DNA of 64,000 nucleotides from Cephalotus follicularis. Its lineage: Eukaryota; Streptophyta; Magnoliopsida; Oxalidales; Cephalotaceae. The notes under the pieces are model-generated. The model ran no database searches. It saw nothing but the letters and a program-made list of their open reading frames with translations, and was not told the DNA's origin. Positions within the stretch are counted from its first letter, which is position 1. Each line of letters starts with the position of its first letter. Shown here piece by piece: positions 1-64,000 of the stretch. The stretch is from positions 141,242 through 205,241 of the forward strand of contig BDDD01001774.1 of assembly GCA_001972305.1 (NCBI GenBank), given 5' to 3'. Both the position numbers and the translations under genes were made by a program.

Positions 1-562
1 TTAACTATTTAAGGAAATTTGGAGCTCTTGCATAAGTGATCAAGCATTCAAGTGCCATAAAATCTCAAGCTATCTCAAGTACAATACCAAGCATTCATAC
101 AATTAAAAGAGATCAATCCAAAGTAATCACCTACATTTACAAAGCTTTGTACTTTACATTACATACACACTTGTAGCTTTGTTTAGAGTTGTGCTTCATT
201 GTAAACAAATTCGCTACGAATTTGTATACACTTAAACTACTACTTTCACACATACAAGAGAGGTTGTCTCTTGTATTGCTCGGTTGGAGCAAAGTGTAAT
301 TCGCTTGGTTGGAGCGAAAGTTTGTTGGAGCTCGGTTAGAGTTCCAAGCCCGGATTGGGGCATACTAGTGAAATACTCAAGGGGAGGCCTTGGGGAGTGG
401 ACGTAGGCGGTTTGCCGAACCACTATATATCCGTTTGCAATTCTCTAAACCTTACACTCTTTACATTTCCGCAATTGTATGTTTGTGTTAATTGAATTAT
501 TTTGTGGTATAATTGCTAGTAATTTTTATAAGTCTATTCACCCCCCTTCTAGACTTCCTACA
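1..562 (+). mobile_element. Copia-1 LTR fragment (3' part of an LTR)
   Basis: This stretch matches 4242-4801, the second half of the complete Copia LTR at 3573-4801, nearly base for base at first and less well in its last 150 bases. It ends in a CTACA variant of the CCAACA terminus. It is therefore the tail of another LTR copy, cut by the window edge. If it were the 5' LTR of the element ending at 4801, a tRNA primer site should follow, but 563-600 shows none. Either the junction is rearranged, or two copies were joined at the nearby assembly gap. Confidence 0.85.
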
Positions 563-894
563 CACGTGGCTTTATCCAAGGAAGGCATGTGTCCTTCTTA
601 ATATAAACAGATTTTTTCCCATATCATATGCCCCCCTGGTCCTTCTTCTCTGGCCTTGGTCAGAGGAGGAGGATCAGAGTTGAGAGCCGTGGCTCAGGCN
701 NNNNNNNNNNNNNNNNNNNNNNNNAACTATAGATCGTGTTTCTGTGTGTGATTTGTATTATAGGCCAGATGATCGCCAATTCATTTCTTCTCTAGGATAG
801 TACGAAGATATATCAAAAACTAGATGGAGAAATGGTAAGAGTAGGAACAGTTCAAAGCAACGTTACGAGTATCCACAGAACGTTTCATCACCTA
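563..894. other. Unassigned sequence around an assembly gap
   Basis: The segment between the LTR tail and the first recognisable Copia coding sequence has no primer-binding site, no gag and no convincing open frame. It includes the 25-base run of N. The part after the gap may be badly decayed pol, but I cannot align it by eye. Confidence 0.5.
700..724. other. Assembly gap (25 N)
   Basis: A run of 25 N is visible. A short fixed-length run like this usually marks a scaffold join or an unresolved repeat, so linkage between the LTR tail on the left and the RNase H remnant on the right is not guaranteed. Confidence 0.98.
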
Positions 895-1457
895 GAGAGT
901 CTCACTTAACCGCGGTTAAGCGAATTTTTAGATATCTTGCATATACACCACTATTAGGATTGTTTTATTCACATGATTCGTTGTTTAACTTGCACGCTTA
1001 TTCCGATGCCGACTATGGTGGTTGCAAATTGGATAGAAAGAGTACTAGTGGCACTTGCCAATTTCTAGGTAACTCTTTAGTATCTTGGTTTTCCAAGAAA
1101 CAAAATAGTGTAGCTCTATCCACCACCGAAGCCGAATATGTTGCGGCGGGAAGTTGTTGTGCTCAAGTCTTGTGGCTTAAGCAACAACTTTGCGATTTCG
1201 GAATTAGCATTAGCAATGTATGTATTAAATGTGATAATACTAGTGCTATTAATTTAAGTAGAAATCCCGTTCAACACTCTAAGTCTAAACACATTGAGAT
1301 TAGACATCACTTTCTTAGAGATCATGTTGAAAAGGGAGATATATTTCTTGAATATATTGACACTTTAAATCAAGTTGCAGATATTTTGACAAAGTCGCTG
1401 GACAATTAACGTTTCTGCACTTTGCGGAGAGAGCTAGGTATGCAAAATCCTTCCTAA
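895..1457 (+). pseudogene. Copia-1 pol remnant: RNase H end
   Basis: Only the C-terminal end of a Ty1/Copia polyprotein remains. The frame opens with ESHLTAVKRIFRYL, the stretch linking reverse transcriptase to RNase H. It continues through HAYSDADYGGCKLDRKSTSG, SKKQNSVALSTTEAEY and HIEIRHHFLRDHVEKGDI, the usual Copia RNase H blocks with acidic catalytic positions kept. A TAA at 1407-1409 replaces a Glu codon found in the sister copy (37945 region), cutting off the last 16 residues, which end MQNPS before 1457. Protease, integrase and most of reverse transcriptase are absent. The close match to Copia-G shows one SIRE-like lineage. Confidence 0.9.
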
Positions 1458-1672
1458 CTCATTTTATGTGCAATTGTGATGCTTAATTGAGTTTTGATTG
1501 AATTGTGTGAAAAAATATTTTCAAAATCCATCATGCATTTATACATTGAGCTTGTAACTCAATGACATATATTAGCTCATTTACCTTGGTTGCTATTAGT
1601 CTATAATAGTATACCAAAGGCTTCAAATTCAATTGGTTTGGCAATTTTCTGCACTTGCTTTTCTGCAGAAAA

Positions 1673-1744
1673 CAGCCGACTGGACAAACTTTCCAGTCGA
1701 CTGCATTGCTAGCCAGTCGACTGCCATCAGTGGCCAGTCGACTG
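1673..1744. repeat. TCGA-palindrome array, CAGTCGACTG flavour (4 units)
   Basis: Four copies of CAGYCGACTG start at 1673, 1694, 1714 and 1735, so the period is 20-21 bp with variable spacers. The array lies between the Copia-1 pol remnant and its env-position ORF. Copia-G has a matching array at 38169-38240. Confidence 0.9.
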
Positions 1745-1857
1745 GAAATTCGACAGACAGGGTTTAAAATGCCCGATTTTCTCTGTCTCTCTCACTTCTC
1801 TCACTTCTAAAACACCAAAAACCCTAAAAACTCCCATATCCGAACCTGCTATCACAA

Positions 1858-2994
1858 ATGGGACCTAAAAGACAAAAGCATTTGGCTTCAAGGTAACCTA
1901 GAAGTTCACAAGTGAAGATTGATTTCGACAATGAGCTCTTTCTCTCCAAGGAGAAAGAAAATAGGTATAACACTCACTTTAGCTCAGTTAAATTGCATAT
2001 GGAGAAGTGGCTTTCTAGGGATATACTTGTTAGCAATCTTGCTGTAGTGATAACTTGGTTTAATGCTATGGGTTGGCTTGACTACATTTGCTGATCACAC
2101 ACCATATACCCTAGGCTAGTCAAAATGTTTTATGCCAATTTGGAACCCGCAACTACTTGTGTTGCAAATTCTTTTGTCCTAGGCACTCCCATTTGTATCA
2201 CTCCCGACTTAGTTGCCGAAACATTAGGAATTCCCAATGAAGGAATTACTAATTTTCATGATATAGGAAAAACCGAGGCACTAGGGATTTGTCTAGAGCA
2301 ACCAAATGGGAATCCAATTATGAATGTGACTAGTAGTCACTTACCTATTGCTTCTAGGATTATCCTACTCCTTGTTACCAATACCTTTCTTCCTAAAGAA
2401 GGATCACACACACTCCCCTCCGAGCGCGATCTTAAATTCTTCGCTTGTGTCAAAAACGGAACCCATATTAACCTACCCTATCTCATTGTCAACCATATAT
2501 TGTCTAGGCCAAATCCCACTCCATATCCTATGGTTCTTAGTAGGATCCTTTCGACTGTCCTAGCGTCCTTTAACATAGATATCCCGAACGATGAGCAAAG
2601 TGTTAAGCCTTCCCATAAGCATTTAGTAAATAAAGCGGGACTTAGCCATTGTGGCATTGTGTTTGACGATGGTGAGTGGGTAAAGATGCATGGAAGAGGT
2701 AGGGAGCAAGCAAGAGAGCAAGAGCCTGTTAGGGCTGGTGATGATGATGATGAGGAGGAGGAGGATCCACAGCAATATGAGATGCGTCCGAATGTTGGTA
2801 CTAGCAGTGGTAGCAGCAGCAGGCCTACTCTTTATGCACTTATGGCCAGAATGGACCTTGCCCAGGCTGATATCGAGTTTATCAAAGGAGAAATGCATCA
2901 GTTTCGTGAAGGCCAAGAAAACATTCTTAAGGGACAAGCTGACATCCTCTAGTTTCTTCAAAACGCCTTCCCACAGCACCCTCCTCCATCTTGA
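1858..2994 (+). pseudogene. Copia-1 env-position ORF, broken by three stops
   Basis: The frame starts MGPKRQ and ends FPQHPPPS, and matches 38355-39497 over its whole length. Three in-frame stops interrupt it, near 1893-1896, 2092-2094 and 2950-2952, with no frameshift. The middle (FYANLE, NSFVLGTPICITPDLVAETLGIPN, SHLPIASRIILLLVTNTFLP) looks like the putative plant transposon protein domain often found in the env position of SIRE-type Copia elements. After it come an acidic run (DDDDEEEED) and a C-terminal repeat (LAQADIEFIKGEMHQF, GQENILKGQADIL) likely to form a coiled coil. No signal peptide or fusion motif is visible, so an envelope role is not supported. Confidence 0.8.
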
Positions 2995-3558
2995 GCTTAC
3001 ATATGCATCATCATGCTTTTTCCACTTGTATTTTCGAACTTTGCTTTGTAATGTCTTTAATTGTTTTCAGAGTGTGAAAGACAATGTGTTTATGTTCCTA
3101 AGCCTCTAATGACAATATGTATTTTGATTATGTGTTGAATGCAAGAGTATTTCATGTTATTACCTTAATTTGTTTACTTCAAATGTTTAATAGAATTGTG
3201 CTTCAATCTTAATGGATCTCTCTTATTGCATTGTTTTTATTAATAACATTGTATTGGAATGCATTAGTTGAAGAGGAGCTCTTCAATCCGTGCTATGATT
3301 GAGGGGGAGCTTACACTTCTCTTTTTGTTGTTTGACAAAAAGGGGGAGAGAACTTTTATATTTTGCACATTGCTTTGAAGTTGCATATGGTGAATATATT
3401 GCATTTTGATGGAAAAGGTTGTACTCTTGCATTGAGCAAGTGTACTTTGTTATGACAAATGCATTGGATATGCCTATATTGGTAAAATTGGACTTTGGAA
3501 CCAAATTGGGTAAAATTTGTCAAGACTTATGCAAAATATGCATGTTTTGTCAATCATC

Positions 3559-3572
3559 GAAAAGGGGGATAT
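3559..3572 (+). other. Polypurine tract of Copia-1
   Basis: GAAAAGGGGGATAT lies immediately before the TGTTGG start of the LTR, the expected place for the plus-strand primer of reverse transcription. Two more purine-rich motifs (GAGGGGGAGC near 3302 and AAAGGGGGAGAG near 3340) lie upstream. Repeated tracts of this kind are common in SIRE-like Copia elements. Confidence 0.8.
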
Positions 3573-4801
3573 TGTTGGCCTTTGCCACCCCGATTAAATG
3601 TTTACCATGAGTTATTTTGATGATTAACAAACATAAATTACTTGTATGCATAATTCTTTAAGTTATAAATGCATTTACTCACTTGATTCTTTGTCCAAAG
3701 TTGTGCCAAGAGTGTTTATGCAGATACAGGCAATTCCAGCCGACTGGAGAGAAATTCCAGCCGACTGCATCTTCAACCAAAACCCAGAATCTGCAGAAAC
3801 AGCACACCAGTCGACTGACACAGGGGTCCAGTCGACTGCTAGGCAATTCCAGTCGACTGTAACAGGGCATCAGCCGACTGCCATGGGTACAATTTCAGGC
3901 AGAAGCTTCTGTAACATTTTACACCCAATCCAACCGACTGAAGCAGGGGAACAGCCGACTGCCAGGGGGTCCAGTCGACTGCCAGGGATTCCAGCCGACT
4001 GCCATCAATTGTGCAAAATCATACAGTAGGTTCTGTAACTTCTTATTTAGCCTCAAAAGCCGACTGAAGCAGGGCATCAGCCGACTGCCAAGACATCCAG
4101 CCGACTGCCTACAGGATCCAGCCGACTGCCGCACTACCAACGGCTATATTCAAATATACGCGCCATCAAACCAGCTGACTGCCGTCCAAATCCAGCCGAC
4201 AGGATTTGTAACAGACAGTTAAAAATAGATCCGTTGGAGGCTTAACTATTTAAGGAAATTTGGAGCTCTTGCACAAGTGATCAAGCATTCAAGTGCCATA
4301 AAATCTCAAGCTATCTCAAGTACAATACCAAGCATTCATACAATTAAAAGAGATCAATCCAAAGCAATCACCTACATTTACAAAGATTTGTACTTTACAT
4401 TACATACACACTTGTAGCTTTGTTTAGAGTTGTGCTTCATTGTAAACAAATTCGCTACGAATTTGTATACACTTAAACTACTACTTTCACACATACAAGA
4501 GAGGTTGTCTCTTGTATTGCTCGGTTGGAGCAAAGTGTAATTCACTTGGTTGGAGCGAAAGTTTGTTGGAGCTCGGTTGGAGTTTCAAGCCCGGATTGGG
4601 GCATACCTAGTGAATACTCAAGGGGAGGCCTTGGGGAGTGGACGTAGGCAGATTGCAAAAACACTATACATCCGTTTGCATTCTCTAAACCCTACACTCT
4701 TTACTTCCCGCATTGTGTGTTTGAGTAATTAATTTTATTGGTGGTATTTTTGCTAGATAAATTTTTATTAGTCTATTCACCCCCCCTCTAGACTTCCAAC
4801 A
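3573..4801 (+). mobile_element. Copia-1 3' LTR (complete, 1229 bp)
   Basis: The LTR begins TGTTGG right after the polypurine tract and ends CCAACA, giving the short terminal inverted repeat expected of a Copia LTR. Its second half recurs at 1-562. About 40% of it is taken up by a palindrome array at 3737-4202. It ends inside a Gypsy-A LTR (4802-5793), so Copia-1 inserted into that LTR. The target duplication cannot be checked because the left end lies outside the window or at the gap. Confidence 0.92.
3737..4202. repeat. TCGA-palindrome array, CAGTCGACTG/CAGCCGACTG flavour (about 16 units)
   Basis: CAGYCGACTG units start at 3737, 3758, 3808, 3829, 3850, 3871, 3931, 3952, 3972, 3992, about 4058, 4078, 4098, 4119, 4172 and 4193. 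Most neighbours are 20 or 21 bp apart, and longer gaps are near multiples of that. Spacers differ (CACAGGGGTC, TAACAGGGCAT and others) although a GCAGGG-like core recurs. The exact palindrome CAGTCGACTG alternates with the C-for-T variant. Confidence 0.92.
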
Positions 4802-5793
4802 GACTCCTCTTTAAAACGATGGAAAGACGTCGATGTCTTTGAAAGGCATCGATGTCTTTCCCTATTTATGTAGAGAACTGGCCGAAGACGTCGATGTCCT
4901 TGGAGAAAGGCGTCGACGCTTTTCAATAAAAATAGCCTGAGAATGCGCATCGATGTTCGGCATCGATGTCTTTCCAGGGGAGAGACATCTCGAGGCAAAG
5001 ATGTTGACGTCTTTGAAAGGCGTCGATGTCTTTGCTGCAGAATCAAGGATATAGCACACAGATAAAAAAGACATCGATGTCTTTGGGCTAAGGGTCGATG
5101 TCTTTTCCGGGAAGAGTCGATTTTTGACAGAAAATAGGGCCAATCTCAACCCAAAATCTAATTAAAAGCCATTCTTTGGAAACTAAGGTTTAAAATCAAT
5201 CATTTAAGGTTAGTAAAACTTGTTATAACCTTTCAATTTCAATTTCAATCTTCCTAGATCCATTAGGTCAAGGGAAAGCAATAAAAACCCTAGTTTTACC
5301 ATTCACTTCAATTCAATCATTCAATCACTCAATCAATCATGCAATTCAGTCAATCAATCAATAAAGCAATCGGCAATTCAGTAAGGAAGTCCTACCTATC
5401 ACTGAAGCTTCAAAGATAAGCTTACAATCTCTCAATCGGCTGCTATATCGTTCGATCACCAATCCACTACTTGGAATCGTTGTCCTTGTCGATGGAGATG
5501 CAATCCGGGGCTGCAATGGTGGAAGATGGAGGCTGCTCAGCTAGAGAGAGAGAGGGATAAGGATAGAGAGAGAAGAAGAATGAGAAAAATGAGACAAAGG
5601 AGAGAAAGAATTGACTTAAATAGTTGATTCGGTCAACTCTCTGAAACTCGGCCCAAAAATCCCGACTATACATGCATATGATCAATACAATATCAATAGG
5701 TATGTGAATACCTCAATTCAATACAGTTCAGTACTGTCCAATACGGTACGATGTATGCATGAACAGTACAAAAAGGGAATTCGGGTCGTCACA
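4802..5793 (-). mobile_element. Gypsy-A LTR, 5' part, minus strand
   Basis: Read on the minus strand it starts TGTGACGACCCGAATTCC at 5793 and matches the start of the plus-strand LTR at 43748: TGTACTGTTCATGCATAC, then a TATTG-rich stretch, then AGTCGGGATTTT. Only about 990 of some 2500 bp is left, because Copia-1 has inserted at 4801/4802. At 5793/5794 it abuts Gypsy-B pol in the opposite orientation, so it had inserted into Gypsy-B. The next five bases, GTTTG, would be its target duplication, but the other copy is not in view. Confidence 0.85.
4815..5125. repeat. TCGA-palindrome array, GACATCGATGTC flavour
   Basis: Repeats of the form AAAGRCRTCGATGTCTTT are spread through the Gypsy-A LTR. 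The unit at 5067-5084 is a perfect 18-bp palindrome, AAAGACATCGATGTCTTT. Neighbouring centres at about 4830 and 4849 are 19 bp apart. The same flavour sits at the matching place in the other Gypsy-A LTR (44450-44780). Confidence 0.88.
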
Positions 5794-8277
5794 GTTTGCT
5801 ATAGATCTTCTACCGGGAACAACACCTATATCGAGAGCTCCGTATCGTATGGCCCCTCATGAGTTGAAGGAATTGAAGTTACAGTTGCAGGAGTTGCTCG
5901 ATAAGGGCTTCATCAGACCGAGCATTTCCCCGTGGGGAGCGCCCGTACTGTTTGTCAAGCAGAAAGATGGATCTTTGAGAATGTGTGTATATTATCGGTA
6001 ACTTAATAAGGCGACTATTAAGAACAAATACCCACTGCCGAATATTGATGAGTTGTTCAACCAATTGAAGGGATCGTCGGTGTTCTCCAAGTTGGATTTG
6101 AGGACAGGGTATCATCAGCTCAGAGTTAGAGCATTAGACATTCCGAAGACGACTTTCAGGTCACGGTATGGACATTATGAATTTGTGGTGATGCCTTTTG
6201 GAGTGACCAACGCTCCTGCCGTATTTATGAGCCTAATGAGCCAGGTGTTTAGCCCATATCTTGACCAATTCGTTGTGGTCTTTATTGATGATATCTTGGT
6301 ATACTCTAAGTCTATGGAGGATCATGGAGAACATTTACACTTGACGTTGCAGACCTTGAGGAAACATCTGATGTATGCTAAGTTTGATACATGTGGGTTT
6401 TGGCTGTCAGAGGTAGCCTTTCTGGGTTATGTTATTTCTGGTACTGGTCTGTCTATGGATTCAACAAAAATAGAAGCAGTCAGGGATTGGAGACGACTAT
6501 CGAACGTGACTGAGGTCCGTAGTTTCTTAAGCTTAGCAGGCTATTATCGTCGCTTTGTCGAAGGATTCTCTCGGATTGCTACACCATTGACCCGATTGAC
6601 TCAGAAGGAGATAGTGTTTGATTGGGATAACAGCTGTGAGCAGAGTTTTCAAGAATTGAAGCATCTCCTGATTTTGGCACCTATATTAGCCTTGCCAGAG
6701 GGTGATGAAGGTTTTGTGGTGTACAGTGACGTATCCGGAAGTGGTTTAGGGTGTGTGCTTATATAGAACGGAAAAGTGATCGCTTATGCCTCAAGGAATT
6801 TAAAACCTCAAAAATAAAATTACCCTACTCACGATCTTGAGTTGGAAGCGATAGTCTTCGCACTACGCAAATGGAGGCATTATCTTTATAGCACGAAGTT
6901 TTAAGTGTATAGTGATCACAAAAGCCTGAAGCACTTGTTTTCTCAGAAGGACTTGAATATAAGGCAACGAAGGTGGATGGAGTTACTCAACGATTACAAT
7001 TGTGAGATACAGTACCATCTAGGTAAAGCTAATGTAGTGCCCGATGCTTTGAGTCGCCAATTTGCTTGCTTGACTATTTCCTAGATTCAGGCACGACCAC
7101 AGTTGATGGACAGTATTAGAGAGGCTCAAGGGAAGGATGGAGATTTACTTGGAGTCGCCTTGGATGGACGAGGTGGATTATGGCTCGAATTCTCAGTCCA
7201 TAGTGATGGATTGATAAGATACCAAGGCAGAATATGCGTTCCTTATGACAAAGAGTTGAAGGATGAGTTGCTATCGCAAGCCCATCGCTCTAGTTTCTCA
7301 ATGCAGCCGGGGAGTACCAAGATGTATTGAGCTCTGAAGCCTAGTTACTGGTGGAATAATATGAAGTGAGAAATAGCGGAATATGTTGATTCTTACCTGA
7401 CTTGTCAACAGATCATGGTAGAACACCAGAGACCAGCTGGATTATTACAGCCGTTACCGGTAGCACAATGGAAATGGGAGCATATCACTATGGATTTTGT
7501 GACGGGATTGCCCCGAACGAGGACTAACCATGATGCTATATGGGTGATCGTCGATCGCTTTACAAAGTCTGCCCATTTTCTAACAATCCGAACAAATTAT
7601 TCCTTGGATCGCTTAGCATCTCTATATGTTGGGGAGATTGTGAGACTTCACAGTGTACCAGTTAGTGTGGTTTCTGACAAAGATCCGCGGTTCACTTCCC
7701 GATTTTGGAAGAAGTTACAAGCAGCATTTGGTACCAAACTGAGTTTCGGTATAGCTTTTCATCCTCAAATGGATGGTTAGTCTGAGCGGACGATTCAAAC
7801 TCTCGAAGACATGCTTCGAGCATGTGTTATGGATTGGGGCGACAGTTGGGAGGAACATTTGCCCCTGGTGGAGTTCTCTTATAACAACAATTTCCATGCT
7901 AGTATTGGCATGGCACCGTTTAAAGCTCTATACGGACGGTAATGCATAACTCCAGTCTGTTGGTTTGAAGTGGGCGAACAGAGTCTCCTAGGACCGAAGA
8001 TAGTGCAAGAAACAACAGAAAATGCCAAAATGATCAGGGAAAGACTCTTAACGGCTCAAAGTCGACAGAAAAGTTATGCAGATCACTGAAGGAAGGATTT
8101 AGAGTTTTCTGTGGGGGGTCATGTATTCCTCAAGGTTTCACCAACCAAGGGAGTCATGAGGTTTGGTAAAAAGGGGAAGTTAGCCCCGCGGTATATAGGA
8201 CCCTTTGAGATCCTCGAGAGGGTGGGCGCTGTGGCTTACAGGATTGCCTTACCGCCAGAGTTGTCAGAGGTACATAA
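5794..8277 (+). pseudogene. Gypsy-B pol, first part (RT, RNase H, integrase)
   Basis: Ty3/Gypsy polyprotein in one continuous reading frame. Reverse transcriptase opens with [21 protein letters not shown], includes [10 protein letters not shown] and the catalytic [12 protein letters not shown], and leads to RNase H ([22 protein letters not shown]). Then come the H2C2 region and integrase core ([46 protein letters not shown]). About ten in-frame stops (for example 5999, 6763, 7328, 7778, 7940, 8086) make it dead, yet I found no frameshift in 2.5 kb. Gag and protease are missing, replaced by the inverted Gypsy-A LTR. At 8278 solo LTR-1 interrupts the frame after ELSEVHN, and the C-terminus resumes at 13763. 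Confidence 0.92.
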
Positions 8278-8573
8278 TGTAACGCCCCCGATCCAAGTTC
8301 ATTTTATGCTCAAAACGAACCTCAAGGATCCGGTGCGTTACGGGGGGTGAAACCTTTAACCTTTTAAACGATATTGCTTATATCGTATTTGATAAACTCA
8401 TAACTTCAAAATATACTTTTAACTTTAAACACTAAACTTCACAGGATCTGATTCATGATATTCAATAATCGTATAATCATTTATGATTCATCATATTTAA
8501 TAGTTTCATTGTACACCTTTGCAATCTCTTAAAAACTTTTCGAATCATCATAACATTTAAATACCAATCTTGA

Positions 8574-11317
8574 TGTAATACCATGCTTGCCTGTACGTAT
8601 TTTTCTTACGGGTTTTATCTGTTTTCGTTTAAGTAATTGTATGTTTTTTGTTGGATTTATGTTTTGGGCTGATTGATACCAGCCTTGGTTTTGGGCTTGT
8701 TAGTATGGACTTTGTTCTTGGGTAAATTAGTCATATTATTATTATTATTATATATTCCACAAATCAAATATTTTAAAAACATTTTAAAATACCACCTTTT
8801 ATTTTATTCTTTTTCTTTTCCTTATTTTCCTTATTTTCTTTTATTTCCTTTTATTTCTTCTCAAACTCTCCCTCTTTCTCACGACATCTCTCTCCCTCTC
8901 AAACTCTCTCTCCCGAAATATCTCCTTCTTTCCTTCTTCTCTCCCTAAAAATCAGCCCTTTTTCCTTATCCAGCAGATTGGATTTTCCCTTTTTGCTATC
9001 CTTTCCCCGTTTGGTCTCTTTTGCTATATATGTATGCCAAAGCAATCGAGTCAGCCATCTCTCTCTGTTGTGGTTGCTGCCGAACCTTCCATTGGAGAAT
9101 CATTGTGTTTTTGGTGTTCTTGCTTCATCAATCAGGTTAGTTTCTTCATGGTTTCAATGTAGGAATCGGTTTTGCAATGTTTGGTATAGTTGGCAGGCTT
9201 TGAATTTTGATGTCTACCTCTCGTTTTCCTTTTTGATCAGCCATTGTGTCATCCGAATTGGTGTTTTTGCAACTATTTTTGACATCCATCAGGTTGGTTT
9301 CCATGTTGTTATGTCATGGTGATTGGCTTTATATTGCTGTCTATTGAATTCGAATGTTATAGGTTGCTAGAGAAGGAATTGTCCTACATTCTGCCTTCTT
9401 GCTTTCTTGTCAAATAAGTTCTGTGTTTATAGCAATCTGTAGACACCTAGGAAGTGTCATATAATCTGGTATTAGGAATTGGCAATGGTAATTTGACAGA
9501 AAATTTAATTGAAATTAGCATCCAATGGTTTGCTCCTCTTGCTCACAACTCATTAATCGCTGTCAATGTATCTAAATCGAATTTAGTATTATGATGCCCT
9601 TTTTAATACCCTATGGAGTCCTTGTAAGTGTTGGTAGCTTCCTGGTATTGAATGAATTGAGTTTGGGCAGCAAGATTTCACCAAACTGTCATATTTCTAT
9701 TTTCTGTCGCCCAGAACAGTCGACTGCCCATAGAACAGTCGACTGTCTAGTTTGAGTAGTCGACTGCATTGTGCAAACAGTCGACTGTCTTGTGTTGAGT
9801 AGAAGGCTGGACCCCTGATTCAGTCGACTGCTGGCATGTCCAGGTTGAGTAGTCGACTGGCCCTGTTGTGTAGTTGACTGCCACCCCTTGTTTAGTCGAC
9901 TGGATTCTTAAAACATTCGGCTGGATTGTCCTGTAAACTCCTGTTTTCATCCGTTTATTCTTCCAATGATCCGGGTCTATTCTAAATATCATTATGATTC
10001 TGTTTTATGTTCAAAATGAATTTTAGACCCTTATTTGACATTGTTATGTTGAATAGATTTTGTGCTACGTGAAGCAAATTAAGTTTACCGGATATTCGTA
10101 AGTTAGTCTGTGATCGCATAAGGTACGAATTTTCGTTCCTTGATAAACTCTTACTGATTCAGTTCTGTTTTGAGAATAAGTACAGATTCTTTGTTTTGGG
10201 TTATATTTCGGTTTTATGAATATGTTCCCTTTTGGTTTATGAACTCTGTTATATTTGGATTTTGAAAATAAAGTCACTTGATATTTTATGAGGTAAATAT
10301 TTCTGACTTTATGAATTCAGTTATGATGTGTTTACGAAACGTTATGCAATCATCTCTTTATTGTGAAATTAAATGAGTTGATTTTTCTGATTATGAAAGC
10401 ATGTGTTTATATCATTTGAGAACGATTTATGATTATGTTTGGGAAATCTTTCTACGTATTTTAAATTGATTTGATGAAATCAAGTTTTTGAAATGGTGAA
10501 ATATTGAGCTTTTATAACCACCTATGGGGGTACCATAGGCATGCTGTGAGCCTGGCACGGGGGTATGACACTTTCCGTAACGGTGTGATTTGTTTACGGC
10601 GTCTCTCTGGTATATCCTTGGATAGGATTTGTGATAGAGGCGTATGGATCGATCCTAGTTATATGTTTTGGGATATGGGAATTTTATGTGTAGTGCCGTA
10701 TACTGCAATTCCATTTGGCAATGTGGGTGTCGCGAACCCCTTGCTACTATGTGTTTCCGATATGTTTTGGGTTTTGGTGCTCAGTTATGGAACCTATGTT
10801 TTGGAAAGGTACACTTTATGGTTTCAAGTTATGAACTTGTTTTATATGTTTTGCCGTGGGTATTTATAAAGTATGGTTAAACTATTTTATTGCTTAAGAT
10901 TTCAGTTTTAATGTACTTTTGGAAATCTTCCTGCTTTAAAATATTGTTTACTGTTTTATATTCTATATCCGTACTGAGGTTTGCTCAGCCGCGTTTTTTG
11001 TTTCCATGCGGCAGGTTATCAGGAGCAAAGGGGCAATGTGTGATGAGAGTGACTCCCATATGTCTGAAGATCGTCTAGTAGCTGATCCCTTTATGTTTAT
11101 GTGGTCATAGTGTGACCCGTTTAATAAACAATATGTTAATTTGATTTATGACTTTTGGATTTTGAATAAGTTTCAGTTTATGATCGGTTTCGATATGTTA
11201 TTGGTTATGCTTTAAACCATCACGTTTTTAGTAAAGATGAACGTTTTTAATATGATATGTTATGTTAAGTTTCCGTTATATGCACCTGTGGGACTCCCAC
11301 AGATCGGGGGTGTTACA
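8574..11317 (+). mobile_element. Solo LTR-2 (plus), nested in solo LTR-1
   Basis: It starts TGTAATACCATGC and ends GATCGGGGGTGTTACA. CTTGA stands on both sides (8569-8573 and 11318-11322), an exact 5-bp target duplication. The 2744-bp LTR shares with LTR-3, LTR-5 and the Gypsy-C LTR a block CTGAGGTTTGCTCAGCCGCG (10974-10993) and the CCTATGG...CCATAGG block near 10520, so all belong to one chromovirus-type family group. It contains pyrimidine-rich sequence (8810-8960) and a palindrome array. Short open frames within it look incidental. Confidence 0.92.
9718..9923. repeat. TCGA-palindrome array, CAGTCGACTG flavour, in solo LTR-2
   Basis: Units start at 9718, 9736, 9757, 9778, about 9800 (degenerate), 9821, 9850, 9871, 9893 and 9914. 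The modal step is 21 bp. The array begins about 1145 bp from the LTR start, the same place as in the related Gypsy-C LTR (28783-28990). Confidence 0.9.
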
Positions 11318-12979
11318 CTTGAACCTTAAAATCATCATACTTTTCATCACCACGTGTCATAATGATCATTTCTTCCATATAACAATTTTACTTATTACTA
11401 ACATTTACCATTAATTTCTCATAATCTCAAATATGTCTTTACAATTTTCAACATCACTACTCTCATTGGAACAACCCTTTCATTTACCTTTATCTTATAA
11501 CTTGTCATATTTCATTTCACAGTGGAAACATCACCTCATAGTTGATAACTTGATATCTTCAAATATCCTTATTTCTTAAAATTTTTTATACTCATAACAA
11601 TTTACAATAAAATAATAAACCTCAAATATATTCTATAACTTTCAGCACCAATTTCTAAGCAACAACATTTTATGAAAACGTCGTAATTATAGCGTTCATT
11701 TCTATACATGTATGTCTACACGTCACTTTTTTCATAATACCTTACACAGCGGAAAAACATAGACTTGTCATAACACCGAAACATACACTTGTTATGTCAA
11801 AAACAGTTGATACAAAACCATACTTTCTTTCCAAAACTTCTTTTACGGACTTTTTCTAAAGCCAATTCCACCTTCGATCATCCCCTGGAAAACATTTTAT
11901 TTGGAAACAAAAACATTGCAAGGAATGAGCTCAAATAGCTCAGTAAGAATCATAGTTATAAGAACATTTTCAAAAATCCCTTTTTTAAAAATATTGTCAT
12001 ACAATATAGCCATACTTTTTAAAATATCGTTAAAAACCTTTTGAAAACATTTCAAAAATCATTTTGAAAACATTTTGAAAATCATTTCCTTTTCAAAATC
12101 ACATTCTTTTCTGTTCATATCTCATGAAACAGAACTTTTCAAAAATAACTGAGGGGTCATAAAAACATAAAACAGACCCAATTGAACCAGTCACCGGGGC
12201 AAGGTGCACATCCCCAGTCACCAACTTACATCACATGCATGTCCGAGAGTACTCTCCGCTCAACATTAATCTTTTACTAGATTAATCCTCCCTGGATCGC
12301 AATCCAGTAGTTGTTCATCTCAGTTCGTTGCATTTTCTCATTTTATAAAAACATTTCTTAATACTTCGAGTGATCAGCTCAAAGCATTAATAAAACAATT
12401 TTGAAAACATTTTGAAAACATTTGAAAACATTTTGTAAAACATTTTGAAAACATTTTTGTAAAACATTTTGAAAACATTTGAAAAACTGAATTTAAAACC
12501 GTTGTTGAAAAATAATAATAAGTATAATTTTCAAGAAAATACTTTAAAATAAGTAGTATAAAATACTTTGACAAAATATAGAATTTTTGTAAAATACTTT
12601 GATATATGAAAATAGCATTTTTCCTCATCACCAAAAAATACTTTGGAAGGGTGATTAGAAATCCTTACATAACTTTTATAATACAAAACATATAATTTTT
12701 GCCGAGAATTTGGCAGAGTTTTGAAATACGTAGAAATAAGTTGTAGAAAATACTTTGGCATAAAAGTTAGAATAATTCGGAAAAATGAGCATAAAATATT
12801 TTCGACAAAAGAGGTTACTGTAGAATAAAAACATTTGATATTTTTGAAAATGAATAGGAATCCTTATTGCAGGATAAAAACATTTGATACTTTGGAAAAA
12901 GATCGGAATCCTTACCTTGCTTTAATCTCCTTCCTTCTTTCTCCATGCTGAAGAAATTTCTGTACCGAAATCTCCACAA

Positions 12980-13100
12980 AATTCTCCTTCCCTTCTCTTC
13001 TCTTTTTCTCTTTTTCTCTTTCTCTCTCTTTCTTTCTTCTTCTCTTTCTCTTTCTCTCCTTCTCTCTCCTTCTCTTCTCTCCCTTTCCCTCTCTTCCTCT
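12980..13100. repeat. Pyrimidine-rich (CTTT/CTCT) low-complexity tract
   Basis: A plus-strand run of almost only C and T (TTTCTCTTTCTCTCTCTTTC and similar) lies within solo LTR-1. On the LTR's own strand it is a GA tract. Open frames across it are compositional artefacts. Confidence 0.8.
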
Positions 13101-13235
13101 GTTCCTCTGCCGAATGCACTGGGAATGGAGCAGTATTTATAGGAGAGTCTTCAGTCGCCTTCATTTTGTCGTTTTCTCCATCCGGTAGCCACGTGTCCTC
13201 TTCTTTCGTCCGTTGCTTGACACACATTCTTTTTC

Positions 13236-13520
13236 TTAAAGCGTCGGAGGTTAAGCGCTAAGCGTCGCCGCTTAGGCTCCAGAGTGCTGCCGCTTTGTCC
13301 TATAAGCGCTGCCTGTTGATGCATAACAAAGGAAAATTAACGCTTGAAAGCGTCGCCGCTTTCTCCATTACACTATAACAAACTATCGACGCTTTAACTC
13401 ACAAATTCGGTACCCACAAAAGAAGCCAAACCGTCGACGCCTTAAAATAACTGTCGACGCTTTATGGCATTTCACCAAACTGTCGACGCTTTAAAATAGG
13501 CAGTTGACGCTTTCAAAATC
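13236..13520. repeat. TCGA-palindrome array, GCGTCGACGC flavour, in solo LTR-1
   Basis: The motif AAGCGTCGACGCTTT and its decayed forms (GTCGCCGC, GTTGACGC) recur through this stretch. TCGA or TTGA centres begin at 13386, 13434, 13454, 13483 and 13504, with steps of 20, 29 and 21 bp in the last part. No CAGTCGACTG unit is present. Confidence 0.85.
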
Positions 13521-13762
13521 CCAAGACGTGCAAACATGCTTACGGCACACAATACAACCCTTAAAATAACCGTATATCTACCGTATATTTATAAATAATG
13601 ACTTCAAAATTGTTCCAGTCTGACACAAATATCCAAATTAACAACCGAATCCCCCCGAGCGTTAGGGTCATATTACGGGTCCCTTGTAGCATTTGCTAAT
13701 CTTAACAACAGAAATCATATTTCCATAAATAATATCTCTAATGAAAATTTCTGGTCATTACA

Positions 13763-14017
13763 CATAATGTTATCCATATATCGATGTTGAGGAAGTACCA
13801 CCTAGATCATTCACATATATTACAATATGAGCCATTGGAGTTGAAGACAGATATGAGCTTTGAAGAGACGCCTATTCAGATTCTTGATCACCGAATCAAG
13901 CAGCTCGGAAACAAGGAGATCGCTTTGGTTAAAGTTCTGTGGCAGCATCACGGAGTCGAAGAAGCGACTTGGGAATGTGAGGATGAGATGAGATCATTGT
14001 ATCCTTATTTGTTCTGA
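13763..14017 (+). pseudogene. Gypsy-B pol, C-terminal end (chromodomain)
   Basis: This resumes the frame broken at 8277: after the duplicated CATAA it reads VIHISMLRKYHLDHSHILQYEPLEL and ends ALVKVLWQHHGVEEATWECEDEMRSLYPYLF before TGA at 14015-14017. The tail is the chromodomain-like end of chromovirus integrases, with the aromatic and acidic pattern VKVLW...EATWE. The Tekay/Del group would fit, but I cannot place it firmly. Together with 5794-8277 it gives the 3' two thirds of pol. Confidence 0.88.
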
Positions 14018-14047
14018 CCTTAGAAAATCTTGGGACGAGATTTCTTT

Positions 14048-14059
14048 AAGGAGGGGGGA
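14048..14059 (+). other. Polypurine tract of Gypsy-B
   Basis: AAGGAGGGGGGA sits 30 bases after the pol stop and right before the TGTAAGCCCCCG start of the LTR, the expected place for the second-strand primer. Confidence 0.85.
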
Positions 14060-14290
14060 TGTAAGCCCCCGAAAATTATTGTAATTATTTATGATGCATA
14101 AAAATTATGGAAATATTACCTTGGGGGTTATGATGAATAGTATGATTGTTTACAAATTTTGTGGCCAAACAGCCTTAATAAGTGAACTGAACAATTATAT
14201 ATAATGGTGTATGGGACCCCAAGCCTTACTTATTATTGCAAAACGCCAAAGGCGGCTGCCCCTTTCTCTTCTTTATATTACCTTACCCTC

Positions 14291-14465
14291 TGCCTTACAA
14301 AAAAAAAAAAAAAAAAAACAAGGAAAAGAAAAGAGAAAAAGGGAGCCAGTGGGAGAAGAAGAAAGAAAAAGGGAGAAAGGGAGAGCCAACTGGAGAAAGG
14401 AGAAAAGAAGAAGAAAAAGAGAAAAAAGAAAAGAAAAGAAAGAGAGATCGACACAGGGGAGGAAA
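14291..14465. repeat. Poly(A) and purine-rich (GGAGAAAGAAG) tract
   Basis: An A run of about 18 bases is followed by some 150 bases almost wholly of A and G. Open frames here encode only Lys, Arg and Glu repeats and are not credible genes. Confidence 0.85.
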
Positions 14466-15084
14466 GGAGGAGAGCGACAGCGGCATCTCACTACCCGCTG
14501 GCGCCATTAACGCCATTCTTGCGCCAAGGGAAGAGGTGAGCTCCTTAAACCTTCTTCTTCTCCTTCTCTGTCACTATTTCCTCTTCACCGTTGACGCCAA
14601 ATCATGGAGCTCCATTTTCAGCACCTCCCTTCCTCCACTGTTATCGTCACTGGTGAAGACTGGGCAAAATCAGTGGGCTTGACACGGCAGTGTGTGGAAT
14701 CAGTGATTGCAAGGAGCTGACAGTTCAGTTGGCAGTGACGGGGGAGAAGAAAGAGCAGGGAAGTGAGGCGTGAAGCGTTGGCAGTTCGGCATTGGCAGCA
14801 AATCCGCCATTTTGCAAGCCTAATAATCAATTTTGGAGGTAGGTTATACTATTGCAACATTCTTGCATTTTGTATGCATTATTGTTGTTTTGATGATCCA
14901 TGGGTGTTTATATGTGTAATAACCGCAAATTCAATTCGTGTACATTGTAATATTTTAATAAAATGTGCACTCATTTGAATTTAATGTCCCATTATTATAA
15001 TTTCGGTGATTGTCAATTGCTTGGGATGAAAGGATGTACAATTGGTGAAGTATCAAACTGAAGAAACCCTAAAACAGCCATCGA

Positions 15085-15163
15085 CAGCCGACTGTCACAG
15101 GGGACCAGTCGACTGTCTGAGGCGTGAGTGGACAGTCGACTGGCCAATGCATCCAGTCGACTG
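15085..15163. repeat. TCGA-palindrome array, CAGTCGACTG flavour, in the Gypsy-B LTR
   Basis: Four units start at 15085, 15106, 15133 and 15154, with steps of 21, 27 and 21 bp. The first unit is the CAGCCGACTG variant. Confidence 0.88.
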
Positions 15164-16214
15164 GATCGGTACAGAACAGGTGTCTGTGCATGCCTGTTAG
15201 ACTGAACCAAGGGGGCATTGCATGGGGGACAGGTGTTGAGCGAGGTCACCACCTGCCAGGGCATGCAAAAAGGCATGCTTGCATGTCCTCTATCCTCTCT
15301 GCAAATTGCAGACCTGCAACCTGCAAAAATTAGAAGAGAAAAGGTGAGAAAGAGATAGAAAGAAGAGAGGAAAAGAAATGCATGTGATGAGAGAGGGAGG
15401 AGTTAAAGGACTCTGGTGAATTCAAGGTCCCTGAACCCTATATCATCCGTGCATGAGCTGAGAGTGAGTGTTAGAAACACTGAAAATTGAGGAGAGTTGC
15501 TGGGATTATTGGAGCTTGCATTGAGGATTTGGAGTGGAGCTCAAAGACTTGGAAGCTTAGACTTCTCCTGGTAAGTTCAATTCGAGCTCCCTGCTTAAGT
15601 AGTACTGTTAATGATGCAAATAGGAAGGTTAGTTATCTTCTATAATGGTTAAGAATCAACAACTTCTAGAATTGAAATAGAATGTGATATGGTTCAAGAA
15701 AATGGAGATTATACCTCTAATTGGATTATAGTTGTTGTTAATGTCAGAATATATGCTTACTGGTTTCCTTAAGTATGTATATACCTTATGTCAACAAGTT
15801 AAGATCAATGAATCCGAAATTTAAATATACTTGACTTAGAGTTCCAAAGAGAAAGTGATAACATGGAAGTTAAGACTTAAGGAATTGATATTAGGCTACT
15901 AATGAAGTAGTAATCATAGCTGACATTTAGTCATACCTACTGATTAATAACTGAACAACATGCATACATAGATTGAACCTGCTGGAATTAAAAGATTGTT
16001 GGTGAAAAGGCTTTGGAGACTCAAAGAGAAAGATCACTCCAATTGATCTTGGGATAAGCTATTGAGGTAGGGGATTTTGACATGTTTTTGAACATATAAC
16101 ATGTATAATATGTTATGATGGTTGATACTTGATTGCATGTCGAATTGGATTGAGTTTAGATTGAATTTGTGCATCCCCTATTTTGAAAATGCTCCTGGAA
16201 TTCGTATGAAATCC

Positions 16215-16356
16215 AGAAGCGTCGACGCTTACGCGTGACGGTCGACGCTTTGGTACAAAAATGGCATAATAAGCTTTAGAATGTCGACGCTTAGATTGTC
16301 AGTATCGGCGCCTAGTCATTAACCATCGACGCTTAACAAACAACTGTCGACGCTTT
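16215..16356. repeat. TCGA-palindrome array, GCGTCGACGC flavour, in the Gypsy-B LTR
   Basis: TCGA (or TCGG) centres begin at 16222, 16242, 16284, 16305, 16326 and 16347. The steps are 20, 42, 21, 21 and 21 bp, so one unit looks lost. AAGCGTCGACGCTT at 16217-16230 is a perfect palindrome. This LTR thus holds two arrays of different flavour, 1.1 kb apart. Confidence 0.9.
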
Positions 16357-16879
16357 GAAACAGTAGGTGTAGAAATGTGTACACTGATCGATTGAACTGT
16401 TTGTGGTTGCAAATATCCCTGATATGTTATATTGTAACTACTATTACTGTTGTTGGGTAAAATTTTTACTGTTATGAATACATATTCAAGAATTTTACCA
16501 ACCTAATGCTTAAAGCATAAACAATGAATTGTAAACGGTTTTCTAAAAGAAAATCTTATTATCATACCAACTGCTATTTTCCTCTTAATAGAGGCACTAT
16601 TACTGTTTTGTTCTCTAATTGAGAACCATTATTGAATTGACATCGTTTTCCTCCAAAGAGATGTACGATAAATGGCTTGTTATATGTTTCTAAAGAAAAC
16701 CACTTTTATATTGCATATTGCTGATATATGTAATATTATTATTGAATGCTTGCATTGATTGTACTTGTTGCCGGTGGTCGAGTGATGGCTGTGGTCACCG
16801 ACTACGGTAGGGATCCTGGGTGCCAGGAGATCTCCTAAACTTATCTGCATTGCAGATCTTATTTGTTAAACTACCTGCC

Positions 16880-16918
16880 AAGTCCGTAAAAACACATACG
16901 AACAAGCAGGGTATTACA
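16880..16918 (-). mobile_element. Gypsy-C 3' LTR, 39-bp remnant
   Basis: On the minus strand it starts TGTAATACCCTGCTTGTTCG right after the purine-rich 3' end of Gypsy-C, identical to the first 39 bases of the 5' LTR ending at 30115. Beyond 16880 the sequence is Gypsy-B LTR. The rest of this LTR, and the Copia-E sequence that should flank Gypsy-C on this side, are gone. Confidence 0.85.
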
Positions 16919-18289
16919 TCCACCCCCCCTTAAAAAGGATTTCATCCAGAAATCACAAACATAAACATAGCTCCAACAAACAAGTGCGGATATCGCTCCC
17001 GAATATGCTCCTCAAGCTCCCAAGTGGCCTCACGTTCGGGATGATTCCTCCATAACACTTTCACAAAAGAAACGGTCTTGTTACGCGTAACCCGCTCCTG
17101 TTGATCCAGAATAGCCTCAGCCTCCTCGTCACAAGATAGGTCCTCCCAAATACTGTCCAACGGATAGTGAACCACATGTAGGGGATGATACTGATAACCT
17201 CTCAGCAAAGACACGTGGAACACGTTATGGACATGTGCTAACTGCGGAGGCAAAGCTAACCGATAAGCAACTGCGCCAATCTTCTCCAGAACTTTGAAAG
17301 GCCCGATAAACCGCGGACTCAACTTTCCTTTCAGTCCAAAACGTCAAACTCCTTTCCAAGGTGAAACTTTCAAGAACACATGTTCACCCACCTTGAACTC
17401 TAAATCCCTCCGATGTCTGTCCGCGTAACTCTTCTGTCGAGACTGAGTTGCTTTCAATCTCTCCCTTGCTATTGCCACTTTCTCGATAGTGATCTGCACT
17501 AGCTCGGATCCCTCGATAACTCGCTCTCGAACCTCATCCCAACATGTCAGAGCACGACACTTCCTCCCATACAGAGCTTCAAACGGAGCCATACCAATAC
17601 TAGCATGCTAACTGTTATTGTAGGCAAACTCCACCAAGCTCAAATACTCATACCAGATCCCAGTCCACTCCAAAGCACAAGACCTCATCATATCTTCTAA
17701 GGTCTGGATGGTTCTTTCAGTCAGCCCATCTGTCTGTGGATGGAAAAGCTGTACTGTAACTGAGCCAAGTACCCCAAGCTTTCTGAAACCCTTTCCAAAA
17801 CCGCGAAGTGAAACGAGGATCCCTATCCGAAACAATGGATACAGGAGTCCCATGTAGTCTCACTATCTCCTACTGAAACACCTCAGCCAAACGATCAACA
17901 GAGAAGTCCTCACGGATAGCCAAGAAGTGAGCCGATTTACTCAATCGATCCACTAATACCCAGATAGTATCGTTCCTTCTGAAAGTTCTCGGTAAACCCG
18001 TAACGAAGTCCATCGATATACTTTCTCATTTCCATACCGGAACTTCCAAGGGCTGTAACAAACCACTAGCACGTTGGTCCTCAATCTTTACCTTCTGACC
18101 GATCAAACACTTCCCAACGTACTCCGCTACATCCCTTTTCATTCCATTCCACCAGAAGTTCTTCTTCAAGCCTTTATACATTTTCGTAGAACCCGGATGT
18201 ATAGAAAATGGAGAACTGTGTGCCTCTGACAAAATAGCATCTCTGATAGAAGAATCTGACGGAACACACAACCGATTACCCAGCCATAT
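16919..18289 (-). pseudogene. Gypsy-C pol, C-terminal part (integrase, chromodomain)
   Basis: Minus-strand Ty3/Gypsy pol continues from 21121 across solo LTR-3. The H2C2 zinc region reads IHPGSTKMYKGLKKNFWWNG then EYVGKCLIGQK, where the second Cys of the usual CLTCQ is Gly. The integrase core follows with the [20 protein letters not shown] block, then [33 protein letters not shown] and a chromodomain end ([20 protein letters not shown]). Frameshifts near 17850-18020 and stops near 17343 and 17610 break it. A purine-rich tract (AAGGGGGGGTGGA on this strand) precedes the LTR at 16918. Confidence 0.9.
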
Positions 18290-21115
18290 TGTAATATCCG
18301 GTTTTTTCGTATAGAATTTTCGGGCTTTTCGATCTGTTTCGTATGGGCTGTCGATTTTTTTCGGTTTGTGGACTGCCTATTTTTCGGTTTGTTTTACTTT
18401 TGGCTAGGCTAAGCGGGTTTTGGCATTAGCCTAGGGGGTTTTGATATTAAGTCCATGAATAAATAAAATAATTTTGGCTTTTTATTTATTTGTTAAAACC
18501 CAATTGGAGCATTTTATAATCAAAAACCCTAATTTTACATTAAAAATTCTTTTCTCTCCCTCTCTCTCTCTCTCCCGGCCACCCTCTCTCTCTCCCGTTC
18601 TCTCTCCCCTCTCACCCTATACCGTCGGCATCGGTACCGGTATGGTGCCGGTGAAGGCACCGGTCGAACCCCCACGACCTCCTGAGTCAACCGGACCCAA
18701 CCCCTGCGCCGGACAACGGCCCAATCGGCGTGCGCGACGTCTTCACTCCTCGCCACTGTCGAACGCCGTAGCTCTGTCTCCGATTATCGTCATGACAAGA
18801 CAATCACATATTTGGCATCCTGGCATCGAGAGGAAGCGAACCCAACCAGCCCCGACCCTTGGCGACGCCAAAAAAGCAGATCGGCGCAAAGTGAACCGCG
18901 GTCAAAAGCGTTCGTTCCGGCCAAAGGAGGCAGCGCCGTGGCAAACGCGCCCTGGATATGTGATCATCGGCCTTAAACGCTCCAGATCGGACCCTCATGG
19001 ATACTGGTCGACCGCGCATGATAAACACGCGCCAGCCAGCGGCGGCGCGTGAGCCCACGCGCGGCAGTCTCCGGCGACATTTTTTTTGGACAATTTCCGA
19101 CTCCGCTCTTCGCATAGGTGTGATCCGTTCTAGTTCCGCGATGTGACTATGACTCTGTGCTCTGTTTCGACTGCATTCGGTAAACTCTGAACCCTACTCT
19201 ATTAAATTCTGTTTTCAGTTGAATTATATATTTATGTAATCGTTTTACGATATTATGAGCTGAACTAGTATTATGATACGAAATTGGATGAATTGGACAA
19301 ATTGGACTTACCTTAGCGAATTCGAAATTATGTTTAGATGAGACTTCTGCAAATTGGACGTATTAAACCTATTGTTATCTTATATGGTCATGATTGGTGT
19401 ACAATGACCCATGAGTTGAGGTATGGTTTTATTTCAAGTCCTTATGAGCACGATTTTATTTCTGTTAGATGTTTACAACAACCGAGGAGCGCTCTAGAGA
19501 AGTCTCGATTTATATTCTTAAGGTTATTTTGGTGATTGCATGAGGTACGGATGTCCTTCTTTCTTGGCTATCCTTCTGATTTATTTGAAATAATTTCAGA
19601 TCCTATATTGGGTATGGATTTCCTTTCCTTGGTTTCTCTATCAGTTTTATTGAAATGAATTCAGTTTTACTGTTACGAATGTGGTACGGATTTTCTGCTC
19701 TTTGGCTTATTCCTTCGGTCTTACTGAAATGAATTAAAAAATGTTTTTGTACGGATGTTTCGTTCTTTGATACCCTCCTACTGGTTTGTTAAAGAAATAA
19801 TTTCAGTTTTATTTTTTTATGAACTTGGCTATGTTTTATGATTCGATACGATTTTGAATTAAAGGTCAGTTGACATTTTGCGAAGTTAATGTTCTTGAAT
19901 TTATTTTTATGCTATGATATGTTAAGAAATATTATACGATCATCTCTTTACTTTGGAAAATAAATGAGTTGATGTTATGTAATGATTTTTGCTATGTCCA
20001 GAAAATGTTTAGAAAATGTGTTCACGTTTTTAAATTGTTTTTAGAAATAAAGCAATGTTTTTGAATAAGGATATACACAGAGATATTTCCTACCTATGGA
20101 GGTACCATAGGCACGTCGTAGGCCTGGCACGGGGACGTGACACTTCCGTAGCGGTGTGATTTGACTACGGCGTCTCTCTATGTTTTGAATAAATCCCTTG
20201 AGGTGGATTTATGGATCCGATTTTGTGATAGAGGCGTATGGGTATACTCTAGTTTTTGTTATGTAAGGATTCGGATTTTGGGGATTGATTGTGTAGTGCC
20301 GTACACGTCTTTTCGTTTGGCATGTGGGCCTTGCAAACCCCTTGCAACTTCGCATATGTGTATGAGCTTTGGATCTCTGGAATGAGATATCAAAATCGGA
20401 TAAGTCTCTGTTATATGTTTGGATCTCTATGATGAGATTTTGGAAACGGATAAGTTTTTATTTTTAAAATCTTTAACTTGGTTGACGTTAAAGTAATTTG
20501 AACGTTTGATTTGGATACTGTTTTGAACTTGGATTATGTTTTGAAATTGAATAACGCTTTGAAAATTCGTTATTCGTTTTGAATTGATTGTATGACTACT
20601 TACTTTCGCTTTTTGAAAATAATGTTAAATTATTTTATGTATAAGGTATATGATATTTAAAAATTTAGGTATTTCTATCTTTTAAATTATCGTTTTATGT
20701 TTTATGATTCTATATCCGTACTGAGGTTTGCTCAGCCGCGTTTTTGTTTCCATGCGGCAGGTTTTCAGGGACATCATGGGCAAGTGTGATGAGAGAGTTA
20801 CCCAATGTCAGAGGATCATCTAGGAGTTTGATCTGGTTATGTTTTTAGTAGTGATATGGTCGTGTATAGGCTAGTTATCTAAACAGTATCGTGATTTTTG
20901 GATTATGACATTTTGGTCTATGATAAAGTTTTCAGATTGTGTTTCAGATTCAGTTTATGTTTCATGATTATACATGTTTTCAGATTTTTAGAACCACCAC
21001 GTATTGATGATGATTAATACTAAGATTAAGATCTTTGATATGTTTTAGTTCAGTTTTGTGTGACACACCGATCCTGAATCGGGAGTGATCCCGGTTCCGA
21101 ATCGGGGGTGTTACA
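18290..21115 (+). mobile_element. Solo LTR-3 (plus) inside Gypsy-C pol
   Basis: It starts TGTAATATCCGG and ends GAATCGGGGGTGTTACA, with CATAT on both sides (18285-18289 and 21116-21120), an exact 5-bp target duplication. The 2826-bp LTR includes a CT-rich tract (18555-18610), a GC-rich segment (18610-19080) and the shared block CTGAGGTTTGCTCAGCCGCG at 20721-20740. It contains the CCTATGGAGGTACCATAGG block at 20093-20111, as in LTR-2. A 192-codon open frame in the GC-rich part has no recognisable domain. I saw no TCGA-palindrome array in it, unlike its relatives. Confidence 0.93.
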
Positions 21116-24100
21116 CATATCACGCCATGCTCATCCATACGAAACTCCGATTGCTTACCCTTTTCAACATTCTGGAGTAAGGCCCAAAGCTCACCATCAT
21201 CACTCTGAGCTGTCTTAATCCGAGATATAAGAGTAGGCTCAACATTCATTGCAGCAACACAACCTTCGAAACCCCGAACATACAGATGTAAATCCATCCG
21301 TTCCATATCAGCGATCAACTGCGGCTGAGTAAGCAAAGCCGCTACACTCCCAGAACTTTTCCGACTAAGAGCATCAGCTACCACATTTGCCTTACCAGGA
21401 TGGTACTGAATGTTCAGATCATAGTCCTTCAGAAGTTCTAATCACCTTCTCTGACGCATATTCAACTCTTTCTACGTAAAGATGTACTTGAGACTCTTAT
21501 GATCAGTAAAAATGTCACAAGTTTCTCCGTACAAGTAGTGCCTCAAGATCTTCAACGCAAACACTACTGCTGCCAACTCGAGATCATGTGTAGGATAGTT
21601 CACTTCATAAGGCTTCAGCTGTCTCAAAGCATAAGCTATCACATGACCGTGCTGCATCAAAACACACCCCAAACCTTTCTTAGAAGCATCGCTGTATATC
21701 TGGTATCCACTTGACCCAGATGGTAAACGAAGAATCGGTGCCGACACAAGACCATTCTTTAGTTTCTCGAAGCTTGCTTGTCGCTCCTCATTCCATTCAA
21801 ACTTAGCTCCCTTTCTCATAAGCTGAGTTAGTGGTAAGGCTATAGAGGAAAAGCCTTCCACAAACCGCCTATAATATCCAGCCAAACCCAAGAAGCTCCT
21901 AACCTCCGTCACTGTGGTAGGTCTCGGGCATTTAGTAATAGCCTCAACTTTAGCAGGATCCACACAGATACCTTCAGCTGTAACCACATGACCCAAAAAT
22001 GCCACCTGATCCAACCAAAACTCACACTTTGAAAACTTCGCGTATAACTGATTCTTCCTCAGAATACCCAGTACAATGCGAAGTGGTTCCTCATGTTCTT
22101 CCTTCGACTTGGAATACACAAGAATGCCATCTATGAACACAATCACAAACTGATCCAAGTACTCATGGAACACCCTATTCATCAGATCCATGAAAACTGC
22201 CGGTGCATTAGTGAGTCCGAAAGGCATCACCATAAACTCATAATGCCCATACCGAGGTCGGAAAGCAGTTTTAGGCACATCTTCATCCTTTAGCTGAAGC
22301 TGATGATATCCCGATCTCAAATCGATCTTCGAGAAATACCGAGCACCTTGGAGTTGATCAAACAAGTCATCAATCCTTGGTAGCGGGTATTTATTCCGAA
22401 CAGTAATTCGGTTCAACTCTCTGTAGTCTATGCATAGCCTCATAGACCCATCTTTCTTCTTCACAAAAAGAACCGGAGCACCCCACGGTGAAATACTAGG
22501 CCGAATGAAACCCCGATCCAACAGTTCTTGCAACTGTTCCTTCAACTCTTGCAGTTCCAACGGTGCCATTCTGTTAGGTGCCTTAGATAAAGGTGCTGCT
22601 CCAGGAATGAGTTCGATGATAAACTCCACTTCCCGTTGTGGTGGCAAACCCGGTACCTCTTCCAGTAAAACATCTGAAAATTCTCTGACCACAGGATAGT
22701 CTTCAAGGCAAGGCTCAACCTTTGAGATATCCTTCAAAACAGCTAAGAAACCTTCAGCGCCCTTAGCCACCAATTTTCTAGCCTTCAGAGCTGATATAAC
22801 TTTCACTTCTTTCCTCGACTGTGAACCCTGATAAACAAAATCAGGACTGTTCACATCCCCAAACAGAACCCTCCGAGCGTAACAGTCAATCGTAGCCCGA
22901 TGACAATCCAACCAGTTCATACCCAGAATCATATCGAAGTCATACATATCGATAGGCAAAAGATCCGCATCACGAATCCGATCATCAAAAACAAGAGGAC
23001 AAGCATAAAAGCACTCGGAAATCACAACAGAAGAACCCGTAGGGGTCGAAAGAACCAAAGCTGGATCTAGCAATTGTGAAGACCTCCCAAGGTGCCGAAC
23101 AAAAGACCTCGCTACAACCGAGTGGGTCGATCCAGTATCATACAAAACATAAGCCCAACGGTTACCAACAGAAATAAAGCCCGAAACAGTACCTGGTGCA
23201 TTAGCATCCTGTTGAGTCATGATAGCAAAGACATGACCTCCTACGTTGCGCTGTCCATGATCTGCATTGTTCCCCTTCCTTTCCTTCGCACGAGGGTTTG
23301 GACAATCCTTCTCAAAACGCCCTTTCTGACCACACACAAAATAGGCCCCGATAGCCTTGTAGCACAATCCCATTGGATGCTGTCTACCACATACATCACA
23401 TTTGGCAATCTGGACATCTGCAGCTCCCTGTGTCTGCCTCTGATCATTACCGGGCTGTTGCTGTCCCCGGTTATCATTCCTCTTCCTTCGCTTGCCATTT
23501 CTATTCTTGTAATTCTGTCCACAACCTTGCCCTTGAGAATCTCCTCTGTTTCTCTTTCTGTCACTCTCCTGAAGAGCCGCCTGGAAATCTAACCTTTCCA
23601 GCTCTATGTTCTTCGCTGCATTTGCCACTTCAGAAACATCAGCAAACCTGGTGTTGATCAGTTTACCTCGGAGCTGATAATGCAACTTCCACTTGAACTT
23701 TTTTGCCTGCTCCAGTGCTGTCCCCGCCGCGGACCCAGCAAAACCAGCAAACCTAGTGAAATGAGTCAGAAACTCTATCACCGACTCTCCATCCTTCTAT
23801 CTGGTATTGATGAACTCCCTGGCGTAAGCCTCCTTATCAGCAGTGGGAAAGTACTACTGATAAAAGACTTCGCAAAACTCAGACCAGGTCAAAGTCTCAG
23901 CATAGCTACCACCTTTAGCCAAATCCACAGCCTTCCACCATTTCTGAGCATCACCCTCAAGCTTGTAACTGCTAACTTAATCTTCTGTTCATCACTGCAA
24001 CCAAGCACATCGAAGATCTTGTCCATATGAGCAATCCAGTGCTCAACCTCCACAGGAGTCACGGCTGAGCTGAAAGACCGCGGTCTCTGCTTCTGGAACT

Positions 24101-24347
24101 GCTCTAGCCAGATATAAGTGGGTGTGTCAGTCCTGTCCCCAGCTTTTCTCCCCAACTGAACATCAGCTGGAGCTTCCTCAGCAACAACCGGCTCCCTACG
24201 GCCCTGATTCTGATTCTGTTCACCCAACACGCGTCGTACCTCCTAAGCGACCGCCTGACGTACCAATTCCTCCATAGTAGGCTCATTTCTGACTTCCTGA
24301 GCCTCAGCGGGTGCAGTCCTTCGAGCAGCGTTCCTTGTACGTGCCAT
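21116..24347 (-). pseudogene. Gypsy-C gag-pol, N-terminal part (gag, protease, RT, RNase H)
   Basis: The start MARTRNAARRT at 24347 is followed by a stop near 24245 and a frameshift near 23970 in gag. A 769-codon open stretch (23781-21472) then carries gag C-terminus, zinc knuckle region, aspartic protease ([10 protein letters not shown]), reverse transcriptase and RNase H. Two faults stand out. The second knuckle reads [15 protein letters not shown], lacking the first Cys and the His ligand. The polymerase motif reads [11 protein letters not shown] instead of FIDD, which removes a metal-binding Asp. After two stops near 21430-21475 the frame continues to VADALSRKSS and beyond, until solo LTR-3. 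The order gag-PR-RT-RH-IN-chromodomain marks a chromovirus. Confidence 0.93.
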
Positions 24348-24497
24348 CTACGAAAAGGCACCAAAAGCATAAAACATCACAAGGAACAAAACCAAAACAG
24401 AAAACATATCATAAAATCAAAACCGAAATAGCCTAACCCGGTGTCTACCCAATCTCATAGGTCAAACCTAGTTAGGTCTTCTAAGGAAACAAAACCT

Positions 24498-24510
24498 GTC
24501 TCTGATACAA
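24498..24510 (-). other. Primer-binding site of Gypsy-C
   Basis: On the minus strand TTGTATCAGAGAC lies five bases inside the end of the 5' LTR at 24516. It resembles TGGTATCAGAGC, the complement of the initiator-Met tRNA 3' end, with one change. Confidence 0.75.
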
Positions 24511-25547
24511 AAATCTGTAACACCCCTGGACGGCGGGAGTCGTTACGGGTCATACTACAGAACTTATCATAACATAACTAATCAAATCATTACTTTATTA
24601 GCCAAAAACGTGGCGGTCTAATAATAACTGAAACATTAAAAACTTAGCAATTAATCATTTGCGGAAAAACTTAAACATATCCAAGTTCCAAATTTAAAAG
24701 CTGAAAACATAACTATCACTGTTTATAACCACTAGACATAACATAGGGATCACACTCCTAGGGATCCAAAAACATAGGGTAGTCATCACTCGTCACACAT
24801 TTCCCCGCTGCTCCCGATAACCTACCGCATGGAAAACAAAAACGCGGCTGAGCAAACCTCAGTACGGATAAGGGAAATAAAAACAGTAAACGATAAGTTT
24901 TAAAAAAAAAAGTAAGATTCATAACAGAAATCTTAAGTAATCAAAACAAATAAACAATCGTAAAATCACATTATTACTTTCATAAAATCCATATAACTTT
25001 CGAAACATTTACGATGCATTTCATAAAATCATTTATGAATCATAGGTCATACTGAGCCACATACATATCACATAACATAAATTTGGCAAGGGAGGCGCTA
25101 ATTCCACATGCCCACTAGAATTGAAGTGTACGGCACTACACAAGTCAATTCTCACATAACACATATCCGATCACACCTCAGATTACATAACATATACTAG
25201 AATCAATTCATACGCCTCTATCATACATAGCGGATCCATAAATCCACCTCATGGGATTTATTCATAACACTCAGAGACGCCGCAGTCTAATCACACCGCT
25301 ACGGAAGTGTCACGTCCCCGTGCCAGGCCTACGACGTGTCTATGGTACGCCCCATAGGTGGGTACTGTAACGCCCGAGATTTTCATGTATTATAATTTCA
25401 CAATGTATTTGTACTTTTGAATTGTGGAATTAATAAAGGATGAATTTTTCGAATTTGGTGATGTTTTCCCATCTATATAATGTTGAATTGTTGTGTTAAA
25501 TGCTAAAAGAATGTTAAAAGGGCTAAAACGACGTTGTTCTGGGGAAA

Positions 25548-25700
25548 CACGTCGACGCCTTTATAATCACGTTGACGCCTTTGAGGCAAAAGGGCGCACG
25601 TAGCTGCATGCACATGCACATCGATGCTGACGAAGATGTCGACGTCCTTGTGTAAAATTGATGAATGACATCGACGTCTTTGGAAAGACGTCGACGCGTT
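25548..25700. repeat. TCGA-palindrome array, mixed GACRTCGACGYC flavour, in solo LTR-4 (first)
   Basis: Centres begin at 25552, 25572, 25621, 25639, 25671 and 25691. Steps are 18-20 bp or longer gaps. Units read CACGTCGACGCC, GACATCGACGTC and AGACGTCGACGC. Confidence 0.85.
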
Positions 25701-26554
25701 AACTTCGAATTCCAGGCACGTTACTCTTCTGACATGTAACGTGCAAAGGGGAATCTGGTTAGAGGCTTTTGCAGGCACCTTGAAGCATGCATTGGGACAT
25801 GTTGGTCATGCACATGCCTCCCTAGCCTGCATAACTGAGATTGTGAGGACAAGTGTGGCTTGAGTTGGTGCATGCAACATGTGCAAGAAGAAAAGGGACA
25901 TGTGTGCTGGGAATGGAGGGGAGAATGAAGGTGGCACTGTCTGGCATGAAGGCTGAGACGAGGACTGAGAAAAGAACCCAGCTGCTGCATGCAGAGGTGG
26001 GGGTGTATCCTAGACACATGTGACCTGCAACAAAAATGCAGAGGAAGAAGAAAGGAGGGTGAGTTGCATAAAAGACAGCCTCCACCTCCTACCTTCGGTT
26101 GTTACTGATTGAGAAAGAACCAGACACTTGAGAGATCACTGTGAGTGTGAGGAAACAGAAAGTAAAGGAGAGAAAAAGTTTCCACCATTGTTGAGCTTGG
26201 AGCTTGGAGCTTGGAACTACTAGTGCAGCTACGGGACGGACCTAGAGGGGCTGTTGTGACCGGATTGGAACGTAAAGAGGTGGACCTCCAGTTCCTAACT
26301 TGGGACATAAGGTAGGGGAAAGCCATAACTGTAATCTTGAGTTTGATACTCATGAATGGTTTATGGTTTTGGATGTATAAAATGCATGATTCTTGAAATG
26401 ATATTGTTACTGGATTGATGCCATGATATGCTACATATGTTTTGAGTATCTGCATGTTGGTTTCTTACCTTGATTACCCGTTATTATGCATGATTATGGG
26501 TTGTATTGGCTACTGTGTGTTAAGTCATGAGGAAGAAGACGACTGCTGCTAGAT

Positions 26555-26885
26555 AGACATCGACGCCTTTTAATGAACATCGACGTCTTTTGAGTTTTGC
26601 CTTGTTACTGATTGAAAGGGATCGACGTCTATGGAAAGACATCGACGCCTTAGGCTACCTGCCTGGATTTTGACGTATTATACGTCGATGCCTAAGGTTC
26701 CTACCTTAACGCGTCGACGCCGTCAACAATTCGCTGTTGTTTTAAGGTTCCAGACCTTGAGCATCGACGCATATGGATTAGACATCGATGCCTTCTCTGC
26801 AGAACGCGCTAACCTTAAGGACTTGGACATCGACGCCTGTTGGAAAAGACATCGACGCCTTTTGGATAGACATCGACGTCTTTGG
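26555..26885. repeat. TCGA-palindrome array, GACATCGACGCC flavour, in solo LTR-4 (second)
   Basis: Repeated GACATCGACGCCTTT-like units begin with centres at 26560 and 26580 and run to about 26880, with steps close to 20 bp or its multiples. Both arrays of this LTR are of the same flavour. Confidence 0.87.
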
Positions 26886-28782
26886 TACTGTTTGGGGTTT
26901 TCTTCATCTAACGATACGAAACGATCCCGATTCCTGTTAGAGTGCATTTGAGCATATGTATGCATTGCATATGCACTGTTTACTGCTTGATTGTATACTG
27001 TTTGTGAATTGTTTATGATTTTTAAAGTATTGATATTTAGAAATGCATATATGAACTCGGAATAGGATATTTTGAGTATGAAAATATGTATTGGTTAAAT
27101 AACGTATTTTCGACCGAACTGATGAACAATTTACACTACTGAAACTGTTTATTGATATTTTCTTCTGAAAATGTCTATTTTCAAATGTTGTCACTTTTGG
27201 AAACATTCTGGAAACCAACCTGCCTGTTGTCGATCTAAACGATCATTACTGTTTACTGTACTGTTAATCCTGAATTCACTATTTGCTCTGTAAATTGCTA
27301 TGTGTTTGTGTTTGAGTTACTAGTTGCATGGCGGAGGCTGCCAGCGATGACTAGTGGTAGGGTTGTACCTAGGGTCCAGGAGCATGGCTAGGTGACTCAC
27401 TGTACTGTTGCCTCGCTTGGTGGCCTGATGTAGGGGCCGAAGTGGGAGTGTAGCGTGGGGCCAGGAGTTGGCGGTGCTATATACTGCCTGTTGTGGTCCT
27501 ATGTGGACATACTGACTGTTGTTGTGGTCCTATGTGGACATACTGTACTGCCTGTTGGTCCTTTTCGGACATTACTGTGTTTGTTGTTGTAGCCCTGGCC
27601 GGGTTACTATTGTACTGTTACTGCATATGTATATTTCTTATATATGTAACACTGATATTTTACTGTACTGTTATATGTATATATATATTTTGACATATGT
27701 ATTAACTGGGTCTCCACTGCACTGCATCATTTATGCATTCATATCACAATATGCATTATGTTGATCCCGAGTTACTGTTATTGCTTAGCCGAGTGAGGAC
27801 AAAGGCTAACCCCCTACTTTACAGATTGATGCAGTGGACCGGTTGGACTGACATGGAGGAAGATCAAGTTGTTATATTCTTGATTTTGCTTATCCTCCTG
27901 CTTTGTATTAAACCTATGTTGGTTATGGTTTTCGGATGTACCGTTGTTATGGTATTGTTTCTGATGGAGTTTAATCTTGTACTGTAATTCACGCTCCGTT
28001 TTATGGGCGATTAACTATGACGACTTGTATTTGGGTAGGGTGCGGTATGGGACGCACGTTACGAGTTTACAGCTTATGAACTTGTTATGCTTCCGCAACT
28101 GACAGTTTGTTTAAAAGTTTTAAGTTTTATGGTTTTTACATGAGCTGTATTTTATGTTAATTGCCTTTACCGCTTTAATGTTACGTTTCTCTTGAACGGG
28201 GTGTGACAGGTACAATACTCAGTATTCAATTATTGCGAAAGCATTGATTTATCAAAATCAATTTAAAACCATATAAAATATGCTTTCACAAAACATATCA
28301 GAAAACTGCTCACAACGGTATCATAACATACATTTCATAACCCAAATCATCAACTCATTTATACTTCGCTATAAAGAGATGATCGTAACATATCGTATCG
28401 TTTCATATCATATGCATAAAGTCGGAATTATTTAAAAATGTGAAACCAACTTCATTTTCGAAACATGTCAAAAACATTATCAATTTCATAAACGAAGAAG
28501 CATAGCATAAAGCAAAACTGATTTTATTTGATAAGATCATAAGAGTGTATCAAGGAACGAAGTATCCGTACCTTATGCGTTCACAATGCACTTACGGATA
28601 GGTGATTTAAACAAACTCCACTTGAAGCACAATAATCTAAAAGACACCAAAGCCATACGTATAAGAGTCTAAGACACATCAGAAACATTTAACAGACTCA
28701 TTACTGTGTTTGGAAGAGACTCAGATCGATTCGAGGAACAAACGGATCAAAACAGTTGAAAACAGTACATTTCTGGGCAAAA

Positions 28783-28990
28783 CAGTCGACTATTACAGAG
28801 CACCAGCCCACTGGGAAGCTTGGCAGTCGACTAATCAGAAGGGTCAGTCGACTACTCAAACCAGAATGCTGGCAGTCGACTGGTTCATAGATCCAGTCGA
28901 CTACTCAACCCAAGACAGTCGACTGTGTTCATATGGCAGTCGACTGTTCATCCAATCCAGCCGACTGTCCACAAGAACAGCCGACTGTTC
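28783..28990. repeat. TCGA-palindrome array, CAGTCGACTG flavour, in the Gypsy-C LTR
   Basis: Units start at 28783, 28804, 28824, 28845, 28873, 28894, 28916, 28937, 28958 and 28978, with steps of 20-22 bp except one of 28. Several units end CTA rather than CTG. Position within the LTR matches the array of solo LTR-2. Confidence 0.92.
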
Positions 28991-30115
28991 TGGATGACAG
29001 AACAGCAGCAACATGACAATTTGATGCAGAAAATGGTTCAAACAATTATAACATTAAACCAGAGGTACATGGACATAAACGTATGCCATAATATGGCATT
29101 TATGTGATATAGAAACACATAAACGTCACAGAAACGGATAGACAGTGGCTTAGCTTCAAAGGAAAACAAGAAAACATGCATACTTATATGTCCAGATTCT
29201 GTCCATTAATAATTTGCAGACTTTTAAAACCAGTTTGTGACATGTTTAAGGTGTATAAAACATGATGACAGTCTTACCAATACCATAACAGAACATATGA
29301 ACGTAGGAATTTAAAACCAATGGACAATAAGAACATAAAACTAAAATTATGACATTGAAGCAAATCCATCACAGTAGGGGACGAATTTAACTAACCTGTA
29401 AGGTATTAAGAACACGAAAACAGCAAGAATACCACAAATTCACTGGTTAATCAACTGTACAGAAAGAGGACAAGAAAGCAAAACAAGGAGTACATACATG
29501 CTTAACAAACTAGAAGAATTCAACCCAAACAAATAACCAAAGGATTGAGATTACCTCTACAGACTTAAGGAATCGATTACACAACAGCTTACACAGACTC
29601 CTCAAAGCAAAATCGGCACTGGCATTTGCAGAAAAGGGAAGGTAACATATAAACGGCAATGTCATTCTTCAAAGGGAAAAGAGAAGACAAAATCTGACCA
29701 AGAAGGAAGAAGAGAGGATTTTCGGGGAATTAGAATGGAAAACAAGATTGTTGCCGTGTAGAAATAATGAGGGAGAGAGAGAGCTTCGGGAGAGGAGGGA
29801 AAGAAAAGGAAAGAAGAGAAGAAAGAAGAAAGAAAAGGAAAAAGGAAGAAAAGAAAGAAAATTAATTAAAATAAATAAATTAAAATGGATTAAAAGTATT
29901 TTAAAATAAAAAGGAATAATTTTGATTAATGAATTAAAAACCCAAACCCAAAATAGCATAACATATCCAAATTTTTAGGCTGGTATTAAACAGTCCAAAT
30001 CACATAGGCCCAAAACACAAGGCAACCGGACTTTTAAAATTTAACCGAATTAAAAGTCCGAAAACAAATACATAAAAAGTCCGTAAAAACACATACGAAC
30101 AAGCAGGGTATTACA

Positions 30116-32666
30116 TGATTCATCTTCCTGGATTTTAGATAGTGGATGTGGTACTCACATATGTTCTAATTTGCAGGCCCTCACGGACAAAAGAAACCTT
30201 GATAAGGGTGAGGGAGATCTACGGCTTGCGGATGGATCGGTTGTTGAAGCAATGGCTGTAGAATCAGTTTATAGTATGTTGCCTTCAGGCCAGAGCTTTG
30301 TAGTCAAACAATGCATTTATTCACCTCACATTTTACGTAATATCATATCTATTCCGGCACTAGATGCCGAAGGTTTTCAAATTATTTTTAAGGATAAGTG
30401 TTGAACCGTTTTAATGAATGATGTGATATATGCAAAATGTTTCATTAATGAAGGATTATATGTATCGAATAAACATGAGATTGTTTTCAATATGCAAAAA
30501 GACAATAAAAGAAAGAGAGATGAAAGTAATCAATCTTACCTATGGCACTGTAGACTTGGTCATATTGCTGAGAAAAGAGTTCGCATGTTGATCTCGGATT
30601 GATACTTTGATTTTTTCAGAGTATCAACCATTTCCAACTTGTGAACCCTGTCTCAAAGGAAAAATGACCAAATCTCACTTCACAGGGAAAGGAGAAAGGT
30701 CCCCAGAACTGTTAGGTCTAGTGCACATGATGTGTGTGGACCAATGACAATGGATGCCAGAGGTGGATATTCCTACTTCATAACCTTTATTGATGTTCAT
30801 TCTTGGTTTGATTATTTATACCTAATGCGGTACAAATCTGAAGCCTTTGATAAATTTAAGGAATTCAGACTAGAAGTAGAAAAATAGACTGGAAAAAATC
30901 TGAAAACTCTTCGATCAGATCGAGGTGGTGAGTATCTCTCCACAAAGTTTTTAACTTATCTTAGAGATAATGGGAGTATCTCTCAGTGGACACCTCTTGG
31001 AACACCACAGCATAATGATGTGTCTGAAAGGAGAAATCACACCTTGCTTGACATGGTGCGGAGCATGATGAGTGATGCTGAACTTCCACTGTCTTTCTGG
31101 GGTTATGCCTTTGAGACTGCTGTTCTCATATTAAACAGGACTCCAACAAAATCTGCTCCCAAGACTCCACATGAGATATGGAATAGGAAGAAACTCAATC
31201 TTAGTCATCTAAGAATATGGGACTACCCTGCATATGTCAAGCAGGCAGTAGCAGATAAATTGGACTTTCGGTCCATAAAATGTAAACTTGTGGGATATTA
31301 TAAAGAAACAAGAGGATATTATTTCTATTACCCACCTGACAACAAAGTGTTTGTAGCCAGACAAGCTACTTTTCTTGAGAAGGACTTCCTGTTTGAAGAC
31401 GGTAGTGGGAGTGTGATAGAGCTGGATGAGAAATCCACAGCACCATGAGTTGAGGACCTATCCTCACATGTTCAAATTAATGAACTTGAAAAATTAGCAA
31501 CCACAAACACATTACCTCTGTGTAGAACTACCCGAATACCTAGGGAACTCGAGAGATACTATGGTAGTTTTCTCATTGAAGGAACCTAAGAGGTAAAGCT
31601 CATGAATGATGATCCGGTTAGCTACAAAGAGGCTATATCATATATGGACTCGGAGAAGTGGCTTAAAGCAATGAATCCCGAAATGGAATCCATGTACTCC
31701 AATCAAGTTTGGAATTTAGTGGATCCACCCGAAGGAGTTAAACCCTTAGGTTGGAAATGGATTTTCAAAAGAAATCTTGGAGACGATGGGAAGGTGAAGA
31801 CCTTCAAAGCTACGCTCGTAGCTAAAGGCTACAATCAACGGGAGGGGATTGATTATGAGGAAATTTTCTCCCCCGTAGCCATGATTAAATCCATTCAGAT
31901 TTTACTTTCTATGGCTTCACATCTTGACTATGAGATATGGTAAATGGATGTGAAAACTACCTTCCTTAATGGAAGCATTGATGAACATATATATATGACC
32001 CAACCTGAGGGTTTCATGTCCACTGGTGAGGACCAGAAAGTGTGCAAACTTCAAAACTCCATTTATGGACTAAAGAAAGCTTTGAGAAGCTGGAACATCT
32101 GATTCGATGAAACAATCAAAGTGTTTGGTTTCATAAAGAATCGAGATGAACCATGTATGTACAAAAAGCTTAGTGGGAGCTCAGTGACTTTTGTTGTCTT
32201 GTACGTTGATGACATATTCCTTATCGGAAATGATGTGATCATGTTGTCCAGCGTAAAGGCCTGTTTATCCACAGTTTTCTCCATGAAAGACTTGGTAGAA
32301 GCTTCCTATATCTTAGGTATAAAGGTCTATTAGGATAGATAAAAAAGGATGATAGGGTTGTCCTAGTCTTTATGTATTGACAGAGCGCTTAAGCGTTTTA
32401 GCATGGAAAATTCCAAGAGAGGTTACCTGCCTCTCTGTCATGGGATTTCACTTTCGAAGCAGATGTCTCCCAAGACACCTGAAGAAAGACAAAGGATGAT
32501 GCATATTCCTTATGCTTCGGCAATTGGAAGTATCATGTATGCTATGCTTTGCACAAGACCAGAGCTCGCCTATGCTGTAAGTGTTACAAGCAGTTATCAG
32601 TAAGAACAATGTGAGCAACACTGGAAAGCTGTCAAGGATATTCTCAAGTACCTTAATAGGACTAAA
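30116..32666 (+). pseudogene. Copia-E pol remnant (protease to RNase H linker)
   Basis: The frame enters at the aspartic protease (WILDSGCGTHICSN) and runs through the GAG-pre-integrase motif (LWHCRLGHIAEKRV), the integrase core with SERRNHTLLDM, and RT (WKWIFKRN, LVAKGYNQREGIDYEEIFSPV, MDVKTTFLNGSIDEHIYMTQPEGF). The RT active site YVDDIFLIGND is intact. Stops (for example 30402, 30601, 31941) and frame changes make it dead. It ends at WKAVKDILKYLNRTK, where LTR-F begins. Gag and the left end were lost where Gypsy-C sits. The order PR-IN-RT shows Ty1/Copia, and its sequence differs clearly from the SIRE-like copies here. Confidence 0.9.
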
Positions 32667-32726
32667 TGTAATGTCCCGGATATATATATAATAATATATA
32701 TATATATATATAGTATATATATAATA

Positions 32727-32758
<32 letters not shown>

Positions 32759-32905
32759 AAATAATAATAAAAAAATAATAAAAAATAGAAGAATAGCGCC
32801 TGGCGCCATTTAGAGGCGCCATGCGCTTCACAAATAGAAAGAGGGAGAAAGAGAGACGGGAGAGAGAACCAGAGAGCGGGAGAGAGAGGCGCCGTAGAAG
32901 ATGAC
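32667..32905 (+). mobile_element. LTR-F, first part (TA-rich)
   Basis: TGTAATGTCCCGG at 32667 breaks the Copia-E frame and looks like a Gypsy LTR start related to those beginning TGTAATATCC. A long TA repeat and a GC-rich segment with GGCGCC repeats follow. Solo LTR-5 interrupts it at 32905, and it resumes at 35482. Confidence 0.65.
32680..32765. repeat. TA-rich microsatellite
   Basis: Runs of TATATA with TAATAA interruptions cover about 80 bases. Open frames across it encode only Ile and Tyr repeats and are artefacts. Confidence 0.95.
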
Positions 32906-34336
32906 TGTAACACCCCTAATGATGGGAGCCCTTACAGGTCATAATACCAAACTGAAACATAACAGAATACCTAAACAATAGACTGATGCGAAACGGATGC
33001 GGTGGTCTGATATCATAACTTATAGCAAATTGATATAAGATAGTGTCTGAAAATTTAACCAATCATAAATAAAAACAAACCATAATCCGATATCCAAATA
33101 CTGTTTAAGAAGAAAACATAACCGAAACAAAACCAAAATCTGAAACCGTTTTTAATGAAACTAATCTGATCCTACTGGAAAACACAAGGACCAACTCCTA
33201 GATGATCCTCTGACAAGTGGGTAACTCTCATCACACGTTTCCCCCATGCTCCTGAAAACCTGCCGCATAGAAACAAAAACGCGGCTGAGCAAACCTCAGT
33301 ACGGATAAGGAATTAAAACAGTAAACGGTAGACAGGTTAACTTGAACTTTGAATTCAGTAAAGTAACATAGTAAATATTCTTGAAATGTAAAACAGAATA
33401 TTTAAAAACAAGCAGTTATAAAATCATCATAACTTTATGAAAACATAACATCATAATCCAAAACTTTATCTGATTTCATAATTCCATAATAGAGAATTTT
33501 GACATACATACATATATATAGGTGCAAGGGGTTCGCGAGGCCCACATGCTCTGACGGAAAAGTCATGTATGGCACTACACAAACAATCCCAAATACTGAA
33601 TTTCTAATTTCTGACAATAACTAGAGTATACTCATACGCCTCAAAAGGATCCATATCCTATTCTCAGGACACATATTAAAAAGAGACACCGTAGACTGAT
33701 CACACTGCCACGGTAGGTGTCATGTCCTCCGTGCCAAAGAACATGCCTATGATACCTCATAGGTAGGGTTTTTTCTCTGTATGTTATTATGATAAAACAT
33801 TGTTTAATACGAAAACAATTCTAAAACATACTCATGTAAACTGTCTCCAGACATATCTGAAATTATTTAAAGAGAATCGTAAACGTACTTTCATACAAAA
33901 ATCGAAATCAAAATCTGATCTGTATCTGAAATTTCAACATACTTCCTAAAGTGGAAGCCATGTCCAAAACAGTAACACATTTACGATAACAGAAAATATG
34001 CATCTCCATATCCGATGTGATAAAATTCATTTCAATAAGACTATTATCAAAACGAGAATATCTGTGTCAAAATATGAGTTTTATTTCTAATAAAACCAGG
34101 AACATAAATCTGTTCAATAAAACGTACAAAATCATCAATTAATGAAAGTTTAATTGAAGGAGTACCAAAGAACTAAGAATCCGAACCTTAGTAGATCGAA
34201 AATCTAAACAATCTAGAATACCGGACAAAAGCACCCTAGAAGTGTCCTAAACTCCTCCACGAATGATATTAAGGCCTAAACATATGAGTCCAAACATCAC
34301 ATAACATAAAAAGATCAAAACATCAAAACTGCCATA

Positions 34337-34475
34337 AAGCGTCGACAGTTTATACTTAGGCGTCGACGGTTTCGCTGTATAAAAGGACAAAGCATCGAGC
34401 AAGGAGTCGACTGTCCACAGCACAAAATAACACAAAGCGGCGACGCTCAAGGAATAAGCGTCGACGGTTTGCGTC
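34337..34475. repeat. TCGA-palindrome array, GCGTCGACGC flavour, in solo LTR-5 (first)
   Basis: AAAGCGTCGACAGTTT, GGCGTCGACGGTTT, GCATCGAGC, AGTCGACTGT and AAGCGTCGACGGTTT units recur at roughly 20-bp steps or multiples. One AGTCGACTGT unit makes this one of the few arrays with a mixed unit. Confidence 0.8.
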
Positions 34476-35217
34476 GGACACAGAATTCCAGTTGCAGAAA
34501 ATAGTTTCAAATCCATGGTCACATCTGATTTTTCTTAAACACAAAGCATAATTACTGACATGCAGGTTCTTAAGACGTTATTTTTAAGTTCAAAACGCCA
34601 GATATACATATGATTACATACAAAAAGTAAAACACATTTTGAAACATAATTTTAAAGAAAATAAACAGTTTATGCAAACATAACTACAATACGAATTTTT
34701 CTGTGTATAAATTCGAAAATCAGTGATATATATATGTCCATAACATGAATTCGTTGCTTTAAACACCGGTGTATCAATTCAAACATGTAAAGATAAGAAA
34801 TACATAATGAATTCAAACAGCAGAAATTTATTTCAACACGCCACTAAAAACATGATCAAAACGAATTCTAGCATGTTTGCAATTGAAACTAACAGTTGAT
34901 ACATAAACTACATAATACATACTACAACTTTCGTTTAGAAATTACCTTCAAAAGACGTCAAAAACGATGCAGAAAAGGGCTTGCAAAGTTGCTGTTCGTG
35001 TTTGATAAAAATGTGCAGATGGTTTTCTTTCAAAATAATACTTAGATTTTTAAAACCAGAAAAACGAGTAAAATTAATGATAAAATCATGCAACTAATAC
35101 GTTTCCTTTTCTTGCAGGTTCGGTTTCGAACAAAGAAGGAAAAATCAGATCAGCAAAAATGGCAAAAACCCTTTTTCCCTAAACAGCCCACCGTCCAAAC
35201 TAGTATGGAAAGCCGAC

Positions 35218-35358
35218 CAAAGGGTCGACAGTTTACTTAAAGCGTCGATGGTTGAACACTTAAATACAAAACGCGTCAATGTCACACGTTTAAGCGTCAA
35301 TGTGTCACACAGCACCCAAAGCGTCGGTGGTTCTAATAAGGGCATCGGCGCTTTATGC
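35218..35358. repeat. TCGA-palindrome array, GCGTCGACGC flavour, in solo LTR-5 (second)
   Basis: Decayed units AGGGTCGACAGTTT, AAAGCGTCGATGGTT, ACGCGTCAATGTC and AAGCGTCGGTGGTTC recur. Few are still exact palindromes. Confidence 0.7.
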
Positions 35359-35481
35359 CCAGAAAACAAAAATAAAGGAATTTCAAGCTGAGAATCAAAG
35401 CGTTCACAAACCATAGCATATATCAAAAGGTTTAAACCCAACAATAAACATGTAAGCATAGAAACAGGATATTACAATGAC

Positions 35482-35655
35482 GACGCCGGCAAGTGAACGA
35501 CGCAGGTCCTCCACTGCCAATGGTAAGCTCCTTCCTTCTCCTCTCTTTCTTTTCTTTCCTCTGTCGCCCGACGCCAAGCCACTGTCGCGCGTTGCCGAGC
35601 GTTCCGCCGCCGGCTAGCGTCGTGGGAAGGTCCGGTCTTCACCTAGGACGCTGGC
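35482..35655 (+). mobile_element. LTR-F, continued
   Basis: GC-rich sequence (CTCTGTCGCCCGACGCC, GTTCCGCCGCCGGCTAGC) continues LTR-F to the right of solo LTR-5. It is cut at 35655 by the Copia-G LTR, and its remainder is not found to the right of the Copia pair. Confidence 0.6.
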
Positions 35656-36794
35656 TGTTGACATTTATGTCTCAATCCTAAGTTTTGATGATAACATATT
35701 TGTATTTGACAAAGTTTCTTGATGTGCAAGAAAGATAAAAGATAAACAAACCAGCAAGAATAATGCAGAAAACTGCCCAGACCATCGACGCCTAAAATTA
35801 AAGCGTCTGCGCTTTGACTGACTGTCGAGACAAGAACAAAGCGTCTACCGGTGAAGCACTTGGAGAATTGGGCATAACACTCAAACCGTCGACGCTCAAA
35901 TTCAAGCGTCTGCGCTTTGAGGCACAAAGCGCATGCGCTTAGTGCAAAGCGCCTGCCGTCTCAGGCAGAGAAGAAATGGCAATTAAAATGTGCCTAAGCG
36001 TCGACGCCCACAGACTAAGCGTCAGCGCTTTATCTGGCGGTCGACACCACAATTGAACGCCTGCGCTTTAAGCCGAGAATTCAAATTTGAGATCCCCAAC
36101 GGTCACATGACCGTCGACGCTTTGTGGGAGTCCGTTGACACTTTGATCGACTGCAACAATTTCTGACAGATTTCAGTGGACATTCCATTAAGGAATTAAT
36201 CCTAAACTAATCCCAACGGATCTATGAGACAAGAAGCTATATATAGATGAAAGTTTCTGAAGAATGTAGAGAGAACAACACAAGCAAATCAAGCATACAA
36301 ACATCATTCAAAGAAATCTCACTCAAGGCATTCAAATCAAAGAGCTCAATCAAAAGTCTTATTTTTACATTCTAAGCCAATTCTTGTTCTCACTGTTTTG
36401 AGCAATCCTATCTTGTAAAATCCAACCTTGTGAGAGGTTTAGTTACAAACACAAACTCTTTACACTTTGATTTTAATAGGGGAGTGAACCCTAGAAAATT
36501 TGGGGAGTGAACCCAAAGTGAGTTGTAAGTGATTGAGGTCAATCACCAAGGTGTAACCGAATAGCACCCGTAATTGTATTCAGAGAACTAGTGGAAACTC
36601 AAGGAGATCCTTGGGAAAAGTGGACGTAGGCAAGAGTTTGGCCGAACCACTCTAAACTAGTGTTTGCATATTTCTTAACTCTATCTCTTTACATTTTGTT
36701 TATATTGTGATTGCTTATTGTTTTAGTTCATTGCGAAAAAGTTTAGATTATTTTTAGAAACTACAATTCACCCCCCCCTCTTGTAGTATATTCA
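35656..36794 (+). mobile_element. Copia-G 5' LTR (about 1139 bp)
   Basis: It begins TGTTGACATTTATGTCTC and ends near GTATATTCA, two bases before the primer site. The start resembles the Copia-H fragment (43550-43635) and the LTR starting at 63839. The last third shares the block TGGACGTAGGC...TTTGGCCGAACCACT with the Copia-1 LTR. A palindrome array fills 35785-36150. Confidence 0.88.
35785..36150. repeat. TCGA-palindrome array, GCGTCGACGC flavour, in the Copia-G LTR
   Basis: Units such as CATCGACGCC, AAAGCGTCTGCGCTTTG, CCGTCGACGCTC, AGCGTCGACGCCC and CCGTCGACGCTTTG run through the LTR. Many have TCTGCG in place of TCGACG, a symmetric-arm variant not seen in the other arrays. The place within the LTR is that of the CAGTCGACTG array of Copia-1, but the flavour differs. 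Confidence 0.88.
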
Positions 36795-36796
36795 AT

Positions 36797-36808
36797 TGGT
36801 ATCAGAGA
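36797..36808 (+). other. Primer-binding site of Copia-G
   Basis: TGGTATCAGAGA lies two bases after the LTR and matches the complement of the initiator-Met tRNA 3' end in eleven of twelve bases. Confidence 0.88.
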
Positions 36809-36858
36809 CAAAGGCTTATAATTCTTAATTTTTAGAGCCTTTAACGATCCTAGACAAT

Positions 36859-37953
36859 ATGAACTCAAACATGGGAGAAAGCCAAAACATCTCCAAACCC
36901 CCTTTCTTCGATGGCAATAACTATAGCCATTGGAAGGCCAAGATGACTATTTTCATTCAATCCCTTGACTATAATCTTTGGGACCTCATAGTTGATGGTC
37001 CTAATCTCCCCACCATTACACTTGAGAATGGGGAAGTTGTTTCCAAACCTAGGAACCTATATGATGACAACGATAGGAAACGTGTCCAAATAAATGCTAA
37101 GGCCAAGCATATTATTATTCGTGCTATTAATTAAAATGATTTTAATAGAATTTCATCTTGCATTTCCGCCAAGGAAATGTGGGATAGACTTGAGGTCACC
37201 TACGAAGGGACCAACCAAGTCAAAGAGGCCAAAGTTAGCATGCTTGTTCATGAGTATGAGATGTTTACAATGAATGAGAATGAGGATATAAAATCTATGT
37301 TTTCTAGATTTACCAACATTATAAATGCTTTACAAGCTTTGGATAAGACATATTCTAATAGTGAAATGGTAAGGAAAATCCTTAGGTGCTTGCCAAGATC
37401 GTGGATGCCAAAGGTCACCGCAATTGAGGAAGCAAAGAACCTCAATGTTCTTGCATTGGAAGATCTTCTTGGGTCATTGATGACTCATCATGCCTATTCC
37501 GATGCCGACTATGGTGGTTGCAAGCTAGATAGAATGAGCACTAGTGGCACTTGCCAATTTCTAGGAAATTCTTTAGTGTCTTGGTTCTCCAAGAAACAAA
37601 ATAGTGTTGCTCTATCAACCACCGAAGCCGAATATGTAGCGGCCGAAAGTTGTTGTGCACAAGTATTGTGGCTTAAGCAACAACTTTGTGATTTCGGCAT
37701 TAGCATTAGCAGTGTATGTATAAAATGTGATAATACTAGTGCTATAAATTTGAGTAGAAATCCCGTTCAACACTCTAAGTCTAAGCATATTGAAATTAGA
37801 CATCATTTTCTTAGAGATCATGTTGAAAAGGGTGATATTTTCCTTGAATATGTTGACACTTTGAACCAAGTTGCAGATATATTCACGAAGCCGCTGGACA
37901 ATGAAAGATTCTGCACTTTGCGGAGAGATTTAGGTATGCAAAATCCTTCCTAA
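36859..37953 (+). pseudogene. Copia-G gag fused in frame to RNase H
   Basis: The start MNSNMGESQNISKPP leads into a Copia gag (FDGNNYSHWKAKM, YNLWDLIVDGP, AKEMWDRLEVTYEGT, MVRKILRCLPRSWMPKVTAI). A single TAA at 37132-37134 interrupts it. After LLGSLMTH the frame passes directly into HAYSDADYGGCKLDRM, the RNase H of pol, and runs on to NERFCTLRRDLGMQNPS and a stop at 37953. Zinc knuckle, protease, integrase and reverse transcriptase are all missing, a deletion of several kb that kept the frame. From 37177 the fused product is still open for 258 codons. Confidence 0.92.
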
Positions 37954-38168
37954 CTCATTATATGTGTAATTGTGATGCTTTATGAATTTTTGATTGAATT
38001 GATTGAAAAATGTTTTCAAAATTCATCGTGCATTTAAACATTGAGTTTACAACTCAATGACATAAATTAGCTCATGTACCTGGGTTGCTATTAGTCCATA
38101 ATAGTTAACCAAAGGTTTACAAATCAACTTGGATTGGAATTTTCTGCACTTTCTTTTTCTACAGAAAA

Positions 38169-38240
38169 CAGCCGACTGGACAACTTGTCCAGTCGACTGC
38201 CTGCCATCCAGTCGACTGGCATTAGTGGCCCAGTCGACTG
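38169..38240. repeat. TCGA-palindrome array, CAGTCGACTG flavour (4 units)
   Basis: Units start at 38169, 38190, 38209 and 38231, the counterpart of 1673-1744 in Copia-1. Spacers have diverged between the two copies while the palindromes are almost unchanged. Confidence 0.9.
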
Positions 38241-38354
38241 GACTTGCGGGAATCAGGTTTTTAAAACCCGAATCCCTTCTGTTTTTATCACTTCTCTCAA
38301 ATTTTAAAACGCCCAAAAACCCTAAATACTCTCAATCCGAACCTGCATTTGATC

Positions 38355-39497
38355 ATGGCACCAAAGAGACAAAGGGGAACGACTTCTAGGCAACCAAGGG
38401 GCTCACAAGCGGAGTTAGACTACGACAATACACTATTTCTCTCCAAAGAGAAAGAGATGAGGTATAACTCAATTTTTAGCTCCGTTAAGTTACATTTTGA
38501 GAAATGGTTATCTAGGGATGTTCTTATTAGCAATCTAGCCATTGTCATGACTTGGTTAGAAACTATGGGTTGGTTTGATTACCTTTGCTCATCTCATGTC
38601 ATATACCCTAGATTAGTGAAGTTGTTTTATGCTAATTTAGAGTCTTCCACCACTTCCATTGCAAATTCCTTTGTTTTAGGCACTCCTATATCAATTACTC
38701 CTGATTTGATAGTCGAAACCTTAGGAATTCCTAATGCCGGCATTACTCATTTTAATGACATTGGAAAAACAGAGGCCCTAGGAATTTGTTTAGAACAACC
38801 AAATGTCAATCCTCTTATGAATGTGACTAGTAGTCATTTGCCTATTGCCACTAGGATCATTCTACTACTTGTAACAAACACATTTCTCCCAAGAGAAGGC
38901 TCGCACACTCTTCCTTCCGAGCGAGGCCTTAAATTCGTTGCATGTGTCAAGAATGGAACTCAAATAAACCTTCCTTACCTCATTGTCAACCACTTGTTGT
39001 CCAGACCAAATCACACTCCTTATCCTATGCTTCTCAGTAGGATCATTATGGTTGTCCTTGCATCACTTAACATTGATATTCCTAATGATGAGCAATGTGT
39101 CAAACCATCCCATAAGTAGTTGGTGAATAAGGCAGGGCTTAGACTTTGTAACATTAGATTTGAGGATGGTGAGTGGGTCAAGTTACAAGGCGGGGGTAGA
39201 GAGCAAATGAGAGAGCAAGCCAATGTAAGAGCAGGAGATGATGAGGATGATACTCAGCAGTTTGAGGTGCGTCCGAGTGTTGGCCCGAGCAGCAACAGCA
39301 GCAGGCCTACCCTGGAGTCACTTCAAGCTAGGATGGATCTTGCTCAAGCCGACATCGAATATCTCAAAGGGCAAATGAACCAGTTCAGTGAAGTTCAAGC
39401 CAATATCCTTCAGGGTCAAGCCGATCTCCTTCAGGGACAAGCAAATATCATCCAGATGTTTCAAAATGCATTCCCACAGCACCCTCCTCCCTCTTGA
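38355..39497 (+). pseudogene. Copia-G env-position ORF, one stop
   Basis: The frame MAPKRQRGTTSRQPRGSQAELDY runs to FPQHPPPS at 39497 with only one stop, TAG at 39117-39119. It is the less damaged sister of 1858-2994. The region near residues 75-220 (FYANLESS, NSFVLGTPISITPDLIVETLGIPN, LPIATRIILLLVTNTFLP) looks like the putative plant transposon protein domain. The C-terminal third has repeated GQADLLQGQANIIQ heptads, probably a coiled coil. No transmembrane segment is evident, so I infer a non-envelope accessory protein of unknown job. Confidence 0.82.
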
Positions 39498-39784
39498 GCT
39501 ATATTTGCATCTCATGTGTTTTTATTGTATTTTCAAACTTTACTTATGTATTGTCTTTCTTCATTCAGTTTTTGAATTGTGTAAAAGATAATGTGGTTTA
39601 TGTACTTGAAGTTTTAAGTATTTAATGATAACATGCTTTGATCATTATTGTTTTGTGAATGTGGTTAATGAATGTGACGTTTTATGAGTTGAATTATAAT
39701 GTGCTTCAATTTTTATTGCTTGGTGTTGAATGAATGTGGTTTCTCTTATTGCATTGATCTTATTGATAAAATTGAATATGAATG

Positions 39785-39840
39785 CATATGTTGAGGGGGA
39801 GCTCTTCAATCCGTGCTTTGATTGAGGGGGAGCTTCTATA
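39785..39840. other. Purine-rich 3' end of Copia-G and junction with Copia-H
   Basis: Two GAGGGGGAGC motifs flank TCTTCAATCCGTGC, as at 3290-3312 in Copia-1. There the element continues to more purine tracts and an LTR. Here it stops, and sequence of the opposite-strand Copia-H follows at about 39841. Confidence 0.75.
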
Positions 39841-40022
39841 TATTCATACAACACAATTCATAAAACTGTATAAACATCATCTCATAAACATAATTTCATA
39901 AACACATAAACATTTCATTAATATCATAAATTCAAACTTTGTTCTTACAAAATTATAAATAAACACTTAGTTTCATTACAACACAACTAAAAACAAGAAA
40001 CAAAACAGAAACAACAACAAGA

Positions 40023-41339
40023 TCAGGCAGCAGGAGGAGGGGCATCGGAATCGGATTCGTCGCCCGAAGTCTCTTCACAACCATCAATAGTCTTGGAATC
40101 GGCAAGTTTTCGTTCCATTCTTTTGAGACGCCTCCTTACGACTTTTAGATCGTAGTAGATAGTGTCCTCGATGTCATCGAAATCGGAGCGAAACATCTCA
40201 TGATCTTTTTCCAAGCTAGTGAGCCGCGTGTTGACTTGCTCAAATTTCTCTTCAAGCAAAGCTTGCATAGAATCAAATTTTGAGCGCATGAACTCCATCA
40301 CCCTGTCAAGATCAGTAGAGGATGAGGTTCCTTGAGCTTGAGCCTGAGCAGGTGCAGCTTCTCCTTGAGCTTCCCAAGGAAGGTTCTCTTCTTGCTCTTC
40401 AATACCAATCCTTGGCCCTTGATCAACTTTGGGGCAATAAGTCCAAATCCCTTCTTGCTTTTTCCACCCCATCCGATTCAAAGTACTCTTGTTGTAAGTG
40501 TCCTCTTTCTTCAACTTTGTTGCGATCTCTCCTTCTAGCCGAATTTGACAATGTTGGAAGACTTTGGTAAGAATAGAGCCGAAAGGTAGAACAGATTTCT
40601 TTTGAGAGAATGCTCTAACCATAGTCTTGAGCATGAGGAGAGGAAAACAAAATTCAATTTTAGAAAGGATGCACCACATGAGAAAAACTTGCATCCGGAA
40701 CAACTTTGCATACCCTCCACCGGTGGGTAGAATTTGATGTACAATAAGATGGTGGAGAAGCCTATGGTCCACTGATAATCTATTGGTGGTCAGTGCCATA
40801 TTAGGATGAACATTTGGATCATTTGGGTACAAAAGAGACAAAATTTGGTCAGGGTGAAAACCCTCAACCTCCGGCCATTTTTTGTGTTCAAAAACATATA
40901 AACCGGTATGTGGAATGTGTAGAATAGAGGCTAGAATCCTAGCATCTAGATAAACTCTCTGCCCTTTGACAGAAGAGGAGAGTGCAAACTCCTCATTTGG
41001 GCTTGAAACCATTCGAAGGTTTGCGTAAAATTCCTTGACCAATTTTATGTAAAAAGGGTCAGAAATTTGTACAAGAGGAAGGAGATCGAGGTTATCTAAC
41101 CAAGAAACAAAAGAAAACTCAGAGAAACAGAAATCCAAATCGATATTTCTACCTCCCATAACTCTTTTATCAACAAAAATGACATTTCTCAAAGGGACTT
41201 GCTCTTCAGATTCGGAATCCGATTGGAGAGCAGGGTCGGGGGAATGCTCTCTAATCTCAAGCCTCTGCCTTTTAGCAGATTTCGGAGACTGAGAGGATGA
41301 AGCAGCCTTCTTTTTGGAAGCAAGTTTTGACCTAACCAT
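40023..41339 (-). CDS. Copia-H env-position protein, intact 438-codon ORF
   Basis: The frame is open from Met at 41339 (MVRSKLASKKKAASSS) to TGA at 40023. An earlier in-frame Met at 41387 is possible, but the basic MVRSK start resembles the MAPKRQR start of the sister ORFs. The N-terminus is basic with a likely nuclear signal (SAKRQRLEIRE). The middle (FYANLRM, VKGQRVYLDARILASILHIPHTG, NRLSVDHRLLHHLIVHQILP) looks like the putative plant transposon protein domain. A coiled-coil-like segment (MEFMRSKFDSMQALLEEKFEQVNTRL) and an acidic tail follow. It lies just after pol and is the only full-length retroelement ORF here. It is diverged from the Copia-1 and Copia-G versions. Function unknown. Confidence 0.78.
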   Translation of the reverse strand: MVRSKLASKKKAASSSQSPKSAKRQRLEIREHSPDPALQSDSESEEQVPLRNVIFVDKRVMGGRNIDLDFCFSEFSFVSWLDNLDLLPLVQISDPFYIKLVKEFYANLRMVSSPNEEFALSSSVKGQRVYLDARILASILHIPHTGLYVFEHKKWPEVEGFHPDQILSLLYPNDPNVHPNMALTTNRLSVDHRLLHHLIVHQILPTGGGYAKLFRMQVFLMWCILSKIEFCFPLLMLKTMVRAFSQKKSVLPFGSILTKVFQHCQIRLEGEIATKLKKEDTYNKSTLNRMGWKKQEGIWTYCPKVDQGPRIGIEEQEENLPWEAQGEAAPAQAQAQGTSSSTDLDRVMEFMRSKFDSMQALLEEKFEQVNTRLTSLEKDHEMFRSDFDDIEDTIYYDLKVVRRRLKRMERKLADSKTIDGCEETSGDESDSDAPPPAA

Positions 41340-41511
41340 TGTTACAAACAGTTGGTGAGCACAAAGAAAAAGCACAGAGAATGACACAAATAGACGGATT
41401 GGATGAGACGAAAAGAGTTTTTGAAGTCGGAGAAGGAATCAGAGAATGGTTTGCGACCGAATAGAACGATTTTTGACAGAAAAACAAAGAGAGTAGAAAT
41501 TTTCAGAAAAC

Positions 41512-43549
41512 TCAGAAATGGGTTAAAATGAGAAATGAGCATGAGATCGACGTTTTTATGAAGAAGTCGATTTCTGAGTAAAAGACGAAAATACGTTTCA
41601 CAGCAAATAAATGGGATTCTTTAGGATTGGATTGAAAACGGGCACACAAGCACACACTAAATAAAATATCGGGTCTACTTGCGGTTAAGTACAATAAAGA
41701 GCCTATCATACTTCTATAAAGCTTTTGATCGATACATTTACCTTGTTCATCCTTGTCAAGCTTTGTAGAGGTGCTCATAGGAGTCTTGCTTGTTTTAGCA
41801 TTTTCCATTCCAAACTTCTTGAGAATATCCTTTGTATATTTTGTTTGGTTGATGAAGATTCCATATTTGTTTTGTGTGACTTGTAGTCCAAGAAAATAGT
41901 TGAGCTCTCCCATTAAACTCATTTCAAATTCAGATTTCATTGTATTTGAAAATTCCTTGCATAAAGAGTCATTAGTAGATCCAAAGATAATATCATCAAC
42001 ATAAATTTGAACAATAAGTAGATCATTACCTTTAGACTTTGTAAAAAGAATGATATCGACATTTCCTTGTTTAAAATCATTTTCAATTAAAAAATTTGTC
42101 AATCTCTCATACCAAGCACGAGGGGCTTGTTTGAGTCCATATAAAGTTTTGTTTAACTTGAAAACATGATTTGGAAAGTGAGGATCCTCAAAACCTTGAG
42201 GTTGTTCAACATATACCTCTTCTTTGATAAAACCATTTAAAAATGCACTTTTCACATCCATTTGATATAATTTGAAATTATTAAAACATGCAAATGCAAG
42301 CAACAAACGAATGGATTCTAGTCTAGCAACCGGTGCATAAGTCTCATCATAATCTATTCCTTCTTCTTGTGAATAGCCTTGGGCGACTAGTCTAGCCTTA
42401 TTTCTAATAATGGTTCCTTGATCATCCATCTTGTTTCTAAAAACCCATTTGGTTCCTATAACTGAATGGTCCTTTGGTCTAGGTACTAAAAACCAAACTT
42501 TGTTTCTATCAAATTGGTTTAGCTCTTCTTGCATAGCTAAAATCCAATTTTCATCTTTTTCGGCTTCTACAAAGTTTTTGGGTTCTAGGTGAGAAAGGAA
42601 TGCAACATAGTTACAAGTGTTTGCTCTAGACCTAGTTCTAATACCTTGTTGAATGTCACCAATGATAGCATCATATGGGTGGTCTCTAACTACCTTATAA
42701 GTCTTATCTATAAGTTCTTTTTGGTAGCTATCCTTAATATCTATGTCCTCCGATGGTCCATGAAAATCTATACTATCATGCACATGTGTGGTAGGATCAT
42801 GTAACTCATCAAATACAACATGCATAGATTCTTCTACTAATAAAGTACGCTTATTGAAACATCTATAAGCTTTACTAGTGAGGGAGTAGCCAAGAAATAT
42901 ACCTTTGTCCGCTTTAGAATCGAACTTACCAAGTTGATCTTTTCCATTGTTGTGTATGAAGCATTTACATCCGAAGGCACGAAAGTAACTAATGTTAGGC
43001 TTTCTCTCCTTCCATGACTCGTATGGAGTCTTTTTAAGAATAGGCCTTATTGATGTTCTATTTAAAATATAGCATGCGGTGTTTGTGGCTTCGGCCCAAA
43101 AATATTTTGGAAGATCATTTTCACAAAGTATTGTTCTAGTCATTTCTTCTAAAGTTCTATTTCTCCTTTCAACAACTTCATTTTGTTGAGGAGTCCTAGG
43201 GGTTGAAAATTCATGTTTAAAACCATTTTTAATGCAATAATCATCAAAAATATTATTTTTGAATTCTTTGCCATGGTCACTTCTAATTTTCAAAATTGAA
43301 AGCCCTTTTTCTTTTTGAACAATTTTACAAAAGTTGGCAAAGAAAGTAAAAGTTTCACTTTTATGAGCTAAAAAATAAACTCATGTGTACCTAGTGTAGT
43401 CGTCAACAATAACATAGGCATAAGATTTACCTCCTAAGCTTCTTATGTTTATTGGTCCAAAAAGGTCCATATGGAGTAGTTCGAGTGGCCTAGAAGTTGT
43501 GACAATGTTGATGGATTTAAAATTTGCTCTTATTTGCTTTTTGGTATTG
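41512..43549 (-). pseudogene. Copia-H pol remnant (integrase and reverse transcriptase)
   Basis: On the minus strand the frame begins inside integrase (INIVTTSRPLELLHMDLFGP, VDDYTRYT then a stop in place of Trp near 43380). It is then open for 593 codons: IRSDHGKEFKNNIF, PRTPQQNEVVERRNRTLEEM, then RT with GTKWVFRNK, LVAQGYSQEEGIDYDETYAPVARLE, MDVKSAFLNGF and an intact YVDDIIFGSTN. After NPKESHLFAVKRIF it runs into unrelated sequence, so RNase H is deleted. Gag and protease are absent, because the first 86 bp of the LTR are joined directly to integrase. Catalytic residues of integrase and RT that remain look intact. Confidence 0.92.
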
Positions 43550-43635
43550 AACTTGTAATTTCTTGCACATCAAGTAAACTTGTCAAATGCAAATATGTTA
43601 TCATCAAAACTAAGATTGAGACTAAATCGTCAACA
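43550..43635 (-). mobile_element. Copia-H 5' LTR, 86-bp fragment
   Basis: On the minus strand it begins TGTTGACGATTTAGTCTC at 43635 and matches the LTR start at 63839 closely and that at 35656 less closely. It ends at a direct join to integrase. The flanking bases AGTGG do not match those left of Copia-G (CTGGC), so no single insertion explains the pair. Confidence 0.85.
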
Positions 43636-43747
43636 AGTGGAGCGCACCTGGGAGCACGAGGATGAAAAGAGAGAGAGATATCCCTTCCTTTTTGATCGAC
43701 CGATTGACTGTTCAATCTGGGGACCAGATTCTTTTAAGGAGGGGAAA
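43636..43747 (+). pseudogene. Gypsy-A pol C-terminus (chromodomain tail) and polypurine tract
   Basis: VERTWEHEDEKRERYPFLFD is the conserved end of a chromovirus integrase. TTTTAAGGAGGGGAAA just before the LTR at 43748 serves as polypurine tract. The rest of pol was lost where the Copia-H LTR sits. No stop precedes the LTR in this frame. Confidence 0.82.
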
Positions 43748-44449
43748 TGTGACGACCCGAATTCCCTTTTTGTACTGTTCATGCATACTTTGCACCGTAT
43801 TATACTGTATTGAATTGTATTGAACTGTATTGTATTGTACTAGCTTGAAATAAGTATATACCTATTGGCACGTATGCATGTATAGTCGGGATTTTGGACT
43901 AAGTACCGAAGAGATGGTGAATTGACTATATAAGTCAATTTCTCACCCTTTTCTCTCATTTTCTTTCTATCTTCCTCTCTCTCTACACTTCTCCTCTCTC
44001 CCTAGATGAGTAATCTCCATAGCAGCTCTGGATTGGCCTTCTCCATCAACAAAGATAGCATTTGCAAGTTGTAGCATACCAATTGAACAAGAAAAGAGAG
44101 TGGGCTTTTGGGAATCTCCGGCTTTGATCGATTGTTTGTTCAACCGTTAAAGCTGCTATAATAGGTAGGACTTTTTACTTGAATTACCTACAGCTTGTAT
44201 GGATTGATTGATTGAATTGCATGATTAAATGAGTGTATTGAGTGAAATTGTAGGTTTTAGGGTTTTTATTAAATCCTTAGCCAAATTGATATAGAAAATG
44301 ATAGAATTTGTAAATTGAAGGTAGTAACTCATTTTACCAACCTTAAATGATTGATTTCAACACTTGGTTTTCAAAGAATGGGTTTTAATGGGTTTTTGAC
44401 CTGAGATTTGGCTATTTTTCTGTATAAAATCGACCCTGCCCAGCAAAGA

Positions 44450-44780
44450 CATCGATCCCCAGCCCATGGACATCGATGTCTTTTGCTTGAAATGCAGCAT
44501 CATTGATTTCTGCAGCAAAGACATCAATGTCTTTCAAAGACATCGACGCCTTTTCCCAGGATTTCTCTTCTTTGAAGAAGACATCGATGCACATTCCCAA
44601 GCCATTTTGGATGAAACGCGTCGACGCCTTTGTCCAAGGACATCGACGTCCTTAAGCCAGATCTCTATACAAATAGAGAAAGACATCGATGCCTTTCAAA
44701 GACAGCGATGTCCTTCTACAATTTTAAAGAAATGTCTTGAAATGCATCGATGTCTTTCGCCAAAGACATCGACGCCTACA
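44450..44780. repeat. TCGA-palindrome array, GACATCGATGTC flavour, in the Gypsy-A LTR
   Basis: Centres begin at about 44452, 44473, 44503, 44524, 44543, 44584, 44621, 44643, 44686 and 44705. Steps are 19-22 bp or close to twice that, with one of 30. Units such as GGACATCGATGTCTTTT and AAAGACATCGACGCCTTTT have lost symmetry at one or two places. Confidence 0.88.
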
Positions 44781-45270
44781 GTGCAGATTGGGAATTAAAC
44801 TGTTTTAAAGCTGATTTTCAACTCCTTTTCACATCGCTGCTTGACCGGAGCCTCACTTGAGGTATTCAAGCGTTGAAACACAGTTTTTCTACGATTTTCA
44901 AAGATTGGATTGATAAATTTATAGAGTGACAGAGTGAGCCATAGGCGACGATCCAGTGACTTTCATCAACCGGATAGATATTTCTTCCTATCTCGTTGAT
45001 TCGATTGTCACCGTCTATTGGCTACTGATTGATTGATTGAGCCATAAGTGTTGTGAGTCTAAGTTCGGAACGTTGGACGCTCATTCCCATTTCTCCATCA
45101 AACATCACCACTTATCGGCATTTGTGCTGACAGACAGATTGATTTTATTGTATGAATCCTATAGAGCGACCTTATGATTCGTATAGGCATATTAGGCTCT
45201 CGACTCTGTCCACCTATTTCGTCGATCATCTCATTTATTGTATTGACTGATCCCTTACGGTCGAGTTTAC

Positions 45271-45493
45271 CGATTGATGCTCCCGGAGGGCCGTAGCTCC
45301 CTAATGGTTTAGTAGCTCCCCCATGGCTTAGCACATCAATATTGTTACTAACTGACGATTGATGCTCCCGGAGGGTCGTAGCTCCCTAACGGTTTAGTAG
45401 CTCCCCCATGGCTGTAGCACATCGATATTGTTACTGACTGACGATTGATGCTCCCGGAGGGCTGTAGCTCCCTAACGGTTTAGTAGCTCATCG
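45271..45493. repeat. 85-bp tandem repeat (2.6 copies) in the Gypsy-A LTR
   Basis: Units starting CGATTGATGCTCCCGGAGGG begin at 45271, 45356 and 45442. Each continues through TAGCTCCCTAAYGGTTTAGT, and the third is cut after about 52 bases. The copies differ by only a few bases. Confidence 0.93.
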
Positions 45494-46271
45494 AGACTAT
45501 ATTGACCCAGCCATAGGCTGGAAGATCTACGAGTCCCAGACCTGATCAGTCTGAGAACAGTAGATAGATCTCTGACCTTTTTTGAAGGACTACCTTCCGT
45601 AGGATTGATCCTTACTAATACTGACCCGAGGTCGCATGCTCTATAGGATATGATTGTTTGATTGGGTGTTTGATACACCACCATTAAGTGTCTGCCATTG
45701 ATTGATTGTTATAGATCCTATCCATATGCTCTGTTATGGGCCGGTGTCATATGGATAATCAGATCGCCAATTGTATTCATGCATTTGCTATATCATGCAT
45801 CAATATTGTACACTAAACATTGATATTGCATAGATTGTCACCGATATTGCACATTGTACATGCATACATGATGCATGGGGTTTCTGTTTAGCCTTGTGGC
45901 TAACCCCATCCTTCGTGGTGGGGCTGTGTTGTACTTTTGTGTGCAGCATAGGTAGGGCAGCAGGTAGCAGCGGACAGAAGGATTGAAGATTCGGTGCGAC
46001 CGCATGACCCTTTGAAGTGACAGAGCTTGGATTGTAGATTGTACCGATGAGACTGATGACGAGTAATGTATTGTAATGAAATGACTGGCATAGTATTGTA
46101 ACAGAACTCGTATTGTATGGTATTGTATGGATGGATTATTGCATTGTATCTTCCGCGTATTATAAAGTTTTAAGTTTTTCTGTACTTTTATATTGCTAGT
46201 CCCGACCATTGTATTGTATATTGGATTGAGAGTAATGCCACGTGTCCATCCTCCGGGCGCGGGGTGTTACA

Positions 46272-46904
46272 ATTTCATACTACTCAAACATTTGAAACCT
46301 ACAAAAAGAAATTTAGAAGAAATAAGCAACACTAAGATGCACTCGAAATATTAAATGTAGACTACCAAAACTTTAAAGTCATAAGCCAACACAATAAACT
46401 TTTGAGCAGGGCAGAATATGTCTTAGTGCCCAGTAGAAGAAAATTTTCGGTGAAACTTTTAAAGACAACCAATATAGAATTTTCTTTCAATTTATTTTTG
46501 ACATATTGTAGACAATTTATCATTTCATTTACTAAAATACTAACAAGTAAACGGTCTAATAAGAAAACTAATCAGCACCCTAATTAATTTATAATTGCAA
46601 TCTGATATGAAACAAGATACAAAGGTAAAAAAAAATTGCATAGTAAAGAAAAACATTAGCATCTAAGAAAAAGTAAAATGTTACCTCAAAAAAATGTCCA
46701 CCAAACATAACTATAGTAAGTTATTTTAATTTTCTCCATGAACAACGTTGGCGTCGGAGAGGCACCTCCTCCTCCTCTCTCTGTGGGCGCCGGCGCGGAG
46801 ATTGACGAAATCGGAAGAGAGGGAGATAGGTGATGTCCGGTGGGCGAGAGAGAAGCCGATCGGGTGGGAGAGGGAGCACTAGTGCGTTGAAAGCCACAAA
46901 GATA
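46272..46904. other. Intergenic, no gene seen
   Basis: AT-rich sequence with short unrelated open frames. A GC-rich patch near 46750-46870 (GGGCGCCGGCGCGG) stands out but has no recognisable coding pattern. Confidence 0.6.
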
Positions 46905-46924
46905 TATGAGAGGGAGCGTTTTTT

Positions 46925-47000
46925 GACAGATAGCAGGTTTGATAAGGGAGAAGGGAGAGAGGAGGGCGCGTTTTGGAGAGAGAGGGATGGCCTGTTACAT

Positions 47001-47044
<44 letters not shown>

Positions 47045-47318
47045 AGGTTTGATGAGGGAGAAGGGAGAGAGGAGGGCGCGTTTTTGGAGAGAGAGAAAGG
47101 GATGATGTGTTTTATGAGAGAGAGAGAGAGAGAGAGAGAAATAACAGGTTTGATGAGGGAAAAGGGAGAGAGTAGGGCACATTTTGGAAAGAGAGAGATG
47201 ACGTGTTTTATGAGAGAGAGAGAGAGAGAGATAGATAGCGGGTTTGACGCGGGAGAAGGGAAAGAGGAGGGTGCGCATTTTTGGAGAGAGAGAGATGACA
47301 TGTTTTATCAAAAGAGAG
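46925..47318. repeat. Minisatellite of about 100-bp units with (GA)n cores (4 units)
   Basis: Four tandem copies carry AGGTTTGATGAGGGAGAAGGG, then GAGGGCGCGTTTTGGAGAG, a GATGWYSTGTTTTATGAG stretch and a (GA)n run of varying length (the longest at about 47003-47043). The copies begin near 46934, 47044, 47147 and 47240. Open frames across it on both strands are repeat artefacts. Confidence 0.9.
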
Positions 47319-47339
47319 ATATAACTAATTTATTAGGCA

Positions 47340-47367
47340 CAGCGCTCAGTTTTAAAACTGAGCGCTG
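47340..47367. repeat. Perfect 28-bp palindrome
   Basis: The left arm CAGCGCTCAGTTTT is followed by its exact reverse complement with no loop, centred on TTTAAA at 47353/47354. It lies between the minisatellite and a (GA)n tract. It could be a fold-back remnant of a small transposon. Confidence 0.93.
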
Positions 47368-47398
47368 CACGCATGACAACTTAACCCTATATATATAT

Positions 47399-47405
<7 letters not shown>

Positions 47406-47443
<38 letters not shown>
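47406..47443. repeat. (GA)19 microsatellite
   Basis: An uninterrupted run of about 19 GA units, followed by an A-rich tract. Confidence 0.95.
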
Positions 47444-47446
<3 letters not shown>

Positions 47447-48029
47447 TAAAAAAAAAAATAGGTGGTATATATGAAGGCAAGTTATGGAATTTAGAAAAGC
47501 AAATGAAGGTATTTTTGAAACATCATTTTATTTTACTTTTCATTCCAATCCATTCTCATCCATTCATTCTCTTTTTGGAATGAATGAAATTTCTCAATTT
47601 ATTCCTTGCATTATCACCTAATCATTTCCTTGTATTTCCTTCCAATGTTCACGTCATTGTACCAAACAAAGGCGGTTTTTACTATAGTGAACTCCTTTCC
47701 CACGACCTCAAGGTGAGCTCCTTTGTTTTTTTTTTTTTTAAATACATGGCTATTATTATGCCACCTTATAAGTTACCAAACAGATAATCGGTTTTGTGAT
47801 AACCATTTTGATAAAACACGTAATCAGTACAGTATACTATAACGAAATAATGTAAAACTGTAACAAAATTAGTAAAATAGTTTAGATTTTAGATTACCAT
47901 CATATTTTGCCCAAACATGATTTTGAAGCCTTGTAAACATTAAATTATTATGTCAAAATCATATTTAGACAAAGAGATTCTTGCAATGACAGTTCAAAAT
48001 CTTATTATCACTATCATGTTCAATTTTTT

Positions 48030-48215
48030 AAAATCTTAACACATTAGAAGCCAATTTCATAAAATTGGTGTAATGTGTCATATCCAATTTTTTAATACTG
48101 CACATATTGGAAGTCAATATCATTAATTGATGACATGCGTCATGTTCAATTTTAAAACACTTGACCTTATAAAGCCAATTTCATAAATTGAGGATACATG
48201 TCATGTCCAATTAAC
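48030..48215. repeat. Imperfect tandem repeat, about 65-bp units (3 copies)
   Basis: Each unit has AAGCCAATTTCATAAATTG, then a short linker, then ATGTGTCATGTCCAATT. Copies begin near 48048, 48110 and 48173. Divergence is moderate, so the duplication is old. Confidence 0.8.
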
Positions 48216-49990
48216 TAAGCGAAACAAAACCGACATAGTAATATAATGATGTTCAAATTTGAATTCTAAATAGTCAAAACTTTAATTATGATTATTTTAT
48301 TCAGATGGAGATCTACTAATTTTTGCAACATATTGTTCAATCTGGTACAAATTTCATCGTCTTCTGATGTAGAAACCTTCTTTTCTTCTGACCAAAAGAG
48401 CAAGCAACTCAATGTGATCAAGATGACATATTCCTTAATTACACCAACCAAGAGAGCACGACTTCCTCAATGAGAAAAAGAATATGTAATAACACAAAGT
48501 TTGAACATTTTAACGTTAATTTTCAATGAAAACAACAGTTTTATACTAAAATATTTAGGTTTCGTGACTTAAAGAGAAAATGGTATAGTTTAAAAACTTG
48601 TATCGAAATAGAAACGTTTAAAATTGTCATACTATTTACAATTTACTGTAAGTGTCAATAGTTTTATAATAATTGTTGTAATTTTACAATGTCGTTATCA
48701 ATTACGTTTCTCTTTAAAAACTCTACATCATTTGTTGTTATTAACCAAAATTGTTATTTCTCGTGTGTTTTGTTACATTTTACCAAATTTGTTATCATCA
48801 CTATTATTGTTGATAATTCTACAATATATGTTAATGTCATTAATCTTTACTTTTAAATTTACTAACTTTACAATTTTGTTACATTTTATTGAAATGGTTA
48901 TCTTTTACATATTTTTTATTTTTTATTAAATACTAATACTTGTATAGTTAAAAATAAACAATATTAGTTACGATTTACAAACTTTGTTGTTATTTACTAT
49001 TTTGATTGAAATTTACACTATGTTTACTGTTTTTACAAGTTTTCTAAAAAACTTTATTGTTCGTCAATTATAGATTTACTTATAAAATTATTATTTTTGT
49101 TATATTTTACTATATTTGTTATAGTTTACATTACCCGTTACACTTTGTCGAAATCGTTGTGCTTTTTTTAAATTATTTACTTTACGCTTTTAGTTAGAAA
49201 TTTACATTAATCATTATACTTTATCGTAAAATTTTACAATACGGTTATATTGTTTAGAATTTTTAGTTAACATTTATTTATAAATAATAAATTATACTGA
49301 TTTTATTACTTTATGACTTACCATCCTAATTATATCTTTTACAATACTGACTATTAAAAAACTGGTTAACTATTGACAAGAGGTTAATAAATATTTGAGG
49401 TGATGTATAAGTGTATTTTAAAAAAAATTAGAGCACTCACTTGAAGCTCTTGAAAAAAGAACTTACTGTAAAAACTACCAAAAGTTTTGTATTCTCTTTC
49501 ATTCCCTCTCACTACATAACGTAGGGGTAATGAAGTCAGTATTTGATCATACGATAATTTCTACGAAACTAATGGACTTGAGAAATGTACTTGCCATTAC
49601 CAAAAAGCAAATTAAAATAAAAAAGTGTGCAAGCCATCTCATTATTCTGCCTACTGAAATTAAAAGCCAGGAAATCAGCAAGGATACTTTCTTAAACAGA
49701 TTCATAACAAATTTCTTTTATGTTACATATGACAATATACGGAACTTGGTGAACAGCAATTTGCCCAGCTCCTATCCAACCCTGTGGCCTACTCGGGTAC
49801 AAAGCACAAATGTTCTTAGAATTGCTAAGACGGCATACAAAATTGTGACACAATACGCCTGCATTGCTACCATGAAAGTTTTCCTGGAAATGGAAATTAG
49901 GAAAGGAACAAACAAGATTACCAAATCAGCAGATCTTACGTAGCTGATTTACCTTCACCAGAAGCAAACAATTCCAAAAAACAGCAAACT
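48216..49990. other. AT-rich intergenic region downstream of NUP1, no gene seen
   Basis: The sequence is mostly A and T with frequent short runs. The longest plus-strand open frame (49530-49943, 137 codons) has no recognisable domain and lies just downstream of the NUP1 stop. I see no RNA gene. Confidence 0.6.
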
Positions 49991-50073
49991 AGTGCTGTCA
50001 ATCTCCAAGCATCATAATAATTTCTCCTTGAGTCGCAATTAACTAGTGCCTTGGATAAGGAAACCAATTCACC

Positions 50074-50079
50074 TTTATT
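50074..50079 (-). terminator. Candidate poly(A) signal for NUP1
   Basis: AATAAA on the minus strand begins about 12 bases after the NUP1 stop codon. That is unusually close, and plant signals are loose, so the real site may lie further on. Confidence 0.3.
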
Positions 50080-50090
50080 AACCGAGGCTT

Positions 50091-53000
50091 TTACTTCTTC
50101 CGCTGCTTGTGCTTGACTTTAACAAATTTTCTGCTAGATTTGTCCCCACCACCAGTGCCCAAGGAAAAGCTCCCTCCAGCATTGATGTCTAGACTACCAG
50201 AAATCTGAAATGGAGATGGATTCTGGGGGTTGGCTATATTTTGTTGGTCTCCAAACTGAAAGGGATTTGCTCCTGATGGAGCTCTTGAACCAAACACAAA
50301 GCTAGATGGAGTTGAGATGGATTGTTGACCAAATGCTGGAGCTGCAAGTGTGGTTGTCTGAACTGTGTCCTCAGCCATGCTGTCCTCCATATTCATCTGA
50401 TCAATGTTACCAGAGGGAGCTGAACTGAATGGGAAAGAACTAAACACAGGCTGCGACAAAGTAGTTGCCGCAGATGAGATGAATGGAAAAATGGAACCCA
50501 TTGAGGCACCAGTGGAGGTGCCAAACACCATTGGTGTGCTATTACTCGCAACAATAGATGGTGAAGATGCTCTGAAAGGAAACGCAGCTGATGAAGATGT
50601 AGAGTTAAATGTGGAAGCAAAACTGGGGGATTTAGGAGCTTGCCAATTGGAACCAAACAAGGTAGAAGTTGAGCTACTGCTGGAGCTAACAGAGTTCGAC
50701 TCCAATGAGGAAATGGCAGGACACGATCCAAAAGCAGTACCTGAACTGAATGGTTTAGACATAGAAGATGAAGAACCAAAAGGAGACGTACCAGAAGAAA
50801 AAGCTGTATTCCCAATCAAGCCAAAAGATGGCGTTGAAGCAGAACTGAATTGAATGGGCATGCTCTGAGTTGAAGCAGAAACCTGAACACCACCAGCACT
50901 AAATGGAGTGGAACCCTGAGACTGGCTGCTTATGGTGGTAGCAGTTAAAGGAGCAGCAGCACTGAAGCCAAAAATGCAACTTCCAGTACTCGAAATAGTG
51001 GATGTACCACAAAAAACATTACTTCCCGTCTGTGGAATTGCTGATGAACTATCAGAAATACTGCTACCAATGCTTGAAATTGCTGAAGATTTGTCACCAA
51101 AAATGCTAATTTCTGTGCTTGTAATGACCGAAGATGTACCACCCAAATTGTTAAATGATAAAGATGTACCAGGAAAACTAGTGCTAGTCAAATGGCCAAA
51201 GCTCATGTCCTTGGTCTTCCCTTCTGTTTGCTCTACATGAGAAATCGCTGATATAGTTGAAGTTGATGGAACTACCGAGGACCCAAATTTGAAGATCAAG
51301 CCAGAAGTCAAGGAAGGAACTGCCGCTGAGGTAGAAAAAGTGGTATTGCCGCTATTGGTACCCATATTGGAAACTAGAGGTGGAATGGTGGATGAGAATG
51401 AAGAGGGGCTTGAAGCATGGTATCCATTATTTAAGCTCAGACTATTGGCAGGGGTGCCAAGGGAAAATATGCTCGCAGTCGAAGATGAAGATGGCACCCC
51501 AGAGAAAACAGCAGTTTCAGGTGTCCTAAAGACGACTCTGGCCTTCGATGTAATCCTGTTATCTGCTTTATCTAATTCAGGTACGTTTGGTACAGAATCT
51601 CTATTATCTGCTTTATCAGATTCAGATACTTTTGGCACAGAATCTGTTGCACCCACAGCAATTGAAGCAAAGCTGCACAAGAAGCAGGGAAAAGTATAAA
51701 ATTCTCTCTTCCAGAGCAGTGAGAGTGAGCACAGCAACATAGGAGAAAAAAAGATGGCACAGAAAAACATAACATTTCTCAAAGAACACAGAAAATAAGG
51801 TCTAGTACCAAAATGCATAATTTACCTGTGTGAGCTGTCTGGTGTTGGGCCAGAAGAACGTGTAAATTTGGGGCCCAAGGATTCACTAGCAACTGCTGAA
51901 GAGGACCCAAATGCAAATGTTGTAACACCATCAACATTTTCAGAGCTAACGCTGATTGTAGGAATGGCAGAATTAGCTTCCTTCGATAAATCATATTTCT
52001 CCTGAATGCTAAATTTAGGAGGGATGTCATTTGATTCCTTTGATGAAGCAACTTTGTCAGAAGTTAAGGATAACGGAGTGGCTACCACAGCAGACTGGAT
52101 AGTGATGATGCTGGGTGAAGTTGCAGCAGCATAGGTGAAACCAATGCTGCTCTTTCCAGCAATGGCAGAACTATCAGAAGATCCCTGGTCAGTATTCTGG
52201 TTAAACAAAGAGTTTGATGATGCTTTAACTACCGACAAAACTGGAGGCTTCTCCATTGTAATGGCTTCAGTAGTAATCTTACTTTCCACTACTGAGGTAT
52301 CCAACTTCTCTCTCCCTTCAGCAAATGGAGTTGAGGCAAACCCATTAGAGTGATCATCATCATCCAACACTAGAAAATCCTACAAACAAGGACCGTAAGA
52401 ACAAGTGAAACATCAATAAAGAAGCGTTGGACCGAATTCATTCACTTTTACACATGAAAGAAGCAAGGACGAGATTACGGAAGCATATACCTCATGTGCA
52501 GTCATCTGGAAAGCTCGCTTCTTTTGCGGATGTGAATTGGCATTAGCATTCAACACAGCAGAATCCATTGTTTTATCACCAGGTACATTATCCTTCAATG
52601 AACCTGCCGTCCCTACACCATTCACCAGAGGAGCTGACCTGCTATAAGGAATTAAAAACTCCGAGTGACTATTTTCTTCAATCTTGCTCTGTTTTGGCAA
52701 CATGTACTCTCGAGAATCAGGCAATGAGGTTCCAATCATACCATCCAACTTGTTATCACCTTGGGCACTCTGCAGAAGATTTGAATCTTTGTTATTACGT
52801 ACAGCGTTCTCTAGAAGGTTTGATGAATCTACATTCTCTAGACTTTTAAGAGCTGGTCCACGAAGCATGGATGGTGACAACTTAGCAGGTGACTTCTCCC
52901 TTGATGAGACCAAAACATCAAGCTGTTGCAATATTTTTGTAGCCATCTCTCTAGACTTGGATGGCACAGAGGTGAAGGTTGTTCCAGGAAAACTGTTATC

Positions 53001-56000
53001 CTCATCTTCTATATATGCTTTTGTGAAACCATGCTTGGGTTCACCCAATGAAACTGGCTTATTCATCGAAGATGAAGGCTGTTGAGGACCACCACCAATT
53101 ACAGGTTTAGACACAGGATTTCCAGAAGCTTCCAAGCTAACGATTTTAGGAGATGGAAGGTTAGATTTCTGGCGAATTCTGCGTATAGGTCCAACAGATC
53201 CTATATCATTCTCCAAAACTGAACTTCGACGTTTTAAAGCCTGCCAAGATGAATTTAATAAAATAAGTGATATTCTCATATAGGAGCACTTAAACCCATG
53301 AGCACCTAATTCCAAGCTCTTTTACCACTTGTTTGGATCCAGATATTCTATTCTGCTCCCATGCACTTCGAGATGATGAGGGTCCACCAAAAGCATCTAG
53401 TGAGGACCCACCCTGAATAAATAAGCAGAGAACATGAAAACTTAAAAGCACAAGAAACATCAAAATCATGAAAGAGCACGTTATCACAGCTACTAAACCT
53501 TGATGGTTGCAGTTGGCTGAACCCTTGTGTACGGTGATCGAGCCATACTATATATTGCAGATCTGCCTCGAGACCTTGGTGTCACAAAACCATTTTCTGG
53601 AACCCTGCCTGCAGGCTTGGGCACAAGAGACATACTGGTAGTTTTTGAAGGAAATGGTCGATCGCTCAAGGCAGCTGAGTCTTCCCTCAATGCTTGGCCA
53701 CGCAAACCCAGCATTGATGGACAAACTTTGGAAGGCCTACTGCCCATGTAAGCTTTTGCAAGCTCCGCAGGTGAAGCAATATCCTCATCAAGTACCTAAA
53801 GACATTTTAGCCACTAATAGGTGAAAAGAATCATAGGTGTACACGTATAACCACCCAAAGAGCATGGCAGGCATGTATTAATAAATAAATAAACTACGGG
53901 AAAGAATTACTGACAGCATGCTTTGAAGTGAAGTGGCTCCCAACACCATTATCTTTAACCGCAGTTTTTAAAACCTCATCCTTTCCATCACGAGATATCA
54001 GCTGTTTTGGAGGGATCACTTCAGATCTCTTCTCTTCAATCCCAACAGGAAAATCAACACTTTTTGAATGCAGTAGAGTGGTCAGACGATCAATCTCAGA
54101 TCTGAGGTTAAACAACAATCATATTTTGTGACATCAAAAGAATAGCAAAATATAAAACCATGTGTCAGTTAAAAACTACTGCATCTACCGCGCATCTACC
54201 GCTGAAATAAAAAATAATGAACATCCATATCAAAAATTAAGACAACTAATATCTGAAAATGCCAATTATGCAGATAGTAAAGACATAAATATAAGATGTA
54301 TTAGGTTTTCGAAGTCAAGTTGCACATAAGTTGCCATGAATAATTAAAAGTGCCACAAAAATTCAATTCCTATGACTTGCCTGGTGAATGTCTTATGCCT
54401 TAAAATTTTCTCAAGTTCAGTAAGCCTGCCTTGGTCAGATAGTGAACTCTGGTTGTCATGTTCATCGGTGGCGGCTCCTTGCATGCCATTTGGATCCTTC
54501 TTGTCCTTATATGCATACAACACAAACTGTCATATATATTCACAGGTACAGTGCGCAAATAAACAAAAACACGATAGAACATAAAAAAAAAAAACCACCC
54601 CAACATGGTTTACAAAAAAAGGTACAAGTTAGAGCTTTAATAACCAACAATAAAGAAATAGTCGAATCAAAATTTTGACATGAATCACTACAATGAAAAG
54701 TCTAGTCTGTTGCTTCATCAACATGAAGAAAGAAGTTTGTTTTGTTTCAAAAGTTAGCTTCTTTCTCCTTTCCAAAAGAAATAAACATGAAGGCACATAA
54801 TAAATCAAAAATTTGTAATAAAATAATCACTCAACAAAAATTATAATGAGAATCAAACAATAAATAGGGAAATTATTAACACTAATCAAAAGAGTTCAAA
54901 ATGGATAAAAAAATTAGCTCTTCTCTCAAGAACTTGCAATAAAGTGGTGAATTCGGAAAAGCAGAGAGCAATGGCTGTTTACCAAAGATAACCAAAACCC
55001 GGCAGGTGTCCAGCTAAGGCAACCCATGAAAGTTTTTTGCAGAATAAAAACCAGAAGAGAACTTAGAATAGTACCAGTCAAATTTAAAAATTGTGCACAT
55101 CTAGGCAGACCCATTTCTTTCTTTCCATGTCCTTCCAATATTCATCCGAATCTAGAGTGCATATTAAAGGAATGAAAATTTATAAAATCAATATCTAAGC
55201 CTCATTTCTGCCATCTTTGCCAGGGAAAACGATAATAGTCATCCTCAAGCAACTACAAGTTCACAGCCCAAATTCCCATTTACCTTATAAAGCAGACATC
55301 CTTAAGAAGTAGTGAGCCTCTTCCACATCAGAAGCTTTTGCCACAAGTTGTATATATACCACAAGGGCAACATCATCATCATCAATCAATCTTACATAAT
55401 TCTCCACTCATGAGCAAAATACCAGTATCTTGCATCTAAAACCATTCAAATCTAAATATCTAATAAATCTTCAATGAAATGTTAACAAATACTTAAGTGA
55501 AAGATTCCAAGCATATCTCAATTACAGAAAAAAAGAACCAAGAAAATAGCATGGAAGCAATTCAATAATTTCTTTAAACAAAATTAACAAATAAGTACTA
55601 AAACTTACTGAGTAAACAGTTTTCTGATGACTGTCTCTTGCTTCCTCATTTACAACTGGTCAAAACAAGAAATCCATAAGAAATGTAATTGAAATAATAA
55701 AACTTCAACTAAAATCATCACATAAAAATAGGAAAAAATCTGATAAGACAATTGATGCCTGGAATCATTTGCAAGTAGCCAGATTCCATTCACAGGACAG
55801 ACAATGATCATCACAAGCTTCAAACTATGCTTCACTCAGTCACAATTAACTAAATCGCACCATTCACACAATTCAGCATGACCATAGCATGCAAGTACTC
55901 CGGACAATAAGCAGTGGCTTAATAATGGGTGAGTCACAGCAGACAGTCAGCTGATTGTGTTAAACATATATTTTGGCATGAATGAACTAAAATTTTCAAA

Positions 56001-56593
56001 ATTAATCATCCACACAATTTATCATATTAAAATTGCAAAATAAAACGCTAATTTCAACACAGAACGAAGAATTTATTTTAACAATAATAAATATATATAC
56101 ACATAACAACTCTATACGATCAAAACTACAAAAAATACAAAAAACAGTAATCCAAAACGTTCCAATTCAGATTGATTAACTACTAACTAAACAAATTCTC
56201 AAATATTAGAACCGTAACAAATAAAATACCCAAATTGATCACTCAAAAAATTAACCAGTTCCTCAACAAGAAAAAGGCTCAACCTGGCTCAGGCGGTTGC
56301 GGCGCCGGCGTAGGGGGAAGAGGGAGACGCTTTCGAAAAACGGAAGCGAAGAGACGGTGTGCGCTGGAAGTTATAAGCCGCTGAGCCGGATTCACCAATT
56401 TCGAGAGCCAGCCATTGCTATTGATGTGATTGTTATCGATAAGAAGGCTCGGGTTTCTCATCGCTATCTGTGGGCGATCATACGGCGTCGTATGGTGAGA
56501 ACTTCGAAACGGTTTCTTTCGAGACTTCCCGTAACCACCTCCTCCACCGCTTTCATAAGGATTCCCGTTAACTTTCTCTTGTGCCGTCGCCAT
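50091..56593 (-). CDS. NUP1: Nuclear pore complex protein NUP1 (NUP136), nine coding exons
   Basis: Plant nuclear-basket nucleoporin; in Arabidopsis the protein sits at the nuclear face of the pore, affects nuclear shape and links the pore to mRNA export through TREX-2. I infer coding exons at 56593-56284, 55655-55609, 54505-54381, 54101-53915, 53795-53499, 53412-53326, 53240-52491, 52379-51826 and 51672-50091. Phases agree throughout, giving 3939 nt and 1312 residues, close to the Arabidopsis length as I recall it. Family landmarks run in order: YDRPQIAMRNP and WLSKLVNPAQRL (N-terminus), LEKILRHKTFTRSEIDRL, AYMGSRPSKVCPSMLGLRGQ, NGFVTPRSRGRSAIYSMAR, KRRSSVLENDIGSVGP, SPAKLSPSMLRGPALKSL, KKRAFQMTAHE. 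The last exon holds about twelve FG dipeptides (KFG, IFGF, SFGL, LFGSNWQAP, QFG), and the end KVKHKQRKK is basic. The second (47-nt) exon and the exon 6 donor are least certain. No premature stop is seen. Confidence 0.93.
54375..54380 (-). other. GC-type splice donor of NUP1 intron 3
   Basis: On the minus strand exon 3 ends ACCAG and the intron begins GCAAGT. Joined to the acceptor before 54101, the frame reads KTFTRSEIDRL, the conserved NUP1 sequence. No GT donor nearby keeps this frame. GC-AG introns are a known minor class and usually have strong flanking consensus, as here. Confidence 0.8.
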
Positions 56594-56599
56594 CAAAAG

Positions 56600-56608
56600 T
56601 TAGGGTTT
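56600..56608 (-). promoter_or_regulatory. Telo-box motif in the NUP1 5' leader
   Basis: AAACCCTAA on the minus strand lies 7 bases before the NUP1 start codon. This motif is common near the start of plant housekeeping and growth-related genes. Confidence 0.5.
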
Positions 56609-56644
56609 TTTTGGGTGTTGAGAGAGAGAATCGGAGGAAGCTAA

Positions 56645-56653
56645 TTAGGGTTT
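56645..56653 (-). promoter_or_regulatory. Second telo-box motif upstream of NUP1
   Basis: AAACCCTAA recurs 52 bases before the start codon, with a CT-rich stretch (ATTCTCTCTCTCAACACCC) between the two copies. Such CT-rich leaders are common in plant 5' UTRs. Confidence 0.5.
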
Positions 56654-56699
56654 GTTTCTTTTGTAGAGAGAAATGAACGGGGGGTGACTAAAAAATTAG

Positions 56700-57330
56700 G
56701 AACTTTTTTTTAATGTCTAAATGAGGTGAGAGGCAGTGTGTGCGCGCGTCTAAACCCTGTGGAATTCATACGCATTTTGTGGAATTTATTTAGTGATGGT
56801 ACCGGTAATCTCCGGGCCGGCACCTAAGAGGGTTGGGTGCGGTCCAAGCCTAGGATTATGATTCTCGTCGTATTGATATCAGCAAATACCGATCCGATGA
56901 GAATTTGAAGTACCTAATGGCTAAAAAACTAATCGTTTGTATTTTTAAATTTTGTCTTTATTGTAATCGATAATTTTGTCCCTCAATTTATAGAAAACGA
57001 CTATTTAGCTGCACCAACAAATAGTTTCCCATTTTCATTCAGATACTCACAATTCATTTTCACAACATTCTCTCTCTAACTCTCACAATCTTTCTAACTC
57101 TTTAATTTCAATAGAAGTTAATTTGTTTTTATCAATAACACAATTAAATCAAAATGTCAAACTATACATCTTAAGGCTCACACTCAAATGATGACCCTCT
57201 CGTAAGAAGATAGCGTCTGAAATGTTAACATAAGACATCGTTTCAACGAAGACAATGATAACTTTACTCAGCTTCTTAATGATTTAGAATTTAACTCAAT
57301 CGAGAACATTCAACGAAGAATAAATCTTTA
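56700..57330. other. NUP1 upstream intergenic region
   Basis: This probably holds the NUP1 promoter. I see a short GTGTGTGCGCGCG patch near 56740 but no clear TATA box tied to a start. No other gene is visible. Confidence 0.5.
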
Positions 57331-57339
57331 TATATTAAT

Positions 57340-57624
57340 GGGTAAAATATAAAAAACCCTAGAGTTTTAGACTCGTTAACACTTTAGCCCCTGTTTTTTC
57401 AAATATTACATAAATACCACTGACTTACAATTTATGCTTATAACACAGGGGGTTAATGGTTAAATAGACTAAAACCTGAAGGGGTTAATCGTTAACAGAC
57501 TCAAATATGAGGGGGTTAATGATAAATGGACTCAAACCTGAGGGGGTTTTTGTAATATTTGAAAATACAGGGGGGTAAAGTGTTAATGAGTCCAAATCTC
57601 ATGAGGGGTTTTTGTATTTTACCC
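57340..57624. mobile_element. MITE with 9-bp target duplication (285 bp)
   Basis: The ends are inverted repeats (GGGTAAAATAYAAAAA inward from each side), and similarity continues for about 75 bases per arm (GACTCRTTAACACTTTA, TCAAATATTAC). TATATTAAT stands on both sides (57331-57339 and 57625-57633), an exact 9-bp duplication. Long terminal inverted repeats with 9-bp duplications fit the Mutator-like superfamily. The centre holds about three tandem units of some 33 bp (GAGGGGGTTAATSRTTAA). There is no coding capacity. Confidence 0.88.
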
Positions 57625-57806
57625 TATATTAATTACATTATGATACTTATAACTAATACTTTTTTTATTTTTCACTGTTTAGAATTTTATCGATATATAT
57701 CACTAATGTAAATTTTAACTAAATAGATTATCTATTGATATTTTATTGAATAGGTTAATATTTTATTTATAGAGTATATTATAAAACTGTTAAATTTTGC
57801 ATGTGC

Positions 57807-58179
57807 TGTAACGCCCCAAACCCCAAGGGTCAACCCCCAACATTTGACGCACTACTAACAGTATCATTCATTTACTAATTTCAGCGAAAAATTAAAAACA
57901 TTTAAACAATACAATAATGCATACAGAACCGTCCAATAAAACATTACTTAAGTGGATAAAACCCAATGTTTTACAATACAATGAAACATATAGCTCTACC
58001 ACACGTCGGCAGGTCATAAACAAAAATACAATATCCTTAAGCTTCTGGGTCGTTGAACTGCAATGAAAGGGAGGAGACTCACCCGGGGCTTCAATCCTCA
58101 GCTTGCTGCGAAGCTCCACCTGTACTTGACCCATTACATTCAAATGCAATGGGTCAGTGACCACTGGTCGTGTAGGAAC
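57807..58179 (-). mobile_element. LTR-J, left part
   Basis: The plus view starts TGTAACGCCCCAAACCCC and resembles the ends of Gypsy-I LTRs (58180 and 62225) over the first 100 bases (AAGGGTCAACCCCCAA, CTACTAACAGTATCATTC). It is therefore an LTR of a related family on the minus strand. Gypsy-I inserted at GGAAC (58175-58179), and the remainder continues at 63595. Confidence 0.8.
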
Positions 58180-58498
58180 TGTAACGCCACAAACCCCCAA
58201 GGGTCAACCCCCAAGGTTTGATGTGCTACTAACAGTATCATTCATTTACTAATATTCAGCAGAAATTAAAAACTTTTAACAATATAATAATGCATGCAGA
58301 ATAAATCCAATTAAATATCATTTGAGTGGATAAACCCAGTGTTATACAATACTGTTATGGCAGTGGTACGCCGACATCCACTGATCGGTGCCATGGTGTC
58401 TCTCCTCGGCACATAGCCATCTCGGACATGGCCACCTTGGCACATGCCAACGACACCTCGGCACTTGGTGCTAGATAGCCATGGTTGGCTTCTCATAC
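58180..58498 (-). mobile_element. Gypsy-I 3' LTR, terminal 319 bp
   Basis: It matches 62225-62541 of the 5' LTR almost base for base from TGTAACGCCACAAAC through the GTACGCCGACATCCACTGAT stretch to GGTTGGCTTCTCA, then diverges. The rest of this LTR and the polypurine tract are missing, so an internal deletion has removed them. Confidence 0.85.
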
Positions 58499-59989
58499 GC
58501 TTTATAACAGTACATTCTTCAATCATTCGTCTCATATGCATGGCCATTTGGCCCACAACCATACGATTCACAACAATTCCGTCATTTTCCATCTCCATTT
58601 CATTAATACAATACATTAAATTCATTCACTGATTCCAGAAGATGTGGGTTCGCTACCGATTCATTCCCAAAAATTCCATCAATTTCGCCCACCGTTTCCA
58701 TTATCACGCTTCCGTTTCACACCCCGATATCGAATCGGAGGCTAATAGGGAATTCCTCGGCCTTCCTTATCTCCCATTGTACTTCCCAGTTTTCTTATGC
58801 GGTAGTCCGCATAACTTCTCTGCTCTATTTCGCTTCGATAACAACCTTTTTCTTAATTATTTAGCCTTTTTTCCATAGTTTCTGGCGCCAACTTTGGTCC
58901 CAAAAGACTCTGTTTCCCCACTTTGAACTAACAAAATGGGGTTCTTTAAGACTGATCATCACTGTGGGGATGGAAAACAGTGTTGGAACACCGTCGAGTA
59001 CCAAGACTTGCTTGTAATTTTCTCAGAATTGAGACGCAAAAACGAGGGTCCCTATCAGACACCACGTGGATCGACACTTCGTGAAGCCTTACATTCTCTT
59101 CAATGTACAAGGTTGTTATCCCTTCAAGAGAGTAGATAGTTCTGATCGCAAGTAGAAGAGCACTTTTAGAGAAGCGATCAACAATTATTCATGTAACATT
59201 CAGGTTAATCGTTGTTCTTGGTAAACCAAGACGCTTCCCATTGTACTACTCTGATTCACGGTATACACTTTACCTTCCAGGGTAGGCATCGATCTCGTAA
59301 GTTGAGAGCAAGGCAAGCCCGTGGTAACGGTGCTCACTCTTTATTTATATCATTATGAGTTTCAGATCCCAGTACATCTTGCTAATCGCTGGATGCACCG
59401 AAAACATGGAGTGGTGAGAGTATGACAACAACTCATCCCTCAATTCTTTAAAGAATACAAGTTTTTCCTCGAGATCATATTAATTCGTCACCAGGAATCC
59501 AGAAATACATTTCCATTCACCTTGATCATTTATTGTAGCCTTAAGCAGCATTCCATCCGTACATTGAGTTTTCCAATAATATTGGCGTTCTTGTATACGA
59601 GAAGTCGTTAAGCAGGCTAACTGGTGACTTAGTACGTTTGTCACAACATTACCCTTGCCTGGATAGTACTAGGTCCATGATTATAGTCATTGGGTAACTC
59701 CGTGAAGCGTATATGGTCGCCCTTTCATTTTTACGTCAAGACTCAACTCAAGCCACTGCCTGATGCATCACTAAACCTTCATTGCCTTCCGGCAAGCCAA
59801 GATAGGCGCAGAAGCCAAACGATGTTTGAGCTCCTGGAAGCTTCGTTCACATTGCCCATTCCATTCAAAAGCTACATTCTTCTGTGTCAATCAAGTCAGA
59901 GGAGTAGCTGTGCGCGAGAATTCTCCAACAAAACGACAGTAGCATCCTGCTACGCCGAGGAAGCTTATTCACATTATCGGGCATGAATG

Positions 59990-60530
59990 GAAGGCAATAT
60001 TCAGGATTATAGCATGCACAGTAGGGGAAATTCATAGTTGCCAGAGGAAATCTCCGCGTTGTATGCTCACAACGTGGAACGCTCGGCATGCCTAGCAGAG
60101 CTCTGAACAGTGCTCGGCACTATGGTATGTTTAGGACACTAGGTGTTCCTCCCCGACTTTATACGTCATTTTTAGCAGAGGAGAGTTTCTCATGCATGGG
60201 AGCTACAGTGTACTACACCATTATGTCCTCGGATGCCTGAATTAGAGCTCGGGACATAGGCTCGGCATGCATACTGGCGCACAGTTGCTATGTTTACCGT
60301 TGCCCGTAAAGAGCTTGTCATGGCATAGCATGCTCGGGCATTACCAGAGGAGAATCATATACGGCATCTCAGCCGCATGACGCTAGCTCCTCGGGTGCTT
60401 GCCAGTGGAGTTCGAGATGGAGAGCTCGACACTGTTACATGTGGAGGAGAGCCATGCGCCATGGACGCATCGGCCCTCGGATCTCCCTCACATTCGTTGT
60501 TCATTTCCAGATTTTACTTGCTTCAATATT
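59990..60530. repeat. CTCGGCATGC-rich insert within Gypsy-I pol
   Basis: Between the two pol blocks lies sequence with repeated GCTCGGCATGC, GCTCGGCAC, GCTCGGGCAT and CCTCGGRTGC. The same motifs occur in the Gypsy-I 5' LTR (62440-62860: CCTCGGCAC, CCTCGGGCATGC, GCTCGGCAT, CATGCCGAGC). It may be LTR-derived sequence carried into pol by a rearrangement. Confidence 0.6.
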
Positions 60531-61459
60531 TGAAGGATCCTCTTAACAATCCGGCACTTGATATGATATGTCCCCAAAAGGCTACGTCTGCCAGCCAGAA
60601 TTTTCATTTATTGAACTTGGCATATAACCAATGATCTCTAACAGTTTGCAATGCCAAGTGTAGATGTTCTCTATGCTCTTCCATTATCTTCGAGCACACC
60701 AGGATATCATCAATAAGGATTGCAATAAAGCAATCAAGATATGGACTGCACACTTGATTCATTAAACTCATAAATGTAGTAGGGCATTGGTCACCCCGAA
60801 CGGCATTACTACAATTTTTATAATGTCCATATCGTGATCTAAAAACCGTCTTCAGAATATCTTCCTTTCAGTCTCTGAGCTGATGACATACGGCTCTCAG
60901 ATTCGGCTTAGAGAATACCGTTGATCCCTTCAGTTAATCAAATAACTCATCGATATGCGGCAGTGAATATTTATTCTTAACAGTCACTTTATTGAGCTGC
61001 CAATAATCGGGGCCTATTCGCAACGATTCGTCCTTCTTTTAACAATCAAGACCGGTGCTTCACATGGAGAAACACTCGGTCAGGTGAAACATTTATCGAG
61101 TAACTCCAGCAATTTCACATTTAATTCCGTCAATTTAGGGGGAGCCATTCGATGGGGAGCTCTCGACATAGGTGCTGTTCCGGTATCAAGTCTGTAGAAA
61201 CTCTACATCTCTATCAGGTAGTAGAGGCGTTAGTTTCCTGGATCACGTTCGAGTATGCACTAATTACTGGGTCAACCTCTAATTTAGGTACTCATCTGCT
61301 ACTGTCCATAACATGTGCCAGGCAAGTATCACAACTTTTCCTTATGAGTCTATGAGTCTTCACAGTGGACATTATTTGGTTCGATTAGCGTTCCAAGACT
61401 GGAACGGAGACTGCTCTGGCACATCAAAGGTCACACCTTCCTGTCTAAATCCTTGCATT

Positions 61460-61990
61460 ACGAGCAATAGCCCATCATTCCATAATCATTCCGTGACTGT
61501 GCAATCCGTAATCATTCAATTCGTTTATTCACAATCCATTCAATAACAGTCCATTCAATCGTAATCCATTCATTCTTAGTCCATTCAGTCTCATTCCACT
61601 ATCTTAACATTCTATCGGGAATCTAGAAGCTGACTAGGTATGTATATGTCGTCCCATACCAACATATACATAAATAGTTAACATCTAGTGGTTGACTAAA
61701 TATATATATACCGTCCCATACCAGTATATATACAAGTAGTTAACCGCATCCCCTTTTTAATCAGTCATTTATTCACTTAGCCGTCCAATCAATCATTCCT
61801 ACTTTCAATCATTCATTGCGCAGTCATACATTCAGTCCTTCATTCCGTCAATCCATTACGCAATCAATCATTTACCCAATTACTCATTAGCTAGTCCCCG
61901 AGGGTTCTAGCTTAGTATCTATTAAACCATTCACTCAACCAATCATTTAATCAGTCACTTATCCATTTCATACGTCATGGGCCTCGCTAC
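61460..61990. repeat. Degenerate CATTCA/ATCATTC-rich repeat
   Basis: Long stretches are made of variants of TCCATTCAATCATTC. At 61627-61745 a unit of about 62 bp is duplicated: TAGGTATGTATATG or TAAATATATATATAC, then CGTCCCATACCA, then TAGTTAAC. The sequence is non-coding. Confidence 0.75.
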
Positions 61991-62207
61991 CATTTCTTGT
62001 GTAACATTCACTTCTTCTGCATCTCTCAGAGTTCGAGTACGTCCATTCGACGTCTCGCTTCTAGCTCCTCGTGCAGTTCTATTTCGACGACCGTCTAATT
62101 ACACCTCTTGTATAACTTCAAAGGGTTAATATCCACTCGTTTGTCCGCATGCAGTAACTTGATAAGCCAAGGACTCCTCGCTGGGGTATCCAGAATAGGA
62201 GAACCTC

Positions 62208-62221
62208 GGCTCTGATACCAA
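62208..62221 (-). other. Primer-binding site of Gypsy-I
   Basis: TTGGTATCAGAGCC on the minus strand starts three bases after the 5' LTR end and matches the complement of the initiator-Met tRNA 3' end. Confidence 0.88.
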
Positions 62222-62224
62222 GTC

Positions 62225-63589
62225 TGTAATGCCCCAAACCCCCAAGGGTCAACCCCCAAGGTTTGATGCGCTACTAACAGTATCATTCATTTACTAATAT
62301 TCAGCGGAAATTAAAAACTTTTAACAATATAATAATGCATGCAGAATAAATCCAATTAAATATCATTTGAGTGGATAAACCCAGTGTTATACAATACTGT
62401 TATGGCAGTGGTACGCCGACATCCACTGATCGGTGCCATGGTGTCTCTCCTCGGCACATAGCCATCTCGGACATGGCCACCTTGGCACATGCCAACGGCA
62501 CCTCGGCACTTGGTGCTAGATAGCCATGGTTGGCTTCTCAGCGCATGACAGTGGAGAGCCAAGGTGTTTTGGATGGCAACGAACAGTGGATTGCATAGCT
62601 CATGGTGGCATCCTCGGGCATGCACTTTGGCGTCCTCTGGCGTTTGCATGGAGAAGACGCATACGGGGGACAATGGCGTCCCCTGCATGTTGGCGCCTTT
62701 GATGCCTCCAGTGAACGGGGTGATGGCAGAGGACAATGGTGTCCTCTGCACTTAATATCCTCGGACGCTGCAAGAATTAGTAGTTACAAAGCTCATTGTG
62801 GCGACCTTGGTAGCCTGGCATGCTCGGCATATGTGGACGCCCAGGAGGCATGCCGAGCTGGGCTATGCATGCGTTGTGCGCACGGGAGACATACAGAGAC
62901 CCTATACCATCTATATATATATATAGCATTTAGAGTTCGTATGGAAAGGCAGGTGATGCCATCTCGGCATAATAACATAACATGCACTATATCTAGCGCA
63001 GATAACCACTAACATTCCTCAGTCATTCTACTCCTTTTATGTCATTGTCTAACTCTAATTCAAGCAAGCATCATACACATTTATAACAATATACAGAGAC
63101 ATTAAAGGCTGAGTAGGATGTAGATCCTACCTTGAATCCAAGAGCTTCCTCTCCTAGTCTTCAATCTGCATCTTTCTTTTGCTCATTCCTTGGTAGCTCT
63201 CCCGTCTCTTTCTCCACAATTTGTCAACAACTTCTAAAACACTATCTTCTCCTTTTTATAGCTGGTGAAGAAGGTTCCAAAAATCTGAAGACAATTCCAG
63301 CAACCTCCCTCACATAATTGGCTGAGGTCTAAGGAACGGGCTCATTTCTCCCTTCTTTCCAAATTTGGCCCATATCTCTTAGTTCCCTTTTTTTTTATAT
63401 AATAAAACAGCCCAATAGTAATATATTTTAGGCCCAAATACCATTTGATACATTTCCAAGGCCTCACAACAACTAAAGCCCATATAGCAATATTTCAAGC
63501 CCAATTCTTTATTAATTCAATTTCTACCCCAATACATTTTGGACCCAGCTTTCATTTTTTTAATTATTTATAAAATTCTGGGTATTACA
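62225..63589 (-). mobile_element. Gypsy-I 5' LTR (complete, 1365 bp)
   Basis: On the minus strand it starts TGTAATACCCAGAATTTT at 63589 and ends GGGGCATTACA at 62225, next to the primer site. GGAAC follows at 63590-63594 and precedes 58180 on the far side, so the whole of Gypsy-I (58180-63589) has an exact 5-bp target duplication. It carries CTCGGCATGC-type short repeats but no TCGA-palindrome array. Confidence 0.93.
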
Positions 63590-63594
63590 GGAAC

Positions 63595-63838
63595 TACTAC
63601 CCGCGTACAGATGTAAGATGCAGATGCAGCAGGCATATGCAATGATGAGGTACAATAATAATCCATACAATATGTAGTACAGTCCATTTAATTCGTTCAA
63701 TACAGTCATTCACAATCATTAACAGCCACTAGCTATAATCCTTCCTCGACATCTCTCTACTAAAGGAGGATCGGTAACGCACTCCAGACATTAAGGCAGG
63801 GGAGATGGGACAGGAATAACATTTTAATTTAGGCATAC
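63595..63838 (-). mobile_element. LTR-J, right part
   Basis: This continues LTR-J beyond Gypsy-I, with CATTCA-rich sequence (ACAGTCATTCACAATCATTA) like that inside Gypsy-I. It is cut at 63838 by a Copia LTR, so its start is not in view. Confidence 0.65.
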
Positions 63839-64000
63839 TGTTGACGATTAAGTCTCAATCCTTGTTTCGATGATAACATATTTGCATCTAACTAATTTAC
63901 TTGATGTGCAAGGAATTACAAGTTGAATATCAAAGTCTAAAACCTATCTGCAGAAAAAGAAGTCGACTCCTTTCCAAATAGCATCGACGTCTTTTGTACA
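63839..64000 (+). mobile_element. Copia-K LTR, first 162 bp
   Basis: TGTTGACGATTAAGTCTC opens an LTR closely matching the Copia-H fragment (43635 to 43550, minus) and related to the Copia-G LTR. The last 40 bases have AGTCGACTCCTTT and AGCATCGACGTCTTTTG, the first units of a TCGA-palindrome array. It runs off the window. Confidence 0.87.

Follow-up and report, generated by a model that had tools for sequence, protein, structure and literature searches.

How did two unrelated kinds of retrotransposon come to carry the same arrays of short palindromes? Arrays centered on TCGA lie in long terminal repeats (LTRs) of both Copia and Gypsy elements within a 64,000-nucleotide stretch of the Cephalotus follicularis genome (the window). 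The excess of palindromes over dinucleotide shuffles in the window bears out the initial annotation's observation of such arrays, and the genome-wide counts show that they are not confined to the window. The window holds 241 TCGA sites and 62 centers of TCGA palindromes of at least 8 bp, against a mean of 12.9 and a maximum of 22 in 100 dinucleotide-preserving shuffles; for palindromes of at least 10 bp, the corresponding figures were 29, 3.7, and 10. Exact counting in the 1.577-Gb assembly gave 197,377 copies of CAGTCGACTG and 73,186 of GCGTCGACGC, far above the reversed controls (939 and 121, respectively), so that these two words together have about 270,000 copies in the genome. Genome-wide counting covered these two words, and GACATCGATGTC was counted in the 64-kb window, where the three words occur exactly 20, 5, and 2 times. 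A sample of 20 pieces (199,371 bp, from contigs spread by number and weighted to small contigs) held 24 copies of CAGTCGACTG and 9 of GCGTCGACGC, against second-order Markov expectations of 0.07 and 0.014, and among all 1,024 palindromic 10-mers ranked in this sample only TATATATATA and ATATATATAT were commoner than these two. Viral contigs contained no match to CAGTCGACTG N9-12 CAGTCGACTG. At least sixteen arrays had been annotated in the window; we found 15, close to that figure, comprising six of class A and four of class B detected by an array-level scan, together with four of class C and the start of one of class B seen by eye. The positions 3573, 4802, 14060, 24516, 35656, 43748, and 63839, annotated as LTR coordinates, are LTR ends in the sequence.

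The boxes fall into three classes, A (CAG(T/C)CGACTG), B (AAAGRCRTCGAYGYCTTT), and C (AAGCGTCGACGCTT). Each box is a near-palindrome around RYCGAC, with arms CA..TG in class A, AAAGAC..GYCTTT in class B, and AAGC..GCTT in class C; the sense-strand core is GYCGAC in classes A and C and mostly ATCGAC or GTCGAC in class B. A third class had been annotated as GACATCGATGTC; it exists but is broader than that word. In arrays of three or more boxes, RYCGAC was present on at least one strand in 169 of 189 class A boxes and 81 of 105 class B boxes and absent from both strands in the other 20 and 24, GACATCGATGTC included. The density of RYCGAC in arrays was 8 to 55 per kb, against 1.64, an enrichment that is partly circular because the words defining the boxes contain RYCGAC. 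The spacing of class A and B boxes peaks at 20 to 21 bp. Helical phasing beyond a 21-bp pitch was unconvincing; class A intervals of 27 to 29 bp recur among Gypsy LTRs.

The Copia arrays lie in Sirevirus-type elements. The LTR at 3573..4801 (+ strand), which begins 2 bp after the end of a AGGGGGAT tract and has a poly-C stretch near its 3′ end, contains a class A array of 16 boxes with no more than one mismatch (3737..4202, +, by scan), and 11 sense-only RYCGAC sites fall in 3730-4205. The 5′ LTR at 35656..36794 (+) has class C boxes, several of them degenerate, at 35783-36155 (+, by eye), upstream of TATATATA at about 36238. A further Copia LTR (63839..64000, +), sharing 80% identity with the 35656 LTR in its initial 90 bp, shows class B-like boxes by eye from 63963 and is cut by the end of the window at 64000. 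By eye, three Copia LTRs have a TATA-like box a short distance beyond the end of their arrays, the box in the 3573 LTR being a weak match. Arrays also lie just upstream of four of five Copia env-position ORFs, two in the window (2095 and 38265) and one each at the sampled loci L030 and L032. The two in the window are class A arrays of four boxes found by the scan, one at 1673..1744 (+, spacing 21/20/21) upstream of ORF 2095-2952 in a Sirevirus-type remnant and the other at 38169..38240 (+) directly upstream of ORF 38265-39119, and both ORFs match PF20167. For the third env-position ORF of the window (40023-41438, − strand), the same scan detected no upstream array; the annotated rule of one such array per element thus holds for the first two ORFs and fails for this one.

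Sireviruses are defined by the 5′ LTR/internal junction CA/ATTGG TATCAGAG(C) and by several AGGGGGAG polypurine tracts that follow ENV, the final one 10 bp before the 3′ LTR. The 35656 LTR ends in CA and is followed by ATTGGTATCAGAG at 36795, the next base being A rather than C; ATTGGTATCAGAG does not follow the LTR copy at 1-562. Two of the env-position ORFs are each followed by a pair of AGGGGGAG tracts (3302 and 3341; 39794 and 39825), and the tract adjoining the 3573 LTR is AGGGGGAT. Sireviruses also have a poly-C integrase signal close to the 3′ end of the LTR and an env-like ORF; here poly-C in the form CACCCCCCC is present at 4778 and 36769, along with the env-like PF20167 ORFs. When the Copia reverse transcriptase (RT) was used in a protein search, the best 120 of 7,987 matches were copia-type proteins, and the named ones all came from plants, a result with no bearing on the arrays.

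The initial annotation knew of no named plant repeat class that fits these arrays, but the repeated-motif (RM) boxes of Sireviruses do. In the available text of Bousios 2010 (PMC2829016), RM boxes are palindromic, occur in many copies that cluster within the LTR ahead of the TATA box and again 5′ of ENV, vary in sequence by element, and are specific to Sireviruses among the Ty1/copia elements compared. A single symmetric pair of positions separates the Vitis RM, CGGTCGACCG, from CAGTCGACTG; this RM and the Tnd-1 RM, ACAATCGATTGT, are also centered on TCGA (PMC2829016). RMs number at least eight per element, lying in the LTR ahead of the TATA box with further copies upstream of ENV; here, 16 boxes lie at 3737-4202 and 4 at 1673-1744, counted with up to one mismatch. 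The CGG-CCG core signature of RMs is missing, the cores being CAGTCGACTG and CAGCCGACTG; Tnd-1 is a published exception to that signature (PMC2829016). We regard the Copia arrays as largely of a known kind. Unlike Sirevirus RMs, the boxes form three classes in one genome, are mostly directional when asymmetric, and occur also in Gypsy chromovirus LTRs.

The second kind of host was recognized by its proteins. Chromoviruses combine a Gypsy-type RT with a chromodomain at the end of integrase; ORFs in the window match PF00078, PF17919, and PF00385, and tblastn gave matches at sampled loci. Matches to integrase plus chromodomain precede the arrays by 0.2 to 0.35 kb in L013, L025, and L026; L013 and L026 also have an RT match farther upstream. 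In L038, too, arrays come after matches to Gypsy integrase and chromodomain, and the host element in these four loci is not a Sirevirus. From LTR length alone, we take the Tekay clade to be a candidate placement for the Gypsy elements. The 3′ LTR of a chromovirus at 8278..11317 (+, TGTAACGCCCCC...GGGGGTGTTACA) directly follows integrase and chromodomain matches and contains a class A array of eight boxes (9717..9923, +, by scan). The LTR at 14060..16500 (+, 3′ end approximate), which starts just past a chromodomain match at 13760-14014, has a class A array at 15085..15163 (+, by scan, spacing 21/27/21) and a class C array at 16219..16360 (+). On the − strand, the interrupted 5′ LTR at 24516..29150 (5′ end approximate) is followed by GATTTTTGTATCAGAG and then by PR-RT at 21472-23796; its class A array of 10 boxes (28783..28987, −, by scan) includes two nonpalindromic RYCGAC boxes, both antisense to the LTR. 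Inserted in this LTR is a solo LTR (25366..28208, +, TGTAACGCCC...GGGGTGTGACA) with GGTAC on both sides and class B arrays at 25548-25698 and 26556-26880 (+, by scan). Two Gypsy-type LTRs starting with TGTGACGACCC hold class B arrays, one at 4802..5793 (−, start at 5793, array 4826-5081) and one at 43748..45300 (+, 3′ end approximate, array 44448-44776). Class C-like boxes were seen by eye at 13340..13510 (+, GTCGACGCTTT) and 34340..34470 (no strand assigned, AAGCGTCGAC). In several Gypsy LTRs a second array may lie downstream of a putative TATA box, unlike the arrangement in Sireviruses, the TATA calls being weak.

The window and the sampled loci thus agree with the initial annotation that LTRs of both superfamilies carry arrays, which are not confined to one LTR family, and classes A, B, and C are each represented in LTRs of Sirevirus-type Copia elements and of chromodomain-bearing Gypsy elements. 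The presence of arrays in Gypsy LTRs looks new. Among the matches listed for the chromovirus, Sirevirus, CBF/DREB, and LTR-exchange literature there was no report of these boxes in Gypsy LTRs, a result that leaves absence unproven, most subscription papers lying outside the search, and no paper listed for the literal string CAGTCGACTG concerned retrotransposons by its title. Tnt1 and Retrolyc1 have tandem U3 enhancer boxes that are subfamily-specific and tied to the stress response, but these belong to one Copia lineage and their motifs are unlike those described here. There is a precedent for sharing between kinds of element in maize, where the Sirevirus palindrome is also reported in Helitrons (PMC10760457). 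The maize motif, CACCGGACNNNGTCCGGTG, differs from the boxes here, and the available text of the maize accounts (PMC5311732, PMC10760457) mentions neither sharing with Gypsy chromoviruses nor class switching.

In 44 arrays with assigned orientation, 137 of 274 RYCGAC cores were the symmetric GTCGAC, and the remaining 137 were sense-only on the LTR strand in 112 cases versus antisense-only in 25. This count omits unassigned or second-copy arrays, namely, two in L009, one in L013 at 1709, that in L017, three in L021, two in L031, two of class B in L032, one in L037 at 1362, those in the second LTR copy of each of L030 and L032, and the one that precedes env in L030. Boxes on both strands were seen in L017, one L031 array, and L037 at 1362, all outside the count. 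The direction is not absolute, since the 8278-type Gypsy family carries its arrays inverted (all three informative arrays antisense, three others uninformative) and two further Gypsy arrays are antisense. Strict selection for palindromes is unsupported, because symmetric combinations of class B arms are not in excess and asymmetric boxes are mostly directional.

These features bear on the proposal that the palindromes are kept for RNA or DNA hairpins in the LTR transcript, as a source of small RNAs or a packaging signal, as has been argued for maize Sireviruses. The palindromic units could pair with one another, RNA folding gave z scores of −4.6 for a Gypsy class A array (9700-9930) and −8.2 for a Gypsy class B array (44440-44790), and maize Sirevirus palindromes are described as small-RNA hotspots (available text of PMC5311732 and PMC10760457). 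The Copia array at 3730-4205, however, had a z score of −0.18, with 42 of 100 shuffles folding as well, and it contains eight asymmetric CAGCCGACTG boxes against four copies of CAGTCGACTG. In class B, the inner arm pair showed no symmetric excess (odds ratio 0.38, P = 0.08), and the outer pair had G and C on both arms in 0 of 60 boxes (P = 8e-5). The Copia score, among the three arrays folded, rules out hairpins as a function common to all arrays, and we consider it improbable that they explain the boxes.

A DNA-binding protein is the best reading among the three mechanisms offered by the initial annotation, which had suggested a dimeric protein; hairpins are not general, and no micro-element with fixed boundaries was seen. 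The site, however, looks at least partly directional (RYCGAC) rather than strictly palindromic as for a dimer. Among CRT/DRE (CBF/DREB) cores, PLACE lists GTCGAC as CRTDREHVCBF2 and RYCGAC as CBFHV, alongside DRECRTCOREAT, RCCGAC (available text of PMC9138379). The core of all three classes fits RYCGAC, which most class A and B boxes contain, a test that is partly circular; the arms and near-palindromy of the boxes are not part of the catalogued site. The cores suggest an AP2/ERF factor of the CBF/DREB type as a tentative and rather doubtful candidate, a 6-bp match being weak evidence when other factors could read the same boxes.

Homologous LTRs allowed boxes and their surroundings to be compared. 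In six pairs, boxes were 86 to 100% identical (155/180, 85/90, 57/60, 69/70, 58/60, and 80/80), compared with 58 to 78% for spacers and 55 to 79% for the remaining sequence, although global alignment favors box-to-box pairing and may thereby overstate how well the boxes are conserved. The margin was smaller for L013 and L025 (boxes 86%, spacers 76%, rest 79%). The annotated view that symmetric cores outlast the spacers is right insofar as boxes exceed spacers in conservation, but roughly every second core lacks symmetry, and these asymmetric cores are mostly directional. Could the arrays be functionless minisatellites, formed by tandem duplication and amplified with their elements? Their near-tandem 20- to 21-bp units would fit, as would the duplications inside arrays (in the 3573 LTR, 3812-4003 versus 3935-4130). 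CG and CHG sites, as in the boxes, are expected to decay fast in methylated elements; the boxes have nevertheless been retained while spacers diverged to background, which counts against neutrality, as does the recurrence of the same few classes at the same LTR positions, both among homologous LTRs and across the two superfamilies. We judge neutral duplication very improbable.

The same comparisons showed that the class at a given site can change. Class A arrays in L013 and L025 stand where the solo LTR at 25366 has class B (collinear flanks 62 to 78% identical), and the 14060 LTR has A then C where L026 has A then A (68% over 1,307 bp). Class B likewise stands opposite class A in L028 versus L025 (82% over 1,075 bp), L022 versus L013 (73 to 78% in three blocks), and L037 versus L025 (77% over 1,217 bp), and L038 has class C at both sites with flanks 65 to 82% identical to L026. 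L023, with class B at the first site (only three boxes), resembles the class A-bearing L025 and L026 only in blocks that are not fully collinear. Thus, in related Gypsy LTRs the positions of arrays are kept and the occupant is of class A, B, or C, a pattern that looks new. Identity drops toward the 5′ part of the LTR in these comparisons, so whole 5′ LTR blocks, beyond the arrays alone, may be what differs. Such switching is also what a small mobile element homing into LTRs could produce, but no common ends or target duplication were noticed around arrays, the number of boxes varies from 3 to 17 over 50 to 500 bp, and the sole class B insertion flanked by a duplicated target is the ordinary solo LTR at 25366. 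We give this explanation almost no credence.

The initial annotation had rightly asked whether the arrays were exchanged between families or arose repeatedly. Among 1,320 Copia-Gypsy spacer pairs, 28 matched at eight or more bases (shuffle mean 2.8) and 7 at nine or more (shuffle mean 0.32), values reached by none of 500 shuffles in either case, although the growth of arrays through internal duplication makes these pairs nonindependent. The first spacer set, from which the three arrays of L021 (at first unassigned, but Gypsy-like) were omitted, gave 11 matches in 765 pairs versus 1.5 when shuffled. The sole 10-base match was equalled by 12 of 500 shuffles, and the two 9-base matches of the first set were equalled by 5 of 300. 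Copia and Gypsy class A arrays therefore share spacers beyond chance, which also looks new. Under pure convergence, Copia and Gypsy would have evolved boxes separately, the same host factor offering both the best expression niche, and no sequence would have been exchanged. The greater conservation of boxes than of spacers and the pitch common to classes A and B are compatible with this, and Sirevirus RMs of distant monocots and eudicots are near-identical despite very low overall similarity (available text of PMC2829016). Convergence would not predict shared class A spacers such as TCACAGGGGAT (Copia L032) and TCACAGGGGAC (Gypsy 15085), nor the 18-bp class B box AAAGACATCGACGCCTTT common to Copia L015 and the Gypsy 43748 LTR, and we consider it unlikely. 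Spacer sharing, together with the differing classes in homologous LTRs, favors exchange over pure convergence as the probable history.

From these sequence comparisons, the arrays are probably modular, enhancer-type LTR repeats of the Sirevirus RM kind, bound by a host protein and shared by Copia Sireviruses and Gypsy chromoviruses. Each would present a run of boxes at a 21-bp pitch, or two helical turns, as candidate sites for a sequence-specific host protein, and would drive or tune LTR transcription. Blocks of array would move between LTRs through recombination, possibly by template switching between co-packaged RNAs or by ectopic conversion between nested copies. It is conceivable, at a little short of even chances, that the two superfamilies draw on one pool of interchangeable array cassettes, written in three or more box alphabets, that move horizontally between Copia and Gypsy and replace one another wholesale at fixed LTR sites; elements would then change their regulation by capturing cassettes instead of evolving it gradually. 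The occurrence of the same boxes, in three interchangeable versions, in Gypsy chromovirus LTRs would mean that unrelated retrotransposons converge on, or trade, common regulatory switches. It would open to testing the evolution of LTR control regions, the activation of both superfamilies at once by a single host factor, and the share of the plant's stress-factor binding capacity that lies in its transposons.

The TCGA-centred palindrome arrays proposed in the initial annotation proved to be real. Palindromes of at least 8 bp were centred on 62 of the 241 TCGA sites in the window, against a mean of 12.9 and a maximum of 22 in 100 dinucleotide-preserving shuffles, and exact copies of CAGTCGACTG, GCGTCGACGC and GACATCGATGTC numbered 20, 5 and 2. 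We then searched the assembly (1,577,397,061 bases in 9,746 contigs, the window being C1774:141242-205241) and found both words counted to be far above their reversed controls: 197,377 versus 939 for CAGTCGACTG and 73,186 versus 121 for GCGTCGACGC. TA repeats aside, these two were the top palindromic 10-mers in 20 pieces of at most 10 kb each, taken from contigs spread by number. Our sample of the same genome beyond the window comprised about 248 kb (loci L009 to L038) and eight overlapping 3-kb loci (L001 to L008).

As read from the arrays, the boxes formed three classes: class A, CAG(T/C)CGACTG; class B, AAAGRCRTCGAYGYCTTT; and class C, AAGCGTCGACGCTT, whose arrays were mostly identified by eye. 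Distances between neighboring class A and class B boxes peaked at 20 to 21 bp. Each class was present in both superfamilies, in agreement with the initial annotation, which placed the arrays in Copia and Gypsy LTRs alike. Class A occurred in Copia LTRs at 3573-4801 and in L030, L032 and L034, and in Gypsy LTRs at 8278-11317 and in L013, L025 and L026. Class B occurred in the Copia LTR of L015 and at the start of the 63839 LTR, and in Gypsy LTRs at 25366-28208, 43748 and 4802-5793 and in L028 and L037. Class C occurred in Copia LTRs at 35656-36794 and in L036, many boxes of each being degenerate, and in Gypsy as the second array of the 14060 LTR and both arrays of L038. A tandem array (45271-45489; 86-bp unit, 2.6 copies, 94% match) is found downstream of the class B boxes that the 43748 LTR carries.

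The Gypsy elements matched reverse transcriptase (RT), integrase and chromodomain, and their clade may, tentatively, be Tekay. Their LTR begins shortly past the chromodomain (at 8278, at 4407 in L013 and at 4854 in L019). A minus-strand Gypsy 5′ LTR ending at 24516 holds a class A array and is interrupted by the class B solo LTR 25366-28208, with GGTAC on both sides. All of L024 consists of a satellite whose period is about 163 bp; it also runs from about 7742 in L026, where it begins directly beside a Gypsy LTR end, and copies of its 12-mer AAACGATAAATT number 46 in L024 and 10 in L026. Host genes are few in this repeat-rich window; one is a fragmented NUP1-like nucleoporin gene (50091-53321, minus strand), and the named relatives of its 302-aa piece come from plants that include Salix, Gastrolobium and Vitis. 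A 0.17- to 0.3-kb repeat has three related copies (57806-57979, 58179-58495 and 62224-62540; 85 to 98% identity), one of which adjoins a primer-site-like sequence, TTGGTATCAGAG, at 62221 on the minus strand.

The Copia elements bear the marks by which PMC2829016 defines Sireviruses: a CA/ATTGGTATCAGAG junction at 36795, polypurine tracts (AGGGGGAG at 3302, 3341, 39794 and 39825), poly-C near the 3′ ends of the LTRs, and env-position ORFs matching PF20167. No Sirevirus junction follows the LTR copy at 1-562, and we therefore did not call the span 1-4801 one element. An array upstream of each Copia env-position ORF had also been reported; this held for four of the five ORFs seen, the exception being that of 40023-41438. 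In that element (40023-41512, minus strand), no box array precedes the env-position ORF, unlike in the other four, and the ORF follows the RT ORF almost directly.

Passages of PMC2829016 describe palindromic repeated-motif (RM) boxes in Sirevirus LTRs, where they precede the TATA box, with further boxes 5′ of ENV; CGGTCGACCG in Vitis and ACAATCGATTGT in Tnd-1 are among them. The classic Ty1/copia elements compared there are reported to lack RMs, and those passages do not discuss Gypsy LTRs as carriers. The arrays had been thought to match no named plant repeat class, but on this description the RM boxes are such a class. The Copia arrays are alike in kind and therefore count as a new set of RM boxes, one in which the usual CGG-CCG core is missing.

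Array sites were kept while box classes changed between related LTRs. In L013 and L025, class A boxes lie at LTR positions +165 to +307 and +1128 to +1341; in solo LTR 25366, class B boxes lie at +183 to +322 and +1191 to +1504, and the flanks are collinear at 62 to 78% identity. L028 (class B) was 82% identical to L025 (class A) along 1,075 bp in the 3′ half. L022 (B) was 73 to 78% identical to L013 (A) in three blocks. In both comparisons the array regions did not align. L037 (B) was 77% identical to L025 over 1,217 bp. In the comparisons involving L028 and L037, identity dropped toward the array-bearing 5′ part of the LTR, so it may be the whole 5′ LTR block that is exchanged. A second Gypsy lineage carries A and A (L026), A and C (14060 LTR) or C and C (L038); relative to L026, the 14060 LTR was 68% identical over 1,307 bp and the L038 flanks were 65 to 82% identical. 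Three class B boxes occupy the first site in L023, whose similarity to this lineage (L026, 14060 and L038) is not fully collinear. The Copia LTRs 35656 (C) and 63839 (B) were 80% identical across their first 90 bp. Class A and class B boxes are intermixed in one Copia array upstream of the env-position ORF (L030, 3490-3674), a possible class-switching intermediate.

Copia and Gypsy class A arrays also share spacers, although the numbers that follow overstate independence because spacers within an array are related to one another. In a first set of 17 by 45 spacers, 11 of the 765 pairs matched at 8 or more bases, whereas shuffles and random Gypsy LTR 11-mers each predicted 1.5; two pairs matched at 9 or more, a number attained in 5 of 300 shuffles. 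In a second set, 30 distinct spacers from new Copia arrays (L030 and L032) were compared with 44 first-set Gypsy spacers. Matches at 8 or more bases numbered 28 of 1,320 pairs (shuffle mean, 2.8) and those at 9 or more numbered 7 (mean, 0.32), neither reached by any of 500 shuffles; one pair matched at 10 bases, as did 12 of the 500. The recurrent common spacers were of the TCACAGGGGA and CCAAGGCAA types. Such sharing favors exchange between LTRs over purely independent origin.

We compared six homologous pairs, taking the boxes from one member of each and scoring them in the other. Boxes were identical at 155/180, 85/90, 57/60, 69/70, 58/60 and 80/80 positions versus 58 to 78% for spacers and 55 to 79% for the rest; one window segment belongs to two of the pairs, and pairing of box with box may be favored by global alignment. 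The first pair had the smallest margin.

The asymmetric boxes are mostly directional. Read in the LTR sense, ten class A regions contained CAGCCGACTG 21 times, its mirror CAGTCGGCTG twice and the symmetric CAGTCGACTG 35 times. Within arrays of at least three boxes, 259 pairs of nonpalindromic boxes shared a strand and 20 did not, a bias that array growth by duplication would in part produce. Across 44 arrays oriented by their LTRs, we counted 137 symmetric GTCGAC, 112 sense-only RYCGAC and 25 antisense-only cores. By array, some being homologous and hence nonindependent, sense versus antisense stood at 10 to 0 in Copia, 24 to 2 in the main Gypsy lineages and 0 to 3 in the 8278 Gypsy family, with 5 tied or uninformative. 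The 8278 family therefore looks to have captured its arrays inverted; of the three informative ones, that of L037 (at 4187) was assigned to the family by adjacency to an aligned block. All three classes have RYCGAC as their sense core. Its density was 8 to 55 per kb in these arrays and 1.64 per kb in the pieces spread over contigs; since it is part of the words by which boxes were defined, this difference is to some extent circular.

RNA hairpins, another explanation offered at the outset, do not account for all arrays: folding z scores for three arrays were −0.18 (Copia A), −4.6 (Gypsy A) and −8.2 (Gypsy B), so folding is not common to all, and symmetric combinations of class B arms were not in excess. 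The arrays would most likely act as enhancer repeats bound by a host factor, given that boxes and pitch are conserved and that in Copia LTRs the arrays precede a TATA-like box. PMC9138379 catalogues GTCGAC and RYCGAC as CRT/DRE cores of CBF factors. CBF/DREB is, as a candidate binder, a lead only. Conservation of RYCGAC itself would predict a large genome-wide excess of CAGCCGACTG over both CAGTTGACTG and CAGCCGGCTG, whereas under strict symmetry CAGCCGGCTG should be common. If, in related species, class composition shifts jointly in Copia and Gypsy, this would point to a shared pool of arrays or a shared host factor.
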